From contig JAFVBB010000008.1 of NCBI GenBank assembly GCA_017480225.1, forward strand, positions 48,292 to 112,291: DNA of 64,000 nucleotides, given 5' to 3'. Below the pieces are notes generated by a model, which was not told the origin of the DNA, did not search any database, and was given only the letters and a program-made list of their open reading frames with translations. This document shows positions 1 through 64,000 of the stretch, in pieces. The position numbers and the translations under genes were made by a program. Source of the DNA: Bacteroidales bacterium. GTDB lineage: Bacteria; Bacteroidota; Bacteroidia; Bacteroidales; P3. Numbering within the stretch: the first letter of the stretch is position 1; every line of letters begins with the position of its first letter.

Positions 1-2
1 AG

Positions 3-821
3 CGCCTGCATATTCCCATTTTCCACATGGAGGCGGGTAACCGCTGCAAAGATGAGTGCCTGCCCGAAGAGACCAACCGACGCATCGTTGACATCATCAG
101 CGACGTGAACATGGCTTATAGTGAGCACGCCCGCCGCTATCTCGCCGACTGTGGCCTGCCGAAGGAACGCACCTACGTCACTGGTTCGCCCATGGCCGAG
201 GTGCTCCACCAGAACCTCGCAGAGATTGAGGCCTCGGATATCCACCAACGTTTAGGCTTGGAGAAGGGCAAATACATCCTGCTGTCGGCCCACCGCGAGG
301 AGAATATCGACATTGAGAAGAATTTCCTTTCGCTCTTCACCGCTGTCAACAAGATGGCAGAAAAGTACGACATGCCCATCCTGTACAGCTGCCACCCCCG
401 CAGCCGCAAGCGTCTGGAGCAGTCGGGTTTCCAGCTCGACCACCGCGTCATACAGCATGAGCCGCTGGGTTTCCACGACTACAACTGCCTCCAGATGAAT
501 GCCTTCGCGGTTGTCAGCGACAGCGGCACACTGCCCGAAGAAAGCAGCTTCTTCACCAGCATCGGGAAGCCCTTCCCCGCCATCTGCATCCGCACCTCAA
601 CCGAGCGTCCCGAAGCCCTCGACAAGGCCTGCTTCTTCATCGCCGGCATTGACGAACACTCGCTGCTACAGGCCGTTGATACTGCCGTCACCATGACCCA
701 GAACGGTGACCACGGCATCCCCGTCCCCGACTACATCGAGGAAAATGTCTCAACAAAAGTAGTGAAAATCATCCAGAGCTATACGGGCATAGTGAACAAG
801 ATGGTTTGGAGAAAAAATTAA
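3..821 (+). CDS. UDP-N-acetylglucosamine 2-epimerase family protein, C-terminal part (start lies before the window)
   Basis: The reading frame is open from base 3, so the gene starts upstream. It matches the C-terminal two thirds of the WecB/FnlC epimerase family, which epimerises UDP-GlcNAc-type sugars at C2 in the cytoplasm. Visible signatures are HMEAGNR near the window edge, PEETNRRIVD, SDVNMAYSEHARRYL, SAHREEN in the middle, and SDSGTLPEES in the nucleotide-binding half. The HMEAGNR-type motif and the PEE-NRRIVD stretch are closest to the FnlC/WbjD branch that makes UDP-N-acetyl-L-fucosamine; that assignment is inferred. It is followed 47 bases later by licD genes, so it probably supplies a sugar nucleotide to this glycan cluster. 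Confidence 0.85.
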   Translation, partial: RLHIPIFHMEAGNRCKDECLPEETNRRIVDIISDVNMAYSEHARRYLADCGLPKERTYVTGSPMAEVLHQNLAEIEASDIHQRLGLEKGKYILLSAHREENIDIEKNFLSLFTAVNKMAEKYDMPILYSCHPRSRKRLEQSGFQLDHRVIQHEPLGFHDYNCLQMNAFAVVSDSGTLPEESSFFTSIGKPFPAICIRTSTERPEALDKACFFIAGIDEHSLLQAVDTAVTMTQNGDHGIPVPDYIEENVSTKVVKIIQSYTGIVNKMVWRKN

Positions 822-867
822 CCTCAAAACTTGACGCGAATTTGAACGCAACGATTTGATATGAATC

Positions 868-1686
868 ATGAGGGAATTGACATTGAAGGAATTGCAGTTT
901 TTTAGTCTTGACATCTTAAAAGATATACATGAATTCTGCATAAAGAACAATATCAGGTATTCTTTGGCTTACGGCACGCTTATAGGTGCAGTCAGACATA
1001 AAGGTTTCATTCCTTGGGATGACGATATTGACATTATTATGCCCCGGCCCGACTATGATCTATTTGCTGCAATATACAAATCAGAAAAATATCTCTTTTC
1101 TTCTGCAGAACATGACAGTGACTGCCTGATATCGTTTGGAAGGGTCTGTGATGCCAACAAGACTACTGTAAGGACTGCCATCCCTTGGCATAAGCGCACA
1201 TACGGCGTATGGATTGACGTGTTTCCTGTTGATGCTGCAGAAGACGATTTCGTGCAATTTACCAATCGGGTGCATAGGAATTCCAAGCTCCTTTTAGAAT
1301 TACAGCATAGCCGCCGTGCGCTCGCACCAATCTCGACGGGAACAACCTTGTCTCTTCAAATAAAGCAATTTGCCCGTAAGATACTCTTTCTCAACGGAAC
1401 TTTCACATCCAGCATTATCCGGGCAATCAACAAACGGGCAGAGCTTTATGAATATGGAACAACAAACCACTGGGGGCTTCTTTCTTTCAACTCATATAAG
1501 GAAAAGGACTACCATGAAGCTAACCTTTTAGAGTCTGTCTGCCTTATGGATTTTGAGGATAGTAAGTTCTATGTAATGAGCGGATATGACGCTTATCTTA
1601 AACACCTCTATGGAGATTATATGAAAATGCCTCCCATTGAGGAACAAAAGCCTAAGCAGTCCTATTTACGATTTTATTGGAAATGA
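868..1686 (+). CDS. LicD family phosphotransferase 1
   Basis: A 272-residue LicD-family protein. LicD enzymes have a nucleotidyltransferase-like fold and transfer a phospho-headgroup, classically phosphocholine from CDP-choline, to a glycan. The core is present: [14 protein letters not shown] (about residues 31-44) followed by [15 protein letters not shown] with its acidic metal-binding cluster, then [10 protein letters not shown], and a C-terminal GDYMKMPP followed by a basic-aromatic tail. No choline uptake or kinase genes are visible, but a phosphonate cassette starts 830 bases downstream. The donor is therefore more likely a CMP-phosphonate (inference). The next licD begins 3 bases after the stop. 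Confidence 0.85.
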
Positions 1687-1689
1687 GCT

Positions 1690-2466
1690 ATGGAAAAGTT
1701 AACTTTAGAAGAATCAAAAACATACCAGTTAGGCATCCTTGACTCTATCGACACCTTTTGTAAATTAAATGGTATTCGGTATTCGATAGCTTATGGAACT
1801 TTACTTGGAGCAGTACGCCATCATGGCTTTATCCCCTGGGATGATGACATCGACATTGTGATGCCACGTGAGGACTACTCGCGTTTTGTTTCTCAATATC
1901 AGGACAATCATTATGTCTTATTGACAGGCGACAAGATTGCCAACCATCTGCATGTTGTCGTGACTGACCCTTCGACATTCGTCGAGTTCAAACCAGGAAC
2001 TTCAGATGCGCTCTTTTATAGAGGTGGTGTCTGGGTTGATGTGTTTCCTCTTGATTATGTTTCAAAAAACGAGGAAAAATTTGAATTACAGAAAAGGCAA
2101 ATAGCCAAGCGGCGCATTTTGCAGCGTTACGGAGAAATATCACCTGTAAACTCGTCTGACGGGGGTATTAGAAAAGCATTTAAGCTTATCATTCACAAGT
2201 TCCTGTCACTTCTTGTCGCATTAAATGGCAAGGCTTCATTGAAGTTGATGAAGAAATACAATGATGAGAATACTGGAAAGGTGGCTAATCTTGCCGTATG
2301 GTATCTGAAGACCAACAAGGCAGTTCCTTCAGAATGGTTCGAACAATATGTAACCCTTGATTTTGAAGGTAGAAAGTATCAGAGCATTAGCCACTATCAT
2401 GATTACCTTGCAAGCTTGTATGGGGACTACATGAAATTACCCCCCCCCAGCCGAGCAAGTACCTAA
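1690..2466 (+). CDS. LicD family phosphotransferase 2, C-terminus out of frame at a C9 tract
   Basis: A LicD paralog with the signatures YSIAYGTLLGAVRH and [15 protein letters not shown] and a VDVFPLDYV strand. As written it has 258 residues and ends PPPSRAST at 2466. The frame is lost at a run of nine C (2440-2448). With eight C the frame continues to a TAG at 2498-2500 and gives a tail AEQVPKHSYTAYKLEK, matching the ends of the other LicD proteins here (for example [15 protein letters not shown]). The gene is therefore either phase-variable and captured in the off or altered state, or carries a homopolymer sequencing error. The catalytic core is upstream of the tract. Confidence 0.8.
   Translation: MEKLTLEESKTYQLGILDSIDTFCKLNGIRYSIAYGTLLGAVRHHGFIPWDDDIDIVMPREDYSRFVSQYQDNHYVLLTGDKIANHLHVVVTDPSTFVEFKPGTSDALFYRGGVWVDVFPLDYVSKNEEKFELQKRQIAKRRILQRYGEISPVNSSDGGIRKAFKLIIHKFLSLLVALNGKASLKLMKKYNDENTGKVANLAVWYLKTNKAVPSEWFEQYVTLDFEGRKYQSISHYHDYLASLYGDYMKLPPPSRAST
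2440..2448 (+). repeat. C9 homopolymer tract inside licD 2
   Basis: Nine consecutive C within the codons following GDYMKL of the second licD gene. A contraction by one base restores the family-typical C-terminus, so tract length controls the last 16 or so residues. This is a candidate slipped-strand contingency site. Confidence 0.75.
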
Positions 2467-2513
2467 GCATAGTTATACTGCATATAAGTTAGAAAAGTAG
2501 AAATAGTTACATT

Positions 2514-4523
2514 ATGAAAGCAATGATTCTTAACAGTGGCCTTGGCCACCGTATGGGGGTTATCACGAAGGAGCATCCCAAATGTATGACGGAAATATCG
2601 TTCCGCAACACTATTCTGAGTAGGCAGCTTCGGCTGTTAGTCTCTTTTGGCGTTGATGAAATTGTAATGACCACTGGTTATTACGACAAAGTGTTAGTAG
2701 ATTATTGCAATGCGCTGCATCTGCCTGTGAAGTTCGCTTTTGTCAACAACCCAGAATATGCAACCACCAATTACATCTATAGCATCTGTTGCGCCAAGGA
2801 GCAGTTGAAGGACGATGACATTATTCTCATGCATGGCGACCTCGTGTTCGAAAGCCAGGTGCTTGAGGCCGTCATTGACAGCCCGGTAAGTTGCATGGCT
2901 GTCAGTAGCACGCTCCCTTTGCCCGATAAAGATTTCAAGGCAGTCGTCAAGGACGGAAAGATTGAGAAGGTGGGCATTGAGTTCTTCGACAATGCCGTGG
3001 CTGCACAGCCTCTTTATAAGATGCTAAAAGAGGACTGGCTGGTATGGCTCCAGAGCATAGAGAAATTCTGTGAAAGCGGCAACCGAAAAGTTTATGCAGA
3101 GAATGCCTTTAATGAGGTATCTGCCAAGTGCAACGTTTATCCTTGTGATGTAAAAAATATGCTCTGCGCGGAGATTGACACGCCAGAAGATCTGGAGGTG
3201 GTCAGCAAAAAGGTGGCAGAAATCAACGAGCGCACGGTGTATATGTGCTTCAGCACAGAATATATCCACAGCGGCCACATGGCCATCATCAACAAGGCTC
3301 GCCGCCTTGGCCGTCTGATTGTTGGCGTGCTGAGTGACGAAGCAATATCCAGTTTCAAGCGCTATCCGTTGATTCCATACGAGGAGCGCAAGGCCCTGTT
3401 TGAAAACCTTGCAGGCGTGGAGCGTGTCGTTGAGCAGAAAACGCTCTCCTATAAAGAAAACCTCGAAACGTTACGTCCTGACTATGTGGTGCATGGCAAC
3501 GACTGGTGTGAAGGCTTCCAGAAGCCCATCCGCCAGGAGGTGTGCGAGGTGTTGGCCGAGTATGGTGGCAAGCTGGTGGAGTATCCTTACAGCAATAATC
3601 CTATGTACAAGGAGCTGGATGCCAACCATCGCTCTGAGGCTTCCATGCCTGATGTGCGCCGTGGCCGTCTGCGTAAGCTCATCAATATGAAGGGCCTGGT
3701 AACTGCTATGGAGGCTCATAGTGGTATCACCGGGTTAATTGTTGAGAATACCAAGGTGCTTCAGGATGGTAAAACCTACCAGTTTGATGCCATGTGGGTA
3801 AGTTCACTTTGCGACTCTACGGCTAAGGGCAAGCCCGACATTGAGTTGGTGGATATGACCAGCCGCTTCCGCACAATTGACGATATTATGGAGGTGACCA
3901 CCAAGCCCATCATCTTCGATGGTGATACGGGTGGCTTGACCGAGCACTTTGTCTATACCGTGCGCTCGCTGGAGCGAATGGGCGTGAGCATGGTCATCAT
4001 CGAGGATAAGACTGGGCTGAAGAAAAACAGCCTGTTTGGTACCGAGGTGAAGCAGACACAGGCCAGCATACCCGATTTCTGCGAGAAGATACGTGCCGGT
4101 AAGAAAGCCCAGAAGACGAGGGAGTTTATGATTTGTGCCCGCATTGAGAGCCTGATTCTGGAGCGAGGCATGGAAGATGCCTTAGAACGAGCCTTTGCCT
4201 TCAGCGAGGCTGGTGCCGATGCCATTATGATTCACTCTCGAAAGAAAGACCCGGCTGAAATATTTGAGTTTGTGGAGAAGTTCCGTCAGAAGAACAGCAC
4301 CACTCCCATCGTGGTTGTACCCACATCGTTCAACACCGTCACAGAGTGGGAGTTCAAGGAGCGTGGCGTAAACGTGGTCATCTATGCCAACCAACTCACC
4401 CGCACCGGATTCCCCGCCATGCAGGATGCAGCGCGCACCATACTGCAGAACCACCGCGCCAAGGAGTGCGACGACAAGTGCATGTCCATCAAAGAGATTA
4501 TCACCTTAATACCCGAGCAATAA
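2514..4523 (+). CDS. pepM: Tri-domain phosphoenolpyruvate mutase: LicC/PntC-like nucleotidyltransferase, TagD-like domain, PepM
   Basis: A 669-residue fusion. Residues 1-240 are a LicC/PntC-like NTP transferase (LNSGLGHRMG loop, MHGDLVF). Residues 243-375 resemble the TagD-like cytidylyltransferase of the second PepM in this window, with HSGH at about 252. However, the second signature (GISST in the paralog) is replaced here by SNNPMYK near 360. Residues 385-669 are PEP mutase, which converts PEP to phosphonopyruvate: GDTGG near 470 and the diagnostic EDKTGLKKNS near 497. Together the first and last domains would make and activate a phosphonate as a CMP ester. The gene shares one base with ppd (TAATG). 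The middle domain may be inactive, its role taken by the N-terminal domain (inference). Confidence 0.92.
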   Translation: MKAMILNSGLGHRMGVITKEHPKCMTEISFRNTILSRQLRLLVSFGVDEIVMTTGYYDKVLVDYCNALHLPVKFAFVNNPEYATTNYIYSICCAKEQLKDDDIILMHGDLVFESQVLEAVIDSPVSCMAVSSTLPLPDKDFKAVVKDGKIEKVGIEFFDNAVAAQPLYKMLKEDWLVWLQSIEKFCESGNRKVYAENAFNEVSAKCNVYPCDVKNMLCAEIDTPEDLEVVSKKVAEINERTVYMCFSTEYIHSGHMAIINKARRLGRLIVGVLSDEAISSFKRYPLIPYEERKALFENLAGVERVVEQKTLSYKENLETLRPDYVVHGNDWCEGFQKPIRQEVCEVLAEYGGKLVEYPYSNNPMYKELDANHRSEASMPDVRRGRLRKLINMKGLVTAMEAHSGITGLIVENTKVLQDGKTYQFDAMWVSSLCDSTAKGKPDIELVDMTSRFRTIDDIMEVTTKPIIFDGDTGGLTEHFVYTVRSLERMGVSMVIIEDKTGLKKNSLFGTEVKQTQASIPDFCEKIRAGKKAQKTREFMICARIESLILERGMEDALERAFAFSEAGADAIMIHSRKKDPAEIFEFVEKFRQKNSTTPIVVVPTSFNTVTEWEFKERGVNVVIYANQLTRTGFPAMQDAARTILQNHRAKECDDKCMSIKEIITLIPEQ

Positions 4524-5647
4524 TGATTCGTCCAGAATATTTTATTGAGAAGCTGAGAGAGAACGGCATAGACTGTTTTGCCGGCGTGCCCGATAGTCTG
4601 CTAAAGAATATCTGTGCTTACATCACCGACCATTGTGATGCTCAGCATAACATCATTGCAGCCAACGAGGGCGCTGCCGTAGGAATAGCTGCCGGGCACT
4701 ATCTTGCCACGGGCCAGCCAGCCTGCGTGTATATGCAGAATAGTGGCGAGGGCAACATCATCAACCCGCTTGCCTCGCTGACAGACCCCGAAGTCTATCA
4801 TATTCCTGTGCTGCTGCTCATTGGCTGGCGGGGGCGTCCCGGCGTGCACGATGAGCCGCAGCATGTGAAACAGGGAAAGATAACCACGGGGTTGCTCAAC
4901 ACGATGGGTGTCAACTTTGACGTACTGAGCAAGGACGAAGATAAGGCTGAGAAGCAGATTGCCAAGGCCGTTGCAGCCCTGCAGCGCAAAGAGGTCTATG
5001 CTCTGGTGATTGAGAAGGATACCTTTGATGCCTATACACTGCAGAACGTAGAGCAGAACGATCTCACGTTATCTCGCGAAGAAGCCATCCAGACCGTAGC
5101 TGCAGCCCTTGACGAGAAGGGCTGCATTGTCTCAACGACGGGTATGATCAGCAGAGAGCTTTTTGAATACCGCGCCGCGATGAACCAAGGCCATGAGCGC
5201 GATTTCCTGACCGTAGGCTCTATGGGGCATGCCTCGCAGATAGCCCTTGGCATCGCTATGGCGCAGCCTGGCCGCCGCGTGTGGTGCTTCGACGGCGACG
5301 GCGCGGCCATTATGCATTTGGGCAGCATGGCCATCGTGGCCAGCAAAGCCCCTAAGAACTATGTCCATGTGGTGTTCAACAACGGTGCACACGACAGCGT
5401 GGGGGGCCAGCCTACAGTAGGACTGAAGATAGATCTTCCAGCCATTGCCAAGGCTGTAGGCTACAAGCAGTACTATAGCTGTGAAACGAAAGAATACCTC
5501 CAGGAGCTTCTGGAAAAAGTGAAGACACAGGAAGGCCCCATCCTCTTACAGGTGTGTGTAAAGAAAGGCAACCGTAAAGACCTTGGCCGTCCAACAACTA
5601 CTCCCATTCAGAACAAAGAGGCTTTGATGGCTTTCTTGAAAGATTAA
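4523..5647 (+). CDS. ppd: Phosphonopyruvate decarboxylase
   Basis: A 374-residue thiamine-diphosphate enzyme that drives phosphonate synthesis forward by decarboxylating phosphonopyruvate to phosphonoacetaldehyde. The N-terminal pyrimidine-binding half has GVPDSLLK and AANEGAAVGIAAGHY with the catalytic Glu. The C-terminal half has the ThDP motif GDGAAIMH followed about 25 residues later by [11 protein letters not shown]. The length is typical of Ppd. The start is the ATG that overlaps the pepM stop by one base; a longer upstream frame runs through pepM and is rejected. It is followed after 26 bases by the alcohol dehydrogenase. Confidence 0.95.
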   Translation: MIRPEYFIEKLRENGIDCFAGVPDSLLKNICAYITDHCDAQHNIIAANEGAAVGIAAGHYLATGQPACVYMQNSGEGNIINPLASLTDPEVYHIPVLLLIGWRGRPGVHDEPQHVKQGKITTGLLNTMGVNFDVLSKDEDKAEKQIAKAVAALQRKEVYALVIEKDTFDAYTLQNVEQNDLTLSREEAIQTVAAALDEKGCIVSTTGMISRELFEYRAAMNQGHERDFLTVGSMGHASQIALGIAMAQPGRRVWCFDGDGAAIMHLGSMAIVASKAPKNYVHVVFNNGAHDSVGGQPTVGLKIDLPAIAKAVGYKQYYSCETKEYLQELLEKVKTQEGPILLQVCVKKGNRKDLGRPTTTPIQNKEALMAFLKD

Positions 5648-5673
5648 ATCTCCATGATTTCTGTGTGTCAATT

Positions 5674-6768
5674 ATGAAGCAAATAATATATCGTGGCATA
5701 GAATACCTGTCAAAAGCCTTGGAAGATTCTTCTAAGGTTTTGTTGGTATGTGATGCGTCTTTCCCCTTTCTCAGTATCAAAGATGACATAGAGAACATGG
5801 GCGTGCCCTATGTGGTCTTCAGCGACTTTACGCCTAACCCGCTCTACGAGGATGTCTGCAAGGGTGTTGACTTGTTCAACATCACAAAGTGCGACACCAT
5901 CCTTGCAGTGGGCGGCGGCAGTTCTTTGGATGTAGCCAAGTGCATCAAGCTCTATTGTAAAATGCAGAAGGGGAAGCTCTATCTGGAACAAGACTATGGA
6001 GATACTGGCGTAAAACTCATTGCCATTCCTACTACTGCCGGCACAGGCTCCGAGTCTACCCGCTATGCTGTCATCTATTACAAAGGGAAGAAACAGAGCG
6101 TCACGCATGACAGCATCATTCCCGACATTGCCATTTTGGAACCGAAGGTGCTGAAAACACTTCCGTTATACCAGAAGAAATGCACCATGCTTGATGCCTA
6201 TTGCCATGGCATTGAGTCTTGGTGGAGTGTCAACAGTACCGAGGAAAGCAAAAAACTATCGAAACAAGCTGTAGAGACCATCACCAAGTGGTGGCGTGAA
6301 TACATCTTCAACAATTCTGACGTGGCAGCAGAGCAAATCATGCAAGCAGCAAATCTTGCAGGACAGGCCATCTGCATAACACAGACAACTGCCCCCCATG
6401 CCTTCAGCTATAAGATTACCTCGCTGTATAAGCTCCCTCATGGGCATGCTGTGGCAGTTTGCCTTCCTGAGATTTGGTCGTTTATGAATGCGGGGCGAGG
6501 TCACTGCATAGATAAGCGTGGAGAAGAATATCTGAAAACTATCTATACCGAGATAGCGCATGCCATGGGGTGTTCAACACCAATAGAAGCCATAAAATGT
6601 TTCCGCGCGATGCTATCGGAGATGGGCGTGAATAATCCCCAATCAAACGATAGGGCAAGTGAATTGGACATTCTTTCCCACTCGGTTAACCCTGTGCGGT
6701 TAAAGAATAGCCCCATGGAATTAGATGAAGGAACAATAAAACAGCTCTATGGCGTAATCCTACAATAG
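5674..6768 (+). CDS. Iron-type alcohol dehydrogenase, probable phosphonoacetaldehyde reductase
   Basis: A 364-residue group III (iron-dependent) alcohol dehydrogenase. It shows the dinucleotide loop GGGSSLDVAKCIKL, the TTAGTGSESTR phosphate-binding stretch and histidines of the metal site in DAYCHGIESWW and LPHGHAVAV. Directly after pepM-ppd such enzymes reduce phosphonoacetaldehyde to 2-hydroxyethylphosphonate, so that is the likely reaction. The ATG at 5674 is preferred over an in-frame GTG nine bases upstream because it aligns with the paralog at 57113. The paralog shares long blocks such as NSTEES and SVNPVRLKN, showing that the two cassettes are homologous. Confidence 0.9.
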   Translation: MKQIIYRGIEYLSKALEDSSKVLLVCDASFPFLSIKDDIENMGVPYVVFSDFTPNPLYEDVCKGVDLFNITKCDTILAVGGGSSLDVAKCIKLYCKMQKGKLYLEQDYGDTGVKLIAIPTTAGTGSESTRYAVIYYKGKKQSVTHDSIIPDIAILEPKVLKTLPLYQKKCTMLDAYCHGIESWWSVNSTEESKKLSKQAVETITKWWREYIFNNSDVAAEQIMQAANLAGQAICITQTTAPHAFSYKITSLYKLPHGHAVAVCLPEIWSFMNAGRGHCIDKRGEEYLKTIYTEIAHAMGCSTPIEAIKCFRAMLSEMGVNNPQSNDRASELDILSHSVNPVRLKNSPMELDEGTIKQLYGVILQ

Positions 6769-6779
6769 CGAACTACGAT

Positions 6780-7676
6780 ATGATCCGATTTGAAGAGCTG
6801 CTGAACAAGATGTACTTGATGAAAGATGTTTTCATTCCTATGGATGACAAACAGTTTCATCAAGTACAACAAACAGGATTCTCCATGCTTTTGACCATTC
6901 AGGATTTCTGTAAGAGCCACAACATAACGATGATGCTGGGCTATGGCTCTGTGCTTGGTGCTGTACGCCATCGCGGCTTTGTTCCTTGGGACGACGACGT
7001 AGATATTCTGATGCCGAGAAAAGACTATATGCGTTTTCTATCTTTATGTGAAAGTGGACTACCCAGGCACCTGAAGGTCTATTCGCCATACACATCGCTG
7101 GGACCAGAAGTACGCTATACCAAAATCATTGACGATGAAACGCGGATTATTTCGCCAGTGGGGGGGGGGAGTTATAACAAAGTGTGTGTGGATGTGTTTC
7201 CACTCGAAAACTATGACGAACGCTGGCTAAGGAGAAAATTGAAGTGGGCAGTTTACATGATACTGTCAACCGCTGCCACCACGTGCAGGCTCTGGTATGA
7301 CCGCAAGCGCGACACCGACTACAAATTCACCATGAAGCTGACTCGGCAAGGAACCTTTGAATATTACATCCGCCTTGGCGTTGGATTCTGTTTTTCATTT
7401 CTTTCCTACAAGCGGTGGCTCAAGATTGCTGACAAGTGGCTCATCTGTAACAAAGAAACAAAGCAGGTGTACATACCCTCCATATTCATTAATACCAACC
7501 CTATCGACAAAGACGTAATGATGCCTGTCTCGGTCGGTCAATTTAATGGGCGAGAGGTGTTCCTACCCAATAAGCCCGAGCAATATTTGGAATTTTCATA
7601 TGGCGACTGGCGTCAGCTCCCCCCAGAGGAAAAGCGCCGTCAGCACTTGTTCTTCAGAAAGCAACAGTCATCCTGA
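6780..7676 (+). CDS. LicD family phosphotransferase 3, with a G10 tract
   Basis: A 298-residue LicD protein, somewhat longer at the N-terminus than its neighbours. The core reads TMMLGYGSVLGAVRH and GFVPWDDDVDILMPR, followed by VDVFPLENYD and a C-terminal GDWRQLPPEEKRR. A run of ten G (7160-7169) encodes Gly-Gly-Gly in the loop before the VDVFPLE strand. At this length the frame is intact; loss or gain of one base would truncate the protein about halfway. Its place between the phosphonate dehydrogenase and the flippase suggests it transfers the cluster's own activated headgroup (inference). Confidence 0.85.
   Translation: MIRFEELLNKMYLMKDVFIPMDDKQFHQVQQTGFSMLLTIQDFCKSHNITMMLGYGSVLGAVRHRGFVPWDDDVDILMPRKDYMRFLSLCESGLPRHLKVYSPYTSLGPEVRYTKIIDDETRIISPVGGGSYNKVCVDVFPLENYDERWLRRKLKWAVYMILSTAATTCRLWYDRKRDTDYKFTMKLTRQGTFEYYIRLGVGFCFSFLSYKRWLKIADKWLICNKETKQVYIPSIFINTNPIDKDVMMPVSVGQFNGREVFLPNKPEQYLEFSYGDWRQLPPEEKRRQHLFFRKQQSS
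7160..7169 (+). repeat. G10 homopolymer tract inside licD 3
   Basis: Ten consecutive G in the middle of the third licD gene, in frame at the present length. Together with the C9 tract of licD 2 it makes two long G/C homopolymers within paralogous genes of one locus, as expected for contingency loci. Confidence 0.75.
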
Positions 7677-7691
7677 TATTACGAGATTATA

Positions 7692-9095
7692 ATGCAAAAT
7701 ATACTTTTCAGATTTAAGCAACTGAAGGGAACGTTGGCTTTCTTTAGTTCCGAAGGTTTGGCAAAGGGGCTGCACTGGGTGTTGCTGCTGTTGCTGTTCT
7801 TCTTGTCAAAACCGCATCCGGAGAACTACGGAATGTTGGCTCTGCTTATTGCCTTTGAGCGCATGGCGGAAGTGATGCTTGACTTCGGACAGAAGCGTGT
7901 CGTCTATCGTTTCTTTGACAAAAGCACACACGACAACCGATATTTTCTTTCCACCACCTTCACGGCGTGGATGCTGCTCATCGCAGTCATCCTGCTATCG
8001 CTTGGGCTGGGCATTTGGGCTTCGGGCTGCGATACCTTCTTCAACATCAAGACGTCTCTACCGCTGTATATATGCATGGCCAACCTTGGCGTGGGAAAGG
8101 TTTATGCGTTTGTTACCTATATCCTCCGTATAGATAAGCGCATCAAGTCATACGCTGGCATGCGGCTGATATTCAGTATTGTGCAGTTTGCAGCTTCTCT
8201 GCTTGTTTCTATAGTATTTGACGACGTAAGTCTGGGGTTTGTATTAGGGACATTCCTGGCCTATGTCATTTCCACCATCTGCAAGATAGGAGTGTTCAAG
8301 GAGTTTGCCATCAGTTTCCTTTTTGATTGGAATATTTTCAAGCGCAACATGCTCTATGGCTATCCATTGGTGATACAGCAGCTTATCTCGAACATCGGCC
8401 CCAATATTGATAAGTTCTTCCTTGCAGAATTAGTGTCACTGACAGAAGTTGGTCACTACAACTTTGTAGTCACAATACTATCTGCTTTCACATTCTTGTT
8501 CTCTATTTGCACGTCCTACTTCGAGCCAATGCTTTTCAAAATAAGGAAAGATCCGAAACGATTCCTCATAACCAACCAGACCTTTATCTATACATGCATC
8601 GGTTTTGCAGCAGTCGTGGTGCTTGCCACTTCTGGGGTGTTCCAACTGATTGACAAGGCAGGCGAAACACCTCTATATCTTATGCTCTCTGCTGCCTACA
8701 TTATGTTGCCAGTTTATTTCTACAACACCTACGTATATATGACTTCCGACAAAAATGGCTATGTAGTGTTTTTTTCTGCAATAGCGGTTTTGGCTGACCT
8801 CGCTGCCAACTATATCCTTATCAAGTCTTATGGGGTGATGGGAGCAGCTATGGCGCAGTGTATTTATACCTTCGTGCTCAGCTGGCTGTCCTACGCGTTC
8901 ATGGAATGGAAGTACCCTCACTATCGCAGTAATCACAACCGCCTCTTGGGCATCATTATGACATTGCCTGTAGTTGCCTGTTTTGTACTCAATGCCCCCC
9001 TTGTCCTGCTGGCAGAATATTTGGCTATCACGTTTTTTGCCAGCTACTTCATTACAAAGAACAGGCACGAAATGTTTGCCGTAGTTGAAGACTAA
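7692..9095 (+). CDS. wzx: Polysaccharide flippase (Wzx family)
   Basis: A 467-residue polytopic inner-membrane protein with about 12-14 hydrophobic segments, starting after a short basic head. The size, the segment pattern and the position beside a polymerase and initiating transferase match Wzx-type flippases, which move undecaprenyl-linked repeat units across the membrane. No sequence motif is diagnostic; the call rests on topology and context. It lies 15 bases after licD 3 and 9 bases before licD 4, apparently in the same operon. Confidence 0.85.
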   Translation: MQNILFRFKQLKGTLAFFSSEGLAKGLHWVLLLLLFFLSKPHPENYGMLALLIAFERMAEVMLDFGQKRVVYRFFDKSTHDNRYFLSTTFTAWMLLIAVILLSLGLGIWASGCDTFFNIKTSLPLYICMANLGVGKVYAFVTYILRIDKRIKSYAGMRLIFSIVQFAASLLVSIVFDDVSLGFVLGTFLAYVISTICKIGVFKEFAISFLFDWNIFKRNMLYGYPLVIQQLISNIGPNIDKFFLAELVSLTEVGHYNFVVTILSAFTFLFSICTSYFEPMLFKIRKDPKRFLITNQTFIYTCIGFAAVVVLATSGVFQLIDKAGETPLYLMLSAAYIMLPVYFYNTYVYMTSDKNGYVVFFSAIAVLADLAANYILIKSYGVMGAAMAQCIYTFVLSWLSYAFMEWKYPHYRSNHNRLLGIIMTLPVVACFVLNAPLVLLAEYLAITFFASYFITKNRHEMFAVVED

Positions 9096-9104
9096 AGAAA
9101 AAAC

Positions 9105-9908
9105 ATGAAAGAAATAAATTCAACAGGAGAACTTAAACAGATAGGACTTGAAATACTGTTGTCTGTACATCAGTTCTGCGAAGACCATCATATTATGTAT
9201 TCTCTGGCCTGTGGAACGCTCATTGGAGCCGTAAGGCACCAAGGTTTCATACCATGGGACGATGATGTTGATATCTACATGTTGCGCAATGACTATAACC
9301 GATTCCTTGACATTTATCATGATGAAACGGGACACTATCAGGCCATATCGTTGGAAACGTCGAAAGACTGGAAACAACCGTACGCTAAAGTCTTCGACAC
9401 TCATACGCTGTTAATTGAGCAGTCTAACACAAATGTTGATGGTGTTGGATTTGGTATTGATGTGTTTCCTATTGATGCAGCTCCTGATTCTTTAGCAGAC
9501 TGGCAGAAGTACGAAAAGCGCAGAGTCTTACTGCAAAGACTTTTTGGCATGAAGAAAATGGTATGGAGAGAAGGCCGCTCCTTAGCCAAGAACATATTCT
9601 TATACATGATGAAATTTTTCTTGCTACCTTTCTCTATGCGGTCCATGGCTAAGATGATTGACAGGTATGCAAAGAAATACAACGATATGTCCACATCCTA
9701 CCTTGCAGAGAGCTGTTTTGGAAATCCGAACAACCGTTTTGCCCATGCAGATTTCTCAACTTCTGTTGACATATATTTTCAAGGGCATCAGTTGAAAGCA
9801 ATGAATGGCTTTGAAAACTATCTCCGAGCTTTCTATGGGGATTACATGAAACTGCCCCCTAAAGAGCAACGAATAACGCATCATGCATTCAAGGTTTTTT
9901 GGACGTAA
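9105..9908 (+). CDS. LicD family phosphotransferase 4
   Basis: A 267-residue LicD protein with [39 protein letters not shown] and a complete C-terminus (GDYMKLPPKEQ then an HHAFKVFWT tail). It has no long homopolymer. Its intact tail is the internal standard that shows licD 2 is frameshifted. Four LicD copies in 9 kb suggest several acceptor sugars or positions for one headgroup, or alternation between them (inference). Confidence 0.87.
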   Translation: MKEINSTGELKQIGLEILLSVHQFCEDHHIMYSLACGTLIGAVRHQGFIPWDDDVDIYMLRNDYNRFLDIYHDETGHYQAISLETSKDWKQPYAKVFDTHTLLIEQSNTNVDGVGFGIDVFPIDAAPDSLADWQKYEKRRVLLQRLFGMKKMVWREGRSLAKNIFLYMMKFFLLPFSMRSMAKMIDRYAKKYNDMSTSYLAESCFGNPNNRFAHADFSTSVDIYFQGHQLKAMNGFENYLRAFYGDYMKLPPKEQRITHHAFKVFWT

Positions 9909-9921
9909 ATATGAAACGACA

Positions 9922-11238
9922 ATGGAACAAGTTAAATCATTAAATATAATAAAGTATTCCGTCTTCTTCTTGTCCTTCGTTTTGATGATCTTGCCGGGGA
10001 TTACAAATAAAGAACTGGCTGATTTCCACATGTATCTGTTAGGTATATTGTTTTTGACAGAAATTAGACAAGTAAAAGCAATTTCATTGTATTCTGTTTG
10101 GATTGCAGGATTCATATATATCATATTGTCTGAGATGATACTAAGCCCAGAAGGAGATGATTTTAACTGGACTGTACGCTATCTTTTGTCGGCAAATAAT
10201 GTTGTATTAATAGGCTATTCAATAGCAGCAAATAAACAATTGTACAAATATAAGAAAACAAATTTCTCTACAAGATCGCAGTTCTTCCCGTTTTTGTTAG
10301 CTTTATTGACAATCTTTTATTTGTACAACATGTTTCCAAAGGTTTCTATGAGTTATTTTTATGGACGACAATTAGTGTCAACGATGGGAAGTGGTACTCT
10401 CAAAGGCTCGTTGAATAGTGCTTTGGGATTAATTTTGCCAGCATTGATAGCTTATTATGTTGTTCACATAAAAAAAAGTTCCAAATGGGTGGCTTTAGCA
10501 TTTGTTCTCCCTATTTTCTTATTTCTAATTATACTATCAACCCGTTTTAAATTATTATTCTCTGTTATCCCATTTTTCTTAGTAAGCGGATTTCTAAATT
10601 TTGATAAAGTCAATCTGAAGTCAATGGTTCTTCTTCTTTTTGCTGTAGTTGTTCTTAGTTTGATTTCACAATTAACAAAGATAAATAGAAATGAATCTTA
10701 CCAGAATCGCTGGGAAAATCTCTCAGAAAGGAAAATGGTAAATGGCAATTTGGCTGAAATTATAGCTAATCAATGTTCCCCAGAAGGTTGTGTAGCAATG
10801 ACACGATTGGCTGAAAGATATTTTGAAGATCATGAACATACGTACGGTAAGAGTATAGGCTTCATTACATATTTCTGGGTACCACGAGCTATTTGGCCTG
10901 ACAAGCCTACACAGGTAGACCACTGGTTGCCAAGATACTTTAATCCGAATATGGCTGATACGGCTTCAACAGCGTCAGGGTTTACAGGAGAGTTAAGGGC
11001 TGATTTTGGATATTTATCTTACTTTTTCTTGTTTCTGCTGGGCGTTCTTCTAAAGCGTTGTAATTATTATCTGATGTTTTATAACTATGGACGATCTCCA
11101 TGTTACGAGTCAATCTATGCTTCACTCCTTATTCCAACAACCTTCTTCAGCTTACGAGGTCTAAACCTTTCCATCACAACGTATATTTGTGCAGTTTTGT
11201 TACTTTTGTTAATATCAAAATTTATTGGTGTCCGATAA
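9922..11238 (+). CDS. wzy: O-antigen/capsule polymerase-like membrane protein (Wzy)
   Basis: About 438 residues, AT-rich and polytopic, with a large hydrophilic loop (about residues 255-350) as in Wzy polymerases that join repeat units in the periplasm. ATG 9922 is chosen; a start at 9883 would overlap licD 4 by 26 bases. The gene is interrupted three codons from its end by an insertion sequence, whose terminal inverted repeat supplies the last residues (IGVR) and the stop. Excising the element and one copy of the 11-base target repeat restores the ending KSS and a TAA. The polymerase is thus essentially whole. Confidence 0.75.
   Translation: MEQVKSLNIIKYSVFFLSFVLMILPGITNKELADFHMYLLGILFLTEIRQVKAISLYSVWIAGFIYIILSEMILSPEGDDFNWTVRYLLSANNVVLIGYSIAANKQLYKYKKTNFSTRSQFFPFLLALLTIFYLYNMFPKVSMSYFYGRQLVSTMGSGTLKGSLNSALGLILPALIAYYVVHIKKSSKWVALAFVLPIFLFLIILSTRFKLLFSVIPFFLVSGFLNFDKVNLKSMVLLLFAVVVLSLISQLTKINRNESYQNRWENLSERKMVNGNLAEIIANQCSPEGCVAMTRLAERYFEDHEHTYGKSIGFITYFWVPRAIWPDKPTQVDHWLPRYFNPNMADTASTASGFTGELRADFGYLSYFFLFLLGVLLKRCNYYLMFYNYGRSPCYESIYASLLIPTTFFSLRGLNLSITTYICAVLLLLLISKFIGVR
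11214..11224 (+). repeat. Target-site duplication, left copy (ATCAAAATTTA)
   Basis: An 11-base direct repeat bordering the insertion element; the identical right copy is at 12644-12654. Eleven bases lies in the range usual for IS4-type elements. Confidence 0.8.
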
Positions 11239-11250
11239 AAATATAAGTGG

Positions 11251-11292
11251 TATCATTCCTCTATATCAAATCGTTGATATAGAGGGATGATA
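11251..11292. terminator. Long hairpin inside the left end of the insertion element
   Basis: Two 19-base arms (11251-11269 and 11274-11292) pair along their whole length, with one G-U, around the loop ATCG. It lies between the transposase stop and the element end, immediately after wzy. It would stall transcription in both directions. No clear T tract follows, so intrinsic termination is inferred. Confidence 0.55.
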
Positions 11293-11331
11293 GTGCTGGC
11301 GAAACAGCAGTCGGGGAAATCAAGCCCCACC

Positions 11332-12530
11332 TCAAAACTGTAAAACCAGCTGCCCTGTGTCAGTCTCGCATCGTTCAGCGTTGATCCTTTCCCATGTCCG
11401 TTCCGGATTTTCAAGGAAACTGAATATGTCGACGTAGTATATCAGCACTTGCCTGACGGCGGTGACGAGGTTTGAGAATGCCCAATGATGTTTGACTTTA
11501 CGTTTCACCACCGTGAGCAACAGGTTGGCTATCAAACATACCCATACCTGCGATTCTATTGCATTGACGCTTTCACCGTAGAAATATTTTAGTGGGAAAT
11601 TCTGTTTGAGTTGCTTAAAGAGTACTTCTATCTGCCATCGGTCGTCATAAATAGCAATGAATTCCTGCTCGGACAGGTCGAAGTTGTTGGTCAATAGTGT
11701 GGCATAGCTCCCATCTTTGTGCCAATATTGTATCATGCGAGCTGTATGAGTGACATCGCCCTTGGTAAACTGTACTTTTCTGGTGCTCATCTCCACCTGT
11801 GCGTCAGGAGTTATCAGCATTGTAGACTCAAGGGTGTGAAAAGTTAGATTTTTCTTCATTTTGGTAACATAGAACACATGTTCCTGTGTAAGCCTCTCCA
11901 ACTCCGAGTAGTCGATGTAAGCTCTGTCCATGGCAATGAAAGAGCCTTCAGGAAGATGAAGATTTTTTAGTGTACCTATGTCGTGAGTGGCAGCGGAAGT
12001 GAAGTTCACAAAATGCTGAGCCCATTCGTCATACTTGATGACACAATGAGCCTTGATGCCGCCTTTTTTCTTGCCGTGCTTCGGGTTACGACCTGCCCCT
12101 TTCAAGATGTTTGAAAATAATGTTATTGTCGTAGAATCAATAATATACAATTGCCTCTGTGTCTCAGTGAGCTGGCTGTCCGATAAAAGATGCTTGTACT
12201 GCTTGTATAGTTGATTGTAAATATCCCTGAAGAACAGGCTACTGCGACGATTGTTTGCATCAGAGAGGGTGCTACGCTTAATCATGTAGTTCACTCCAAG
12301 GTGTTGGAGTTTGTTTGCCTCGGCCAGCATGCCTACAACAATCTCTCTCAGAGTGTCAAAACGCATCAATACAGCAAACAAAAAAGCCACAAAATAGGTT
12401 TAACCATCCAGTTTTTTACGTACCTGTTGTATCCTCCATCGGAACTTATCTTTCTGATTTTCTCGCGGTTTACGAGATTTAACAATTGAACATAGACTGG
12501 CTGTCCGATAAAATGTGTATCTTTGCTCAT
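11332..12530 (-). pseudogene. IS4-family DDE transposase, disrupted near the N-terminus
   Basis: The natural start is ATG at 12530 (MSKDTHFIGQPVY). The frame breaks at a run of six A near 12416-12421, where seven A would continue into the downstream frame. That frame then also meets a TAA at 12400-12402 before entering the long open part (12390 to 11332). The open part contains the DDE core: IDSTTITLF, IAMDRAYIDY, and the IS4 signature YDDRWQIEVLFKQLK. The A run reads A AAA AAC in the zero frame, a slippery heptamer. A -1 shift would nevertheless end at the TAA four codons later, so the gene is judged dead. Confidence 0.8.
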
Positions 12531-12557
12531 GATTACTTTGTTTGTGTTTTACGACTG

Positions 12558-12565
12558 CAAAGGTA
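12558..12565 (-). promoter_or_regulatory. Putative -7 box for the transposase
   Basis: Reads TACCTTTG on the minus strand, fitting the Bacteroidetes TAnnTTTG consensus, 28 bases upstream of the natural transposase start. No clean -33 TTTG is seen at the right distance. Confidence 0.4.
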
Positions 12566-12643
12566 ATCAAAAGGGCTGAAATCACAAAATGGTTACAGCC
12601 CTAATCTTTTGCTATCCCGTGAAACTTTTATCGGACACCAATA

Positions 12644-12654
12644 ATCAAAATTTA
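12644..12654 (+). repeat. Target-site duplication, right copy (ATCAAAATTTA)
   Basis: Identical to 11214-11224; joining the sequence across the two copies rebuilds the 3' end of wzy. Confidence 0.8.
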
Positions 12655-12693
12655 AAAGTTCCTAACATAACATCAAGAAATATTCATACTATT

Positions 12694-12724
12694 TTTGTCA
12701 ATTCAAAATTAAATTGTACTTTTG
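12694..12724 (+). promoter_or_regulatory. Bacteroidetes-type promoter for the orphan gene pair
   Basis: TTTG at 12694-12697, a 19-base spacer, then TACTTTTG at 12717-12724. This is a full match to the -33/-7 pattern of Bacteroidetes sigma factor. The ATG of the next gene follows at 12742. It shows the pair is transcribed on its own rather than from the glycan operon. Confidence 0.75.
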
Positions 12725-12741
12725 CAAAACAAAAACAGAAG

Positions 12742-13176
12742 ATGGCACACGTATTTTCACAGCATACAATGACGAACGGCAAATTTGGCCCGTCTCCCAA
12801 CGGCCATTACTATATGCCAGCTCAATATCACAACCCCAATGCACCCAAGCGTAGCGACAAGACACGCTGGGCACTATCAAAGGATCAGCAATATGAGGTG
12901 TTTGAGATTGCCGATACACCTATAGGTGACAGGCAGTGCTGGATGAATGATGACCAAAGTGGACTTTACGGAATGCTGGATGGATGTGAGTATGTGCTGG
13001 GGAAAGACCATGGCGAACGACTGGCTTTCTTCCCACAAACAATGAATGTCAATGACCCGTGGCATGGCTATCCCATAGACAGCTTGGACTTGGGTGACGA
13101 CCTGATAGAATTTTGGCTTCAGCAGCAGCTCATTTCGAAGATAACTTACGGACGGCTAATTAGACACGAACTATGA
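12742..13176 (+). CDS. Hypothetical protein, first gene of an orphan pair
   Basis: 144 residues, no signal peptide or membrane segment, and no family recognised. The sequence is rich in aromatic residues, Asn, Pro and His in the first 40 residues, has a central patch WMNDDQSGLYGMLDGCEYVLG, and ends with an acidic-helical stretch (LDLGDDLIEFWLQQQ). ATG 12742 is chosen because it follows the promoter at 12694-12724; an upstream in-frame extension would begin inside the insertion element. It overlaps the next gene by four bases (ATGA), so the two are translationally coupled and probably work together. Confidence 0.7.
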   Translation: MAHVFSQHTMTNGKFGPSPNGHYYMPAQYHNPNAPKRSDKTRWALSKDQQYEVFEIADTPIGDRQCWMNDDQSGLYGMLDGCEYVLGKDHGERLAFFPQTMNVNDPWHGYPIDSLDLGDDLIEFWLQQQLISKITYGRLIRHEL

Positions 13177-14399
13177 ACACGCTAAACTTTACCATCAAAG
13201 CAAAAACCGTAGACAGCTATCTGTACGGTGGCTACCTCTTTCTCTTGATGGAGGATGGACGGATATTGTATGTGTCTTACCATAGAATGATTCACATGCT
13301 GTGCGCGAAATATCCGCAGTTTGAGCGTCTCATAAAACTGGCCTTCCTTCACAATGAATATTTCAAGAGCAAGTCAGTACAGCTGATTCTTGGCATTGAA
13401 GAACTGAAAAATGCAGTAAAGGATTTGTGGAACAAAGCCGCCAAGGAAGTAGTCTTTGAAGTCGATTTCAACGACATTGAGGAGTATTGCCATTCTATGG
13501 GAACATGGAACAGTCTGCCACTTGATGTCTATATGTACGACTTGCGCATGTATATTGCCAGCAAGGAGGGCGTGATGGAGTCGAGACTGAATCCTGATTT
13601 CAACGATAAATACTATCGTCTGCGACCCACTCGCTTTGAGAAGTGTTTTGACTCAAAGGTGGTCTCGCTCAGTGCTCGCGCTGGCAAAGTTGTGCTGTCG
13701 GCAGATAGAGAGGGGCTCTTCTATGCCGATGCACTTGTTGAGAACCAGCGTGTGCGAGTCAGCGACAACAGCAATGTGCCCGGTCGTTCGCTGCGTACAG
13801 GCTGGAGCGACTTCGACGTGATTAACTATGAATCGGCCAGGCAGTTCCGCTACCTTGCTAACGAGACGGCCAACACCGACAGACTTTCTTCTGACAGGTT
13901 CCGCTTTGGAGACAAGATAGAGCGCAAGGAGATTACGAGTTTTGCCACTGCCACTTTTGAGATGGCCGATATGATGGAACATGCGAGCATCGACAAAGAA
14001 CAAATTCGTTTCTGTTTCAACAGTAAAGGACGCAGCTTCTTTGTGATGAATGACGGCTCTTTTGTGAACATCAAAATCAAGAAAACAGACGATGCTCCCA
14101 TCAAGTACTCATCGGTTTCCAGACAATTGCCGCAGCTTGGCAATTCTGGTGGCGTAGCGAGTCCATTGAAAGCCGCCATTGTTCCTAATGGTTGCGTGGT
14201 GGAATTCTTCGACAAAGTGGTGCTTTACCAAAGTGGTGAGGCACAGGTGTTGGAGCATAACCCAGTCTACAGCATACGAACCTACATGGGTTCAAGAAAT
14301 TACACAGACATCGTAACTGTTACGAAAGAAGATGCGGTCTCTTTCCATTCGGTAGATGTGTTCAACACCATTAACTCTACAAGAATGTTCCCTGTATGA
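13173..14399 (+). CDS. Hypothetical protein with propeller-like repeated strands, second gene of the pair
   Basis: 408 residues, soluble, family not recognised. Several stretches share a pattern of a beta hairpin with a Gly-Asp/Asn-Gly turn: GYLFLLMEDGRILYV near residue 16, GKVVLSADREGLFYA near 170, GRSFFVMNDGSFVNI near 288, and GCVVEFFDKVVLYQSGEA near 336. This could be a beta-propeller or a series of similar sensor modules, but no WD or Kelch signature is present. It is coupled to the upstream gene by ATGA overlap. Neither protein resembles a glycan enzyme, although both sit inside the glycan cluster. Confidence 0.7.
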   Translation: MNTLNFTIKAKTVDSYLYGGYLFLLMEDGRILYVSYHRMIHMLCAKYPQFERLIKLAFLHNEYFKSKSVQLILGIEELKNAVKDLWNKAAKEVVFEVDFNDIEEYCHSMGTWNSLPLDVYMYDLRMYIASKEGVMESRLNPDFNDKYYRLRPTRFEKCFDSKVVSLSARAGKVVLSADREGLFYADALVENQRVRVSDNSNVPGRSLRTGWSDFDVINYESARQFRYLANETANTDRLSSDRFRFGDKIERKEITSFATATFEMADMMEHASIDKEQIRFCFNSKGRSFFVMNDGSFVNIKIKKTDDAPIKYSSVSRQLPQLGNSGGVASPLKAAIVPNGCVVEFFDKVVLYQSGEAQVLEHNPVYSIRTYMGSRNYTDIVTVTKEDAVSFHSVDVFNTINSTRMFPV

Positions 14400-14517
14400 A
14401 GAAGTTATTTGAATAACCTTTCTTCTTTGAACTGACAGATAAATAAATTGTATCCCCCTTACAAAGGTCACCTCGAAAGAGTGTGACCCTCTGTGGCATG
14501 GGGGGCCTATCATCAGC

Positions 14518-15642
14518 ATGAATTTTTTGATAAATTCCTCAAACTCAAAAGGAGGCGGGGGCATTCAGGTGACAGACTCTGTCTGCTGCCTGCTGAACCG
14601 CTACCCGCAACACCAGTTTGTTGTGGTGCTATCAAGCTTTCTGGCAAAGACTAAAGCACGAATAGCTGGATATGACAACGTAAAGATTGTAGACTACGAC
14701 ATAAAAAACAATGCCAGAACGTTGCTGTTTGGACGTGACAAGATGCTTGACAAGCTGGTTAGCGATTATCGTATTGATGCCGTACTAACAGTGTTTGGCC
14801 CTTCACGATGGCAACCACGTTGTCCACATCTTTGTGGCTTTGCCAGGCCCCATCTGGTACTGCCTGAATCGCCATTCTTCCAGCATGTGTCTTGGAAAGA
14901 CCGTTTGAAGTATAAGGTGTGGACTTATTACTTCCGCAGGAGTTCGAAAGTGTTCTATACGGAGAATCCTTATATCACTGAGCGATTCCAGCAGTTGATG
15001 GGAAAGAGAGTGAAAGTCCATACAGTTACGAACTACTACAACCAAGTGTATGACCATCCAGAGAACTGGGGGCATGGCTATAGTCTGCCTTCTTTTGAAG
15101 GAACAACCCTGCTCACCGTGTCAAGTTGGAATGCACACAAGAACTTCCCCATTATGGCTGACATCTGTAGTTATATGGATGCTCACCATCCTGATTTCAG
15201 ATTCCGCTTCGTGCTGACCATTCCGATGGAGAGAGCTACGTTCATTCCTGAAGAATACAAGCATCATTTCGTCATCCTTGGGCTGGTAGATGTAACAGAG
15301 TGCCCCCACCTGTATGAACAGGCAGACATTATGTTCATGCCCACGCTGCTGGAATGTTTCTCAGCTACCTATCCGGAGGCCATGCGAATGGAGGTGCCCA
15401 TCGTCACCACCGACCTGGAGTTTGCACGCGGTCTGTGTGGCGAAGCTGCCTGCTATTATAGCGCAGTTGATGCAGCTGCAGCATCTGAGGCCATCTATAA
15501 GGTGGCAACAGAAAAAGGCTATGCACAGCAATTGACAGAAAAAGGAAAAGAACAATTGAATAATTTTGACAATTATGAGCAACGCACAGCAAAACTCATC
15601 AAGCTGCTGGAAGAATTGTCGAGCAAAAAGGAAGTTTTGTGA
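14518..15642 (+). CDS. Family 4 glycosyltransferase
   Basis: 374 residues with GT-B fold character. The N-terminal half has a glycine-rich loop after the first strand (NSSNSKGGGGIQVT) and the C-terminal half has the donor-site motif LLECFSATYPEAMRMEVPIV, containing the E-x7-E pair of GT4 retaining transferases. It probably adds one sugar of the repeat unit at the cytoplasmic face. It is the first gene after the orphan pair (118-base gap) and overlaps the next gene by four bases (GTGA), restarting the glycan operon. Confidence 0.88.
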   Translation: MNFLINSSNSKGGGGIQVTDSVCCLLNRYPQHQFVVVLSSFLAKTKARIAGYDNVKIVDYDIKNNARTLLFGRDKMLDKLVSDYRIDAVLTVFGPSRWQPRCPHLCGFARPHLVLPESPFFQHVSWKDRLKYKVWTYYFRRSSKVFYTENPYITERFQQLMGKRVKVHTVTNYYNQVYDHPENWGHGYSLPSFEGTTLLTVSSWNAHKNFPIMADICSYMDAHHPDFRFRFVLTIPMERATFIPEEYKHHFVILGLVDVTECPHLYEQADIMFMPTLLECFSATYPEAMRMEVPIVTTDLEFARGLCGEAACYYSAVDAAAASEAIYKVATEKGYAQQLTEKGKEQLNNFDNYEQRTAKLIKLLEELSSKKEVL

Positions 15643-16841
15643 AAAAGAGAATATTAATCATATCCGCAGTATTTCCTCCAGAGCAGGTTACTTCTGCTTT
15701 CCTCAACTATGACTTGGCTCATGAGTTGGCGAAGGAGTATGAGGTGACTGTGCTTAGGCCATATCCTACCAGACCAATCGGTGTGAAGTTTGAGAGTACG
15801 GAGGTTGAGGACAAGTCGTTCAGGACGATACTTGTGGATTCTTATACTCATCCGCAGTCTGAACTGACGGGACGCTTCAAGGAGAGCAACGATTTTGGAA
15901 AGAAATCTGTAGAATATATAGAGAAGCATCATGGTGAAATAGATTTTGTCTATAACGACGGATGGCAACTGTTCGGGCTTTATCGGGTGGCAAAGGCCTG
16001 TAAGAAATATGGTATACCTTATATGGTCCCCATACAGGATATTTATCCGGAATGTCTTTTTACCAATAAGAATTATCCAGGTCTGTTGAAAAGGATGATT
16101 GGGAGTGTATTGTTGCCCATTGACAAATATTATCAAAAACATGCAGCTTGCGTCAGGACCATATCTGTGGAGATGCGCAACTACTTGGCTGAAACCAGAG
16201 GAGTGGCTAAAGAGAACTATCTTGTGGTTAATAACTGGCAGAACGATGCTGACTTCCTGAAGGAATACCCCAAGCGCACGGATGACGGAAAGATAATCTA
16301 TGCGTACGTGGGAAGCATCAATGAACATGCCAATGTTGACTTAATGATAAAGGCCTTTAATGAAGCTGCAATCCCCAATAGTGAGTTCAGAATATATGGA
16401 GGTGGAAATAAAAAGGAGGAATGTGTGAATCTGGCCAAGGGGCTTGGCATGACGAACGTGGTTTTTGAACAAGTGAGCAGGGACAAAGTGGCCTATGTGC
16501 AGTCTCTGGCCGACGTGCTTGTCATGGCGCTTCCTACAGGAAATGGCAACTTGTGTCTTCCTTCCAAGTTGACATCGTATATGTTGTCTGGCAAAGCAAT
16601 ATTGGCCAGTGTGGATGAAGACAGCGCAACAACACGGATTCTGAAAGAAAACGTGTGTGGCATCATCGTTCCCCCTGACGACCTGGATTCGCTGACTAAA
16701 GCGTTTAGAGATTATGGGGAAATGGATGGTGAAGCACTCTGCGCAATGGGAAAGAACAGCAAGGCTTACGCAATGAATAATCTAACCCGCGAGATAAACC
16801 TGCAAAAAGTAGTGAGTAGAATAAAAACCATATTATCATAA
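15639..16841 (+). CDS. Family 4 glycosyltransferase (WbuB-like)
   Basis: 400 residues with a GTG start overlapping the previous stop (GTGA). The N-terminus ISAVFPPEQVTSA and the C-terminal donor-binding segment GNLCLPSKLTSYMLSGKAILAS are typical of WbuB/WcaI-like GT4 enzymes, which are commonly found in Bacteroidales glycan loci. Substrate cannot be read from sequence. The stop shares one base with the start of the next gene (TAATG). Confidence 0.86.
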   Translation: MKKRILIISAVFPPEQVTSAFLNYDLAHELAKEYEVTVLRPYPTRPIGVKFESTEVEDKSFRTILVDSYTHPQSELTGRFKESNDFGKKSVEYIEKHHGEIDFVYNDGWQLFGLYRVAKACKKYGIPYMVPIQDIYPECLFTNKNYPGLLKRMIGSVLLPIDKYYQKHAACVRTISVEMRNYLAETRGVAKENYLVVNNWQNDADFLKEYPKRTDDGKIIYAYVGSINEHANVDLMIKAFNEAAIPNSEFRIYGGGNKKEECVNLAKGLGMTNVVFEQVSRDKVAYVQSLADVLVMALPTGNGNLCLPSKLTSYMLSGKAILASVDEDSATTRILKENVCGIIVPPDDLDSLTKAFRDYGEMDGEALCAMGKNSKAYAMNNLTREINLQKVVSRIKTILS

Positions 16842-18025
16842 TGGCAGAAGAGAAACAAATGCATGGCTTTAGGGCTAGACTTGATTATGCGCTAAAGCAC
16901 AATTATTTTATCAATAAGGCTTTCCGTAGTTCCATGAGTGCGTTTATGCGGGCTTGGGGCCACTTTGTTCCCATGGATGACAAGATGATTATCTTTAGTG
17001 GACATACCAGAAAGTATAGCGACAGTCCTCGTGCTATCTATGAATATATGATTACACATCCAGAGTACAAGGATTATAAATATGTTTGGGCACTGGAAGA
17101 CCCAGAACACGTAGATGTACCCGGGCCTGCCATCAAAATAAAAGCAGACACGCCAGAATATTTCAAATATACACTGAAAGCGAAATATTGGATAACTTGC
17201 GTTAATATAGAGCGTAGTCTCCACTACAAAAAGAAGAAATGCGTCTATCTTAACACGTGGCATGGCGTGGCTTTTAACTGCATAGGAAATGCTGCTGGTG
17301 GTCGTAAGGACTATGATTTCAGCAATACTGATTTCTGGTGTTATGAAAGCGAGTATCAGAAGGAGATATTCAAACGCGATTTGAATGTAAGAGAAGAAGC
17401 ACTGATACCTTCTGGACTTCCTCGTAATGACGGGCTGTATCATGTAACGAAAGATGAAGTAGTTGCCCTAAAGAAGAAGCTTGGGCTGCCGCTTGATAAA
17501 AAGGTTTTGATGTATGCACCTACTTGGCGTGACAGCTACGACAAGGGCGCGTCTTACGCCATCAAGCCTCCTATGGATTTGAAGAAGTGGGAAGAGAAGT
17601 TAAAGGATGAGTATGTTCTTCTGTTCAGAACTCATGCTTATACAACCAAACTCCTTGGAGTCGAGTTCGATGATTTCTGCCTGGATTATACCTCCTATCC
17701 TGTTATTAACGACTTGTTTAAGGTTGCAGATATCCTGATTTCGGACTATTCTGCCTGCATCGCAGACTATTCTATCTTGGAACGTCCCGTGATTTGCTTT
17801 GCATACGACTATGACGATTATAAGTCAACACGAGGATTGTATATTGACTTTGCGAAAGACATGCCCAACGGAATCCTTGAAACAGAAGATAAGGTCATTA
17901 ATCATATTCTGACAATAAACTATCAGGCAGAATGTGAGAAGACAAGGGATATGATTAAGAACAGGTTTACTTATCTTGGTGGTCATGCCACTGAGATGTG
18001 TGTTGAGAAAATGTTTAAAAACTAA
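16841..18025 (+). CDS. CDP-glycerol:glycerophosphotransferase family protein (TagB/TagF-like)
   Basis: 394 residues. The hallmarks of the family are present: NTWHGVAFNCIG with the catalytic-site His, YAPTWRDSYD, LFRTHAYTT, and SDYSACIADYSILERP. These enzymes move a glycerol-phosphate or related polyol phosphate from a CDP donor to a sugar. The next two genes are an aminotransferase and a cytidylyltransferase fusion, which could make the CDP-linked donor. This suggests a phosphodiester substituent or bridge in the glycan, beyond the phosphonate (inference). Confidence 0.9.
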   Translation: MAEEKQMHGFRARLDYALKHNYFINKAFRSSMSAFMRAWGHFVPMDDKMIIFSGHTRKYSDSPRAIYEYMITHPEYKDYKYVWALEDPEHVDVPGPAIKIKADTPEYFKYTLKAKYWITCVNIERSLHYKKKKCVYLNTWHGVAFNCIGNAAGGRKDYDFSNTDFWCYESEYQKEIFKRDLNVREEALIPSGLPRNDGLYHVTKDEVVALKKKLGLPLDKKVLMYAPTWRDSYDKGASYAIKPPMDLKKWEEKLKDEYVLLFRTHAYTTKLLGVEFDDFCLDYTSYPVINDLFKVADILISDYSACIADYSILERPVICFAYDYDDYKSTRGLYIDFAKDMPNGILETEDKVINHILTINYQAECEKTRDMIKNRFTYLGGHATEMCVEKMFKN

Positions 18026-18040
18026 AAACGGAATAATATA

Positions 18041-19120
18041 ATGATAAACTTTACAGTAGGCCCCGTACAGTCATCTGATGCAGTACGCGCCATTGGTGCT
18101 GAACAAGTGCCCTATTTTAGAACATCTGAGTTCTCAGAGTTGATGCTGGAGAATGAACGCTTGGTAAAGAAGTTCGCCCACGCCACGGATGATAGTAAGG
18201 TTGTTTTTATGACCTGCTCTGGTAGTGGTGGTATGGAAACCTCCATCATGAATTGCCTGAACAAGAATGATAAAGCTCTTGTTGTCAATGGCGGCAGCTT
18301 TGGTGAACGCTTTGTGGAACTATTGACACGACATGGAGTTCCTTTTACGGAAATCAAGTTAGAACATGGCAAGGCGCTGAAGCCAGAGCACCTTACGCCC
18401 TACGAAGGTCAGGGATATACAACATTTCTTTTACAGAAGCACGAAACATCAACAGGTGTTCACTATGACATTAATTTAGTAAGTGATTTCTGCAAACGTA
18501 ATGGCTGCTTCCTCATTGTTGATACCATCAGCACATTCCTCTGTGACCACTTCGATATGGCAGGTACAAATGCTGGGATTATGATTACGGGCTCCCAGAA
18601 GGCATTGGCCTGTGCGCCTGGTATTGCAGTGATGATACTTTCTCCGGATGCTCTGAAACGCGTACAGGAGAATCGTTGCTGCTGTCAGTATTTAGACTTG
18701 AAGTTGGCACTAAAGAATATGGAGAGGGGACAGACACCTTGGACTCCCGCTGTTGGTATTCTTAGACAGATTAATGTGCGTCTGAAGGAAATTGATGCCA
18801 TGGGCGGTGCAGAGGCAGAAATTGCACGTTGTGCAGGTCTGGCTAAATACTTCCGAGACAAGCTTGTAGAATATAACCTGCCTTTTGAGATTGTTTCTGA
18901 GAGTCTTAGCAATGCCGTAACGCCTCTGCACCCCACCACACAGTCCGCGTACCAGATATTCTTGAAGATAAAGGATGAGTACGGTATGTGGATTTGTCCG
19001 AATGGAGGTGAGATGAAAGACACCATCTTCCGCGTGGGCCACATTGGATGTTTGACGGAGGCTGACTACGACAGGTTGATTGACGCGTTTGTTGATTTAA
19101 AAAACAAAAAGTTTATCTGA
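18041..19120 (+). CDS. Class V pyridoxal-phosphate aminotransferase (AGT/PhnW-like)
   Basis: 359 residues of the alanine-glyoxylate / 2-aminoethylphosphonate aminotransferase superfamily. Visible are TCSGSGGMETSI (cofactor phosphate loop), KHETSTGVHYD, IVDTISTFLCD with the Asp that binds the pyridine nitrogen, and GSQKALACAPG with the Schiff-base lysine near residue 189. Two roles fit: forming 2-aminoethylphosphonate from the phosphonoacetaldehyde made by Ppd, or aminating a polyol-phosphate ketone that the coupled cytidylyltransferase then activates. The one-base overlap with the cytidylyltransferase favours the second. The role is unresolved. Confidence 0.85.
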   Translation: MINFTVGPVQSSDAVRAIGAEQVPYFRTSEFSELMLENERLVKKFAHATDDSKVVFMTCSGSGGMETSIMNCLNKNDKALVVNGGSFGERFVELLTRHGVPFTEIKLEHGKALKPEHLTPYEGQGYTTFLLQKHETSTGVHYDINLVSDFCKRNGCFLIVDTISTFLCDHFDMAGTNAGIMITGSQKALACAPGIAVMILSPDALKRVQENRCCCQYLDLKLALKNMERGQTPWTPAVGILRQINVRLKEIDAMGGAEAEIARCAGLAKYFRDKLVEYNLPFEIVSESLSNAVTPLHPTTQSAYQIFLKIKDEYGMWICPNGGEMKDTIFRVGHIGCLTEADYDRLIDAFVDLKNKKFI

Positions 19121-20460
19121 TGAAGAAAGTCATCACATACGGCACTTACGACCTGTTTCACCGAGGACATTATAACCTTTTGAAGCGAGCAAGGGAACTG
19201 GGTGACTACCTAATCGTGGGCATCACTACGGATAGCTTTGACCTTGAGAGGGGAAAGATGAACACTTGCAACAATGTGATGGAACGCATTGAGGCAGTCA
19301 AGGCAACAGGTCTTGCTGACCAGATTGTTATTGAGGAATACAGAGGGCAGAAAATAGATGATATACAGAAATATGGCGTTGACATTTTTGCAATCGGTTC
19401 TGACTGGGAAGGTTATTTTGACTATCTGAAAGAATTCTGTGAGGTTGTATATCTACCTCGTACACAAGGTGTGTCTTCAACCCAACTAAGGCAAGAACGC
19501 CCAACTGTACAAATAGGAATTATAGGCACCGGCAGTATTGCCTGTCGGTTTGTTCCGGAAGCAGAGAATGTGAATAGTGCGAACATCGTTGCAGCCTATA
19601 ACCCTAATAGAAAGGAGTGCAAAACCTATTGTGATAATTATGGCATACCAGTTTGTGCCGACAACCTGAATGTGCTGTATGATAATTGTAATGCAGTATA
19701 TATCGCTTCTCCGCACTATACTCATTATGAATATGCCAAATCAGCATTAGAGCATGGAAAGCACGTGCTATGCGAAACTCCGTTTGTTTTTGAGAAGGCT
19801 CAGGCAGAAGAACTGTTTGACTTGGCTGAAAAGAAAAGATTGGTGCTGATGGTGGCCTTGAAAACGGCTTATACGCCAGCCTTTGGCCATTTGTTTTCTT
19901 TATTGAAGTCTCGTGTTATTGGCGATATAGTTGAAGTAAATGCTTCTGTTACTACCTTGACAGATGAGAGTTCTGAGAAATTGGACAGCAAACGCATTGG
20001 TGGCAGTATGAGTGAGAATGCCTGCTTCCCCTTGCTGCCCATCTTTAAGTTTTTGGGGGTGGATTATAGGAGCATCAACTTCTATAGCAAAATGAAGAAT
20101 GAGGTTGATATGTACACCAAGGCGGTATTCCGCTTTGATCATGCAATTGCTTCATTCCAGGTGGGCCTTGGTGTAAAGACAGAAGGGGCTATGACTATCG
20201 CAGGTACAAGGGGATATGTCTATGTACCAGCTCCCTGGTGGAAGACGGATTATTTTGAGGTGAGGTATGAAGACCAGAGTCAGAATAAGAAATATTTCTA
20301 TCCGTTTGTGGGTGAGGGGCTGAGATATGAGATAAAGGATTTTGTGGCTTCAGTCCTTTCAAACGGCTCACATTTTAGCAAGGTGTCAAAAGTTGAAAAT
20401 GTAAAAATGGCAGAAGTGCAAGAACAGTATATTAAGTCTGTTAATCTGTATAGAATTTAA
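19120..20460 (+). CDS. Fusion of TagD-like cytidylyltransferase and Gfo/Idh/MocA-type oxidoreductase
   Basis: 446 residues in two parts. Residues 1-128 are a glycerol-3-phosphate-cytidylyltransferase-like domain with both signatures, HRGH (about 14-17) and RTQGVSSTQLR (about 116-126), so it should be active with CTP. Residues 130-446 are a Gfo/Idh/MocA oxidoreductase with the Rossmann loop GIIGTGSIA. The usual Glu-Lys-Pro motif reads ETP near residue 217, lacking the catalytic lysine. It is coupled to the aminotransferase before (one-base overlap) and the SDR after (TAATG). A product such as a CDP-linked amino-polyol is plausible; none is proven. Confidence 0.88.
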   Translation: MKKVITYGTYDLFHRGHYNLLKRARELGDYLIVGITTDSFDLERGKMNTCNNVMERIEAVKATGLADQIVIEEYRGQKIDDIQKYGVDIFAIGSDWEGYFDYLKEFCEVVYLPRTQGVSSTQLRQERPTVQIGIIGTGSIACRFVPEAENVNSANIVAAYNPNRKECKTYCDNYGIPVCADNLNVLYDNCNAVYIASPHYTHYEYAKSALEHGKHVLCETPFVFEKAQAEELFDLAEKKRLVLMVALKTAYTPAFGHLFSLLKSRVIGDIVEVNASVTTLTDESSEKLDSKRIGGSMSENACFPLLPIFKFLGVDYRSINFYSKMKNEVDMYTKAVFRFDHAIASFQVGLGVKTEGAMTIAGTRGYVYVPAPWWKTDYFEVRYEDQSQNKKYFYPFVGEGLRYEIKDFVASVLSNGSHFSKVSKVENVKMAEVQEQYIKSVNLYRI

Positions 20461-21356
20461 TGAAGAAACTATTATTTACTGGAGCATCTGGCTTCTTAGG
20501 CTATAACATACGACCCGTGTTGGAGAAAAGTTATGATGTGCATACCATTGGATTGACCGATGATGATGACATCAAAATAAATATTGCCAAGGAGGTTCCA
20601 CCCATCAATACGCATTATGACGTGGTTCTGCACGCAGCGGGAAAGGCGCATACGGTGCCGAAGACCGAGGATGAGAAGCAGGTGTTCTATGATGTGAACT
20701 ACCAAGGAACTGTAAATCTGTGTAAAGCACTGGAAAGTGCAGGAATCCCAAAATCTCTTGTGTTCATTAGTACCGTAGCTGTGTATGGATGTGAGTTTGG
20801 AGAGCTGATTACAGAAACGCATCCATTGGAGGGAGATTCTCCTTATGCCAAGAGTAAGATTATGGCAGAGGAGTATCTGACAAAGTGGTCTATGGAACAT
20901 GGTGTGGTGCTGAGCATACTTCGTCCATCACTTCTTGCAGGACGTAACGCTCCAGGAAATCTTGGCGCTATGGTGAATGGCATCAAGAAAGGCTTCTATA
21001 TGAATATTGCCGGAGGAAGAGTGGTGAAGAGTATCTTGATGGCTGAGGATATTGCCAGATTATTACCTTTGCTCGAAGAAAAAGGAGGAATTTATAATGT
21101 ATGCGATACAAGGCAACCCTCATTTGGAGAAATTTCAGAATCGGTTGCCCGCCAGTTAGAAAGAAGGAAACCAATATCGATACCTTACTGGATGGCATGG
21201 TGTATGGCGAAAGTAGGTGATTTGCTCGGTTCAAAGGCCCCCTTCAATAGTTATAAGCTGGAGAAGATGACAAAGTCATTGACTTTCTCCAATGAAAAGG
21301 CTCGTCGAGAGTTGGGTTGGGAGCCAATGGATGTGCTGGATAACTATAAAATATGA
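20460..21356 (+). CDS. NAD-dependent epimerase/reductase (extended SDR)
   Basis: 298 residues with the SDR cofactor loop GASGFLGYNI at the N-terminus and the active-site YAKSK near residue 138. In Bacteroidales and Pseudomonas O-antigen loci an SDR of this type sits directly before a WbpL-type initiating transferase and acts as a UDP-4-keto-sugar reductase or epimerase (WbpV/Gne-like). Here one gene separates them. The substrate is inferred to be the UDP-HexNAc used by the transferase at 22433. The stop overlaps the next start (ATGA). Confidence 0.85.
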   Translation: MKKLLFTGASGFLGYNIRPVLEKSYDVHTIGLTDDDDIKINIAKEVPPINTHYDVVLHAAGKAHTVPKTEDEKQVFYDVNYQGTVNLCKALESAGIPKSLVFISTVAVYGCEFGELITETHPLEGDSPYAKSKIMAEEYLTKWSMEHGVVLSILRPSLLAGRNAPGNLGAMVNGIKKGFYMNIAGGRVVKSILMAEDIARLLPLLEEKGGIYNVCDTRQPSFGEISESVARQLERRKPISIPYWMAWCMAKVGDLLGSKAPFNSYKLEKMTKSLTFSNEKARRELGWEPMDVLDNYKI

Positions 21357-22423
21357 ACTTGGGCGAAGATTTTACACGACTTGTCAGAAGGGGAATAGGT
21401 CATAATGCAGTATCTATACAGTCTGATATAGATTGGCTTCCTTTGTATGAGTTAGCAATTCAACATGGATTAGAGGCCATTGTATTAGATGGAGCAGACA
21501 GTATGCCTGAGGTGGCAGCTACAATACCCTTGAATCTGAAACTTGAGTGGATTGGACATGTTTTACAAATTTTTGAAGAGCGATATAAAGCATACGAAAA
21601 AGCAATTTCTGAATTAGCAGCATTCTACAACAGGCATGGTTTCAAGATGATGGTGCTAAAAGGGTATGGCTGCTCTTTAGACTGGCCAAAGCCCAATCAC
21701 CGGCCATGCGGCGACATTGACATCTGGCTGTTTGGACATTGGAAAGATGCAGATGCTGCTGTGATGTCGAAAAAAGGAATAAAGATTGATACTTCGCACC
21801 ATCACCACACAGTGTTTTATTGGCAAGACTTCATGGTGGAGAATCATTATGATTTTATCAATGTTCACCATCATAAATCAAACGTGGAATTTGAACGAAT
21901 TCTGAAGGAACAAGGACAAGACTGTTCTTACTGCATAGAGGTTCTTGGTGAAAAAGTATATTTGCCATCTCCAAATTTGCACGCTCTGTTTCTGATAAAA
22001 CATGCCTGTATTGAATTCGCCGCATCGGGAATCAATCTTCGACAACTAATAGACTGGGCCATATTCGTAAAAAAACACGGAGAGGATGTAGACTGGCCTT
22101 GGTTGCTTGGGGTGCTTGACAGGTTCAGCATGAGAACAATATTCGAAGTGTTCAATGGTATCTGCGTGGAGGATCTTGGTTTTGAACAATGCATTTTCCC
22201 ATACGTACTATACGACCCTCAGTTGAAAGAGAAAGCTTTGGAAGAAATGCTATTTCCGAAGATTGACAAAGGGAAAGACTTTTGGCTGCCTTCTAGAATT
22301 GTTTGGAAAATTCGCCGATGGAAAGCAAACGAGTGGAAACACCAACTATGCTACCGAGAAAGCATGTGGAGCGCATTCTGTAGTGGAGTTTGGAATCACC
22401 TACAGAAACTGGCATCGATATAA
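21353..22423 (+). CDS. Nucleotidyltransferase-like family protein (NTP_transf_5 type)
   Basis: 356 residues. The pattern LKGYGCSLDWP followed by RPCGDIDIW (near residue 122) gives the two-Asp metal site of the pol-beta nucleotidyltransferase fold as seen in the uncharacterised family PF14907. Such proteins occur in Bacteroidetes glycan clusters and beside PqqD and HprK-like genes, and relatives of those two are at 62564-63707. A histidine-rich SHHHHT patch lies downstream of the motif. The reaction and substrate are unknown. Confidence 0.75.
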   Translation: MNLGEDFTRLVRRGIGHNAVSIQSDIDWLPLYELAIQHGLEAIVLDGADSMPEVAATIPLNLKLEWIGHVLQIFEERYKAYEKAISELAAFYNRHGFKMMVLKGYGCSLDWPKPNHRPCGDIDIWLFGHWKDADAAVMSKKGIKIDTSHHHHTVFYWQDFMVENHYDFINVHHHKSNVEFERILKEQGQDCSYCIEVLGEKVYLPSPNLHALFLIKHACIEFAASGINLRQLIDWAIFVKKHGEDVDWPWLLGVLDRFSMRTIFEVFNGICVEDLGFEQCIFPYVLYDPQLKEKALEEMLFPKIDKGKDFWLPSRIVWKIRRWKANEWKHQLCYRESMWSAFCSGVWNHLQKLASI

Positions 22424-22432
22424 AAGACAACA

Positions 22433-23422
22433 ATGAAAGAGTACTTAACATATCTAATCGTTTTTGTGCTGCTTTTCGTGGTAGAGTTAGTATACTTCAG
22501 AATTGCAGACCGATTCAATATCATTGACAAGCCCAACGAACGCAGCTCGCACACACGCGTAGTATTAAGAGGTGGAGGCATCATCTTCGGGTTGGGTCTG
22601 TGGGTGTGGAGTGCCTTCTTTGGCTTTCAGTATCCGTGGCTGTTGGCGGCTATGACACTGGCAGCAGGGGTGTCGTTTATAGATGACATTCATTCGTTGC
22701 CAGATAGCATTAGGCTGGTGGCGCAGTTTGTGGCTATGGGCTTGCTGCTTTTGCAACTTGATATGTGGCACTGGTCTTTGTGGTGGGTGATACCGCTGGC
22801 CTTGATTGTTTGCGTAGGAGCAACCAATATATATAACTTCATGGATGGCATCAACGGTATTACAGGTGGTTATTCACTGGCCGTGCTGCTCCCGTTGTTC
22901 CTTACCAATAAGCATTTCCACTTCATTGATGAGTCATTACTGGTAGTGATTGCCTTGGCCGTGCTTGTTTTCTGCTTGTTCAACTATCGCACAAAGGCGA
23001 AATGTTTCGCTGGTGACGTGGGGAGTGTCGGCATTGCCTTTATTCTTCTATTCTGTATCGGCAAGTTGGTGATGCAGACAGGTGATGTCACGTGGTTACT
23101 GTTCCTCATCGTTTATGGTGTAGATGGTTGCCTGACTATCATTCACCGTATCATGCTGCATGAGAACTTGGGAAATGCGCATCGCAAGCACGCCTACCAA
23201 CTGATGGCCAATGAGCTACATCTGCGGCATGTGTTGGTGAGTACCATCTATGCTGCATTGCAGCTGTCTGTGTCATTGATAATGGTATATGCCATTCCTG
23301 ATACAGTTGCTGCCCATTGGCGCTATCTAATAGCTGTGGTCATAGTCTTAGCCGCAGTTTATGCCCTCTTTATGAAGAAATATTACCACCTGCACGAAGA
23401 ATACTTGAAAAATCTGGAATAA
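22433..23422 (+). CDS. Undecaprenyl-phosphate glycosyl-1-phosphate transferase (WecA/WbpL/MraY superfamily)
   Basis: 329 residues, about 10 membrane segments. Conserved cytoplasmic-loop motifs are present: SFIDDIHSLPD, TNIYNFMDGINGITGG (the NxxNxxDG signature) and KCFAGDVGSVG, plus HRKHAYQLM in the last loop. The enzyme loads the first HexNAc-1-phosphate onto undecaprenyl phosphate and so starts the repeat unit that the other genes extend, flip and polymerise. The HRKHAYQ loop resembles WbpL-type enzymes more than MraY. Confidence 0.93.
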   Translation: MKEYLTYLIVFVLLFVVELVYFRIADRFNIIDKPNERSSHTRVVLRGGGIIFGLGLWVWSAFFGFQYPWLLAAMTLAAGVSFIDDIHSLPDSIRLVAQFVAMGLLLLQLDMWHWSLWWVIPLALIVCVGATNIYNFMDGINGITGGYSLAVLLPLFLTNKHFHFIDESLLVVIALAVLVFCLFNYRTKAKCFAGDVGSVGIAFILLFCIGKLVMQTGDVTWLLFLIVYGVDGCLTIIHRIMLHENLGNAHRKHAYQLMANELHLRHVLVSTIYAALQLSVSLIMVYAIPDTVAAHWRYLIAVVIVLAAVYALFMKKYYHLHEEYLKNLE

Positions 23423-23423
23423 T

Positions 23424-23858
23424 ATGGATGTACAACTGATAAATGAAAACCTGCTTTCTGTGCTGCATTGGAGAGCGAGGGAGAATGAGCGCAAACGACA
23501 GAGCTTCGACCTGCGCACCACACCAGAGGATACATCGCAGCGTATGCTGAATGTACTGGAGCCAGGTACGAAAGTTCCCATCCATAGACACATTGAAACA
23601 TCTGAGACTGTCATCTGCTTAGAGGGCTGTATTGATTGGATCTTCTACGAAGAGTTGTCGAACATGGATGCTGGTGGCCCTGTGCACGACGGCGAGCAAG
23701 CCATCGTGGAGAGTTGTTTTGCTGAGGTGGCCCGCCTCCGAATCAGTCCCTGTGAGCAGAAATACGGCATACAGATACCACCGATGGCATGGCACAGCAT
23801 AGAAGTGCATGAGCCAAGTACCATCTTTGAGGCGAAGGACGGAGCATATAAAGGATAA
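23424..23858 (+). CDS. wbuC: WbuC family cupin-fold protein
   Basis: 144 residues that start one base after the transferase stop. The sequence fits the WbuC family, found at the ends of O-antigen and capsule loci: SFDLRTTPEDTSQRML, then the cupin stretch PIHRHIETSETVICLEG and a C-terminal PPMAWHSIEVHEPS that would complete a metal-binding barrel. Its biochemical role is not established. It ends the glycan operon; only a decayed gene follows. Confidence 0.88.
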   Translation: MDVQLINENLLSVLHWRARENERKRQSFDLRTTPEDTSQRMLNVLEPGTKVPIHRHIETSETVICLEGCIDWIFYEELSNMDAGGPVHDGEQAIVESCFAEVARLRISPCEQKYGIQIPPMAWHSIEVHEPSTIFEAKDGAYKG

Positions 23859-23861
23859 GCC

Positions 23862-25262
23862 ATGGCCACCGATCTTCGCGACTATCAGCTTGACATGCTC
23901 CATCGTCTACAGGACTTATGGACGAGGCTGCAGAGCGTCATGGTGCAGATGCCCACAGGTACGGGGAAGATGCACCTGATGGCAGCAGCAGCCATCAGTG
24001 AGGACACCTCCCCCAAAAAAGAGGGAGGATCTGTATCGGTTGTGGTCCATCGACGGGAATTGTTGGAGCAAATCAAACAGACATTGGCTGCTTGGGGATT
24101 GTTAGATAAGGATGTGTTGGTGGAGAGCCTATAGAAACTGTCAAAGCATATTGATGAGACAGATTTCTGTCTTTCTTTGGTCATAGTGGATGAAGCGCAC
24201 CATGCGCTGGACAAGATCTATCGCGTACTATGGGACGGTTGGCCGAAGGCGAAGTTCCTCGGTCTGACATCTACACCATGCCGAGTGGGTGGAGCGGAAT
24301 TTGTCCATTTTCTTGACGTGCTGCTGCAGTCGTGGACGATACTGGATTTTATCGATAAGGGGTGGCTGAGCGATTTTGAGTATTTGCAGACAGCGAGCGA
24401 TGCGGCGAGTACGCTCACTGAAAAAAACGACGTGGATGGGGGGGTACTAGACGAAGGGCCTGGCTACGGTGATGGGTATGCCGTAGAGTATCGAACATCC
24501 AACTGAACGACTCCAAATTGAGGCCGACTATCGTCAACAGAAGATAGTCGTGCTCGTCAATGTGGATTTTTTCCCGGAGGGCAATGACAGCCCGGAAGTG
24601 GAGTTCCTCCAGTTGGCGTGCCCCGCGCTTTCGCTGTCAAGATACTTGCGACAGGTAGGGCGTGGCATGCGTATCTGCAATGGCAATATACATTTCTGAT
24701 ACTCGACAGTGTGGGACTTTATCAGTAGTTCGGCCTGCCCACTGCAGGCCGTTACTGGCTGCGGCTGTTCCTTGACAAGGAGGCCGGCAAGGGAGTGCGA
24801 GGCATGAAACGTTGCGTGGTCGTAGACGAAGAAGCACAGGCAAAGGAACAGGTGAATCTGGAGATGGTGCGCATCAAGAAAGGTGGCAAAAAAGGTTCGG
24901 GGGTGTAATTGTTCTTACAGGACGGACGATATGGTGTGATGAACAACGGACGCACCACCACCTCTGCCCGTTTTAAGCGGATACAACGTCTGCAAGGCGA
25001 TTGCGGTTTCTTTGCGTTTGGCATCTACGAGAAGCGCAACGAACACGATTGGGAGAGTTGGTTGAGGCGCCGACTGTGATAGACAGAAAATGCCCGGACT
25101 TTCAGATAAAACTCTATGGAGACATAATTGGACTAATGGATATTTCTGTGGCATCAGCGCATTGGGCAACCACGCTTACGTGAACTGCAGAAACCACTCC
25201 TATTACTGCGACACTCACCTGGAATTTTGCACTGTAGGGGGGGGAGATAGGTCGGGCTGCTG
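23862..25262 (+). pseudogene. Decayed superfamily II DEAD/DEAH helicase
   Basis: The remains of one helicase gene are spread over several frames. Motif I (MPTGTGKMHL) and motif Ia lie in the first part. An in-frame TAG at 24132-24134 interrupts it. Motif II (VDEAHHALD) and motif III (LTSTPCR) follow in the same frame. After G-rich tracts near 24440 the frame shifts, and a motif V/VI region (VLVNVDFFPEG, RYLRQVGRGMRI) appears in another frame. Later fragments reach about 25262 with a Cys/His-rich tail. At least four lesions are visible. Its position after WbuC matches the gene order often seen in Bacteroidales loci. Confidence 0.8.
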
Positions 25263-25354
25263 AGTATAACTGCCGATTTGAATTGTCCACAACTTGAAAT
25301 TAAAACGTCTCCAAATTTGGAGTTAAATCGGCCCCAAAATCGAGATATGATTAA

Positions 25355-25385
25355 GGCGTTGCAAACTGACTGCAACGCCTTTTTT
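25355..25385 (+). terminator. Rho-independent terminator
   Basis: Perfect 9-bp stem GGCGTTGCA / TGCAACGCC around a 7-base loop, followed by six T. It closes the + strand region A transcripts; the adenine methylase on the other strand ends at 25405. Confidence 0.85.
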
Positions 25386-25404
25386 AATGCCGTTTGAATG
25401 GCTT

Positions 25405-26256
25405 TTAAGCAGCCTTTACAAGCATCATATCTTCGTAATTTAGCACAACGCCACTAACATGCTGCCGATAGACTTTTGCGCCTTCGAAGGGGTTGCCGTG
25501 GAAGTCGTTTTTGGCTATCCATTCGGCAAGTTCCACAATGGTTGATTTTCTACTGGTGAAGTAGACAAACTTTGTCCCGTGCATGCATTTCAGCACATCG
25601 AGGTAGTCAGACAGCCTCCAATAGTCGCTGTTCGCTCCATAAAGTCGCGGGCCACAGCAGGTATATGTGCCGCAGTCGGTGGAGAGATAGGGAGGGTCGA
25701 GGATAAACACCACATCGGGAACAAGGCGGTATTGCTCAAACAGTCGGCGGTAGTCCATCGATACCACCTCGACACCCTCAAGGTAGCCGTCGGCATTATA
25801 GTCGTCCTTGCGCACTCGGTTGTAGAAGGTCTCTTTGCGGAACTCCTCGAAGCTGTGGACGTAGTTCATAGTAAAGAGCAGGTTGCTCGACAGCGAGAAC
25901 CAGTCCACAAAGCCACTCTTATGCCACCGCTCCACCTCGGCTATCACCTGCGAGCGTACAGGCTCGTCGATGCGTGATTTGGGCGGTATGGTGGCCACGA
26001 TGGGGCGCAAGGCTCGGAGCATTTCGTTGGTGCGCCCGATATGTTCCAGACGCTTGCTGTAGTGGTCGAAATCGTTGTACACCACCCGGCAGTCGGGGCG
26101 TGCCTGCTTGATGGTGTGGCTCACGAGGCCACTGCCGCCGAATAAATCGACGAATACAGCTCCTTTCTTCTGCTGCATGGCCATTTCCTCCAGCTGCTTC
26201 ACAAAGCGGCGTTTCTGCCCCTGAAATGGCAACGGGGCGTTTACATACTTCTTCAT
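25405..26256 (-). CDS. DNA adenine N6-methyltransferase (Dam/D12 class)
   Basis: 283 residues. SAM-binding motif I is DLFGGSGLVSH near residue 37 and catalytic motif IV is DPPYLS near residue 186, in the order of alpha-class (D12) adenine methylases. An N-terminal PLPFQGQKRRF resembles the PLRYPGGK-type start of the family. No restriction enzyme gene is adjacent, so it is an orphan methylase, typical of phages and prophage remnants. It is the last gene of the phage-like cassette, 18 bases after the thymidylate-synthase-like remnant. Confidence 0.9.
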   Translation of the reverse strand: MKKYVNAPLPFQGQKRRFVKQLEEMAMQQKKGAVFVDLFGGSGLVSHTIKQARPDCRVVYNDFDHYSKRLEHIGRTNEMLRALRPIVATIPPKSRIDEPVRSQVIAEVERWHKSGFVDWFSLSSNLLFTMNYVHSFEEFRKETFYNRVRKDDYNADGYLEGVEVVSMDYRRLFEQYRLVPDVVFILDPPYLSTDCGTYTCCGPRLYGANSDYWRLSDYLDVLKCMHGTKFVYFTSRKSTIVELAEWIAKNDFHGNPFEGAKVYRQHVSGVVLNYEDMMLVKAA

Positions 26257-26274
26257 TTGGTTACGGTTGGTTGA

Positions 26275-26950
26275 TTATACATTGAGTTCAAATTTCACAC
26301 CGTCCTCACCCTGTAGCAGGGCGCGTGTGCGGTCGATGTTGTTGGCATAGATGTGGACATTGCCGAGGAAGAGCGTGATGCTGTGCAGGGGCAAGTCCAC
26401 CTGTCGGGAAATCAAATAGAGGTGGTAGAGGTCGGACGGAAGTCCCAAAGAGGCGTCGCTGCTCCGTTGGTAGGCGGTCAGCAACAGCCGTCCGTCCTCA
26501 ATCTGGAACTGCACCAACGAGAGGCAGGGGGCTTGGTTGCTCTCTGCACCAGTCTCGCCGAGGAAGAGGACGTAGTTCTTGCTGTTGCGCTTCTCGCGGT
26601 TGATACGTTCCACCAGTCGGGGAAGACGCTCGAAGTAGGTCGGGTAGGAGTTCACCAGTATGGGACCGCAGTAGTCCCACCATGATATTCCTGCCTCGCG
26701 GTAGGCTTCGGTGTTGCGCTCTCCACGTTGGAACAAATCCAGTTCGCTACGGAGTTTCTTTCGGGCGATGTTGTGGCTCTCGAAGATGTCGAGTAGGTCG
26801 GCAGGGTCGAACTTGAATGTTCATTCACTCCCTGCGGTCGTGTTCGAGGCGCATCACCTCGTTGGTCAAATACCTGATGTCGCCCTTCTTGTTGTGTTGC
26901 TCGTGACCTTCTGTGAGGACCTTGTCGAGTATCTTATAATGCTTATTCAT
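26275..26950 (-). pseudogene. Thymidylate-synthase-like gene with dCMP-type Asp, split by a frameshift
   Basis: The N-terminal part starts at ATG 26950 (MNKHYKILDKVLTEG) and stops after 41 residues at 26825. A second frame, open from 26820 to 26275 and without an ATG near its beginning, carries the rest: QRGERNTEAYREAGISWWD, then APCLSLVQFQ with the catalytic Cys, RSSDASLGLPSDLYHLYL, and the LGNVHIYANNID stretch near the end. In thymidylate synthase the LGLPxN Asn recognises dUMP. Here it is Asp, as in phage dCMP hydroxymethylases, so the ancestor probably acted on dCMP. Without the frameshift it would have about 220 residues, shorter than cellular ThyA. Confidence 0.75.
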
Positions 26951-27029
26951 AATGGGTTATGGTTGGTTGTTAAGGTTTTCTTCGTCTATGTGTTAAAATT
27001 TGTGTATTTTTGCAGTCGATTAACTCGAA

Positions 27030-27084
27030 AAAAGCTATGCCTCAATGGGCTGTGGGAACTACCCCCAGTCGCCCATTGAGGCAT
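27030..27084 (-). terminator. Strong hairpin with T tract on the minus strand
   Basis: Perfect 14-bp inverted repeat ATGCCTCAATGGGC (27037-27050) and its complement (27071-27084). The 20-base centre can pair further (GTGGG with CCCCC). On the minus strand the stem is followed by AGCTTTTTT, so it can terminate the reverse transcriptase and small-protein transcript. A second GC hairpin (GGGGGC at 27125-27130 with GCCCCC at 27141-27146) lies 40 bases away. Confidence 0.6.
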
Positions 27085-27159
27085 CATAGTTTCTAATAGA
27101 GTTAAGCGGCTATTATTAACAGGCTGGGGGCTTTTTTTACGCCCCCGTTGGCTGATAGT

Positions 27160-27621
27160 TCACTCGCGCAGATATGGCTCCACATCAAAACCATCTTTCT
27201 CCGTCCACCCCTCGTTGAGGCATTTTGCTATGTGGTCGGAGATGGCCTTGTTGAAGGTGGTGAGTTCCTCGGCAGATGTGAAGGTGTGATAGAGAGCGTT
27301 GCCCTCTTCATCTTCGCCCAGCTTGAAGCGCACCGGCACGGTGGGGGTGCTTCGGAAATTCAACTGGTTCTCTTCAGACAGCCACACGGACTTCCCCTCG
27401 TAGGTGAAGCCTGTGAGAATGCTCTGTTGTACTTTCTCGTTCACCAGTTCCACGAATAGGGCACGTATCTCGTCGGATGTGGGGCGGTGGTCAAAGTCCT
27501 GCTCATACCACTCCGCGCCTGTCTCGGTGGGGGTGATGGCAAGGCGCACACGCCACAGCCCTAGGCGTGGGTTGAGGCACACAATAGGTGCCACGTCCTT
27601 TGTTCCTTCTGCTCGTCTCAT
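27160..27621 (-). CDS. Phage-type hypothetical protein (DUF4376-like)
   Basis: 153 residues, soluble. The order of motifs (a beta-rich N-terminus, FDHRPTSDEIRALF, TGFTYEGKSVWLSEENQLNFR, and a helical C-terminus ending in EGWTEKDGFDVEPYLRE) resembles small tail-region proteins of Bacteroides prophages annotated with DUF4376. The resemblance is by eye and no function is known. The gene begins two bases after the reverse transcriptase stop and is surely co-transcribed with it. Confidence 0.65.
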   Translation of the reverse strand: MRRAEGTKDVAPIVCLNPRLGLWRVRLAITPTETGAEWYEQDFDHRPTSDEIRALFVELVNEKVQQSILTGFTYEGKSVWLSEENQLNFRSTPTVPVRFKLGEDEEGNALYHTFTSAEELTTFNKAISDHIAKCLNEGWTEKDGFDVEPYLRE

Positions 27622-27623
27622 GG

Positions 27624-28889
27624 TCAGGTGAAGATATATTTGGTCTTGCCTTTACCAAATGTCTCGGCCTTGATGGTGGTCTCGAATGGGAAGCCGTCGG
27701 GCATGTCGCGGATTTGCTCCAGTATGTTCTTCATCTCGACACTTGCGGTGAAGAACTTGTAGGGTTCACCGTTCTTTTCGATGGCCACCAGTGTGCGGTC
27801 GTCGCCTTGGTCGGTCTTGATGCCCACCTCGTAGTCCTTGACGATGATAGGCAGGTTCACCAGCTCACGGATGCTGATACTCGGTCCCGGGAAGCGTTTC
27901 TTCCCATCGGCAGGGGCGTAACTTACGCCCAACTCTTTGAAATTTTTCATCTCTTTGCCTGTTAAAGTTTTGAATAAATTGTTACAATCTGCGTGCTTGG
28001 CCATGCCGTAGAAGGAGGCCGTCAGCACTTCTTTACGTTTCCTTGATTTCACCTCGGCCATCTTGCGCGCCATCTTCTGCTTGATGCGCTTGCGCAGCTC
28101 CACGTGGTCGCCACTGTAGATGACGAAGCCGAGGAAGTCGATGCCCTCGCTGCTGGGGAACACGCGCTCGTTGGGCTTTATCTCCAGTCCCACGGCCTCG
28201 ATGCGCTCGTGTACCACGTCCCGCAGCCGCCACAGCTCGCGCTTGTCCCCTGCCAGAATAACACCGTCGTCGCAATAGCGGTAGTAGTACTTCACGCCAA
28301 GCGTGTCCTTGAGGTGGTGGTCGAGAGACATGGAGGGCAACAGGTTGGCCAGCCCCTGCGAACTGCGCAGCCCCATGCTGAGCCCGCTGTCCATCATGCC
28401 GATGAACCTGTCGAGCAGGGCAATCAGGATGGGGTCTTTGAACACACGGCGCACGCACCGCTTGACCTCGTCCTGGTCGATGCTCTCGTAGAACTTGCGG
28501 ATGTCGAACTTGTAGCAGTAGCGTGTCCCATCGGGGTCGCGTCGCATGTCGTCGCGCATATACTTCATTAGGTCGTGCATGCCACGCCCTTTGATGCTTG
28601 CCCCTGTGGTGCGGATAAAGCGTTTCTTCAGCCGTTTGTCCACCACACGCATGACGGCGTTTATTGCGATGCGCCTCTCCATAGGAAGCACCTGTATGTG
28701 GCGCACCTTGCCGTGTTCGTTGATGTCGCGCTCGTGGTACTGCCCAAGCTCGAAGTTGCCACTGCCCAACTCCTGTTGCAGTCGGGCAATCACCTCGTCG
28801 CGGTTGTCCAGTATGGCGCGACCTGTGCGGGTCTTCTTTCGTGCAGTGCCCGCAGCACCTCGTCGATGAACTGATAGTGTAATCCACAA
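27624..28889 (-). CDS. Reverse transcriptase (DGR/Abi-like) with damaged N-terminus
   Basis: The open part has 421 residues and a full RT domain: YKFDIRKFYESID (first catalytic Asp), GLRSSQGLANLL in place of the usual IGNxTSQ, the YYYRYCDDGVIL active site with YCDD, and GIDFLGFVI. A domain of about 150 residues follows. The natural start seems to be ATG 28899 or 28920 (MKRERHVMEKIVDY). From there the frame must change twice, to a frame reading HYQFIDEVLRAL and then to the frame of the open part. The given start is a weak TTG. The domain looks closest to diversity-generating or abortive-infection RTs, not retrons; no template/variable repeat pair was found. Confidence 0.75.
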   Translation of the reverse strand: MWITLSVHRRGAAGTARKKTRTGRAILDNRDEVIARLQQELGSGNFELGQYHERDINEHGKVRHIQVLPMERRIAINAVMRVVDKRLKKRFIRTTGASIKGRGMHDLMKYMRDDMRRDPDGTRYCYKFDIRKFYESIDQDEVKRCVRRVFKDPILIALLDRFIGMMDSGLSMGLRSSQGLANLLPSMSLDHHLKDTLGVKYYYRYCDDGVILAGDKRELWRLRDVVHERIEAVGLEIKPNERVFPSSEGIDFLGFVIYSGDHVELRKRIKQKMARKMAEVKSRKRKEVLTASFYGMAKHADCNNLFKTLTGKEMKNFKELGVSYAPADGKKRFPGPSISIRELVNLPIIVKDYEVGIKTDQGDDRTLVAIEKNGEPYKFFTASVEMKNILEQIRDMPDGFPFETTIKAETFGKGKTKYIFT

Positions 28890-29049
28890 TCTTCTCCATC
28901 ACATGTCTCTCTCGTTTCATAGACTTAGCCTTGCTTTTTGCGAGGCTTCCTTGCCATGGCATACACAGAAATCGAACGTTAATACATTCAAATGACGGCC
29001 TGTGCAAAGTTGGGCAAAAAACTCTTTCTTTCCGCCAGATGAAAGAAGG

Positions 29050-29083
29050 ATAAGAGGATTGGACAGAAGTCGAATCCTCTTAT
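29050..29083. terminator. Bidirectional terminator-like hairpin
   Basis: Perfect 11-bp inverted repeat ATAAGAGGATT / AATCCTCTTAT around a 12-base centre, located just beyond the stop of the DUF554 gene and upstream of the reverse transcriptase. T-rich stretches occur on both sides. Confidence 0.65.
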
Positions 29084-29095
29084 TTGTTTCCTCTT

Positions 29096-29791
29096 TTACA
29101 GTCCCAACACGGTTTTTGAGATATACCAAAGAATGGGAACCAGCAAGGCTGGGAGTAGGTTGAGTGTCTTGCAGTCTTTAATGCCAAGCAAGGACAGCCC
29201 GGATGCCGTAATCATCAGTCCCCCGACGATTAGTAGTTCTGCCATCAATCCGTCGCTAATGGCATGGCTGCTGATTTTTGCCACCATGTAGAACAAGCCT
29301 TGCCAGCAGAATAGCACAGGGGCAGCCAGCGCCATGCCAATACCGTAAGTGGATGCGAAGAGAGTTGCGCTCACGAGGTCGAGAGTTGCATTGGTAAACA
29401 GGAAGGTATTGTCGCCTTTTAGTGCACTCACGACAGGTCCAAGCATAGAGAGAGGCCCAATGCAATAGAGAAGAACCGCTGCTGCCAGTCCGTCGGCCAG
29501 TTTCCCTCCCTCACCATTCCGCGAGAAGCGCGCCACGAGTCGGTGGAAGCGTCCGTCAATGTCCAGGGCAGTGCCGACAACTCCTCCGATTGCTATTGAA
29601 AGCACAAAGAGCACAGGAAAGTCGCTTTTAGGAAAGTTACTAACGGCCGCATTGAGTCCTATGGCAAGACATGCCAGCCCCAAAGCATTGAAGAGCGTGT
29701 GCTTGTATCTGTCGCCGATACCTCGGTGCAGCAGTGACCCTACAATGCTGCCCACCAGTATTGTGCAGGTGTTTACTATTGTTCCAAGCAT
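29096..29791 (-). CDS. DUF554 family membrane protein
   Basis: 231 residues, strongly hydrophobic, with about seven membrane segments. The start MLGTIVNTCTILVGSIVG and the SIAIGGVVGTALDID and GGLMITASGLSLLGIK stretches are characteristic of DUF554 (YdfK-like) proteins, inner-membrane proteins of unknown function. ATG 29791 is chosen; 12 residues upstream of it would fall in the previous gene. It is the last gene of a three-gene operon, nine bases after the porin-like gene. Confidence 0.88.
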   Translation of the reverse strand: MLGTIVNTCTILVGSIVGSLLHRGIGDRYKHTLFNALGLACLAIGLNAAVSNFPKSDFPVLFVLSIAIGGVVGTALDIDGRFHRLVARFSRNGEGGKLADGLAAAVLLYCIGPLSMLGPVVSALKGDNTFLFTNATLDLVSATLFASTYGIGMALAAPVLFCWQGLFYMVAKISSHAISDGLMAELLIVGGLMITASGLSLLGIKDCKTLNLLPALLVPILWYISKTVLGL

Positions 29792-29799
29792 ATTGTGTC

Positions 29800-31125
29800 C
29801 TAAAAATTGTACTTTACCATTGTGCACAGCCTATGGTTGATCACATGGTGCAGGGTGTCGTCGAGTTTTATTGAACCGTTGGAGGATATTTTGCCGTAAG
29901 TTGCACCAGTGAGCTCATATTCTATGCCGATACTGAATGCTCCTGCGTTGTAGCAGAATGACGGCGCTATTCTCCACACAGAGTTTAAGCCAGTGAAGAG
30001 TGTACCGCCTTTCATGTAGATCAGATATCCGCCCAGATATGATGGTATGGGATTGCCGTCATCACCAAAGTCGTGTAGCGGTCGGGAGCATCCAAGGTTT
30101 TTCAAATAGCCGAGGAATAGGTTCAGCTTGTATCTCTGCCCATAGGCAGCATTGAGGTAGCCTATGGCCGAGCGCATAGGAGTGTAGACCCATGAGCCGT
30201 CTATGTAATTGACTCCTGTAACGGCATAGCCCACAGGCTGGTTAAGGTGGCTGGTGTTTTGCGCCAGCATCACCCTGCCTTTAATGCTCCACCTGTCTGC
30301 TTCGTATTGGGCGTAGACGGTTGGTGTAATCGAGCCGACAAATTCCTCCACCTTTTTGACTACGGCCGTGTCCATAGGGTCAATGGCGTGGGTGCGAGGT
30401 CTGATTACCTGTGCATCGACTCCTGCCTGCGCGTACCAGCCTCCATGTTTGTAGTTGATGCCGAGGAACCCTTCTGGCAGAATGGCATTACTGGCAAAGT
30501 CGATGCTGGCGACGCTTTCTGGGTTTGTGGCGCTTGCCGGGCCGTTATTCATGAACTGTAGCTGGTAAAGCATGGCGGCGGTGAAGCCCCATCGTCCGCG
30601 GTATCCTGTAGCGCGGATCTGCGGCGCGCGGCTGTGAGGACGAAATGGAGCCCCGGATGCCATCCCGATAACATCGGGCATAATGTCGCCACAGAGAGGA
30701 TGCCATGCTTGTCCGGCCAGATATTCCATTCGGTTGTGACCATCGTTGTTGGCCAGGCGGATGTAAGCGTGTCTGATACGTAGTAAGGAGTTTGTCGTAC
30801 CGAATCCGCCGAAGTCTACTTCCACCTTGCCGCCACTTTCCATACCCCATACCGAGGGGCCTTCCAATTGAAGACCCACCCGGGTGGTGAAAGCCTGCAA
30901 TTGGGCGTGTGGCACCGCGTTGAGGTCGGCGCTGTGATCTGCGTTCCATTCTTCATCGTATGGCATCATATTGTATTCGCCACCAATGGCAGTGAAGGTC
31001 TTTCGAGTGTCGAAATTGAGATATGTGCGTACGAAACCATATGGAGTTACCTTTACTTGAGCACTGGCCATGGAGGACAGCGCAAGGATGGCAAAAAGCA
31101 GGAATGGACGGCGCTGGATGTGCAT
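29800..31125 (-). CDS. Outer-membrane porin-like protein
   Basis: 441 residues with a clear signal peptide (MHIQRRPFLLFAILALSSMASA, cleaved before QVKVTPYG). The rest is beta-rich with alternating strands and an aromatic C-terminal residue (VKYNF), as expected of an outer-membrane barrel. The KVEVDFGGF and LLRIRHAYIRL stretches resemble DcaP-like porins. It lies four bases after the DUF4838 gene and may take up the products of that enzyme (inference). Confidence 0.8.
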   Translation of the reverse strand: MHIQRRPFLLFAILALSSMASAQVKVTPYGFVRTYLNFDTRKTFTAIGGEYNMMPYDEEWNADHSADLNAVPHAQLQAFTTRVGLQLEGPSVWGMESGGKVEVDFGGFGTTNSLLRIRHAYIRLANNDGHNRMEYLAGQAWHPLCGDIMPDVIGMASGAPFRPHSRAPQIRATGYRGRWGFTAAMLYQLQFMNNGPASATNPESVASIDFASNAILPEGFLGINYKHGGWYAQAGVDAQVIRPRTHAIDPMDTAVVKKVEEFVGSITPTVYAQYEADRWSIKGRVMLAQNTSHLNQPVGYAVTGVNYIDGSWVYTPMRSAIGYLNAAYGQRYKLNLFLGYLKNLGCSRPLHDFGDDGNPIPSYLGGYLIYMKGGTLFTGLNSVWRIAPSFCYNAGAFSIGIEYELTGATYGKISSNGSIKLDDTLHHVINHRLCTMVKYNF

Positions 31126-31129
31126 GGTG

Positions 31130-33313
31130 CTATTGGATAATGATTTCGTCGGTGAAAATCCATGCCTTTTCTCCAGCTGCGCGGTGCCATGATGGAATCT
31201 CGTCAATAGGTTCTGCCACCAGGCGCAGTATTTGGAATGGATGTGTAAGTTTAGGTTGTAGGTTGACTGTGGTCATTCCAGGCGTGGCCAGCACCTGTGG
31301 GTTGTCTAAAAACTGCTCGTCGAGAAGTTGCCAGGCCTGCCCATCGTTCGAGCCCCATATGCTGACGCTTTTAGGCAGGAATATCCACGATAGGGGGTAG
31401 AAGAAGAAGTCGAGGCAGACGCTGTGTATGGTCTGTGCGGAGTCAATGGTGAATGTGGCCTCTAAGGGTTTGCCCCAAAATCCCAGCCATTGGTGGCGAT
31501 AATCAAGCAGGCCGGCTTGTCCATCGGTTAGCGAGGCGTCGTCGTAGGGTGGGGTAGGGCTGTGGTGCAGCAATGGATTGTGCCCATGCACAATGCTTGG
31601 CGTTAAGCTCTTGCGGCACAGATGATGAATGAGTGATCCATAGTAGGCTGGACTGTGCCCCATCTCCATCATCTGTGGCACTCCAAACCGTTGCAGGTCG
31701 GCCACCAAGCTGTCTGTCATGGCCAGTGTATTTTGGGCATCGAATGTGCCGTAGTGTTGGCTTGCCATCAGTTCAACTGTTGCAAAGTCAAGCGACAACT
31801 CAAGAAATCGCAGCCTCCGTAGCACGGCAGTGTCGGAGCATATGGCTCGTGCCGAATCGAGTAGTGATCGATAGTGGTCGATATTTTCTGGCCATAGATA
31901 GCCTGTGCTTTTGTCAGTCTTGAAGCAGCCGTCGACAGAATATCCATATATGTTCAACCGTTGCCCGCTGGTAACGAGTGAGCGTGTCATTGTGTCAATA
32001 ATCGACTGCACGTAAGGGGCGGCTTCGGCGTAATAACCCTTGTAGAAGTCGGCCATCAGCGAGTCAAGGTCAAGGTTGGGGTTCCACAAAAGCTTGGCAA
32101 TCATGTAGCATCGGATATCCATCCACGAGGTGATGTTGTCGTCACCACTGGCTTGCTCGAACATCTGCTGCACCCCTTGTGAATGGAAGTATTGCAGATT
32201 GGGTTGCAGCACGTGCAGGTTGGGGAATGGATTCCAGAAGTTGCGGAATTGCACGACATAGTCCCATAGGAATAAGTGCTCCGTAAGTGTGTGCCAACGC
32301 TCAATGTCAGAGCGGAAACCGACCTCGGCGGGTGCTGTGGCAATCGGTTGTTCACGCCCGGCCTCGATTGGGCAGAGCATTATTAGGACATTGCTGTCCG
32401 GTATTATTTCTTTGGTTGGTGGCCGACGAGTGTACTGATACGCCAGTGTGGCGATGGTCTTTGTGGGGAATTGTCGTGCCACCTGATTGACGAAATTCAC
32501 TAATGTGCCGCTTGCCCCACCGTAGAGGCTGTCCATCTGTTTACAGTTGGGGCACTGACATACATTGTAGTTGTCGTTGGGTGAGACCGACCATATTCTC
32601 TTTTCGGGGTGCGAGGCTACAGCGTTGGCAAGTTGTTGGCACAGAGTGTCCAGCACCTGTGGATTTGATAGGCAGAGTTGTCCGTCACGTGAGCGCCTTC
32701 CGTTGTTGAGCGAAAACCATTCAGGATGCGCTTCAAAGTATCTATCTGGAGGGAGCAACTTGCTGAATGTGTGTACAAACATGCCCCACCTGGCAGTGCG
32801 GTCGGCCGAGGTGTGCAGATGATGCCAATCGGCATAGAGCTGACTGTGGGCGGGGTAGTAATAGCATACTTCGCGATAATCGAATGCTGGGTTACTCACC
32901 CGATGGCACGTTGGCAGTTGCATTTGTCGCAGGTCGGGCACAATGAGTGCCGAGGGGGTGTATAACCGATAGCCTAATTCCTCGAGGAAGGCATAGACTG
33001 CATAGAGAGTGCCCTTCGAGCCCGCTCCATGGATTATCGCTTTCTTGCTGTCACTTGCGATGAGGTAACCGCCGTCCGAAAGCTGGTCGAGTTCTTTTTG
33101 GTATGATTGTCGCATCGCGGACGGCATTCCTACATACAGCGTGATGCCTTTGGCATGTGTGCGCTGGGTGGTGTAGCAGCCTCCTTTTTGCAGGAATGAG
33201 GCCAGCTGTTGGGCGGCATATTCTTCGCCAGGAGCCGCCACAATGGACACCGAGGGCTGAGCCCAGGCTGCAAAGCCTGCGAAGAGCAGCAGAAATGCGA
33301 CCAGTTTGCGCAT
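31130..33313 (-). CDS. DUF4838 domain protein, predicted secreted glycan-active enzyme
   Basis: 727 residues, start MRKLVAFLLLFAGFAAWAQ giving a signal peptide. An N-terminal helper-like domain (residues 20-130) is followed by a TIM-barrel-like region of the DUF4838 family (residues 150-480), with WSVSPNDNYNVCQCPNC containing the cysteine pair and a WDYVVQFRNFW stretch. The C-terminal 150 residues look like a discoidin (F5/8 type C) carbohydrate-binding fold. DUF4838 proteins are distant relatives of alpha-glucuronidases and are found in Bacteroidetes polysaccharide-use loci; the substrate is unknown. Confidence 0.82.
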   Translation of the reverse strand: MRKLVAFLLLFAGFAAWAQPSVSIVAAPGEEYAAQQLASFLQKGGCYTTQRTHAKGITLYVGMPSAMRQSYQKELDQLSDGGYLIASDSKKAIIHGAGSKGTLYAVYAFLEELGYRLYTPSALIVPDLRQMQLPTCHRVSNPAFDYREVCYYYPAHSQLYADWHHLHTSADRTARWGMFVHTFSKLLPPDRYFEAHPEWFSLNNGRRSRDGQLCLSNPQVLDTLCQQLANAVASHPEKRIWSVSPNDNYNVCQCPNCKQMDSLYGGASGTLVNFVNQVARQFPTKTIATLAYQYTRRPPTKEIIPDSNVLIMLCPIEAGREQPIATAPAEVGFRSDIERWHTLTEHLFLWDYVVQFRNFWNPFPNLHVLQPNLQYFHSQGVQQMFEQASGDDNITSWMDIRCYMIAKLLWNPNLDLDSLMADFYKGYYAEAAPYVQSIIDTMTRSLVTSGQRLNIYGYSVDGCFKTDKSTGYLWPENIDHYRSLLDSARAICSDTAVLRRLRFLELSLDFATVELMASQHYGTFDAQNTLAMTDSLVADLQRFGVPQMMEMGHSPAYYGSLIHHLCRKSLTPSIVHGHNPLLHHSPTPPYDDASLTDGQAGLLDYRHQWLGFWGKPLEATFTIDSAQTIHSVCLDFFFYPLSWIFLPKSVSIWGSNDGQAWQLLDEQFLDNPQVLATPGMTTVNLQPKLTHPFQILRLVAEPIDEIPSWHRAAGEKAWIFTDEIIIQ

Positions 33314-33342
33314 TGGTGTGGATGTGTTAGTGATGTGGATAT

Positions 33343-33383
33343 AAAAAGGCCATGAATCCACGCATGGGTGGGTTCATGGCCTT
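33343..33383 (-). terminator. Terminator of the arcC-arcB operon
   Basis: 11-bp stem AAGGCCATGAA / TTCATGGCCTT (33346-33356 and 33373-33383). On the minus strand it is followed by TTTTT, and it lies 13 bases beyond the ornithine carbamoyltransferase stop. Confidence 0.85.
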
Positions 33384-33395
33384 GTCGAATGCGAG

Positions 33396-34397
33396 TTAGT
33401 CGCCAAGGGTGGCAACCATGACGGCCTTGATGGTGTGCATACGGTTCTCAGCCTCGTCAAAGACGATGCTGTTCTCGCTCTCGAACACCTCTTCAGTCAC
33501 CTCGACGCCTTCGAGGCCAAACTTCTCCTTCACGTCGCGACCCACCTTGGTGTTGAGGTCGTGGTAGGCGGGCAGGCAGTGCATGAATTTGCACTTGGGG
33601 TTGCCGGTGGCTTTCATCATCTCGGCGTTCACCTGGTAGGGCATGAGCAGGTCGATGCGCTCTTTCCACACGCTGTCGGGCTCGCCCATGCTCACCCACA
33701 CGTCGGTGTAGAGGAAGTCACATCCCTTCACACCCTTCTTCACATCGTCGGTAACGGTCACCGTGGCGCCTGTCTGCTTGGCTATCTCTTTGCAGGTCTT
33801 CACCAGCTTGGCGTCGGGCTGCAGGGCCTTCGGGGCGACGATACGCACATCCATGCCCATCTTGGCGCCGCCAACCATCAGGCTGTTGCCCATGTTGTAG
33901 CGGGCATCGCCCACGTAGGCGAAAGTTACCTGGTTGAGGGGTTTGTCGACGTGCTCCTGCATGGTGAGGAAATCGGCGAGGATCTGTGTCGGATGAGCCT
34001 CGGCGGTGAGTCCGTTCCACACGGGGACACCGGCGTATTTCGCCAACTCCTCGACGGTGGCTTGGTCGAAGCCACGGTATTCGATGCCGTCAAACATGCG
34101 GCCAAGCACGCGGGCGGTGTCAGCCATGCTCTCTTTCACGCCAATCTGGCTGCCGGTGGGGCCAAGGTAGGTCACGTGGGCTCCCTGGTCGTGGGCTGCC
34201 ACCTCGAAAGCGCAGCGGGTGCGGGTCGAGGTCTTCTCAAAAATGAGGGCGATGTTCTTGCCTTTCATGCGGGGCTGCTCGCAGCCAGCATATTTGGCGC
34301 GCTTGAGGTCGCGTGCGAGGTCAAGCAGATAAGTCAGCTCCTTCGGCTCAAAGTCGAGGATCTTCAGAAAGTTGCGGTTTCTAAGGTTGTAAGCCAT
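33396..34397 (-). CDS. arcB: Ornithine carbamoyltransferase
   Basis: 333 residues, full length. The carbamoyl-phosphate site is [12 protein letters not shown] (STRTR near residue 57), then HPTQILAD, and the ornithine-site motif HCLPAYHD near residue 273. The enzyme interconverts ornithine plus carbamoyl phosphate with citrulline. It is 34 bases downstream of carbamate kinase, so the catabolic direction (citrulline breakdown with ATP formation) is likely, hence arcB rather than argF. No arginine deiminase gene is present in the window. Confidence 0.93.
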
Positions 34398-34431
34398 TTT
34401 CTATTGGGTTTTAGTTTTTATACTTTCGTTG

Positions 34432-35367
34432 TCAACGTACTATGCGCGTTCCGCACTGAGGGTTGTCCAACTGGCCCGCCTCGGTGATGATGCACTCCTT
34501 GCCGCCATGTTCAACGAACATGATGGCCGCCCTCACTTTTGGTGCCATGGAGCCTTCGGCAAACTGTCCTTCTTCCAGATAGCGCTTCGCTTCGGCCACT
34601 GTGATTGTGTCCAGCGCCTTCTCATTCTCTTTGCGGAAGTTGATGTACACTTTCGGCACGTCGGTGAGGATGTAGAATTCGTCGGCACCAATCTCGACCG
34701 CGCACAACGCACTGGCAAGGTCCTTGTCGATTACGGCCTCCACTCCACGCACCACGTCGCTCTCTTCCACCACAGGAATGCCACCGCCACCAACGGTCAC
34801 CACGATATGTCCCGCTGTGGCCAGCTGCTTCACTATCTTGATGTTGTTGATGCGCACCGGCTTGGGCGATGCCACCACCTTGCGCCATCCGTTGCCCTTT
34901 GGGTCCTCACGGTAGGTCGCTCCGCTTTCGGCGGCCAGTTGCTCGGCCTGTTCCTTGGTGTAGTACGGACCCACAGGCTTGGTAGGATTTTGGAACATGG
35001 GGTCAAGCTTGTTGACGGCCACCTGGGTGACCAGTGTCACCACGTCGCGCTGTATGTCGTGACGTGCCATGACGTTGCGAAGCCCCATCTCTATGAGGTA
35101 TGCAATCGAGCCCTGCGTTTCGGCCACGCAGAAGTCCATCGGCATGGCCTGTACACCGTTGGCTTTGCCTGCCTCGTGCTGCAGCATCACGTTGCCCACC
35201 TGCGGCCCATTGCCGTGGCCAATCACCACGTTGTAGCCTCGTTGCAACAGGGCGCAAAGGCTTTCGCAGGTGTCCTCGACGTTCTTTATTTGTTCCTGAT
35301 ATGTGCCTTTCTGCCCGCTACGCAGCAGTGCGTTGCCTCCGAAAGCCACAACGGCCAGTTTTCTCAT
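34432..35367 (-). CDS. arcC: Carbamate kinase
   Basis: 311 residues with the amino-acid-kinase fold motifs FGGNALL at the N-terminus, IGHGNGPQVGN near residue 49, and VTVGGGGIPVV in the C-terminal half. It makes ATP from carbamoyl phosphate and ADP in the cytoplasm. A TATATTTG box lies 63 bases upstream. It forms an operon with the ornithine carbamoyltransferase. Confidence 0.95.
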   Translation of the reverse strand: MRKLAVVAFGGNALLRSGQKGTYQEQIKNVEDTCESLCALLQRGYNVVIGHGNGPQVGNVMLQHEAGKANGVQAMPMDFCVAETQGSIAYLIEMGLRNVMARHDIQRDVVTLVTQVAVNKLDPMFQNPTKPVGPYYTKEQAEQLAAESGATYREDPKGNGWRKVVASPKPVRINNIKIVKQLATAGHIVVTVGGGGIPVVEESDVVRGVEAVIDKDLASALCAVEIGADEFYILTDVPKVYINFRKENEKALDTITVAEAKRYLEEGQFAEGSMAPKVRAAIMFVEHGGKECIITEAGQLDNPQCGTRIVR

Positions 35368-35429
35368 TACAGTGCCAGTTAATTGGTTGTCAAAATGTTA
35401 ATGCATTCCGTCCAATGGGAATGAAAGTG

Positions 35430-35437
35430 CAAATATA
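35430..35437 (-). promoter_or_regulatory. Putative -7 box for arcC
   Basis: Reads TATATTTG on the minus strand, matching TAnnTTTG. A -33 TTTG at 19-21 bases is not evident, so it is a partial promoter match. Confidence 0.5.
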
Positions 35438-35471
35438 CGACTTTTTCCCAATACTTGCGCATTATGTTTTC

Positions 35472-35503
35472 AAAAAAAGCCGCAGGCTTGTGGCCTGCGG
35501 CTT
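35472..35503 (-). terminator. Terminator of the MFS transporter gene
   Basis: Perfect 11-bp stem AAGCCGCAGGC / GCCTGCGGCTT (35477-35487 and 35493-35503) with a 5-base loop. On the minus strand it runs into seven T. It starts 28 bases after the transporter stop. Confidence 0.88.
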
Positions 35504-35530
35504 ATCGATCGGCGGCATAAGGCCGTGACA

Positions 35531-36985
35531 TTACTTCTTGATGTTGGGCTCTTCCAGACCGTAGTTGTTCTTCTTGTCGATGGCTTTCAGATAGATGGCT
35601 ATCAGCAGGGCCACAACGCCAAACGAGGCGAAGATAATCAGCGGCACAGTGTAGTTGTACGGTATGAAAGTGTCGGTCGCGCCAGCCTCGATGGCCTGCT
35701 TGGCGGCGATGACAGCGGGGTTGCTGGCATTGCTGCTCTGAAGCACGCTGCCAATGAGCATGGGCACGAAGCAGAGGCCGATGTTCTGCACCCAGAAGAT
35801 GAGCGAGTATGCCGAGCCAAGATAGCGGGGGTTCATCACTTTGGGCACCGAGGGCCACAGGGCGGCGGGCACCAGTGCAAACGACACGCCGAGTATGACG
35901 ATGGTGACGTAGGCAATGATCCTGCTGTGGGTGGCGGGAAGCACAAAGGCAAACACCAGGTGGCACACAATCAGCAGCAGCGCGCCGAAGATGAGCATCG
36001 TGGCACCCTTGCCCTTGTTGTCAAGGTAGGCTCCAAGGAACGGAGTGATGACAGCCGCGCCAATGGGGAACCAGCGGAAGATGTTGGCCGCCGTCTGCGG
36101 GCTGATGCCGTCAAGGTTGCACTGCAGCATGTTGGCGCCGTAGCGCTGGAAGGGGAAAATGGCCGAGTAGTAGAGCACGCAGAGCAGGGCGATGACCCAG
36201 AAGATGCGGCTGCTGAATATCTTGCCGATGTCGCTGATTTTGAACTCGTCCTCTGGGTTCACCTCCGTGCCTTTGCCCTTGCCGAGCTGCGCGTCGAACT
36301 TGCGGTCCATCACGCAGAAGACCAGGAAGAAGATGAGGCCGATGCAGAGCAGCACCGTGCAGAACGCCACGGGTGCCACCACGGTGGTCTTGCCGAAGAC
36401 GCTGTGCCCCAGGCTTTCGGCCAGGAGGGGGCTGATGCTGAAGATGGCGAACACGCCCACGCGGGCAATGGCCATCTCAAGACCCATGGCCAGGGCCATC
36501 TCCTTGCCTTCGAACCATTTGGCAATGGAGCGGCTGACGGTGATGCCCGCCATTTCGCAGCCACAGCCGAAAATCATGAAGCCGAAGGCCGCCATCTTGG
36601 CGCTGCCGGGCATGGTTGTCCACCAGCTGCCGAGCCACTGGCAGAAGGCCGTCTCCTGGAAGAAGTCGCTGATGCCGATGAACTTGATTACTGCGCCGAG
36701 CAGCATCATCGAGGCCGACAGTGTGCCGGTGAAGCGGATGCCCATCTTGTCGAGGATGATGCCCGCCAGGATGAGGAAGCCGCACACGTTGAGGATGTAC
36801 TCGCCTGCGGCATAGGTGCCGAAGACGCTGGGCGTCCACCCGCGTTCCACCTCAATCAGGCTCTGCAGCGGCGACATGACGTCGACGAACATGTAGCCGA
36901 AGAACATCATCAAGGCAATCAGGATCAGCGCGCTCCATCGGGCCACTGGATTGTCGTTCATTAACTTGTACACTTTTTCACTCAT
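35531..36985 (-). CDS. Major facilitator superfamily transporter
   Basis: 484 residues with 12 predicted membrane segments and a cytoplasmic loop near residues 230-250 rich in Lys/Glu. Segments such as GTYAAGEYILNVCGFLILAG (first half) and GSAYSLIFWVQNIGLC (second half) fit sugar-phosphate/oxalate-type MFS antiporters. The substrate is not evident. It is a single-gene unit with its own TAAATTTG box and a strong terminator; the arginine-pathway genes next to it are separately transcribed. Confidence 0.88.
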   Translation of the reverse strand: MSEKVYKLMNDNPVARWSALILIALMMFFGYMFVDVMSPLQSLIEVERGWTPSVFGTYAAGEYILNVCGFLILAGIILDKMGIRFTGTLSASMMLLGAVIKFIGISDFFQETAFCQWLGSWWTTMPGSAKMAAFGFMIFGCGCEMAGITVSRSIAKWFEGKEMALAMGLEMAIARVGVFAIFSISPLLAESLGHSVFGKTTVVAPVAFCTVLLCIGLIFFLVFCVMDRKFDAQLGKGKGTEVNPEDEFKISDIGKIFSSRIFWVIALLCVLYYSAIFPFQRYGANMLQCNLDGISPQTAANIFRWFPIGAAVITPFLGAYLDNKGKGATMLIFGALLLIVCHLVFAFVLPATHSRIIAYVTIVILGVSFALVPAALWPSVPKVMNPRYLGSAYSLIFWVQNIGLCFVPMLIGSVLQSSNASNPAVIAAKQAIEAGATDTFIPYNYTVPLIIFASFGVVALLIAIYLKAIDKKNNYGLEEPNIKK

Positions 36986-37021
36986 AGTATTGTGTGTGTT
37001 GGTTTACGTTTATTTTGGCTG

Positions 37022-37029
37022 CAAATTTA
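37022..37029 (-). promoter_or_regulatory. Putative -7 box for the MFS transporter
   Basis: Reads TAAATTTG on the minus strand, 36 bases before the start codon. The expected -33 element is not clear. Confidence 0.5.
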
Positions 37030-37206
37030 CACAAAAAAACTTAAATTCAGCCTTCGGCGGCGAAAAAAAATCGGCGCTGCTGTCATTCTGCTGCCTGTAT
37101 ACGCACTGCCACAGCCGGTTGCGCGCCGTCTGCCGCACACTAAAAAATGGCCGTGCTCTTTGTCGCCGCGCAGCCCTCGCGGCGTGGTTGCCGCCAGGGT
37201 GGTGTG

Positions 37207-37239
37207 AAAAACAGAAGGACACTCTTCCAAGTGTCCTTC
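37207..37239 (-). terminator. Terminator of tRNA-Arg
   Basis: 10-bp stem GAAGGACACT / AGTGTCCTTC around CTTCCA, followed on the minus strand by TGTTTTTC. It lies 10 bases beyond the tRNA 3' end. Confidence 0.8.
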
Positions 37240-37248
37240 CGTTCTTTG

Positions 37249-37322
37249 TGACTCCTGCAGGATTCAAACCTGCAACCTTCTGATCCGTAGTCAGATGCTC
37301 TATTCAGTTGAGCTAAGGAGCC
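37249..37322 (-). tRNA. tRNA-Arg (anticodon ACG)
   Basis: 74 nt cloverleaf: acceptor GGCTCCT / AGGAGTC with one G-U, D arm AGCTCAACTGAATAGAGC, anticodon stem TCTGA / TCAGA with loop CTACGGA giving anticodon ACG, and T arm GCAGG TTTGAATC CCTGC with the invariant TTC-like loop. The discriminator base is A; CCA is not encoded. A good promoter lies 27 bases upstream and a terminator follows. Confidence 0.93.
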
Positions 37323-37349
37323 ATTTGCTTTTCCCCTCAAAAGCGAGTG

Positions 37350-37381
37350 CAAAGATACGCACTTCTGACGAACCGGCCAAA
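37350..37381 (-). promoter_or_regulatory. Promoter of tRNA-Arg
   Basis: On the minus strand TTTG (37381-37378), a 20-base spacer, then TATCTTTG (37357-37350): a full Bacteroidetes -33/-7 pair just upstream of the tRNA. Confidence 0.7.
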
Positions 37382-37461
37382 TTTTTTTTGATAAAATTTG
37401 GGTTTTTCTTTATAAATGGGTGGTTTACAGCAATGTGTGGTTTGATTATTTTTTCGCACAA

Positions 37462-37980
37462 TCATGCCACGCCGTACACTTCGCGGTAAATCAGACGGCG
37501 AATTTCGTCAAATTCGTCGTCGTCGAGCTCGTACTTCGACATGATAATCATCGGAACTTCTTCTCCACCAGCACGATAGGGTGGCTGCATGTACTTCTGC
37601 GTGTTCTGGTAGAAACCCATAGACGCGTAGAACTCAACACGATGGTCGGCCTCTTCGGTGTTTGGCAGCTCAACCTCGAGCACCACCTGCTCGCGCTGCT
37701 GCGACAGGAAGTTGAGGAACACAGCCTTGCCAAGTCCCTGCCCGCGAAGGTCGGGGTCGATGGCGAAGTGCTCCACGTAGACCAAGTCGTCGAAAGTCCA
37801 GTAGGACAGTATGCCCACGGGCTCGTCGCCGTTCTCGGCCACCAGGAAATGGAATTTGCCGGAGTCGCGCCTCCGGATTGTACTGAAGGGCGGGCGTTCT
37901 TGTTCGGGGAACGCCTCTTCGAACAGTTCTTGGGCAAAGTGCGAATGGTCGCTCTCGGCCAGTGATGAGAAAGTGATCAT
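37462..37980 (-). CDS. GNAT family N-acetyltransferase
   Basis: 172 residues with a GNAT fold: strand VGILSYWTF, then VEHFAIDPDLRGQGLGKAV holding the R/Q-x-x-G-x-G/A acetyl-CoA loop near residue 85, and a C-terminal FYASMGF strand. Target is unknown. It begins directly after the stop of the preceding envelope-protein gene with no gap, so it is likely in the same operon as the ECF sigma factor. Confidence 0.88.
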   Translation of the reverse strand: MITFSSLAESDHSHFAQELFEEAFPEQERPPFSTIRRRDSGKFHFLVAENGDEPVGILSYWTFDDLVYVEHFAIDPDLRGQGLGKAVFLNFLSQQREQVVLEVELPNTEEADHRVEFYASMGFYQNTQKYMQPPYRAGGEEVPMIIMSKYELDDDEFDEIRRLIYREVYGVA

Positions 37981-38859
37981 TTATTCGGTGAAACTAAAAT
38001 TATTCAATTCCAAGCGTATGCCAAGCATGTGCTGCCATCCCCAGGCTGTGTGGCCTTCCAGCACCGTGCGTGCCTGCGAGCAGGTGTATCCGGCCTTCAT
38101 TGTGCCCAGCACGGGCAGCTCGTAGCCCACCAGCAGGCTGACGAAGACGCCGTATCCGATGCCTCCCTGGTTGATGTAGTCGTATGAGCCCGCGTTGTAG
38201 TCGGGCGAGTGCCCGCCCCACACGTCGAGTATGCTCCACGTGCCGCCGCCGGCCTCAATAATGTTCTCGCGCACCTTGGTGTTCACCAGCGACGCGCCGA
38301 GGTCGATCTCCAAGTCGAGCCTGCCGCCCAGCGGCACGCGCTGCGTCAGCGCGAAGTCGATGCACACGCGGTCCTCGCGCCCGGCAATGCCGCAGCGCAC
38401 GTACTGCCGGCTGCCAAGCACGCCGCCACCGGCTGTGGCCTCGAGGTTGAACGCCCCCTCGGCGTGGAGCCTCGCCATGTCGGCGCGGAGCAGCCACCCG
38501 AAGCCGGAGGCGTACACATAGTGCAGCCCCACCGCGTAGTGCAGCCCCACGCGGTAGCGCATCGAGGGGTATTCGGCCACCCGCAGCGCCTCGTGGCTCC
38601 CTATGGCCGAGGGCGAGATCAGGCCCTGGTCAACCAGCGTCTGCCATATCTGGCGGCCGTAGAGGTTGCTGTGCAGCACAAGGTCTATGGTGTTGCTGTT
38701 GCCCGGTTTGCCCGAGTAGAAGTCGGCGGTGTTGTTGTCGGCCAGCCATGCGCCGGCGTCGCCTGTGATGGCAAGCCCCCTACTGGGAGGTCGGCCGTCG
38801 TCGGCCGCAGCCGACCCGGCCATCAGCATTGCCGCCATCGCCACCACAGCCGCCCTCAC
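37981..38859 (-). CDS. Exported envelope protein, probable outer-membrane beta-barrel
   Basis: 292 residues beginning at a GTG that overlaps the sigma-factor stop (GTGA). The first 20 residues form a signal peptide ending AGSAAA. The rest is rich in amphipathic beta strands (YRVGLHYAVGLHYVYASGFGWLLR, GGRLDLEIDLGASLV) and resembles an outer-membrane barrel, but no family is recognised. A longer upstream frame is only an overlap with the sigma gene. The coupling to an ECF sigma factor suggests it is part of, or controlled with, an envelope response. Confidence 0.7.
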   Translation of the reverse strand: MRAAVVAMAAMLMAGSAAADDGRPPSRGLAITGDAGAWLADNNTADFYSGKPGNSNTIDLVLHSNLYGRQIWQTLVDQGLISPSAIGSHEALRVAEYPSMRYRVGLHYAVGLHYVYASGFGWLLRADMARLHAEGAFNLEATAGGGVLGSRQYVRCGIAGREDRVCIDFALTQRVPLGGRLDLEIDLGASLVNTKVRENIIEAGGGTWSILDVWGGHSPDYNAGSYDYINQGGIGYGVFVSLLVGYELPVLGTMKAGYTCSQARTVLEGHTAWGWQHMLGIRLELNNFSFTE

Positions 38860-39461
38860 AGCTCGCCTCCTTCCTGCCGAAGAGCGGCGGACAGCTGCTC
38901 CTTGGCACGCGAGAGGCGCACCTTGACGGTGCCGAGCGGTATGCCCAGGCGGCTGGCCATCTCCTCGTAGCTCAAGTCTTCGTAGTAGCGCAGCTGTATC
39001 ATCTGGCGATAGGGTTCTTTCATCTGCTCCACGGCCGCCCGAAGCCGCTCGTCGCGCTGGCGGCGTATGAGTGTCTCCTCGGGGTTGGGCTGCCCGGAGG
39101 CAATCTGGTATTCCACAAAGTCGCCGTCGGCGTTTTGCGCCGCCGCGCTCAGCGGCACCGTCTGCAGGCGGTTGCGGCGAAGGTGGTCGATGTAGGTGTG
39201 CACCCCGATGGAGTAGAGCCACGCGCTGAAGGTCGACGTGGGCGCGTAGCGGTGCAGCTGGCGGAAAGCCTTGCCGAAAGTCTCCATCACCAGGTCCTCC
39301 GTGGCCGTGGCGCTGCGCGTCATGCGAAGCAGCAGCAGCCTCAACGGCTCGCGGTAGAGGGCCATGAGGTCGGCGTAGGCCTGATGGCTGCCCTCGTCGC
39401 GGGCTGCGCACACAAGCCTGTAGTCGCGCGTCATGCGGTCGGTTTTCGGTACACTTTCCAC
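38856..39461 (-). CDS. ECF-type RNA polymerase sigma factor
   Basis: 201 residues. Region 2 (LMALYREPLRLLLLRM to FRQLHRYAPTSTFSAWLYSIGVHTYIDHLRR) and region 4 (MIQLRYYEDLSYEEMASRLGIPLGTVKVRLSRAKEQL) are both complete, and no region 3 is present, so it is a group IV sigma factor. No anti-sigma gene is adjacent; the coupled downstream gene encodes an exported protein instead. It lies eight bases after the membrane glycosyltransferase gene. Confidence 0.93.
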   Translation of the reverse strand: MESVPKTDRMTRDYRLVCAARDEGSHQAYADLMALYREPLRLLLLRMTRSATATEDLVMETFGKAFRQLHRYAPTSTFSAWLYSIGVHTYIDHLRRNRLQTVPLSAAAQNADGDFVEYQIASGQPNPEETLIRRQRDERLRAAVEQMKEPYRQMIQLRYYEDLSYEEMASRLGIPLGTVKVRLSRAKEQLSAALRQEGGEL

Positions 39462-39468
39462 CCTGTTG

Positions 39469-40638
39469 TCAGAACTTTCTGTTGCTCGATAACGGCAGAA
39501 GTATCAAAATAGTATTTGCCACGGTGAAATATATTTCCATCAGCGGCGCCACCCAGTGCACCCACCCGCCGTCGAAGCGCTTGGTGAGCATTGAGAAACA
39601 GACTATTTGCCAGGCCCACTTCATGGCTGCCGCCAGCGCCACCACCGGCCACGGCAGGGTGCCAAGCAGCAGCAGCGCCACGGCCGCCGCGTAGAACAGG
39701 GCCACGGCCGCCATCGGCAGCGACTCGCGCAGGCGGCCGCCCAGCTTGTGGCGGCTGCGCGAGGCCACCCTGCGGCGACGCTGCGCGTGCCACTGGGCGA
39801 AGCTCTTGCAGGGCTCCACCATGAGCACCGCGTCGCTGTCTATGCAGATGCGGGTGTTGCCGCGGTTGGCGTTCTGGTAGACGAACAGGTCGTCGCTGCC
39901 GTCGGCTATGTCGTAGTGGCTGATGAAGCCGCCGCGCTCGAAGAAAAAGCCGCGCCGGTAGCTCAGGTTGCGCCCTGAGCCGGTGTAGACGTGCCCCAGC
40001 AGCGCGCTGCCCAGGTACTGCGAGCCGTAGGCCAGCGCGTCGTACTGCTGCAGCCAGCCCAGCAGGCTCCGCGTGGGCTTCACGCCGCAGTAGCCCAGCA
40101 CCACCTGCGTCGTGCCGTCGACCTTGCCGCTGCCGTCCATGTAGCCGCGCACCATGCCGCGCAGCCAGTGCAGGTTGCTCGGTATGCACTCCGGGTCGGC
40201 CAGCAGCAGTATGTCGTTGGCCGCGCTCTTGATGCCTATCGAGAGGGGGTACTTGCGCCCCTGGAAGAGGTTCACGTCCTCCAGGAAGGGGCGCACCTTC
40301 AGGTGCGGATAGTAGCCCATCAGCACCTTGAGGACGTACTGCGTGTCGTCGGTGGAGAGGTAGTCAACCACCACCACCTCGAAGTTGGGGTATTCCTGCT
40401 CGAGCAGGTAGACCAGGTTCTCCTTCAGCCATTCGGCCTCGTTGTGGGCTGTCAGTACCACGCTCACCGGCGGCAGCGCGGCGTCGTCGGCCTTCGCGCC
40501 TCCGTCCTTCAGGCCGTGGCGGCCCAGGCGGAAATGGTACAGTCCGTAGTAGAGGCACAAAAACAGCATGGCCGCCAGCATCAGCGCGGCCAGCACAATA
40601 GAGTGTGTGTCAGTTACAAATGCACTAAAATCGAACAT
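39469..40638 (-). CDS. Membrane-anchored family 2 glycosyltransferase
   Basis: 389 residues. One N-terminal membrane helix, then a GT2 catalytic domain (PVSVVLTAHNEAEWLKENL, VVVDYLSTDDT, LLLADPEC as the DxD-type site, and a QRRRRVASR basic patch), and three to four C-terminal helices. ATG 40638 (MFDFSAF) follows a TAACTTTG box by 25 bases and is preferred to an upstream TTG. Processive or lipid-linked glycan transfer at the inner membrane is likely; the substrate is unknown. Confidence 0.88.
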   Translation of the reverse strand: MFDFSAFVTDTHSIVLAALMLAAMLFLCLYYGLYHFRLGRHGLKDGGAKADDAALPPVSVVLTAHNEAEWLKENLVYLLEQEYPNFEVVVVDYLSTDDTQYVLKVLMGYYPHLKVRPFLEDVNLFQGRKYPLSIGIKSAANDILLLADPECIPSNLHWLRGMVRGYMDGSGKVDGTTQVVLGYCGVKPTRSLLGWLQQYDALAYGSQYLGSALLGHVYTGSGRNLSYRRGFFFERGGFISHYDIADGSDDLFVYQNANRGNTRICIDSDAVLMVEPCKSFAQWHAQRRRRVASRSRHKLGGRLRESLPMAAVALFYAAAVALLLLGTLPWPVVALAAAMKWAWQIVCFSMLTKRFDGGWVHWVAPLMEIYFTVANTILILLPLSSNRKF

Positions 40639-40662
40639 CTCTGCATTGTGTGTTTCGGTCTG

Positions 40663-40670
40663 CAAAGTTA
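40663..40670 (-). promoter_or_regulatory. Putative -7 box for the membrane glycosyltransferase / sigma-factor operon
   Basis: Reads TAACTTTG on the minus strand, 25 bases before the ATG. No -33 TTTG at normal distance. Confidence 0.5.
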
Positions 40671-40770
40671 CGCATTATTGCGCAACCCCGCCCCCGGTGG
40701 CGGCACAACATTTCAACAATTCTATCAACAAACTGCCGCACACCGCCCTTGGGCCGCCCCAGGCGCGCCT

Positions 40771-40876
40771 GTTCTACGATTGATGTGCGATTGTTCTTCG
40801 ATTGTTCTCCGATATAAAATCGAAGAACAATCGAAGAACAATCGGAGAACAATCGAAGAACAGACGGTGTTGACAT
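40771..40876. repeat. Dispersed 106-bp hairpin repeat, copy 1 (11-bp units)
   Basis: The 340-base gap between the glycosyltransferase and uvrC holds this element. It has inverted 11-bp units (ATTGTTCTTCG type), a short AT-rich centre near 40813-40819, then four tandem units of CGAAGAACAAT, one with GGAGAACAAT, and a fixed tail GACGGTGTTGACAT. The whole can fold into a long hairpin. It matches 54373-54478 at about 101 of 106 positions. No protein coding is credible inside. Confidence 0.85.
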
Positions 40877-40978
40877 TGCTCTGGTGCTTCTTTTGACTGG
40901 TTTTCAGTTACTTATGAGAGTGTATTTGCGTAAGTAATTGCCAATGAGGCTGGTGCGATGAGGCAGGAGGGGGCTGAG

Positions 40979-42802
40979 TCAGCTGTTTTCAGCGTGCAGG
41001 GCGTCGTAAACCAGCCTGGCTTTCGCGGCGCCCACGGTCTGTGCCAGGTCGTCGAGGGTCTGCAGGGCGACCTGCTTCACGCTGCCGAATCGCAGCAGCA
41101 GGTCGTGGGCGGTCTTCTGCCCGATGCCGGGAATGTCGGTGAGCGAGGTGCGGAAGGTGCCTTTGCTGCGCTTGTCTTTGTGGAATGTGATGGCGAAGCG
41201 GTGCACCTCGTTCTGTATCTGCTCGAGGAGGTGGAAGAGGGGGTCGGTGGGTTTGAGACCCACGACGGCTATCTGCCCCTGGTTGTCGAAGCGCAGCAGC
41301 TCGTTGGTGCGGTGGCGGTCGTCCTTGGCCAGCCCGGCGATGGGTATGTCGAGGTGCAGCTGGCCTGCAATCACCTGTCGCGCCACGTGCATCTGCCCTT
41401 CGCCGCCGTCGACGATGAGGAGGTCGGGCAGGGGCAGGCCTTCGTCGCGCAGGCGGCGGTAGCGGCGGCCGATCACCTCGGCCATCGAGGCGTAGTCGTC
41501 GGGGCCTTCCACAGTCTTGATGTTGAACTTGCGGTATTCCTTGCGGTTGGGTTTGCCGGCCGAGAAGCGCACCATGCCCGCCACTGGGTAGGCGCCCTGT
41601 ATGTTCGAGTTGTCGAAGCACTCTATCTCCATTGGCGGGCGCGGCAGGCCGAGGGCTTTCTGTGCGCGCTCGAGCAGGCGCAGGGCTGCCGGGGCGGCGT
41701 CGCCCTGGGTGAGGGCGCGCTGGTGGCGGCACTGCTTGCGGTAGCTTTCCACGTTGCGCAGCGACAGCTCGAGCAGCTTGCGGCGGTCGCCGCGCGGGTC
41801 GGTGTTCTGCCGCAGGTAGGCCTCGGGCAGGTCGGGCACGGGCAGCGGCACTATCACCTCGGCGGCGGTGCTCTGCGTCTGCTCGTGCAGGGCGGGTATG
41901 GCGGTGGCCAGTATCTCGGCGTCGCTCTCGTCGAGCTGCTTGCGCACCTCGTTGCTGATGCTGTAGATGATGGCGCCGTTCTTGCAGCGCATGAAGTTGA
42001 GGTAGGCGTAGTCGTCGTCGGCGGCTATGCTCACCACGTCGACGTCGCGCACGTTGGCGTCGACCACGGTTGAGCGGCTTTGGTATTCCTCGAGCAGGTG
42101 GATCTTGCGCTTGGTCTGCTCGGCCTCCTCGAAGCGCAGCTCGGCGGCGAGGCTGTACATGCGCTTTTTGAGGTCGTCGAGTATCTCGCCGAAGTCGCCG
42201 CGCAGTATGCGGCGTATCTGGTCGAAGGTGGCGCGGTAGTCGGCCTGGCTCTGCTGGCCGGTGCAGGGTGCCCCGCAGAGGCCTATCTGGTGTTTCATGC
42301 AGGCGCGGCGGCCCATGGTGTCGCAGGTGCGGTACTGGAAGAGCTGGCGTATGATGTCCTGCAGCTCGCGCAGTATGCGGCCGTTGGGGTAGGGGCCGAA
42401 GTACTGTCCCTTGTCGGTGTGGCGGCGGGTGTAGAGCAGGCGGGGGTAGGGCTCGTCGGTTATGCAGAGGTAGGGGTAGGACTTGTCGTCCTTGAGCATT
42501 GAGTTGTAGCGGGGCTGGTAGCGCTTGATGAGGCTGTTCTCCAGCAGCAGGGCGTCGACCTCGGTGGCCACGACGGTGACCCTGATGTCGCGCACCGAGC
42601 GCACGAGCATCTTTATCTTGGGGCTTTTCTCGTCGTAGTGCGAGAAGTAGCTCGACACGCGCCGCTGCAGGTTGCGTGCCTTGCCTACGTAGATTACGGT
42701 GCCCCCGGCGTCGAGGTGCTGGTAGACGCCGGGGCTTTCGGGTATGGTCTTCAGCCGCAGGGCTATGTGCTCGATGGCGGGGTTGATGGAGGCGTCGATC
42801 AC
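40979..42802 (-). CDS. uvrC: Excinuclease ABC subunit C
   Basis: 607 residues, full length. The N-terminal GIY-YIG nuclease (SPGVYQHLD, VIYVGKARNLQRR), a UVR motif near residue 215, the central RNase-H-like nuclease half (IECFDNSNIQG, DLLIVDGGEGQM) and the C-terminal helix-hairpin-helix pair (LTDIPGIGQKTAHDLL) are all present. It makes both incisions in nucleotide-excision repair with UvrB. The GTG start overlaps the gldH-like stop (GTGA). Confidence 0.97.
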   Translation of the reverse strand: MIDASINPAIEHIALRLKTIPESPGVYQHLDAGGTVIYVGKARNLQRRVSSYFSHYDEKSPKIKMLVRSVRDIRVTVVATEVDALLLENSLIKRYQPRYNSMLKDDKSYPYLCITDEPYPRLLYTRRHTDKGQYFGPYPNGRILRELQDIIRQLFQYRTCDTMGRRACMKHQIGLCGAPCTGQQSQADYRATFDQIRRILRGDFGEILDDLKKRMYSLAAELRFEEAEQTKRKIHLLEEYQSRSTVVDANVRDVDVVSIAADDDYAYLNFMRCKNGAIIYSISNEVRKQLDESDAEILATAIPALHEQTQSTAAEVIVPLPVPDLPEAYLRQNTDPRGDRRKLLELSLRNVESYRKQCRHQRALTQGDAAPAALRLLERAQKALGLPRPPMEIECFDNSNIQGAYPVAGMVRFSAGKPNRKEYRKFNIKTVEGPDDYASMAEVIGRRYRRLRDEGLPLPDLLIVDGGEGQMHVARQVIAGQLHLDIPIAGLAKDDRHRTNELLRFDNQGQIAVVGLKPTDPLFHLLEQIQNEVHRFAITFHKDKRSKGTFRTSLTDIPGIGQKTAHDLLLRFGSVKQVALQTLDDLAQTVGAAKARLVYDALHAENS

Positions 42803-43281
42803 AGGTTGTAGTCAACGGTGGCCCGCGTGATCTGGAGCCGCAGGCTGTGTATGCCCTCGAGGTCGAACTGGCCGGTGGTCTGGTAGAGGCTGAGGCTGTG
42901 GGTGCCGGCGTGGTTGAAGCTGAAGTAGCTGCGCACGCGGCCCTTGACGGTGCGCAGGCCGCCCTCGGCCTCTCCGCGCCAGCGTCCGTTCTCCTTGAGG
43001 GTCACCTTGCTGTAGAATTGGCGGCTTTCGCCCGCGGGGCTGGTGAGCTCGAAGCGCACGGGGAACTCGCTGTAGCGGTAGCGGGCGGTGTCGACGCTCA
43101 CGGTGAGGTCGATGTCGTAGTAGTCCTCCACGTTGTCCACGCGCACGTCGAGTTGTTCGGGCTGGAAGTGGTTCCAGGTGCCGGTGGGGAAGGTGAGGGT
43201 TGTGTCGGTTATGGCGGCGTCGCGCCGGCAGGCGGCGAGCAGCAGCAGTGCGCCGCAGAGCAGGGGCAGCAGTTTCTTCAT
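42799..43281 (-). CDS. gldH: GldH-like gliding-motility lipoprotein
   Basis: 160 residues with a lipoprotein signal (MKKLLPLLCGALLLLAAC, lipobox LAAC) and a beta-rich body with TWNHFQPEQLDVRVDNVEDYYDIDL. Size, signal and this stretch match GldH lipoproteins of Bacteroidetes, linked to gliding and type IX secretion in motile species and kept in many non-motile ones. It overlaps asd by four bases at its start and uvrC by four at its end. The GldH assignment is by family resemblance. Confidence 0.75.
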   Translation of the reverse strand: MKKLLPLLCGALLLLAACRRDAAITDTTLTFPTGTWNHFQPEQLDVRVDNVEDYYDIDLTVSVDTARYRYSEFPVRFELTSPAGESRQFYSKVTLKENGRWRGEAEGGLRTVKGRVRSYFSFNHAGTHSLSLYQTTGQFDLEGIHSLRLQITRATVDYNL

Positions 43282-44261
43282 CGTGCCAGGAGTGATTGCA
43301 TTATTTGGATGGCGTTGGTGGCGGCGCCTTTGCGAATGTTGTCGGCCACCACCCAGAGGTTGAGCGCGTTGGGCGCGGAGGGGTCGCGGCGCAGGCGCCC
43401 CACCCACACCTCGTCGCGGTGGTGTGCCAGCAGCGGCATGGGGTAGAGGTTGGCCTGAGGGTCGTCATAGACGACGACGCCCGGGGTGGCGGCTATGAGC
43501 GCGCGGGCCTCGTCGAGGTCGTAGGGCTGGCGCAGCTCGGCGTTGACGGCCTCGCTGTGGCCGCCAACCACGGGCACGCGCACCACCGTGGCGGTGATGG
43601 CTATGGTGGGGTCGGCGAATATCTTGCGCGTCTCGTCGATGAGCTTCTGCTCCTCGGTGGTGTAGCCGTCGGGCTGGAAGTCGCCTCCGTGGGGGAAAAG
43701 GTTGCGGTGTATGGGGTAGGGGTAGGCCGGTGAGGCGCACTGCTCGCCGCGCTCCTCGGCCTCAAGCTGGCGCACGGCCTTGAGGCCGGTGCCGGTGATG
43801 CTCTGGTAGGTGGCCACCACCAGCCGCCGCAGTCCGTAGCGGCGCTGCAGGGCGGAGAGGGCGAGCACCATCTGTATGGTGGAGCAGTTGGGGTTGGCAA
43901 TGATGCGGTCCGAGGGCTTGACGGCGCCGATGTTAATCTCGGGCACCACCAGCGGCACGCCCGGATCCTTGCGCCAGGCCGAGCTGTTGTCAATGACGGT
44001 GGTGCCAGCGGCGGCGAAGAGGGGCGCGTACTGCCTTGAGGCCGCCGCGCCGGCCGAGAAGATGGCGTAGTCGGGCTGCCAGGCTATGGCCTCGCCCACG
44101 CCGTGCACCTCGAGCTGCCTTCCGGCAAAGTCTATCTTTTTGCCGACCGAACGCTCCGAGGCGGCGGCCATGACGTCGTGGCTGCCAAAGCCGCGCTCGG
44201 CCAGAACGGCGAGCATCTCGCGTCCAACCAGCCCGGTGGCTCCAACAACTGCTATTTTCAT
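43278..44261 (-). CDS. asd: Aspartate-semialdehyde dehydrogenase
   Basis: 327 residues. The NADP loop VGATGLVGREML is at the N-terminus, the catalytic Cys is in IANPNCSTIQMV near residue 127, and the substrate-binding RVPVVGGHSEAV lies near residue 230. It makes aspartate semialdehyde for lysine, threonine, methionine and diaminopimelate. It is 21 bases after the large secreted protein gene and overlaps gldH. Confidence 0.97.
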   Translation of the reverse strand: MKIAVVGATGLVGREMLAVLAERGFGSHDVMAAASERSVGKKIDFAGRQLEVHGVGEAIAWQPDYAIFSAGAAASRQYAPLFAAAGTTVIDNSSAWRKDPGVPLVVPEINIGAVKPSDRIIANPNCSTIQMVLALSALQRRYGLRRLVVATYQSITGTGLKAVRQLEAEERGEQCASPAYPYPIHRNLFPHGGDFQPDGYTTEEQKLIDETRKIFADPTIAITATVVRVPVVGGHSEAVNAELRQPYDLDEARALIAATPGVVVYDDPQANLYPMPLLAHHRDEVWVGRLRRDPSAPNALNLWVVADNIRKGAATNAIQIMQSLLAR

Positions 44262-44282
44262 AAGTCTGTGTGGTGGGGTTGT

Positions 44283-46823
44283 TTATCGGATGAGGGTTAC
44301 GGTGCCCTTAAGCACGTGTGTGCGCATGGGCTCGAAGGTCGTGGTGTAGCTCACCAGCCACACGTAGGTGCCCTGCTGGCAGGGCTTGCCGTTCTTGTCG
44401 CGTCCGTCCCAGGCGCAGTCGGGGCTGTCGCAGCTGAACACCAGCTCGCCGGCGCGGTTGTAGATGAGCATCTGCTGGGTGAGCGTCTGCTGGCTGGTCG
44501 AGCCGAAGGTGTTGTTGCCGTTGGGGCTGTCGGGTGTGAAGGCGTTGGGCATCCAGAAGTTCTCCTTGCGCATGGGCAGGGTGATGCCGGTGGTGTCGAT
44601 GCAGCCGTAGGGGCTGCGGGCTATGAGCTGTATGGTGGCCTGGTCCTCCTCGACTGGCAGGGTGTAGTACACGGTGGGGAGGGTGGACTGCTCGTCGCCG
44701 GGCAGTATCCATGTGCGCGAGTTGCTGCCGGAGGATATGTCGTTGAGCTCGATGGTGGTGTTGTCGTAGTCGAAATACTGGCGGCTGGCCTGGATGCGGG
44801 CTGTGAGCGGGGTTACCTTGAGGTCGAGCTGTATGACCGAGTCGCAGCCGTAGATGTTCTGCAGCACCACGGTGTCGACGCTGGCGGTGGCGGTGTTGGT
44901 GGCGGAGTAGGTCTTGCCGTTGAGCGGCCAGGTGTAGTCGGTGCATTCCTCGTGGTGGTCGACGGTGTGGCTGACGTCGAGCACCGTGAGGTCGAGGTGC
45001 ACAATGGAGTCGCATCCGGGCGACGACTTGAGGTCGGCGGTCACCGCCGCGCTCTCGGTGTAGATCTTGTTGTCGGCTGTCCACCGCAGGCTTTCGCCGC
45101 GGCATATCTTGTAGACCTCGGTGGTGTCGAAGTTGGGGAAGATACGCACCAGAATGGTGTCGTAGTTGGAGCACCCGCTCAGGTACTCGATGCTGCTCTG
45201 CACGTAGATGGAGTCGATCTTGTTGCCGAGCAGGCCGTCGGTGGGCAGCCCTGGGTTGAGGGTGATGGGCTGCCACTTGGTTGTTCCGTCCTCTTGCAGC
45301 GGCTCCACCAGCAGGGTGTTCTGGTAGTGTATGGTGTCGGTCGATTGGAAGAGCGACCAGTCGAGGACGGCGTGCTCGTCGAGCTCGCAGGTTTGGCCCA
45401 TGCTCACGCGCTTCACGCGGTAGGTCACGTTGACCGGTGTCTGCACGGGCAGCATCTCTACGCGCAGGCGCGCCGTGTCGCCGTCGCAGATGTCGAGCAT
45501 CTTCTTGCCGGCTGGCTGGCCGGGGGCGCGCAGGCTGGTGGTGTTGGCGGTGTCCATGCCGATGACAATGGTGTCGTAGAGCATGTAGGTGGTGTCGTTT
45601 GCATCCTTGAAGCGCAGGTGGAACACATAGCGCGCCTGCCGGGCCTTCACCTGCGGTATCACCGCCGTGGTCAGCGTGGGGCAGCTCGACTGGGCGTCCA
45701 TCATGGTCACGTAGCCGTTGGTGTCGCTGTGGTCGGTGGTGAGTTTCACATCCTCGCCGTTGTCGAGTATGCGATACCAGTAGTATTCCTTGCTGGTAGT
45801 GCCCTGCGGTGTGAAGCGGAAGGCCTTTTTGCTCTCGCTTGTGAGGTAGAGGTTATGGTCCTTGGCCCAGAAGGCGGCCGGCGAGTTGGGTATCACGCCG
45901 TAGGTGGTCGAGTTAACGGCTCCCTTGGTCTGTGGCTTGCCGGTGGCGTTCTGTATGCCAATCAGCCCGCGCCCGTCCTGCCAGTTGGTGTTGACGCCGC
46001 GCCGCTTCACGTGAACCTCGATGATGTTCGAGCCCTCGTAGCAGACAATCTGGTAGGTGCAGCGGTTGTCTTCGACATTGTAGACCGGTATTTCGTTCCA
46101 GCTGGCCATTATCTTGCGGCAGGGGAACTCGCCTATCACTCCGTAGTAGATGCCTTGGTTGCCCGACATGTATGCTCCATTATATCCTGTGTAGGTGTCC
46201 TGGTACACGCCGTAGATGGCGTCGTGCATACGGTTGAAGTAAGCTGCATTTCCTCCGGGTGCGTAATCGGGCCAAGGCAGGGTAGCATCATCATCGATCT
46301 GCCAGGGACAATCCTTGTCGGTGCCAAAACTGCTTGAAGGGCAGAAAGTCACCAGCCCATTGTCACCCAGGCGGAAAGCTGACTTCTGCTGGCCGAAGAA
46401 AAAGAATGGGAAAGCGATGGTTGTGTAATCGGGCGCGAAGACGTCGTCGTCCGTTATGGCCATTTTCTTGCCTTTGTTGTTGAGGTAGAATGTGGTGTCG
46501 GGCGGGTTGTAGGCAATCTCGTCGACGGTGTATTGCCCGTTGAAGTACTGCGCGGGAATGTACGGCATACACGAGAGGGTGATGGTGCGCTCGTTGCAGG
46601 TGATGGCCGTGTCCCAGCCCTCATTGCGGTAGGCCTCGGCCGGCATGTGGTCCCACTTCTGCTTTATCTGCACGTTAGGGCATGGCAGCAGCTCCTCGGG
46701 CCATTGGTACTGGCCGCAGTCGGTTTCGGGCGAGGGGTCGCTGTTGCCGAAAGGCGACGACTGCGCCGCAGCCGCCATCCCAACAGCCAGCGCTGCCAGG
46801 AGTGTTATCACGTTCTTTCTCAT
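44283..46823 (-). CDS. Large secreted protein with gliding-motility-associated C-terminal domain (T9SS cargo), paralog 1
   Basis: 846 residues with a signal peptide (start MRKNVITLLAALAVGMAAAA). Residues 30-330 form a conserved module (NRCTYQIVCYEG, GLIGIQNATG). Residues 580-690 hold tandem repeats with the pattern C-x-G/E ... GCDSIV-x-L-x-L-x-V. The end is a CHU_C type sorting domain (FWMPNAFTPDSPNGNN, QMLIYNRAGELVF, WDGRDKNGKPCQQGTYVW), the type B signal that sends proteins through type IX secretion to the surface. Function beyond surface display is unknown. Its neighbour 46845-49352 is a full-length paralog. Confidence 0.87.
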   Translation of the reverse strand: MRKNVITLLAALAVGMAAAAQSSPFGNSDPSPETDCGQYQWPEELLPCPNVQIKQKWDHMPAEAYRNEGWDTAITCNERTITLSCMPYIPAQYFNGQYTVDEIAYNPPDTTFYLNNKGKKMAITDDDVFAPDYTTIAFPFFFFGQQKSAFRLGDNGLVTFCPSSSFGTDKDCPWQIDDDATLPWPDYAPGGNAAYFNRMHDAIYGVYQDTYTGYNGAYMSGNQGIYYGVIGEFPCRKIMASWNEIPVYNVEDNRCTYQIVCYEGSNIIEVHVKRRGVNTNWQDGRGLIGIQNATGKPQTKGAVNSTTYGVIPNSPAAFWAKDHNLYLTSESKKAFRFTPQGTTSKEYYWYRILDNGEDVKLTTDHSDTNGYVTMMDAQSSCPTLTTAVIPQVKARQARYVFHLRFKDANDTTYMLYDTIVIGMDTANTTSLRAPGQPAGKKMLDICDGDTARLRVEMLPVQTPVNVTYRVKRVSMGQTCELDEHAVLDWSLFQSTDTIHYQNTLLVEPLQEDGTTKWQPITLNPGLPTDGLLGNKIDSIYVQSSIEYLSGCSNYDTILVRIFPNFDTTEVYKICRGESLRWTADNKIYTESAAVTADLKSSPGCDSIVHLDLTVLDVSHTVDHHEECTDYTWPLNGKTYSATNTATASVDTVVLQNIYGCDSVIQLDLKVTPLTARIQASRQYFDYDNTTIELNDISSGSNSRTWILPGDEQSTLPTVYYTLPVEEDQATIQLIARSPYGCIDTTGITLPMRKENFWMPNAFTPDSPNGNNTFGSTSQQTLTQQMLIYNRAGELVFSCDSPDCAWDGRDKNGKPCQQGTYVWLVSYTTTFEPMRTHVLKGTVTLIR

Positions 46824-46844
46824 ATCGCATCCGTAGTTTGTGTG

Positions 46845-49352
46845 TCAATACACTATGGTCACCGTTCCCTTCGCGGTGAGTGTGGTGTGCGGGTCATACT
46901 CGGTCGAGTAGCGCACAATGTACACGTAGGCACCCTGCGGGCAGAGGTTGCCGTCGGGGTCGGTGCCGTCCCATTGGCAGTCGACCTCGTCGCAGCGGTG
47001 CACCAGCGAGCCGAAGCGGTTGTAGATGAGCATCTGCATCTTGGCAATGTGGCGGCTTCGGGGGCCGAAGAGGTTGTTGTCGGTGCCCGACGGTGTGAAG
47101 GCGTTGGGCATCCACAGCACGTCGTGGTGGAAGGGCAGGGTGAGGTAGGCGGTGTCAATGCAGCCGAACTGGCTGTATTCCACCAAGGCCACCGCCACCG
47201 AGTCCATGCTGTCGTCGGCGGTGTACACCACCACTGGGTCGGTCAGTGTGTTGCTGCCCGGCAGCAGCCACCGGCGGGTGCTGCCGCCTGTCGACACGTC
47301 GCTCAGCGTCACCTGCAGCTGGTCGTAGTCGAAGTAATCGATGTCTGCCAATATCTCGGGGTGCATCGGGTGGTACTCGAAGCGCAGGTGCACCACTGAG
47401 TCGCAGCCAGCCAGGTTCTTCAGCACCACGGTGTCTGTCGCCTCGGTGGCGGTGTTGTCGGCACTGTAGGTCTCGCCGTTGAGCCATGTGTAGGGCAGGC
47501 ACGACTGTTTGGGGTCGATGGTGTGCGTGGTGTCGTAGACCAGCAGGAACAGCCTTACCACCGAGTCGCAGCCCGACACTGTGGGTGTCTTGACGAATGT
47601 GGTGGTGTCGGTGCGGGTGTAGTCCCTGCCGTCCATGTGCCAGCGCACGGTGTCGCCTTTGCAGATGGCAATGTGGTTGGTGGTGTCGTAGTTGGGATGG
47701 ATGTAGATGTCGATGTCGAGCGTTGTGTCGCAGCCGCTGATGAAGTCCATTATCATCTCCAGCCTCAAGGTGTCTATCATGTTGGGGCGCGAGCCTACGG
47801 CTGCCGAGTCATAGACGAGGGTCATGGGTATGCGGTTGAGGCGCGACTGCGGCTCGTAGAAGCGGTTGCCCTTCACCAGCATTTTTTTGTCAATCTCGTG
47901 CTCAACGCCGTTCTCGCGTTTCATGATGCGGTATTGGGTCAGCATGGTGTCCTGCAGCTGTGGGAACTCGAGTATCATCTGCGCGTTGTTGCCGCGGCAA
48001 ATGTTCATCGAGGTGTCGGCGGCGGTGCCGGTCGAGGGTCGCAGGGTCACCTGGTTGGAGAAGTCGATGCCTATGGTGATGGTGTCGTAGAGGTCGTACT
48101 CGTTCTTTGCGGCGTCAGCGAAGCGCATGTGGAACACGTAGCGCGACACGCACGTCGGGCTCACCTGTGCCAGCGTCAGCGTCGGGCAGCTGGCCATGGC
48201 TGTGCCCATCGGAATGTAGTAGCCGTTGGTGTCGTCCGAGCCGTCGGCTATGGAGGGCAGCTTCACGGCCGGCCTGCCGTCGTCGAAGATGCGCAGCCAC
48301 TCGTACACGGCAGTCGTGTTGCCCACAGGAGTGAACCGGTAGGCCTTCTCTTCCAGTGTGGTGGTGAGCAGGTTGCAGCCTTCTGGGTAGTAGGCCGCAT
48401 ATGCGCCGGGCTTCACCTGGAAAGTGCTTGTGCCCACATCGCCCTTCACCTGAGAGGCGCCGGTGGCGTTCTGTATGCCAATCAGCCCGCGCCCGTCCTG
48501 CCAGTCGGTGTTGATGCCGCGCCGCTTCACGTGCACCTCGATGATGTTCGAGCCCTCGTAGCAGACAATCTGGTAGGTACAGCGGTTGTCCTTGTTGCGC
48601 ACTCCGGGGAAGGTGGGTATTCCGTTCCACGAGCAGATAATTTTGCGGCAGGGGTACTCGCCCTGCACACCGTAGTATATGCCCTGGTTGCCGCTAAGGT
48701 AGGAGGCAATGGGGTGCGTGTCCTCGTAGATGCCGTATATGGCGTCGCGCATGTGCGACACGCTGCAGTCCACCGCTGCCGGGCGGCCATTGGTGTTGTT
48801 GCCCCAGGGAATGGAGGCCGTGTACTTCCATGGGCAGTAGCGCCCGGCCGCGGCGGTGTTGAATGTAATCAAGCCGTTGGCGCCCAGCACAAACTTGTTT
48901 TTCTGTATGCCGAAGAAGAAGAAGCTGAACGGAATGTCTGTGGCCTCGGCGGCGAAGTCGTCGTCGGTCGACACGGGCATCTTCGTACCCAGCGAGAAGG
49001 TGGGGTCGGGCGGATTGTAGGGTATCTCGTCGACGGTGTACTGGCCGTCGAAGTACTGCACCGGCTTGTATGGCATACACGAGAGGGTGAGCATCGGGGT
49101 GCTGCAGCTGACCACCGTGTCCCAGCCCTCGGCACGGTACTGCTTCAGCGGCACGTGGTCCCACTTCTGCTTGATCTGCACCTCCGGGCATGGCGACTGC
49201 ACTTCGGGCCACTGGTACTGCCCGCAGTCCATCGGGTCGCTCGGGTCGCTCGGGCCGTAGGTGATACCCTGTCCGTGGCACGGCACCGCCAGGCACACCG
49301 CCACAACGGCGGCCGCCACCAACGCTATGCCTCTATGTATCTTAGGACTCAT
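46845..49352 (-). CDS. Large secreted protein with gliding-motility-associated C-terminal domain (T9SS cargo), paralog 2
   Basis: 835 residues built like its downstream neighbour: signal peptide (HRGIALVAAAVVAVCLAVPC), the shared N-terminal module with NRCTYQIVCYEG and GLIGIQNATG, GCDSVV-type repeats near residues 600-670, and a CHU_C end (LWMPNAFTPSGTDNN, MLIYNRFGSLVHRC, WDGTDPDGNLCPQGAYVY). The two genes are 21 bases apart and appear to come from a tandem duplication. A 131-base block in both is almost identical although the flanks have diverged. Confidence 0.87.
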   Translation of the reverse strand: MSPKIHRGIALVAAAVVAVCLAVPCHGQGITYGPSDPSDPMDCGQYQWPEVQSPCPEVQIKQKWDHVPLKQYRAEGWDTVVSCSTPMLTLSCMPYKPVQYFDGQYTVDEIPYNPPDPTFSLGTKMPVSTDDDFAAEATDIPFSFFFFGIQKNKFVLGANGLITFNTAAAGRYCPWKYTASIPWGNNTNGRPAAVDCSVSHMRDAIYGIYEDTHPIASYLSGNQGIYYGVQGEYPCRKIICSWNGIPTFPGVRNKDNRCTYQIVCYEGSNIIEVHVKRRGINTDWQDGRGLIGIQNATGASQVKGDVGTSTFQVKPGAYAAYYPEGCNLLTTTLEEKAYRFTPVGNTTAVYEWLRIFDDGRPAVKLPSIADGSDDTNGYYIPMGTAMASCPTLTLAQVSPTCVSRYVFHMRFADAAKNEYDLYDTITIGIDFSNQVTLRPSTGTAADTSMNICRGNNAQMILEFPQLQDTMLTQYRIMKRENGVEHEIDKKMLVKGNRFYEPQSRLNRIPMTLVYDSAAVGSRPNMIDTLRLEMIMDFISGCDTTLDIDIYIHPNYDTTNHIAICKGDTVRWHMDGRDYTRTDTTTFVKTPTVSGCDSVVRLFLLVYDTTHTIDPKQSCLPYTWLNGETYSADNTATEATDTVVLKNLAGCDSVVHLRFEYHPMHPEILADIDYFDYDQLQVTLSDVSTGGSTRRWLLPGSNTLTDPVVVYTADDSMDSVAVALVEYSQFGCIDTAYLTLPFHHDVLWMPNAFTPSGTDNNLFGPRSRHIAKMQMLIYNRFGSLVHRCDEVDCQWDGTDPDGNLCPQGAYVYIVRYSTEYDPHTTLTAKGTVTIVY

Positions 49353-49427
49353 TGTGTGTTGTCTGTGTCAATTCACTCTATGTGTAGATACGCAGCATTT
49401 TGTATTTGTTGCGTGGCGGGGCGATGT

Positions 49428-49652
49428 TTAACTTTTTTTAACTTGCAAGTCGCCAGCAGCCTGCGCCAGCTCGGCGGCGCGGGCGGTGAGCTGCGCTATG
49501 CGCATTTGCAGGAAATCGTCGCTGTATTTGCGGTCGCAGAAGCCGTTGCCGCGTGCCACGAAGGCGTCGTCGTCGGCCTGGTCGGCTGCCAGTTCCTCGT
49601 AGCTGCACAGCAGGCGCAGGGTGGCCTGCAGTTCCTCGTCGGGTGTGTTCAT
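49428..49652 (-). CDS. Small acidic hypothetical protein
   Basis: 74 residues, helical and acidic in the first half, with no signal peptide. It overlaps the HAD hydrolase stop by four bases (ATGA), which supports it as a real gene. Family not recognised; short helical proteins of this kind in Bacteroidales are uncharacterised. It ends the seven-gene TerC operon. Confidence 0.65.
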   Translation of the reverse strand: MNTPDEELQATLRLLCSYEELAADQADDDAFVARGNGFCDRKYSDDFLQMRIAQLTARAAELAQAAGDLQVKKS

Positions 49653-50419
49653 TGTCGGCTCAGCAGTTGTTCTACGGCTTTTTCTATTCCCTCGTGGTCC
49701 ACATCGTCCGTCACCATGTCGGCGGCCTGCTTCACCAGGTCGTCGGCGTTGCCCATGGCCACGCCCACGCCAGCCCAGCGCAGCATCTCTATGTCGTTGC
49801 CTCCGTCGCCGAAGGCTATGGTCTGCTCTCGTTCAATGCCGAAGTGGCGGCACACGGCCTCCAGCCCGCTGGCCTTGCTGTTGCTGCCGCACACTATGTC
49901 GGTGAACTGGGGGTGCCACCTGGGCAGGCGGCAGCTGGGCATCAGCGCTGCCACCTCGTCGTCGAGCGAGGCCGGCATCACGGCAATCACCTGGTAGGCC
50001 GTGAGCCCGCGCAGGCTGTCTATGTCGGCCGTTTCGGGCATGGGGAACTCCAGCTGGTCGCGCACCCGCGCCGCCACGGTGTTGAGTTGCGAGCAGCACA
50101 TGCCGTTCTCGGTGAACACCATGGTGCACAGTCCGCGCCGCTTGGCGAAGTCTACCCAGGCGTCGAGGTCGGCGGCCGGCAGCGGGTTGCGCAGCAGCGT
50201 CAGCTCAGGGGTGAACACCAGCGCGCCGTTCATGGTGACGAAGGCCTCGAACTGCAGCGGCATCGGCGGCACGATGGCCATCGGGCGCCCTGTGCTGAGG
50301 AAGGTGCGCACCCCGGCGCGGTGCAGCCGGTCGAAGGCGCGCACGGTGCCCTCGCTCACGCGGTGCGTCTTGAAGCTCAACAGGGTGCCGTCTATGTCGA
50401 AGAATGCGGCTTTAATCAT
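49649..50419 (-). CDS. Cof-type HAD-superfamily hydrolase
   Basis: 256 residues. Motif I is FFDIDGTLLSF at the N-terminus, motif II LSTGRP near residue 43, and motif IV FGDGGNDIEMLRWAGVGVAMGNA in the C-terminal part, as in Cof-type sugar or flavin phosphatases with a type IIB cap. ATG 50419 overlaps the transporter stop by four bases; a much longer apparent frame reads through the transporter gene and is not real. Confidence 0.92.
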   Translation of the reverse strand: MIKAAFFDIDGTLLSFKTHRVSEGTVRAFDRLHRAGVRTFLSTGRPMAIVPPMPLQFEAFVTMNGALVFTPELTLLRNPLPAADLDAWVDFAKRRGLCTMVFTENGMCCSQLNTVAARVRDQLEFPMPETADIDSLRGLTAYQVIAVMPASLDDEVAALMPSCRLPRWHPQFTDIVCGSNSKASGLEAVCRHFGIEREQTIAFGDGGNDIEMLRWAGVGVAMGNADDLVKQAADMVTDDVDHEGIEKAVEQLLSRQ

Positions 50420-51312
50420 AGTCGGTTGCATTTGTTGCGGGCTATCTGCCACGCGTTGTACAGGTTTTGGAAGATGCTGTAGAAGGCCATCAGCACCGAC
50501 GAGAGCGGCGTCATGAAGGTGACGCACATCCAGATGCCCATAGCCGAGTTTTTTTGCCCCATGAGCTGGCCGCCGCTCACCACGTCGCCGTAGCGGGCAC
50601 CGAGCCTGTGTCCCAGCCAGAACTGCACCACGCAGGCTGCCAGCGCCAGCACTCCCAGCCAGGCTATCACGCCCCAGTTGCCGCTGCCGTGGCTGAAGAT
50701 GAAGTGTATGGTCTGCCCAATGGTGAGTAGCAGGGCCACTGCCCACACGTAGAAGCTCCAGCCTGTGACGCGTGCCAGCGCGGCGTTGGCCTTGGGCAGC
50801 AGCAGCTGCAGTGCCAGTGCCACGAAAAAGGGCAGCGCCAGCGTGGAGCCTGTCTTGCCCAGCATGAGCAGGTAGGCCGAGCCGAGCGACTGCTCCGGGT
50901 GCTCGCCGATGAGCACGAAGAAAAGCGGTGCCACCACGGCCACCATTATGTTGCCGAACACGGCGTAGCCGGTCATCGTCTGCCTGCTGGCGCCCAGCAT
51001 ACAGGCCACCACCGTCGACGAGGCCGCCACCGGGCACAGCGCGGCCATCATGGCCCCCTCGGCTATTGTCCTGTTGCCGCCCAGGGCGGTGATGCCAATG
51101 TAGAGTATTGCCGCCGCCGCAATCTGGTAGACGATGAGCCACAGGTCGAGCCCTGTGAAGCGCAGTTTGCGGAGGTCGACCGCCGAGAAGGTGAGCAGCA
51201 GTATGGTGAAGATGAGCCACGGCACCACTGGCGCCAGGCTGGCGCACAAGCCGTGGAGCAGAAGTCCCAGCACGATGGCGGCCGGGAGCACGTATTGGCG
51301 GTATTTTCTCAT
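50416..51312 (-). CDS. Bile-acid:sodium symporter-like (SBF family) transporter
   Basis: 298 residues with 9-10 membrane segments. The family's discontinuous-helix regions are recognisable: LCPVAASSTVVACMLGASRQTMTGY and GGQLMGQKNSAMGIW. SBF-like transporters import organic anions with sodium; the substrate here is unknown and need not be bile acids. It sits ten bases after the nucleoside phosphorylase. Confidence 0.82.
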   Translation of the reverse strand: MRKYRQYVLPAAIVLGLLLHGLCASLAPVVPWLIFTILLLTFSAVDLRKLRFTGLDLWLIVYQIAAAAILYIGITALGGNRTIAEGAMMAALCPVAASSTVVACMLGASRQTMTGYAVFGNIMVAVVAPLFFVLIGEHPEQSLGSAYLLMLGKTGSTLALPFFVALALQLLLPKANAALARVTGWSFYVWAVALLLTIGQTIHFIFSHGSGNWGVIAWLGVLALAACVVQFWLGHRLGARYGDVVSGGQLMGQKNSAMGIWMCVTFMTPLSSVLMAFYSIFQNLYNAWQIARNKCNRL

Positions 51313-51322
51313 CGGTGTTTTG

Positions 51323-52147
51323 TCACATGCGTGCCACGATGGCCGAGAAGAGGGCGGTCATGCGGTCGGCAGCGGCGTCGGCCTGTCGCACCACGTCGTC
51401 GCCGTCGTTCACGGCGCCGTGGTCGAGGTCGGCGGCCTGGTTGGTTATCACGCTCATTCCGAACACCTCCATGCCGCTGTGGCGTGCCACGATCACCTCG
51501 GGCACGGTGCTCATGCCCACCGCGTCGCCGCCCAGCAGGCGGAACATGCGGTATTCGGCCGGTGTCTCGTAGGTGGGGCCGGTCTCGGCCACGTACACGC
51601 CGTGGCGCAGCCCTATGCCCATGCGGGCGGCCTCTTCCTCGGCCAGCTGCCGCAGGCGGGGGCTGTAGGTGCGCGTCATGTCGGGGAAGCGCGGCCCGAA
51701 CTCGTCGAGGTTGGGCCCCAGCAGGGGGTTGGGCATGAAGCTTATATGGTCGGTGATCACCATGAGGTCGCCCACGCGGAACTCAGGGTTGGTGGCTCCG
51801 GCGGCGTTGCTCACCAGCAGCGAGCCTATGCCCAGTCGTGCGAAGACGCGTGCCGGGAAGGTCACCTCGGCCATGGTGTAGCCCTCGTAGTAGTGGAAGC
51901 GTCCCTGCATGGCCAGCACCGGGCGCCCGCCCAGCCAGCCGGCAATGAGGTTGCCCTTGTGGCCTGTGGCGGTCGAGCGGCGGAAGTTGGGCACCTCGGC
52001 ATAGGGCATGGCCAGCGGGTTCTCTATGGCGTCGGCCAGCTTGCCCAGGCCGCTGCCCAGCACTATGGCGGCCACCGGTGTGGGCAGCCCGGCACCGGCC
52101 AGGCGCTCGCGCAGCCATGTGGCTGTCTGGTCTATCTTGTCAAGCAT
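51323..52147 (-). CDS. punA: Purine nucleoside phosphorylase (trimeric type)
   Basis: 274 residues, usual length. Motifs: IVLGSGLGKLAD (phosphate-binding Ser), GRFHYYEGYTMAEVTFP, LLVSNAAGATNPEF, YVAETGPTYETPAEYRM with the base-site Glu, GMSTVPEV, and an SVITNQAA strand. It cleaves purine nucleosides with phosphate in salvage. It overlaps the BFN gene by eight bases. Confidence 0.95.
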   Translation of the reverse strand: MLDKIDQTATWLRERLAGAGLPTPVAAIVLGSGLGKLADAIENPLAMPYAEVPNFRRSTATGHKGNLIAGWLGGRPVLAMQGRFHYYEGYTMAEVTFPARVFARLGIGSLLVSNAAGATNPEFRVGDLMVITDHISFMPNPLLGPNLDEFGPRFPDMTRTYSPRLRQLAEEEAARMGIGLRHGVYVAETGPTYETPAEYRMFRLLGGDAVGMSTVPEVIVARHSGMEVFGMSVITNQAADLDHGAVNDGDDVVRQADAAADRMTALFSAIVARM

Positions 52148-52688
52148 TGTCGTTGTTTTGTTTTCGTTTGATTTCCAGTATCTTTTCCTGCAATTCGGCG
52201 GCGCGCTCGTAGTCCTCGCGCTCCTCGCATCGCGCCAGCTCCTCGAGCAGCTGCTCCAGCGAGGGCTGCCTGTCGGCCTCGGCCGTGGTCTGCCTCACCC
52301 CGGCCTCGTCGAGCACCGCCTCGGCCATCATGATGGGCACCCCGGCGTGCAGCGCCAGCGCCACCGCGTCGGTGGTGCGCGAGTCGATGTCCTTGCTGTT
52401 GAAGCCGTCGGTGACGTGCAGCGTGGCGAAGAATATGCCCTCCATCACGCGGTCGATGCTGACGCTCAGCAGCGACAGGCCGAAGGCCTCCATCGTGGCG
52501 AGCATCAGCTCGTGTGTGAGTGGACGCCGGGCGTGCGCATTCTGCCCGGCCATGATGATGGCGTGCGCCTCGTAGGCACCGATTATCACCGGCACCTGGC
52601 GGTTGCTCTCGGGCTCTGTGAGCATGAGCAGGTAGCTGCCGCTGGCGCTCATGCCGCCCTGCATCGTGGTGGGGTACACGCGCCTCAT
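52140..52688 (-). CDS. Bifunctional nuclease (BFN/DUF151) domain protein with UVR motif
   Basis: 182 residues. Residues 1-130 are the BFN domain (VPVIIGAYEAHAI, DSRTTDAVALALHAGVPI), described as having DNase/RNase activity in plant relatives. Residues 140-175 form a UVR-type coiled motif (LLEELARCEEREDYERAAELQEKI), as in UvrB/UvrC. ATG 52688 overlaps the rdgB stop by four bases. The BFN-UVR arrangement is standard in Bacteroidetes. Confidence 0.9.
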   Translation of the reverse strand: MRRVYPTTMQGGMSASGSYLLMLTEPESNRQVPVIIGAYEAHAIIMAGQNAHARRPLTHELMLATMEAFGLSLLSVSIDRVMEGIFFATLHVTDGFNSKDIDSRTTDAVALALHAGVPIMMAEAVLDEAGVRQTTAEADRQPSLEQLLEELARCEEREDYERAAELQEKILEIKRKQNNDNA

Positions 52689-53269
52689 CCGGCCAGGTAT
52701 TCGGCCAGCCTTGCCACGGCCAGGCCGCGGTGGCTGATGCGGTTCTTCACGTCGAGCGGCATCTCGGCGAAGCTCACGGCGAAGCGGTCGGGCATGAACA
52801 CGGGGTCGTAGCCGAAGCCCTCGCCCGCCGAGTGCCGCTCGGTGAGTATCTGCCCGTCGACGCGTCCTTCGAAGTAGCGCGGCTCGCCGTGCTCGATGAG
52901 GCATATCACCGTGCGGAAGCGCGCACGGCGGTCGGCCACGCCGTCGAGGGCGCGGAGCAGCTTGTCGATGTTGTCGTCGAAGGAGCAGTGCTCGCCCGCG
53001 TAGCGCGCGCTGTACACGCCCGGCGCGCCCCCCAGGGCGTCGACCTCCAGGCCTGTGTCGTCGGCGAAGCAGCCGTCGATGCCCGGCAGGCGCGACCACA
53101 CCCACATGGCCTTCTGCAGCGCGTTGCCCTGCAGCGTGTCGGCCGTCTCGGGTATCTCGCCGTGCAGCCCGGCGTCGGCCAGCGTCAGCACAGTGGCCTT
53201 GCCGTCGAGCGCGGCGCGCACCTCGTCGACCTTGTGCTTGTTGTTGGTTGCAAAAATCAGTTGTCGCAT
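52685..53269 (-). CDS. rdgB: XTP/dITP diphosphatase (RdgB/HAM1)
   Basis: 194 residues. N-terminal FATNNKHKVDEVRAAL, the catalytic ADDTGLEVDALGGAPGVYSARYAG and the GEGFGYDPVF and SHRGLA blocks give a complete Ham1 fold. It hydrolyses deaminated purine nucleoside triphosphates to keep them from nucleic acids. The ATG at 53269 overlaps the terC end by 13 bases. Confidence 0.96.
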   Translation of the reverse strand: MRQLIFATNNKHKVDEVRAALDGKATVLTLADAGLHGEIPETADTLQGNALQKAMWVWSRLPGIDGCFADDTGLEVDALGGAPGVYSARYAGEHCSFDDNIDKLLRALDGVADRRARFRTVICLIEHGEPRYFEGRVDGQILTERHSAGEGFGYDPVFMPDRFAVSFAEMPLDVKNRISHRGLAVARLAEYLAG

Positions 53270-54246
53270 TTGGCAGGTTGTTTTATCAGCAGCGACAGCA
53301 CGATGCTCACCGCCAGTATGCCCAGTATCACGCCGAGCGACACGGCGGTCGTCACGTGCCATCCCAAGAACTCGCCCCCTATCATCTTGGCTCCGATGAA
53401 GCACAGCAGCGCCCCCAGGCCGTAGTGCAGCAGCCAGAAGCGGTCGGCCATGTCGCTCAGCAGGAAGAAGAGCGAGCGCAGCCCCATGATGGCGAAGATG
53501 TTGGAGGTGTAGACTATCATCGGGTCGGTGGTGACCGAGAACACCGCCGGTATGGAGTCGACGGCGAAGACGATGTCGCTGAACTCAATCACCAGCAGCA
53601 CCAGGAAGAGCGGCGTGAGCATGGTGCGGCCGCCCTCGCGGTGGAAGAAGTCGTGGCCGTAGCTCTGCGTGGTCACGTGGAAATGCTTCGAGGCGAAGCG
53701 CACCATGGGGTGGCTGGCGGTGTCGATGGGGGCATCGCTCTTCGGGCGGAACATCTTCGCTCCGCTGACTATCAGCACCACGCCGAAGATGGCCAGCAGC
53801 CACGAGAAGCGCGTCACCAGCGCCCCCAGGGCGAAGATGAAGACGAAGCGCAGCACTATGGCGCCGAAGATGCCCCAGAAGAGTACCCGGTGGTAGTACT
53901 CGCGCTTGATGCCGAAGGAGGCGAAGATCATGATCATCACGAAGATGTTGTCTATAGACAGGCTCTCCTCCAGGAAGTAGCCCGCCAGGAACTGCGAGGC
54001 CGTCTCGTGGCGGTAGGCGGCCAGCTCGGCCGCCGACGCGAAGTCGTCAGCGCTGCGGCCGTGCACCCACTCGGCGTGCACCCACAGCAGCGCGGCGAAG
54101 CCCATGGCCAGCGCCACCCACATCAGCGTCTGCAGGGCAGCCTCCTTGACGCCCACAACGTGGTCCTTGCGGTGGAAGACGGTGAGGTCGAGCGCCAGCA
54201 TCACCACCACGAAGGCCAGGAATATGAAGAAAAACAGGTTGTTCAT
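53257..54246 (-). CDS. TerC family integral membrane protein (Alx-like)
   Basis: 329 residues with eight or so membrane segments. Family signatures are FLEESLSIDNIFVMIMIF (acidic metal-site residues), VLFWGIFGAIVLRFVFIF and VIEFSDIVFAVDSIPAVFSVT. TerC/Alx proteins are linked to manganese export and metal homeostasis. ATG 54246 (MNNLFFF) is chosen; 12 upstream residues lack membrane character. It is the first gene of the seven-gene operon. No convincing manganese riboswitch was seen upstream. Confidence 0.92.
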   Translation of the reverse strand: MNNLFFFIFLAFVVVMLALDLTVFHRKDHVVGVKEAALQTLMWVALAMGFAALLWVHAEWVHGRSADDFASAAELAAYRHETASQFLAGYFLEESLSIDNIFVMIMIFASFGIKREYYHRVLFWGIFGAIVLRFVFIFALGALVTRFSWLLAIFGVVLIVSGAKMFRPKSDAPIDTASHPMVRFASKHFHVTTQSYGHDFFHREGGRTMLTPLFLVLLVIEFSDIVFAVDSIPAVFSVTTDPMIVYTSNIFAIMGLRSLFFLLSDMADRFWLLHYGLGALLCFIGAKMIGGEFLGWHVTTAVSLGVILGILAVSIVLSLLIKQPAKCDN

Positions 54247-54372
54247 TGCGGTCAGTCTGTCTGTTGCTTTATTTTTCCGCACTGACTAACGACCCCTCCG
54301 CCCCTTTATTGTGCCGCCGAGGCAAAAAAAGCGCGCCTCCGCAAGGGTGACAGGACCGGTTGTCCTTCGGTT

Positions 54373-54478
54373 GTTCTTCGATTGATGTACGATTGTTCTT
54401 CGATTGTTCTCCGATGCTAAATCGAAGAACAATCGAAGAACAATCGGAGAACAATCGAAGAACAGACGGTGTTGACAT
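54373..54478. repeat. Dispersed 106-bp hairpin repeat, copy 2 (11-bp units)
   Basis: Same element as 40771-40876, with about five substitutions in 106 positions, mostly in the hairpin loop (near 54415) and two in the left arm. It lies in the 432-base gap between divergent terC and the second pepM. That gap also contains a GC-rich dyad near 54313-54343, the operator-like dyad at 54644 and no credible gene. Confidence 0.85.
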
Positions 54479-54643
54479 GGCCTTGATGCTGTTTGGGCCT
54501 GTGTATCAGTGGGGTATGGAATGTATGTTGCATAACTGTCTGTGAATGAGCCTCGCGGCGTTGCTCCGAATGGCGGCATGGGAGGGTCGGCGCTTGCGCG
54601 AAAATAAAATTGCGCGGAGGCACAATAAAACGCCGACAGGGCT

Positions 54644-54662
54644 GTTACAGGTGTACTGTAAC
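54644..54662. promoter_or_regulatory. Operator-like dyad upstream of the second pepM
   Basis: Perfect 7-base inverted repeat GTTACAG / CTGTAAC with a 5-base spacer, 17 bases before the pepM ATG. It overlaps a TAACTTTA sequence (54659-54666) that is one base from the TAnnTTTG -7 consensus, so a dimeric regulator bound here would block the promoter. Confidence 0.5.
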
Positions 54663-54678
54663 TTTATAAAAAGGCACG

Positions 54679-55983
54679 ATGAAGACTGTATATGTCGGCA
54701 TGAGCGCCGACATGATCCATCCGGGTCATCTGAACATAATACACGAGGCTGTGAAGCTGGGCGAGGTGACGGTCGGTGTGCTCACCGACGCGGCCATAGC
54801 GAGCTACAAGCGGCTGCCCTACCTCACCTACGAGCAGCGGGCCGAGATAGTGGGCAACATCAAGGGCGTGGAGCGGGTTGTGCCGCAGACGACGCTCGAC
54901 TATGTGCCCAACCTGCTGCGCCTGCGCCCCGACTATGTGGTGCACGGCGACGACTGGAAGGAGGGCGTGCAGCAGCAGACGCGCCAGCGCATCATCGAGG
55001 TGATGGCGGGCTGGGGCGGCAAGGTGGTCGACGTGCCCTACACGCAGGGCATCAGCAGCACCGCCATGAACCAGCGGCTGAAGGAGATCGGCACCACGCC
55101 CGAGGTGCGCATGAAGCGGCTGCGCCGCCTGATAGGGGCGAAGCGGACGGTGCGCATACTGGAGAGCCACAGCGGCCTCACGGGGCTCATCGTGGAGAAC
55201 ACCGGCGTGATAGTCGACGGCTGCCGCGAGGAGTTTGACGGCATGTGGGCCAGCAGCCTCACAGACAGCGCCAGCAAGGGCAAGCCCGACATCGAGGCGG
55301 TGGACATCACCACCCGCCTGCACGACCTCAACGACGCCCTGGAGGTCACCACCAAGCCCGTGATCTTCGACGGCGACACCGGCGGCAAGACGGAGCACTT
55401 CGTCTTCACGGTGCGCACGCTGGAGCGGCTGGGCATCTCGGCGGTGATAATAGAGGACAAGGTGGGGCTGAAGCAAAACTCGCTCTTCGGCACCGACGCC
55501 GTGCAGGTGCAGGCCGGTGTGGACGAGTTCTGCGCCAAGATCAGGGCCGGCAAGAACGCCCAGGTCACCGACGACTTCATGATCATAGCGCGCATAGAGA
55601 GCCTTATAGCCGGCAAGAGCGTTGACGACGCGCTGGAGCGCGCCGCGGCCTACGTGGCCGCCGGCGCCGACGGCGTCATGATACACAGCAAGAGCGCCGA
55701 CGGGGCCGACATAGAGGAGTTCTGCCGCCGCTTCCGCCAGGCCGACGTGTCGACGCCCATAGTGGCCGTGCCCACCACCTACAACATGCGCACCGAGGAC
55801 GAGCTGGCCGAGTGGGGCGTGAACGTGGTGATCTACGCCAACCACCTGCTCCGCGCCTCCTATCCGGCCATGGTGGGTTGCGCCGAGAGCATACTGCGCC
55901 ACCGCCGCAGCCTGGAGGCCTCGGAGGAATACTGTATGCCGGTCAAGGACCTGCTCAACCTCATACCCGGCACCAAGCAATGA
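54679..55983 (+). CDS. pepM: Phosphoenolpyruvate mutase with N-terminal cytidylyltransferase domain
   Basis: 434 residues. Residues 1-135 are a TagD-like cytidylyltransferase with both motifs, HPGH (14-17) and GISST (about 123-127). Residues 145-434 are PEP mutase: [27 protein letters not shown], and the diagnostic [10 protein letters not shown] near residue 262. It makes phosphonopyruvate and probably CMP-activates the final phosphonate. It is homologous to the last two thirds of the 2514-4523 protein but lacks the N-terminal LicC/PntC-like domain and keeps a complete CTP site. It is GC-rich like its surroundings. The stop overlaps ppd (ATGA). Confidence 0.94.
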
Positions 55984-57125
55984 TCAGCCCTCAGTTCTTC
56001 GTGGAGAAGCTCCGCGCCGAGGGCGTGGAGTTCTACGCAGGGGTGCCCGACTCGCTGCTGAAGAGCGTGTGTGCCTACATCACCGACCACACCGACGAGG
56101 CGCACCACGTCATCGCCGCCAACGAGGGCGGCGCGGTGGCGCTGGCGGCGGGCTACCACCTGGCCACCGGGCGCGTGGGCTGCGTGTATATGCAGAACAG
56201 CGGCCAGGGCAACGCCGTGAACCCCCTCTGCTCGCTGACCGACCGCGACGTGTACCACATGCCGCTGCTGCTCGTCGTGGGCTGGCGCGGCAGGCCGGGA
56301 GTGCACGACGAGCCGCAGCACGTGAAGCAGGGCAAGGTCACCACCGGGCTGCTCAACACCCTGGGCATAGACTACACCGTGCTGGCCAGGGAGGAGGCTG
56401 CCGCCGCCCGCCAGATAGAGCAGGCCATGGCCTGCATACGCCGCTCGGGCGAGGCCTACGCCATAGTGGTGGAGAAAGACACCTTCGAACCCTACACCCT
56501 TGCCTGCGCCCGCCCCGACAGCGGCACGATGAGCCGCGAGGAGGCCGTGCGCATCGTGGCCTCGGCCATGGACGGCGCCGACGTGGCGGTGAGCACCACG
56601 GGCATGATCAGCCGCGAGTTGTTCGAGCACCGCGCCGCCGAGGGGCAGGGGCACGGGCGCGACTTCCTCACCGTGGGCTCGATGGGCCACGCGTCGCAGA
56701 TAGCGCTGGGCATAGCCATGCAGCAGCCTGGCAGGCGCGTGTGGTGCCTCGACGGCGACGGAGCCGCGATAATGCACATGGGCGGCATGGCCATTGTGGG
56801 GCAGAAGTCGCCCGGCAACTATGTCCACATAGTGTTCAACAACGGCGCCCACGACAGCGTGGGCGGCCAGCCCACGGCAGGGCAGTGCATCGACCTGGTG
56901 GCTATAGCCCGCGCCTGCCGCTACCGCCACGCCATGCTGGCCGCCGACGAGGCCGCCCTGCGCAGCGCCGTGGCCGAGGCCAAGCGCGCCGAGGGGCCGG
57001 TGCTGGTCGACGTGCGAGTGCGCCGTGGCAACCGCAAGGACCTGGGGCGCCCCACCACCACCCCGGCAGAGAACAAAGAGGCCCTGATGGCCTTCCTGAG
57101 CGACGACAGCCTATGCAGAGGATAG
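55980..57125 (+). CDS. ppd: Phosphonopyruvate decarboxylase, second copy
   Basis: 381 residues, close homolog of 4523-5647. It shares [23 protein letters not shown] with the catalytic Glu, [19 protein letters not shown], and the ThDP motif [11 protein letters not shown] with [13 protein letters not shown]. It makes phosphonoacetaldehyde. It is coupled to pepM by ATGA and overlaps the dehydrogenase by 13 bases, tighter than the first cassette. Confidence 0.95.
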
Positions 57126-58183
57126 AGTACGGACTGGGGGCGGTTGACGAGGCACTGCGCGCGGCAGGCAGCAGGCGCTGTATGCTGGTGTGCGGCTCCT
57201 CGTTCGACCGCCTCGGTGTGAGCGGCCAGGTGAGGGCAGGGGTACGCTTCAGCGCTTTCACCCCCAACCCGCGCTACGAGGACGTGTGCCGCGGCGTGAG
57301 CCTGTTCAACGACGAGGGCTGCGACGCGCTGGTGGCTGTGGGCGGGGGCAGCGCCATCGATGTGGCGAAGTGCATCAAGCTCTTCTGCCGCATGGACCAT
57401 GGGCGCAATTACCTGGAGCAGGAGTTCGCCGACAGCGGCGTACCCCTCATCGCGGTGCCCACCACGGCAGGCACCGGAAGCGAGAGCACCCGCTTCGCCG
57501 TGGTCTACCTCGACGGCGAGAAGCAGAGCGTCAGCCATTGGAGCATAGTACCCGACGTGGCGGTGCTCGAGCCTCGCCTGCTGGCCTCGCTGCCGCCATA
57601 CCAGAAAAAAAGCGCCATGCTCGATGCCCTGTGCCAGGCCGTGGAGTCGTGGTGGAGTGTGAACTCGACCGAAGAGAGCATCGGCTACTCGCGCAAGGCT
57701 GTGAGGCTGGTGGCCGGCTGGTGGCGCGAGTATATTGAAGAGGGCTCGGAGGCGTCGCTCGAAAGGATGATGCTGGCCGCCAACCTCTCCGGGCGCGCCA
57801 TCAACATATCGCAGACCACAGCCCCCCATGCCATGAGCTACAAACTGACGTCGATGTACGGTGTGCCGCACGGCCATGCCGTGGCGATGTGCCTGCCGTT
57901 GGTGTGGCGCTACATGGAGCGGCACGCCGAAGGGTGCGTAGACCCGCGCGGCAAGTACCACCTGGCGGGAGTGCTGGGCGACATAGGCAGCGAGCTGGGC
58001 GGAGCTGACGGCTTCGAGTCGATGATGGCGAGCCTGTGCCTGCTGCCGGTGCGCAGCTCGAGCCGCGAGGCCGACCTCGACGTGCTGGCGCGGTCGGTGA
58101 ACCCTGTGAGGCTGAAGAACAACCCTGTGAGGCTCGACGAGGCCGCGCTGCGCGGTTTCTACGAAGCCATTGTGAAAGAATAA
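57113..58183 (+). CDS. Iron-type alcohol dehydrogenase, probable phosphonoacetaldehyde reductase, second copy
   Basis: 356 residues. GGGSAIDVAKCIKL, TTAGTGSESTRFAV and the metal-site histidines in LPHGHAVAM-type stretches (here VPHGHAVAM) are conserved with the copy at 5674, as is the ending SVNPVRLKNNPVRL. The N-terminus is slightly shorter. The expected product is 2-hydroxyethylphosphonate. ATG 57113 lies within the ppd end; a longer apparent frame from 56069 runs antiparallel in phase through ppd and is rejected. Confidence 0.9.
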   Translation: MQRIEYGLGAVDEALRAAGSRRCMLVCGSSFDRLGVSGQVRAGVRFSAFTPNPRYEDVCRGVSLFNDEGCDALVAVGGGSAIDVAKCIKLFCRMDHGRNYLEQEFADSGVPLIAVPTTAGTGSESTRFAVVYLDGEKQSVSHWSIVPDVAVLEPRLLASLPPYQKKSAMLDALCQAVESWWSVNSTEESIGYSRKAVRLVAGWWREYIEEGSEASLERMMLAANLSGRAINISQTTAPHAMSYKLTSMYGVPHGHAVAMCLPLVWRYMERHAEGCVDPRGKYHLAGVLGDIGSELGGADGFESMMASLCLLPVRSSSREADLDVLARSVNPVRLKNNPVRLDEAALRGFYEAIVKE

Positions 58184-58198
58184 ACTACAACAGCAACG

Positions 58199-59506
58199 AT
58201 GAAATCACCCGACACATCGCTCCGCTACCGAATAAGCCAGATGCTCGCCCACACCGACCTGCTGCGCAGCCGCGTGCCCGTGCTAAGGAAAGCCTACCTG
58301 CGCGGTTTCCGCCGCTCGCAGCTTGAGGCTGCGCACCGCCTGCGTGACAAGGAGCGCATCGAGGTGGCCTTCTTCCTTACGGTGCCGGGCATGTGGAAGT
58401 GCGACTACCTGATGCAGGCCATGATGGCCAATCCGCGCTACCATCCCTATGTCGTTGTCTACCCATACTCGCAGTACAAAGGCTTCTCGCACGAGGAGGT
58501 GGAGGCGACGCTACGGCGCACAGTGCGGTTTGTCGAGGACAAGGGTTACGAGTGTGTGGTGCCCTACGACAGCAGGCGCCGCCGTTGGCAGGATGTGAAG
58601 AAGACCCTCAATCCCGACGTGGTGGTCTTCTCCGACCCCTACAAGGACTGCCTGCCGCGCTATTTCATCCACCACTTCCGCGACAGGCTGACCTGCTATG
58701 TTCCCTACAGCCTCACCATACTGCGCCTCTACCGCGAGAACTACGGCATCATGTCGATCAACCTCATGGGACTGTTCTGCTTGGAGACCCCCATGCACCG
58801 AGAGCTGGCGTTGAAGTATATGCCCAATGGTGCGGTGAATGCCGTGGTGACCGGCTACCCCGGCACCGAGGTGTTCCTCGACCCCGACTACCCTCCACAC
58901 GACCCATGGAAGCCGCAGCCAGTCAAAAAGAAGCGCGTGATATGGGCTCCGCACCATTCCATAGACGACGACATCTCCATCTCGACCTTCCTGCTCTACT
59001 GCGACGACATGCTCGAGGTGGCCCGGCGCTACTCCGACCGTGTGCAGTTTGCCTTCAAGCCGCACCAGCTGCTCAAGTTCAAGCTGCAGCGGCTGTGGGG
59101 GGCAGAGCGCACGGAGCGCTACTACAACCAGTGGGCTGAACTGGACAACGGCCAGCTGGAGGAGGCCTCATACGTGGACCTCTTCCTCACCTCCGACGCC
59201 ATGGTGCACGACTCAGCCTCGTTCACCACCGAATACCTCTACACCCGCAAGCCGGTGATGTACCTTGTGCGCAACAGCAACCAGCACGATGTGCTCACGC
59301 CTTTCGGCCATCTTGTGTTCGACGCCCACTACCATGGCCGCGTGCTGGCCGACATAGAGCATTTCTTGGACGACACCGTCCTGGGCGGCGACGACCCGAA
59401 GGAGGGCGAGCGCAAGGAGGTGTACGACAACTATCTTGGACTGGTGGACGGCATGAGGCCGTCGCAACGAATAATCAAAGAATTGGAAAACCTCATCAAC
59501 TCTTGA
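58199..59506 (+). CDS. CDP-glycerol glycerophosphotransferase-like protein, candidate phosphonate transferase
   Basis: 435 residues. The C-terminal half has the fold elements of TagB/TagF-type transferases: VIWAPHHSID, FAFKPHQLLKFK, and TSDAMVHDSASFTTEYLYTRKPVMYLV. The N-terminal half is specific and basic. There is no signal peptide; a cytoplasmic or membrane-peripheral location is likely. Directly after a phosphonate cassette with a CTP-dependent activation domain, it probably transfers the CMP-linked phosphonate to a glycan or lipid, taking the role LicD would have in the first cluster (inference). Confidence 0.75.
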   Translation: MKSPDTSLRYRISQMLAHTDLLRSRVPVLRKAYLRGFRRSQLEAAHRLRDKERIEVAFFLTVPGMWKCDYLMQAMMANPRYHPYVVVYPYSQYKGFSHEEVEATLRRTVRFVEDKGYECVVPYDSRRRRWQDVKKTLNPDVVVFSDPYKDCLPRYFIHHFRDRLTCYVPYSLTILRLYRENYGIMSINLMGLFCLETPMHRELALKYMPNGAVNAVVTGYPGTEVFLDPDYPPHDPWKPQPVKKKRVIWAPHHSIDDDISISTFLLYCDDMLEVARRYSDRVQFAFKPHQLLKFKLQRLWGAERTERYYNQWAELDNGQLEEASYVDLFLTSDAMVHDSASFTTEYLYTRKPVMYLVRNSNQHDVLTPFGHLVFDAHYHGRVLADIEHFLDDTVLGGDDPKEGERKEVYDNYLGLVDGMRPSQRIIKELENLINS

Positions 59507-59522
59507 CCCAAGCCCTACAGCC

Positions 59523-60533
59523 ATGACGAAAGTATCAGTAATACTGCCGGTCTACGGCGTGGCCGACTACATAGAGGCCTGCACCCGCTCGCTGCTGGAG
59601 CAGACCATTGACGACGCCGAGTTTATCTTCGTGGACGACCACGGCCCCGACGACAGCATAGCCATTGCGCGGCGCACCGTGGCAGGCCATCCGCGCGAGG
59701 GGCAGTTCCGCTTCGTGAGGCCGGGCGCTAACCTCGGCGCAGGCATGGCACGCAACTTCGGCCTGGATCAGGCCACCGGCGAATACATTGCCTTCATCGA
59801 CCCCGACGACACCGTGGAGCCCGACATGCTGCAGACGCTCTACGACCGAGCCAAGCTTATCGACGCCGACATATGCTGCTGCTACATGCAGAAACGCTAC
59901 CCCGACGGCACCGACGGCGAGCTTCTGAAGAACCCCTATGTGGGCGACGGCACCCTGTCGCGCGAGCGCAGGACCAAGGTGCTGGCCAACTATGTGTCGC
60001 TTTTCGCCTCGATGATCTACCGCCGCTCCATGATTGAGGCCTGCGGCATCCGTTTCCCCGAGGAGCGCGCCGCCGACGACAGCTACTTCGTGTCGTGTGT
60101 GTGGATGATGGCTCACAGCGTGGCCTATGTTGACCGCCCGTTCTACCACTACCTTATACGCCCAGGCTCGGTGACCACGACGCTGCAAAGCGACAAATAC
60201 CTGAAGCGGCTTGCCGTCTTCGCCAAGATGATGCAGTATGCCCGCGACCATAAAGTGTATGACGCCTACCGCAACGAGCTGGACTACGTCTATCTGAAGA
60301 AGGGCTACCTCTCGTCGGTGGCCAACTACATACGCAACAGCAGCAGCCCGCAGACGGCCACCTTGCGCGAGATACGCGAGGAGATGCTGCGGCAGACCCC
60401 GCTCTACCACACTAATCCCTACTTCCGCCACAACAAGCCGATGCGCGTCATGTTCCAGTTGCTGCGCCGCTGCCCCAGGCTGGCCATAGTGCTAATGCGG
60501 CGTTATATTGAGAAAAACAACATTGTCAGCTGA
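59523..60533 (+). CDS. Family 2 glycosyltransferase
   Basis: 336 residues with a GT-A fold: VSVILPVYGVADYIEACTRSLLEQT, FIFVDDHGPDDS, LGAGMARNFGLDQATGEYIAFIDPDD (DxD metal site near residue 97) and a C-terminal helical region. It is of the EpsJ/WcaA-like soluble type. It starts 16 bases after the transferase above and belongs to the same unit, adding a sugar that may carry the phosphonate. Confidence 0.92.
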   Translation: MTKVSVILPVYGVADYIEACTRSLLEQTIDDAEFIFVDDHGPDDSIAIARRTVAGHPREGQFRFVRPGANLGAGMARNFGLDQATGEYIAFIDPDDTVEPDMLQTLYDRAKLIDADICCCYMQKRYPDGTDGELLKNPYVGDGTLSRERRTKVLANYVSLFASMIYRRSMIEACGIRFPEERAADDSYFVSCVWMMAHSVAYVDRPFYHYLIRPGSVTTTLQSDKYLKRLAVFAKMMQYARDHKVYDAYRNELDYVYLKKGYLSSVANYIRNSSSPQTATLREIREEMLRQTPLYHTNPYFRHNKPMRVMFQLLRRCPRLAIVLMRRYIEKNNIVS

Positions 60534-60542
60534 CCTATCTGT

Positions 60543-61790
60543 ATGGATCTTATCATTGGAGCAGGCATCTCCGGTTTGAGCTACGCCGCCGCCGCTGGCG
60601 GCGACTGTCTGGTGCTTGAGGCCGACGACACCATGGGCGGCTACTGCCGCACCATAAAGCGCGACGGCTTCGTATGGGACTACTCAGGCCATTTCTTCCA
60701 TTTCCAGCATCCCAGCCTGCGCGACTTCGTGATGCAGCGCATCAGTGCCGACGAGATGCTCACCGTGAAGAAACACACGCAGATACTCTACGGCGGCCGC
60801 CACATCGACTTCCCGTTCCAGATGAATATACACCAGCTGGAGCAACAGGAGTTCATCGACTGCCTCTGCGACCTCTTCGACACCGACCCCGGCGCCGCCG
60901 CCGGCACCTTCAAGCAGATGCTCTACGCCAAGTTCGGGCGGTCGATTGCCGAGAAGTTCCTCATCCCCTACAACACCAAGCTCTACGCCACCGACCTCGA
61001 CCGCCTCGACGTCGACGCCATGGGGCGCTTCTTCCCATATGCCGACCGTGAGCAGATAGTGCGCAACTTCCGCCACCCTTCGGGCTCAAGCTACAACGCC
61101 ACATTCCTTTACCCGCGCGAGGGGTGCATGAGGATTGTGCAGAGTGTGGCCTCGCACGTCGATCCTTCGCGTATTTCACTTGGCGAGCGGCTGCTGGCTG
61201 TCGACCCCGCGCGCCACAAGGCCACCACCAACCGCCGCACCATCGACTACGACCGCCTCGTCTCCACCATGCCCCTGCCGCGCCTGCTCGACCTCTGCGG
61301 CATGGACTACGACCACAGCGTCTACACCTGGAACAAGGTGCTGGTGTTCAACCTGGGCTTCGACGCCAAGGGTCCGGAGCGCACCAACTGCTGGCTCTAT
61401 GTGCCCGAGGGGCGTTTTGTGTTCTACCGCGTGGGGTTCTACGACAACATCATCGGGCAGGACCGCATGTCGCTCTACGTCGAGATAGGCTTCGGCAAGG
61501 ACGAGCCTGTGGGCGACACCGGCGCGTTGCTGGAGCGCACGCTGGCCGACCTGCGGGCGGCTGGCATTGTTGACGGGCAACGGCTGGTGGCCTGCCACCA
61601 GGTGGTCATGGATCCGGCCTATGTCCACATCACCGTCGGCTCCGAGGCCGACAAGGCCTTGCAGATGAAGAGGCTCGCCGAGCACGGCATCTATTCCATA
61701 GGCCGCTACGGCGGTTGGAAGTACTGCTCGCTCGAGGACAACATGCACGACGCCTTCGAGCTGGCACAACGCCTACATCAGGCGCGTTGA
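60543..61790 (+). CDS. FAD-dependent amine-oxidase-like protein
   Basis: 415 residues. The FAD-binding GAGISGLSYAAAA at the N-terminus, then EADDTMGGYCRTI and DYSGHFFHF, and a C-terminal GIYSIGRYGGWKYCSLEDNMHDA that closes the flavin site. This arrangement is seen in amine-oxidase/UDP-galactopyranose-mutase-like proteins in LPS and exopolysaccharide loci. It lacks enough signatures to be called a mutase. The last 18 bases overlap the end of the gene on the opposite strand. Confidence 0.8.
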   Translation: MDLIIGAGISGLSYAAAAGGDCLVLEADDTMGGYCRTIKRDGFVWDYSGHFFHFQHPSLRDFVMQRISADEMLTVKKHTQILYGGRHIDFPFQMNIHQLEQQEFIDCLCDLFDTDPGAAAGTFKQMLYAKFGRSIAEKFLIPYNTKLYATDLDRLDVDAMGRFFPYADREQIVRNFRHPSGSSYNATFLYPREGCMRIVQSVASHVDPSRISLGERLLAVDPARHKATTNRRTIDYDRLVSTMPLPRLLDLCGMDYDHSVYTWNKVLVFNLGFDAKGPERTNCWLYVPEGRFVFYRVGFYDNIIGQDRMSLYVEIGFGKDEPVGDTGALLERTLADLRAAGIVDGQRLVACHQVVMDPAYVHITVGSEADKALQMKRLAEHGIYSIGRYGGWKYCSLEDNMHDAFELAQRLHQAR

Positions 61791-62567
61791 CCCCCTGCTT
61801 GCACGGCGCCGCCACGCCGCCATGGCAAAGATGAGAATGGTGAACCCCAGCGTGCTGCCCAGCGCGTTGGCCACCATGTCGTTGATGTCGAAGCCACGGT
61901 AGGGCAGCAGGTACTGCACTCTTTCGGTCAGCTGGCCTATGGCAATGGCCGCCAGCCAGGCCAGCCAGCGGTGGCGGGGGAAGAAGTCGATGAGGAAGAG
62001 GCTGCACGGCACAAAGACCGAGGCGTGCAGCAGGTGGTCGGCACGCAACCCCAGCAGGTAGTTGTCGAGCGACAATCCAAACCCGTTGATAGGTGCCCAC
62101 ATGAGCAGCGCCAGCGCGGCGAAGTACCATGGGCGCAGCTGCTTCCTGCCTTTGCGCCCCAGCCATCGCACAGCCAGCCTCCGCGTGCGCTGCCGTCGTT
62201 TCGCTTTCTGCCACATCCGCTGCCAGTCGGGCGTGCCGGCGTCGAGCGTCGAGCCGTCGGCGCGCCTCACCCTCACTATGCGCCCTTTGGCCATGCCGCG
62301 GCCCACGCGCTCGGGCTGCGTGTTGTTGTCGCCGAGCAGCACCAGGGTGTCGCCTTCCACATCAACCAGCCTGTGCACCAGGTTGCGCCCGCCCACGCGG
62401 CACCACAGCACGTCGCCTGCGGCCGGGCTGCCGTCAAGCGGCTCTATCAGCACGCGGTCGTCGGGGCGCAGCGTCGGCATCATGCTTGCTCCGCCGAAGC
62501 GCATCCACACCCGCTGCCCCTCGGCAAGCGACTGCAGGGCGGCTTCCACTAAGGTATTCTCATTCAT
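61773..62567 (-). CDS. Fusion of S24/S26 (signal-peptidase-like) domain and VanZ-like membrane domain
   Basis: 264 residues. Residues 20-110 form an S26-type fold with GGASMMPT (nucleophile Ser), NLVHRLV (His in place of Lys, as in the SipW/ER type) and LLGDNN. Residues 150-255 are a VanZ-like domain with about four membrane segments: LLHASVFVPCSLFLIDFF, GQLTERVQYLLPYRGFDINDMVANALGSTLG (E-x2-Q, D-x2-D and N-x2-G pattern). The start overlaps the HprK-like stop by four bases. A fused protease-VanZ protein is unusual and could process or sense an exported product. Confidence 0.75.
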   Translation of the reverse strand: MNENTLVEAALQSLAEGQRVWMRFGGASMMPTLRPDDRVLIEPLDGSPAAGDVLWCRVGGRNLVHRLVDVEGDTLVLLGDNNTQPERVGRGMAKGRIVRVRRADGSTLDAGTPDWQRMWQKAKRRQRTRRLAVRWLGRKGRKQLRPWYFAALALLMWAPINGFGLSLDNYLLGLRADHLLHASVFVPCSLFLIDFFPRHRWLAWLAAIAIGQLTERVQYLLPYRGFDINDMVANALGSTLGFTILIFAMAAWRRRASRGSTRLM

Positions 62568-63445
62568 TGTCTGCGCTGTTTGGTCACTGTGCCGTGGCAC
62601 AGGCGGGCCGCCGCCGCGTCGGGCAGGCAGTCGAGCCGGTAGACAGGCACGCGCTCTATTATTTCGCCCACGAGGCCAATCAGCGCGTCGGCGCTGCGGT
62701 CGTGGTGCATGAACGTAGGTGGGCAGGAGGGCTGCAGCGCGGCGAAGGAGTGCAGCGTGTCGAGCCGGGCGATGCTGTTCGCCGGTGCCTGGCGCAGCCT
62801 GACGAAGGCCGCCACGGGGTAGCTCTCGGTGCGGAAGCAGGGGGTCTTGCCGCTCCAGGGCGAGCCGTACACCACCACCCGCCCATGCTCCACGCGCACC
62901 ACCGGGCTGTCGTCGTTGAGCAGGGTGGAACCCTCGATGTTGTCCAGCCACAGCCTGGTGTGTGTACTTTTGCCGGTGCCGCTCTCGCCAAGGCAGAGCA
63001 CCGCCCCGCCGCCGCACACCACCGCCGAGGCATGTACCGGCACAGCGTTGTGCCTCAGCGCGGCGTGGGCGTAGGCCAGCCACAGCATGTAGAGCAGGTC
63101 GCCGCCTGTGTGGCGGCAGTCGATGGTGGCCTCGCCGTCGGCGCTGCAGGCCACCATGCCGCTGTCGCCGAAGGTGTAGACCGGCAGGCCTGCCTCGCTC
63201 TCGTGCAGCTGGCACTCCATGCCTGTGGAGAGGGTGAAAGTGTGCAGCCTGCGCCTGAGCGCCGGTGCCCCGGCTCGGCCAAGGAATATGCGCACGTCCG
63301 GCTCGGCCTCGCCGGTGCAGGCGAACAGTCCAAGCCCCGGCAGACGCATGGCGCCGCCGAGGCTGCCGTGGCCATAGAGCCCCACCGTCAGGCCTCCAAT
63401 GCGGAGCGCGCGCCGGTCGAGGCATGAAGGGTCGCCGCTAACCAT
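62564..63445 (-). CDS. HPr kinase-like P-loop protein
   Basis: 293 residues. A divergent N-terminal half precedes an HprK-like ATPase core with Walker A GESGTGKSTHT (near residue 147), a LLNDDSPVV Walker-B-like stretch and GSPWSGKT later. It is not the phosphotransferase-system kinase; HprK-like proteins of this class are encoded beside PqqD-family proteins in peptide-modification and glycan clusters. It overlaps the PqqD gene by eight bases. Function unknown. Confidence 0.78.
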   Translation of the reverse strand: MVSGDPSCLDRRALRIGGLTVGLYGHGSLGGAMRLPGLGLFACTGEAEPDVRIFLGRAGAPALRRRLHTFTLSTGMECQLHESEAGLPVYTFGDSGMVACSADGEATIDCRHTGGDLLYMLWLAYAHAALRHNAVPVHASAVVCGGGAVLCLGESGTGKSTHTRLWLDNIEGSTLLNDDSPVVRVEHGRVVVYGSPWSGKTPCFRTESYPVAAFVRLRQAPANSIARLDTLHSFAALQPSCPPTFMHHDRSADALIGLVGEIIERVPVYRLDCLPDAAAARLCHGTVTKQRRQ

Positions 63446-63707
63446 GCACCAACCCCTCTTTTTGCATCTGTTCCAGCCACTCGGCCGCGTCGCGCCTGGC
63501 GGTGTCGGCGTCGACTTCAAAGCGCTCCGTCAGCAGCGAGGCGGCATCGTCAACGTCGAAGTCGCGTCCCAGCAGAGCCTCGTACAGCTCTATGGCGGTG
63601 GGGTTGAGCGCCACCACGCGGGTCATATCCTCGTCGCCGTCGTCGGTGCCGATGTGGAGAAACTCGTCGGCCACACGGCGCATCTTCTTTGTCTCGTCAA
63701 TTCTCAT
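63438..63707 (-). CDS. PqqD family protein
   Basis: 89 residues with the PqqD winged-helix pattern: MRRVADEFLHIG, VVALNPTAIELYEALLGRDF, and a helical C-terminus with the Asp/Glu-rich SLLTERFEVD. PqqD domains bind leader peptides of modified peptides. A strong ribosome-binding site AGGAG sits five bases before the ATG. The 290 bases upstream contain no convincing precursor peptide gene, only the 11-bp repeat array and a divergent promoter-like TACTTTTG at 63842-63849. Confidence 0.82.
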   Translation of the reverse strand: MRIDETKKMRRVADEFLHIGTDDGDEDMTRVVALNPTAIELYEALLGRDFDVDDAASLLTERFEVDADTARRDAAEWLEQMQKEGLVHG

Positions 63708-63848
63708 ATCTCTCCTGTCAACGATGTGTGGTGCCTATTATTGCGGCCAGCCGCAAAAAATGCCGCCTGCGGCCTCGTCATGCGGCGCTGAAAGGCCATG
63801 TCAACAGCATGTCAACAGCTGCTCTTCTACTTATCATCGCCTACTTTT

Positions 63849-63903
63849 GTAGTAGTTAGGTAGTGGTTGGGTAGGCGATGAGTAGGAGTTGAGTAGGAGA
63901 TGG
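63849..63903. repeat. Tandem array of five 11-bp units with an inverted copy
   Basis: Five head-to-tail degenerate 11-bp units (GTAGTAGTTAG, GTAGTGGTTGG, GTAGGCGATGA, GTAGGAGTTGA, GTAGGAGATGG) are preceded after four T by an inverted copy CATCGCCTAC (63835-63844). The rest of 63708-64000 shows no gene that can be supported. Confidence 0.75.
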
Positions 63904-64000
63904 TCTATACTTTGTGCTGATTTACAGCGTGTTGCATATTAGTGTTCTGCCCCCTGCATGTATTTTTGTGCAAAGTGCTGTTCTGCTGTGGGTTATGGTG

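Follow-up and report, generated by a model that had tools for sequence, protein, structure and literature searches.

Most bacterial phosphonate gene clusters are thought to serve the decoration of the cell surface, and the activating step is a bottleneck in understanding them. The phosphonoglycans of Glycomyces and Stackebrandtia reportedly contain 2-hydroxyethylphosphonate (HEP); going by the title of a paper on them, these actinobacterial molecules are surface structures. In Fom1, the fosfomycin fusion of a cytidylyltransferase (CyTase) with PEP mutase (PepM), the product is CMP-HEP, and in the LicC/PntC cytidylyltransferases, which carry the signature GxG(T/S)Rx4-8PK, Glu104 of Tde-PntC is described as placed for binding the amine of aminoethylphosphonate (AEP) (PMC6697681). 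Rice et al. (2019) counted 42 proteins as PF12804+PF01467+Ppm triple fusions, the same Pfam domain set as in PepM1 below; in its accessible part, their paper (PMC6697681) reports neither a GISST-less PF01467 domain nor the His/Glu split described here, and searches of the open-access literature, which did not name these features, found neither in print. A cluster on a plasmid of Segatella copri DSM 18205 (NZ_CP085933) combines a triple-fusion aepX with aepY and a phosphonoacetaldehyde reductase, as cassette 1 does below, and in the middle domain of that fusion both HxGH and GISST are changed.

The window analysed here, by which we mean the whole stretch of 64,000 nt, comes from a Bacteroidales bacterium (GCA_017480225.1, contig JAFVBB010000008.1, positions 48,292-112,291, forward strand). 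A preliminary description had placed two cassettes of PepM, phosphonopyruvate decarboxylase (Ppd) and an iron-type alcohol dehydrogenase (Fe-ADH) at 2514-6768 and 54679-58183, and family scores and gene edges bear out both these coordinates and the shared gene order. The two cassettes hold the sole PepM and Ppd genes above cut-off in the genome, two of each (TIGR02320, 319.55 bits; TIGR03297, 312.5 bits). The features are:

868-2466, + strand: pair of LicD-family transferases immediately upstream of cassette 1 (PF04991, 148.2 and 144.9 bits)
2514-4523, + strand: PepM1, 669 aa, with LicC-like, CTP_transf_like and PepM domains
2514-3218, + strand: N-terminal LicC-type (MobA-like NTP transferase) domain of PepM1 (PF12804), His107 at 2832-2834
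3234-3620, + strand: middle Fom1/TagD-type domain of PepM1 (PF01467), HSGH at 3267-3278, GISST region replaced (about 3585-3620)
3669-4523, + strand: PEP mutase domain of PepM1 (TIGR02320, 406.3 bits)
4523-5647, + strand: Ppd1, phosphonopyruvate decarboxylase (TIGR03297, 512.2 bits; start checked)
5674-6768, + strand: ADH1, predicted iron-type phosphonoacetaldehyde reductase (PF00465, 126.6 bits; alternative GTG start at 5665)
6780-7676, + strand: LicD-family transferase after cassette 1 (PF04991, 120.9 bits)
7692-11238, + strand: Wzx-like flippase (PF01943), LicD (PF04991) and a 451-aa membrane protein without a Pfam match
16841-18025: strong TagB homologue in cluster 1 (273.7 bits)
18041-19120: PhnW-like aminotransferase in cluster 1
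54679-55983, + strand: PepM2, 434 aa, with CTP_transf_like and PepM domains
54679-55089, + strand: intact Fom1-type cytidylyltransferase domain of PepM2, HPGH at 54718-54729, GISST at 55048-55062
55120-55983, + strand: PEP mutase domain of PepM2 (TIGR02320, 395.9 bits)
55980-57125, + strand: Ppd2, phosphonopyruvate decarboxylase (TIGR03297, 504.9 bits)
57113-58183, + strand: ADH2, predicted iron-type phosphonoacetaldehyde reductase (PF00465, 119.2 bits; start checked)
58199-59506, + strand: distant CDP-glycerol glycerophosphotransferase-like (TagB-like) protein after cassette 2 (PF04464, 24.2 bits, cut-off 22.1)
59523-61790, + strand: GT2 glycosyltransferase (PF00535) and FAD amine-oxidase-like protein (PF01593) after cassette 2

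Both mutases carry the PepM motif EDKxxxxxNS (EDKTGLKKNS in PepM1), and the differing architecture that had been described, three domains in PepM1 versus two in PepM2, is confirmed. The coupling distances differ as well, but only slightly: PepM and Ppd overlap by 1 versus 4 bases, and Ppd and ADH are separated by a 26-base gap in cassette 1 versus overlapping by 13 bases in cassette 2.

In each cassette, PepM would convert PEP into phosphonopyruvate, Ppd would decarboxylate this to phosphonoacetaldehyde, and the Fe-ADH would reduce the aldehyde to HEP. That both cassettes yield HEP had been proposed before and is supported by the reductase present in each, by active-site residues and by the lack of an AEP aminotransferase above cut-off in the genome. 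In both, an iron-ADH family protein (PF00465) lies beside PepM and Ppd; the reductase adjoins PepM in related loci too, and that of the Segatella copri cassette, annotated as phosphonoacetaldehyde reductase, belongs to the same family as ADH1 by the ADH profile. Against the PsrA model TIGR03405 (cut-off 423.7) the two ADHs score 145.6 and 146.2 bits, far below, and are not filed as PsrA. Since no gene in the genome (97.6% complete) passes the AEP transaminase model TIGR03301 (cut-off 360.8; best 143.3 bits), both cassettes probably make HEP. It could be argued that the PhnW-superfamily aminotransferase at 18041-19120, which sits in cluster 1 itself, lets cassette 1 make AEP. This is highly improbable, given that the protein reaches 143.8 bits whereas 8 of 10 neighbouring aminotransferases tested elsewhere pass the cut-off (370-457 bits), that the two failing ones (the first copy at L180, 168; L075, 143) score like it, and that cassette 1 carries a reductase and a His-type LicC domain; on its score the gene was set aside as a source of AEP. 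The host is a gut-type bacterium with two complete gene sets for what would be the same rare carbon-phosphorus compound.

HEP and CTP would then give CMP-HEP for transfer onto a surface glycan, and it is in this step that the cassettes appear to diverge. In cassette 2, the fused, intact Fom1-type domain of PepM2 would activate HEP. This protein shares its two-domain layout with Fom1, and its residues 3-137 match 5x3d, which we take to be the Fom1 CyTase domain (the structure entry itself is listed as phosphoenolpyruvate phosphomutase), with 205.2 bits, HxGH present and the alignment running full-length through GISST. Unlike Fom1, PepM2 lies in a surface-glycan neighbourhood.

PepM1 differs from Fom1 in that its Fom1-type domain lacks GISST, a CTP-binding motif in the superfamily of this domain; the Fom1 GISST segment aligns with GVSTT of the ethanolamine-phosphate enzyme 3elb. 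The middle domain matches 5x3d with 139.8 bits and keeps HSGH, and the alignment ends at the GISST region. That PepM1 contains two different cytidylyltransferase domains, the second without GISST, is a point that the preliminary description had missed. In the N-terminal domain (GLGHRMGVITKEHPK), the catalytic Arg and Lys of the LicC/PntC family are kept with a spacing of 8, and the T/S position of the strict signature is occupied by His instead; a profile built from 48 LicC rows matches Tde-PntC 6pd1 (4.7e-67) and Spn-LicC 1jyk (3.8e-48). Unlike PntC and LicC, this domain is fused to PepM via a Fom1-type domain, has His107 at the position of the AEP-amine glutamate (Tde Glu104) and is partnered by a reductase, not AEPT. 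We read it as the working HEP cytidylyltransferase, which would activate HEP in cassette 1.

The triple fusions sampled were the best 80 of 466 matches to PepM1, and the sample therefore leans to PepM1 kin; in all 85 sampled fused rows the GxGxR...PK pattern is kept and GISST is missing, and in 82 the middle domain retains HxGH. An alignment of 62 of the 85 (A1) has no invariant column between residues 360 and 379, and thus no strict replacement motif is seen. The ratio dN/dS is 0.063 for the relic and 0.067 for the LicC domain, from 17 pairs in each case, and 0.105 for the intact Fom1-type domain in 46 doubles (8 pairs), values that rule out a decaying pseudo-domain. The Fom1-type relic of PepM1 is hence best described as conserved and apparently switched off, and it would be retained for another role, for example in nucleotide or product binding, or in structure. 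Because HxGH survives so widely, the loss of catalysis is not certain; the middle domain could still function as a nucleotidyltransferase that contacts CTP in an altered way, giving PepM1 two activities or two substrates, as its low dN/dS and the conservation of many other positions would also allow. We regard this as unlikely in view of the loss of GISST in all 85 fused rows and the variability of residues 360-379.

His107 is invariant in all 62 aligned sequences and present in 85 of the 85 fused rows. More broadly, the residue at the PntC Glu104 position is His in 83/83 LicC-type domains with a reductase nearby and Glu in 25/25 with AEPT alone nearby (L210, too short, was left out), and by this residue PepM1 does not group with AEP-specific PntC. 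Here HEP and AEP are called from ADH and AEPT genes within 4.5 kb, neither of which occurs in 7 fused, 7 LicC-absent and 2 LicC-near rows. The split runs along the line between two LicC subfamilies that have diverged, and a single event may account for it.

The state of the Fom1-type motifs follows the presence of LicC across 166 PepMs fused to a Fom1-type domain (6 PepM rows without that domain were excluded). Where a LicC enzyme is fused or lies nearby, 114 of 114 lack an intact motif pair (HxGH or GISST missing); with LicC absent, the pair is intact in 46 of 52. In ten of these 52 the flank on one side is shorter than 4 kb, so that a LicC gene could go unseen there, and without them the count is 39 of 42. 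The six LicC-absent exceptions include L192 and L193, which have no visible excuse. Near-intact motifs (GISIT, GVSIS, GVSIT) are found in L186, L189 and L191 (AEPT clusters) and in L211 (reductase cluster), and the Fom1-type domains of these four may still be working. A single loss of the motif is rejected by the AU test (p 0.0002 for the 79 rows that include the exceptions; p 0.007 for 73 rows that do not). There are, however, too few independent events for either pair test to be able to bring the association to significance: on the 79 rows a mean of 2.6 of 7 independent pairs is concordant, 0 contrary and 4.4 without difference, and over the whole tree of 166 rows 0.9 of 4 is concordant, 0 contrary and 3.1 without difference. 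The agreement of 2/2 pairs on the 73-row subset is empty because every one of the six exceptions was left out. The counts omit L001-L033 (short copies), L152-L163 (background), L054, L060 and L074 (duplicates) and the identical L176, L199 and L201. The LicC-AEPT fusion L180 and the LicC-ADH fusion L197 were both taken into the "LicC near" labels.

Beyond the cassettes, a contrast of LicD after the first with TagB after the second had been drawn; it holds for the gene right behind the ADH, but cluster 1 has a strong TagB homologue too. As a mark of cassette type, transferase class fails: in the slot after the reductase, intact Fom1-type cassettes (n=46) have LicD in 22 cases, TagB in 8 and neither in 16, and the sampled triple fusions (n=85) have LicD in 15, TagB in 5 and neither in 65. 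These counts rule out a pairing of LicC-type with LicD and of Fom1-type with TagB. The Segatella copri cluster differs from cassette 1 in being plasmid-borne and in having a CDP-glycerol glycerophosphotransferase (TagB-family), and no LicD, after the reductase. Cluster 1 contains each of the four LicD genes found in this genome, for which reason the earlier proposal of two different surface molecules is plausible, and by position and hydrophobicity the 451-aa membrane protein is probably a Wzy-like polymerase. Conceivably, one or both cassettes supply a non-glycan product instead, such as a free small-molecule phosphonate, as the fosfomycin pathway is known to use Fom1-type activation (PMC6697681). 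Next to neighbours comprising LicD, TagB-like, flippase and glycosyltransferase genes, and with no match to a fosfomycin-type later enzyme among the neighbours scanned, this is very unlikely.

The cassettes also differ in ancestry. Copies 1 and 2 are 59% (PepM), 66% (Ppd) and 53% (ADH) identical, and sisterhood is rejected by AU tests on 48-49 rows each (p 4e-62, 0.003 and 0.046, respectively); in line with the earlier view, the copies are not a recent in-genome duplication. Equally, base composition differs as described, the three cassette genes having a GC of 0.46-0.53 in cassette 1 versus 0.65-0.70 in cassette 2, with a sampled genome background of 0.599. The idea of two independent acquisitions is only half supported: cassette 1 lies within a foreign-looking glycan cluster of 45% GC and would have arrived with it, but cassette 2 is host-like or richer in composition and the closest PepMs to PepM2 are from the same genus (85-87% identity), and thus cassette 2 may be old in the lineage. 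A horizontal origin of cassette 2 from a GC-rich donor, as proposed earlier, would fit its GC3 of 0.85-0.92, which exceeds the upper quartile, at 0.83, for 92 long background open frames (some of them not genes), the lack, in a table of 34 same-family cassette loci, of any homologue of the TagB-like gene reaching 50% coverage, and the presence of cassettes in only part of the family. We nevertheless hold it to be the less probable origin, though one with a real chance, since the best-scoring matches lie in the same genus for Ppd2 (69-72%) and ADH2 (58-61%) as well as for PepM2. The ADH tree is less clear, Clostridia rows being nearest to ADH2 by path and ADH2 being flagged with a make-up warning.

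Taken together, we consider it probable that both cassettes make CMP-HEP for a surface glycan, with Fom1-type activation in cassette 2 and LicC-type activation beside a relic in cassette 1, and that cluster 1 was imported and cassette 2 is native to the genus; gene content, separate ancestry, motif states and conservation are read directly from the sequence, and the enzyme activities, product, glycan attachment and relic inactivity in this scheme are inferred. More tentatively, and with rather less than an even chance of being right, we suggest that fused Fom1-type HEP/AEP cytidylyltransferase domains were replaced by LicC-type enzymes more than once yet stayed on PEP mutase, one catalytic motif short, as conserved domains that bind nucleotide or CMP-phosphonate, and that service of the LicC enzyme to HEP or AEP can be told from a single residue, His or Glu, respectively, at the position of PntC Glu104. 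As the triple fusion occurs in named strains (Segatella copri DSM 18205, Xylanibacter ruminicola D31d), the relic and His/Glu claims are open to testing. With a residue that separates HEP-type from AEP-type LicC enzymes, the product class could be read off the sequence, and in a conserved pseudo-cytidylyltransferase PEP mutase would have a new part for regulation or channelling. If all this is true, the genome studied here would hold two solutions to the activation of one and the same product, the old (Fom1-type) next to the new (LicC-type).

The window forms part of contig C20 of a draft genome of 2.05 Mb (97.6% complete). The preliminary description had proposed two separate phosphonate cassettes, and this observation holds: the genes lie as follows, and PepM and Ppd of both cassettes pass curated cut-offs.

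2514–4523, PepM1 (cassette 1)
4523–5647, Ppd1 (cassette 1)
5674–6768, iron alcohol dehydrogenase Fe-ADH1 (cassette 1)
6780–7676, LicD gene (cassette 1)
11332–12390, minus strand, DDE transposase inside glycan cluster 1, which surrounds cassette 1
16841–20460, third CTP-linked unit of cluster 1, in which a strong homologue of TagB occurs with a PhnW-like aminotransferase that scores under the AEP transaminase cut-off and with a fusion of TagD-type cytidylyltransferase and Gfo/Idh oxidoreductase
21353–22423, PF14907 'uncharacterised nucleotidyltransferase', toward the end of cluster 1
54679–55983, PepM2 (cassette 2)
55980–57125, Ppd2 (cassette 2)
57113–58183, Fe-ADH2 (cassette 2)
58199–59506, TagB-like gene, a distant homologue (cassette 2)

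Whole-genome searches gave no additional PepM or Ppd above cut-off and no AEP transaminase reaching its own; they found four LicD genes, every one within cluster 1, and two PF04464 genes, one per cluster. At two other gathered loci (L075 and L180), aminotransferases scoring like the PhnW-like one of the window adjoin TagD-type genes.

The interpretation originally placed on the two cassettes is partly supported. Their PepM domains are 59% identical, their Ppd proteins 66% and their dehydrogenases 53%, and in tree tests of 48–49 rows each a sister placement of the two copies is rejected with p 4e-62 for PepM and p 0.003 for Ppd; for the dehydrogenase the rejection is marginal (p 0.046). These results agree with the earlier view that no recent in-genome duplication took place. 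Of the two independent acquisitions then suggested, only the first fits well. Cluster 1, which seems to start just upstream of the window with putative sugar-nucleotide genes, has a GC content of 0.45 against 0.599 for a sample of the genome background (12 stretches, 199.5 kb) and contains the transposase, and a Prevotella protein is 94% identical to full-length PepM1; the best 25 DNA matches to cassette 1, however, are 70.5–78.2% identical and so point to no recent donor. Cassette 2, in contrast, has a GC content of 0.65–0.70 (GC3 0.85–0.92), the best matches to PepM2 (85–87% identical) are from the same genus, as are the nearest relatives of PepM2 and Ppd2 by tree path, and the placement of ADH2 is less clear. 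Taken together, cassette 1 looks imported, whereas cassette 2 may be a long-standing part of the lineage.

The two PepM proteins also differ in their cytidylyltransferase domains. The N-terminal domain of PepM2 matches the Fom1 cytidylyltransferase chain 5x3d with 205 bits, its GISST motif lying within the match, while the middle domain of PepM1 scores 139.8 bits in an alignment that stops where GISST would be expected to start; ahead of it, PepM1 carries a LicC-type domain with the catalytic Arg and Lys present. Among 172 distinct PepM rows gathered, 166 have a Fom1-type domain (most triple fusions, LicC-type plus Fom1-type plus PepM, being drawn from the best 80 of 466 matches to PepM1), and 85 of these bear a fused LicC-type domain, while another 29 have one encoded within 4 kb. 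None of these 114 LicC-positive rows has both motifs: HxGH is missing in 9, GISST in 102 and the two together in 3, although four of the 114 carry the near-miss motifs GISIT, GVSIT or GVSIS and their domains may be active. Both motifs are kept in 46 of the 52 LicC-absent rows, or in 39/42 once ten with less than 4 kb of flank on one side are set aside. As for the six exceptions, three (L041, L124, L212) have PepM less than 0.8 kb from where the contig ends, in L195 a distinct and intact Fom1/TagD-type gene lies at a distance of 3.7 kb, and for L192 and L193 no explaining feature was found. Eight same-genus AEP clusters (L034, L036, L038, L043, L142, L147, L150, L151) have HPGL instead of HPGH in the fused Fom1-type domain, with a LicC-type gene adjoining each.

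That this association is independent of kinship has been established only in part. On a PepM tree of 79 rows, with none of the six exceptions left out, four changes of motif state are seen; the hypothesis of one loss alone is rejected there (AU p 0.0002) and also on a 73-row tree without the exceptions (p 0.007), where full pair agreement is uninformative because the exceptions were left out. Seven independent pairs on the 79-row tree gave on average 2.6 in agreement, 0 contrary and 4.4 without difference, and four on the full tree 0.9, 0 and 3.1; significance was reached in neither pairs test.

The motif-deficient middle domain does not appear to be decaying. Its median dN/dS in triple fusions is 0.063; the LicC domain has 0.067 and PepM 0.032 (17, 17 and 18 close pairs; 85 rows), and the intact Fom1-type domain of 46 Fom1-type–PepM double fusions has 0.105 (8 pairs). 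The motif loss lies at the GISST region, HxGH and many further positions being conserved, which argues for a retained role.

The LicC-type domains themselves carry a possible substrate mark. The published account of Tde-PntC (PMC6697681) describes Glu104 and Glu196 as placed to bind the AEP amine, and profile alignment to 6pd1 puts His107 of PepM1 in the Glu104 column. This column holds His in 83/83 LicC-type domains near a reductase, the iron dehydrogenase beside PepM (76 fused and 5 separate with the reductase alone, 2 fused with an AEP transaminase also near), and Glu in 25/25 near the transaminase alone; one separate row near both has Glu, and nine rows without product assignment have His (8) or Glu (1). 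In the Glu196 column, every row with a letter has Glu or Asp. Of ten neighbouring aminotransferases compared with the transaminase cut-off, eight exceed it, and the other two fall short with scores like that of the window's own. Separate LicC genes are 40–67% identical to the PepM1 domain in reductase clusters (5 rows) and 18–24% with the transaminase. The division between His and Glu is clean but may reflect one evolutionary event. The LicC-type domain is fused to an iron dehydrogenase in L197 (10510–12210) and to a transaminase in L180 (10978–12876).

Two cassettes per genome are uncommon but not unique, since two PepM over cut-off occur in 2/38 carriers of the family (G000, G105; G132 has an additional fragment of 42.5 bits), in 2/50 triple-fusion genomes, a count covering 50 of 77 loci (G580, two triples; G623, triple plus Fom1-type), in 1/23 of the Clostridia sample (G771, both types about 4 kb apart), in this genome alone among 19 of the order and among nine Bacteroidota carriers, and in 0/15 Bacillota carriers. 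Among five double-PepM genomes, only this one joins a triple-fusion HEP (2-hydroxyethylphosphonate) cassette with an intact Fom1-type one. On a Clostridia contig (L182, 8562–15700), a triple-fusion PepM by a reductase is followed about 4 kb on by a Fom1-type PepM with transaminase and LicC, and this one locus may make both HEP-type and AEP-type products.

The pathway, the fusions and CMP activation are already known. Three features were not found in the open-access literature searched, in which motif loss and His/Glu were not queried by name: the loss of motifs where LicC is present, the conservation of the relic domain and the division between His and Glu. The contrast drawn before between LicD and TagB (TRANSFERASES) is true of this genome, but it is no rule, because across architectures LicD and TagB follow either PepM in similar ratio (22 to 8 and 15 to 5). 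From these neighbours and the published logic of nucleotidyl activation (PMC6697681), we infer that HEP would be attached to a glycan. Small plasmids of the insect symbiont Candidatus Stammera capleta make up 18/36 plasmid records with a PepM-like match. A plasmid of Segatella copri DSM 18205 (L202, 9284–14758) carries a complete triple-fusion HEP-type cassette, making this strain a possible organism in which such a cassette could be tested.
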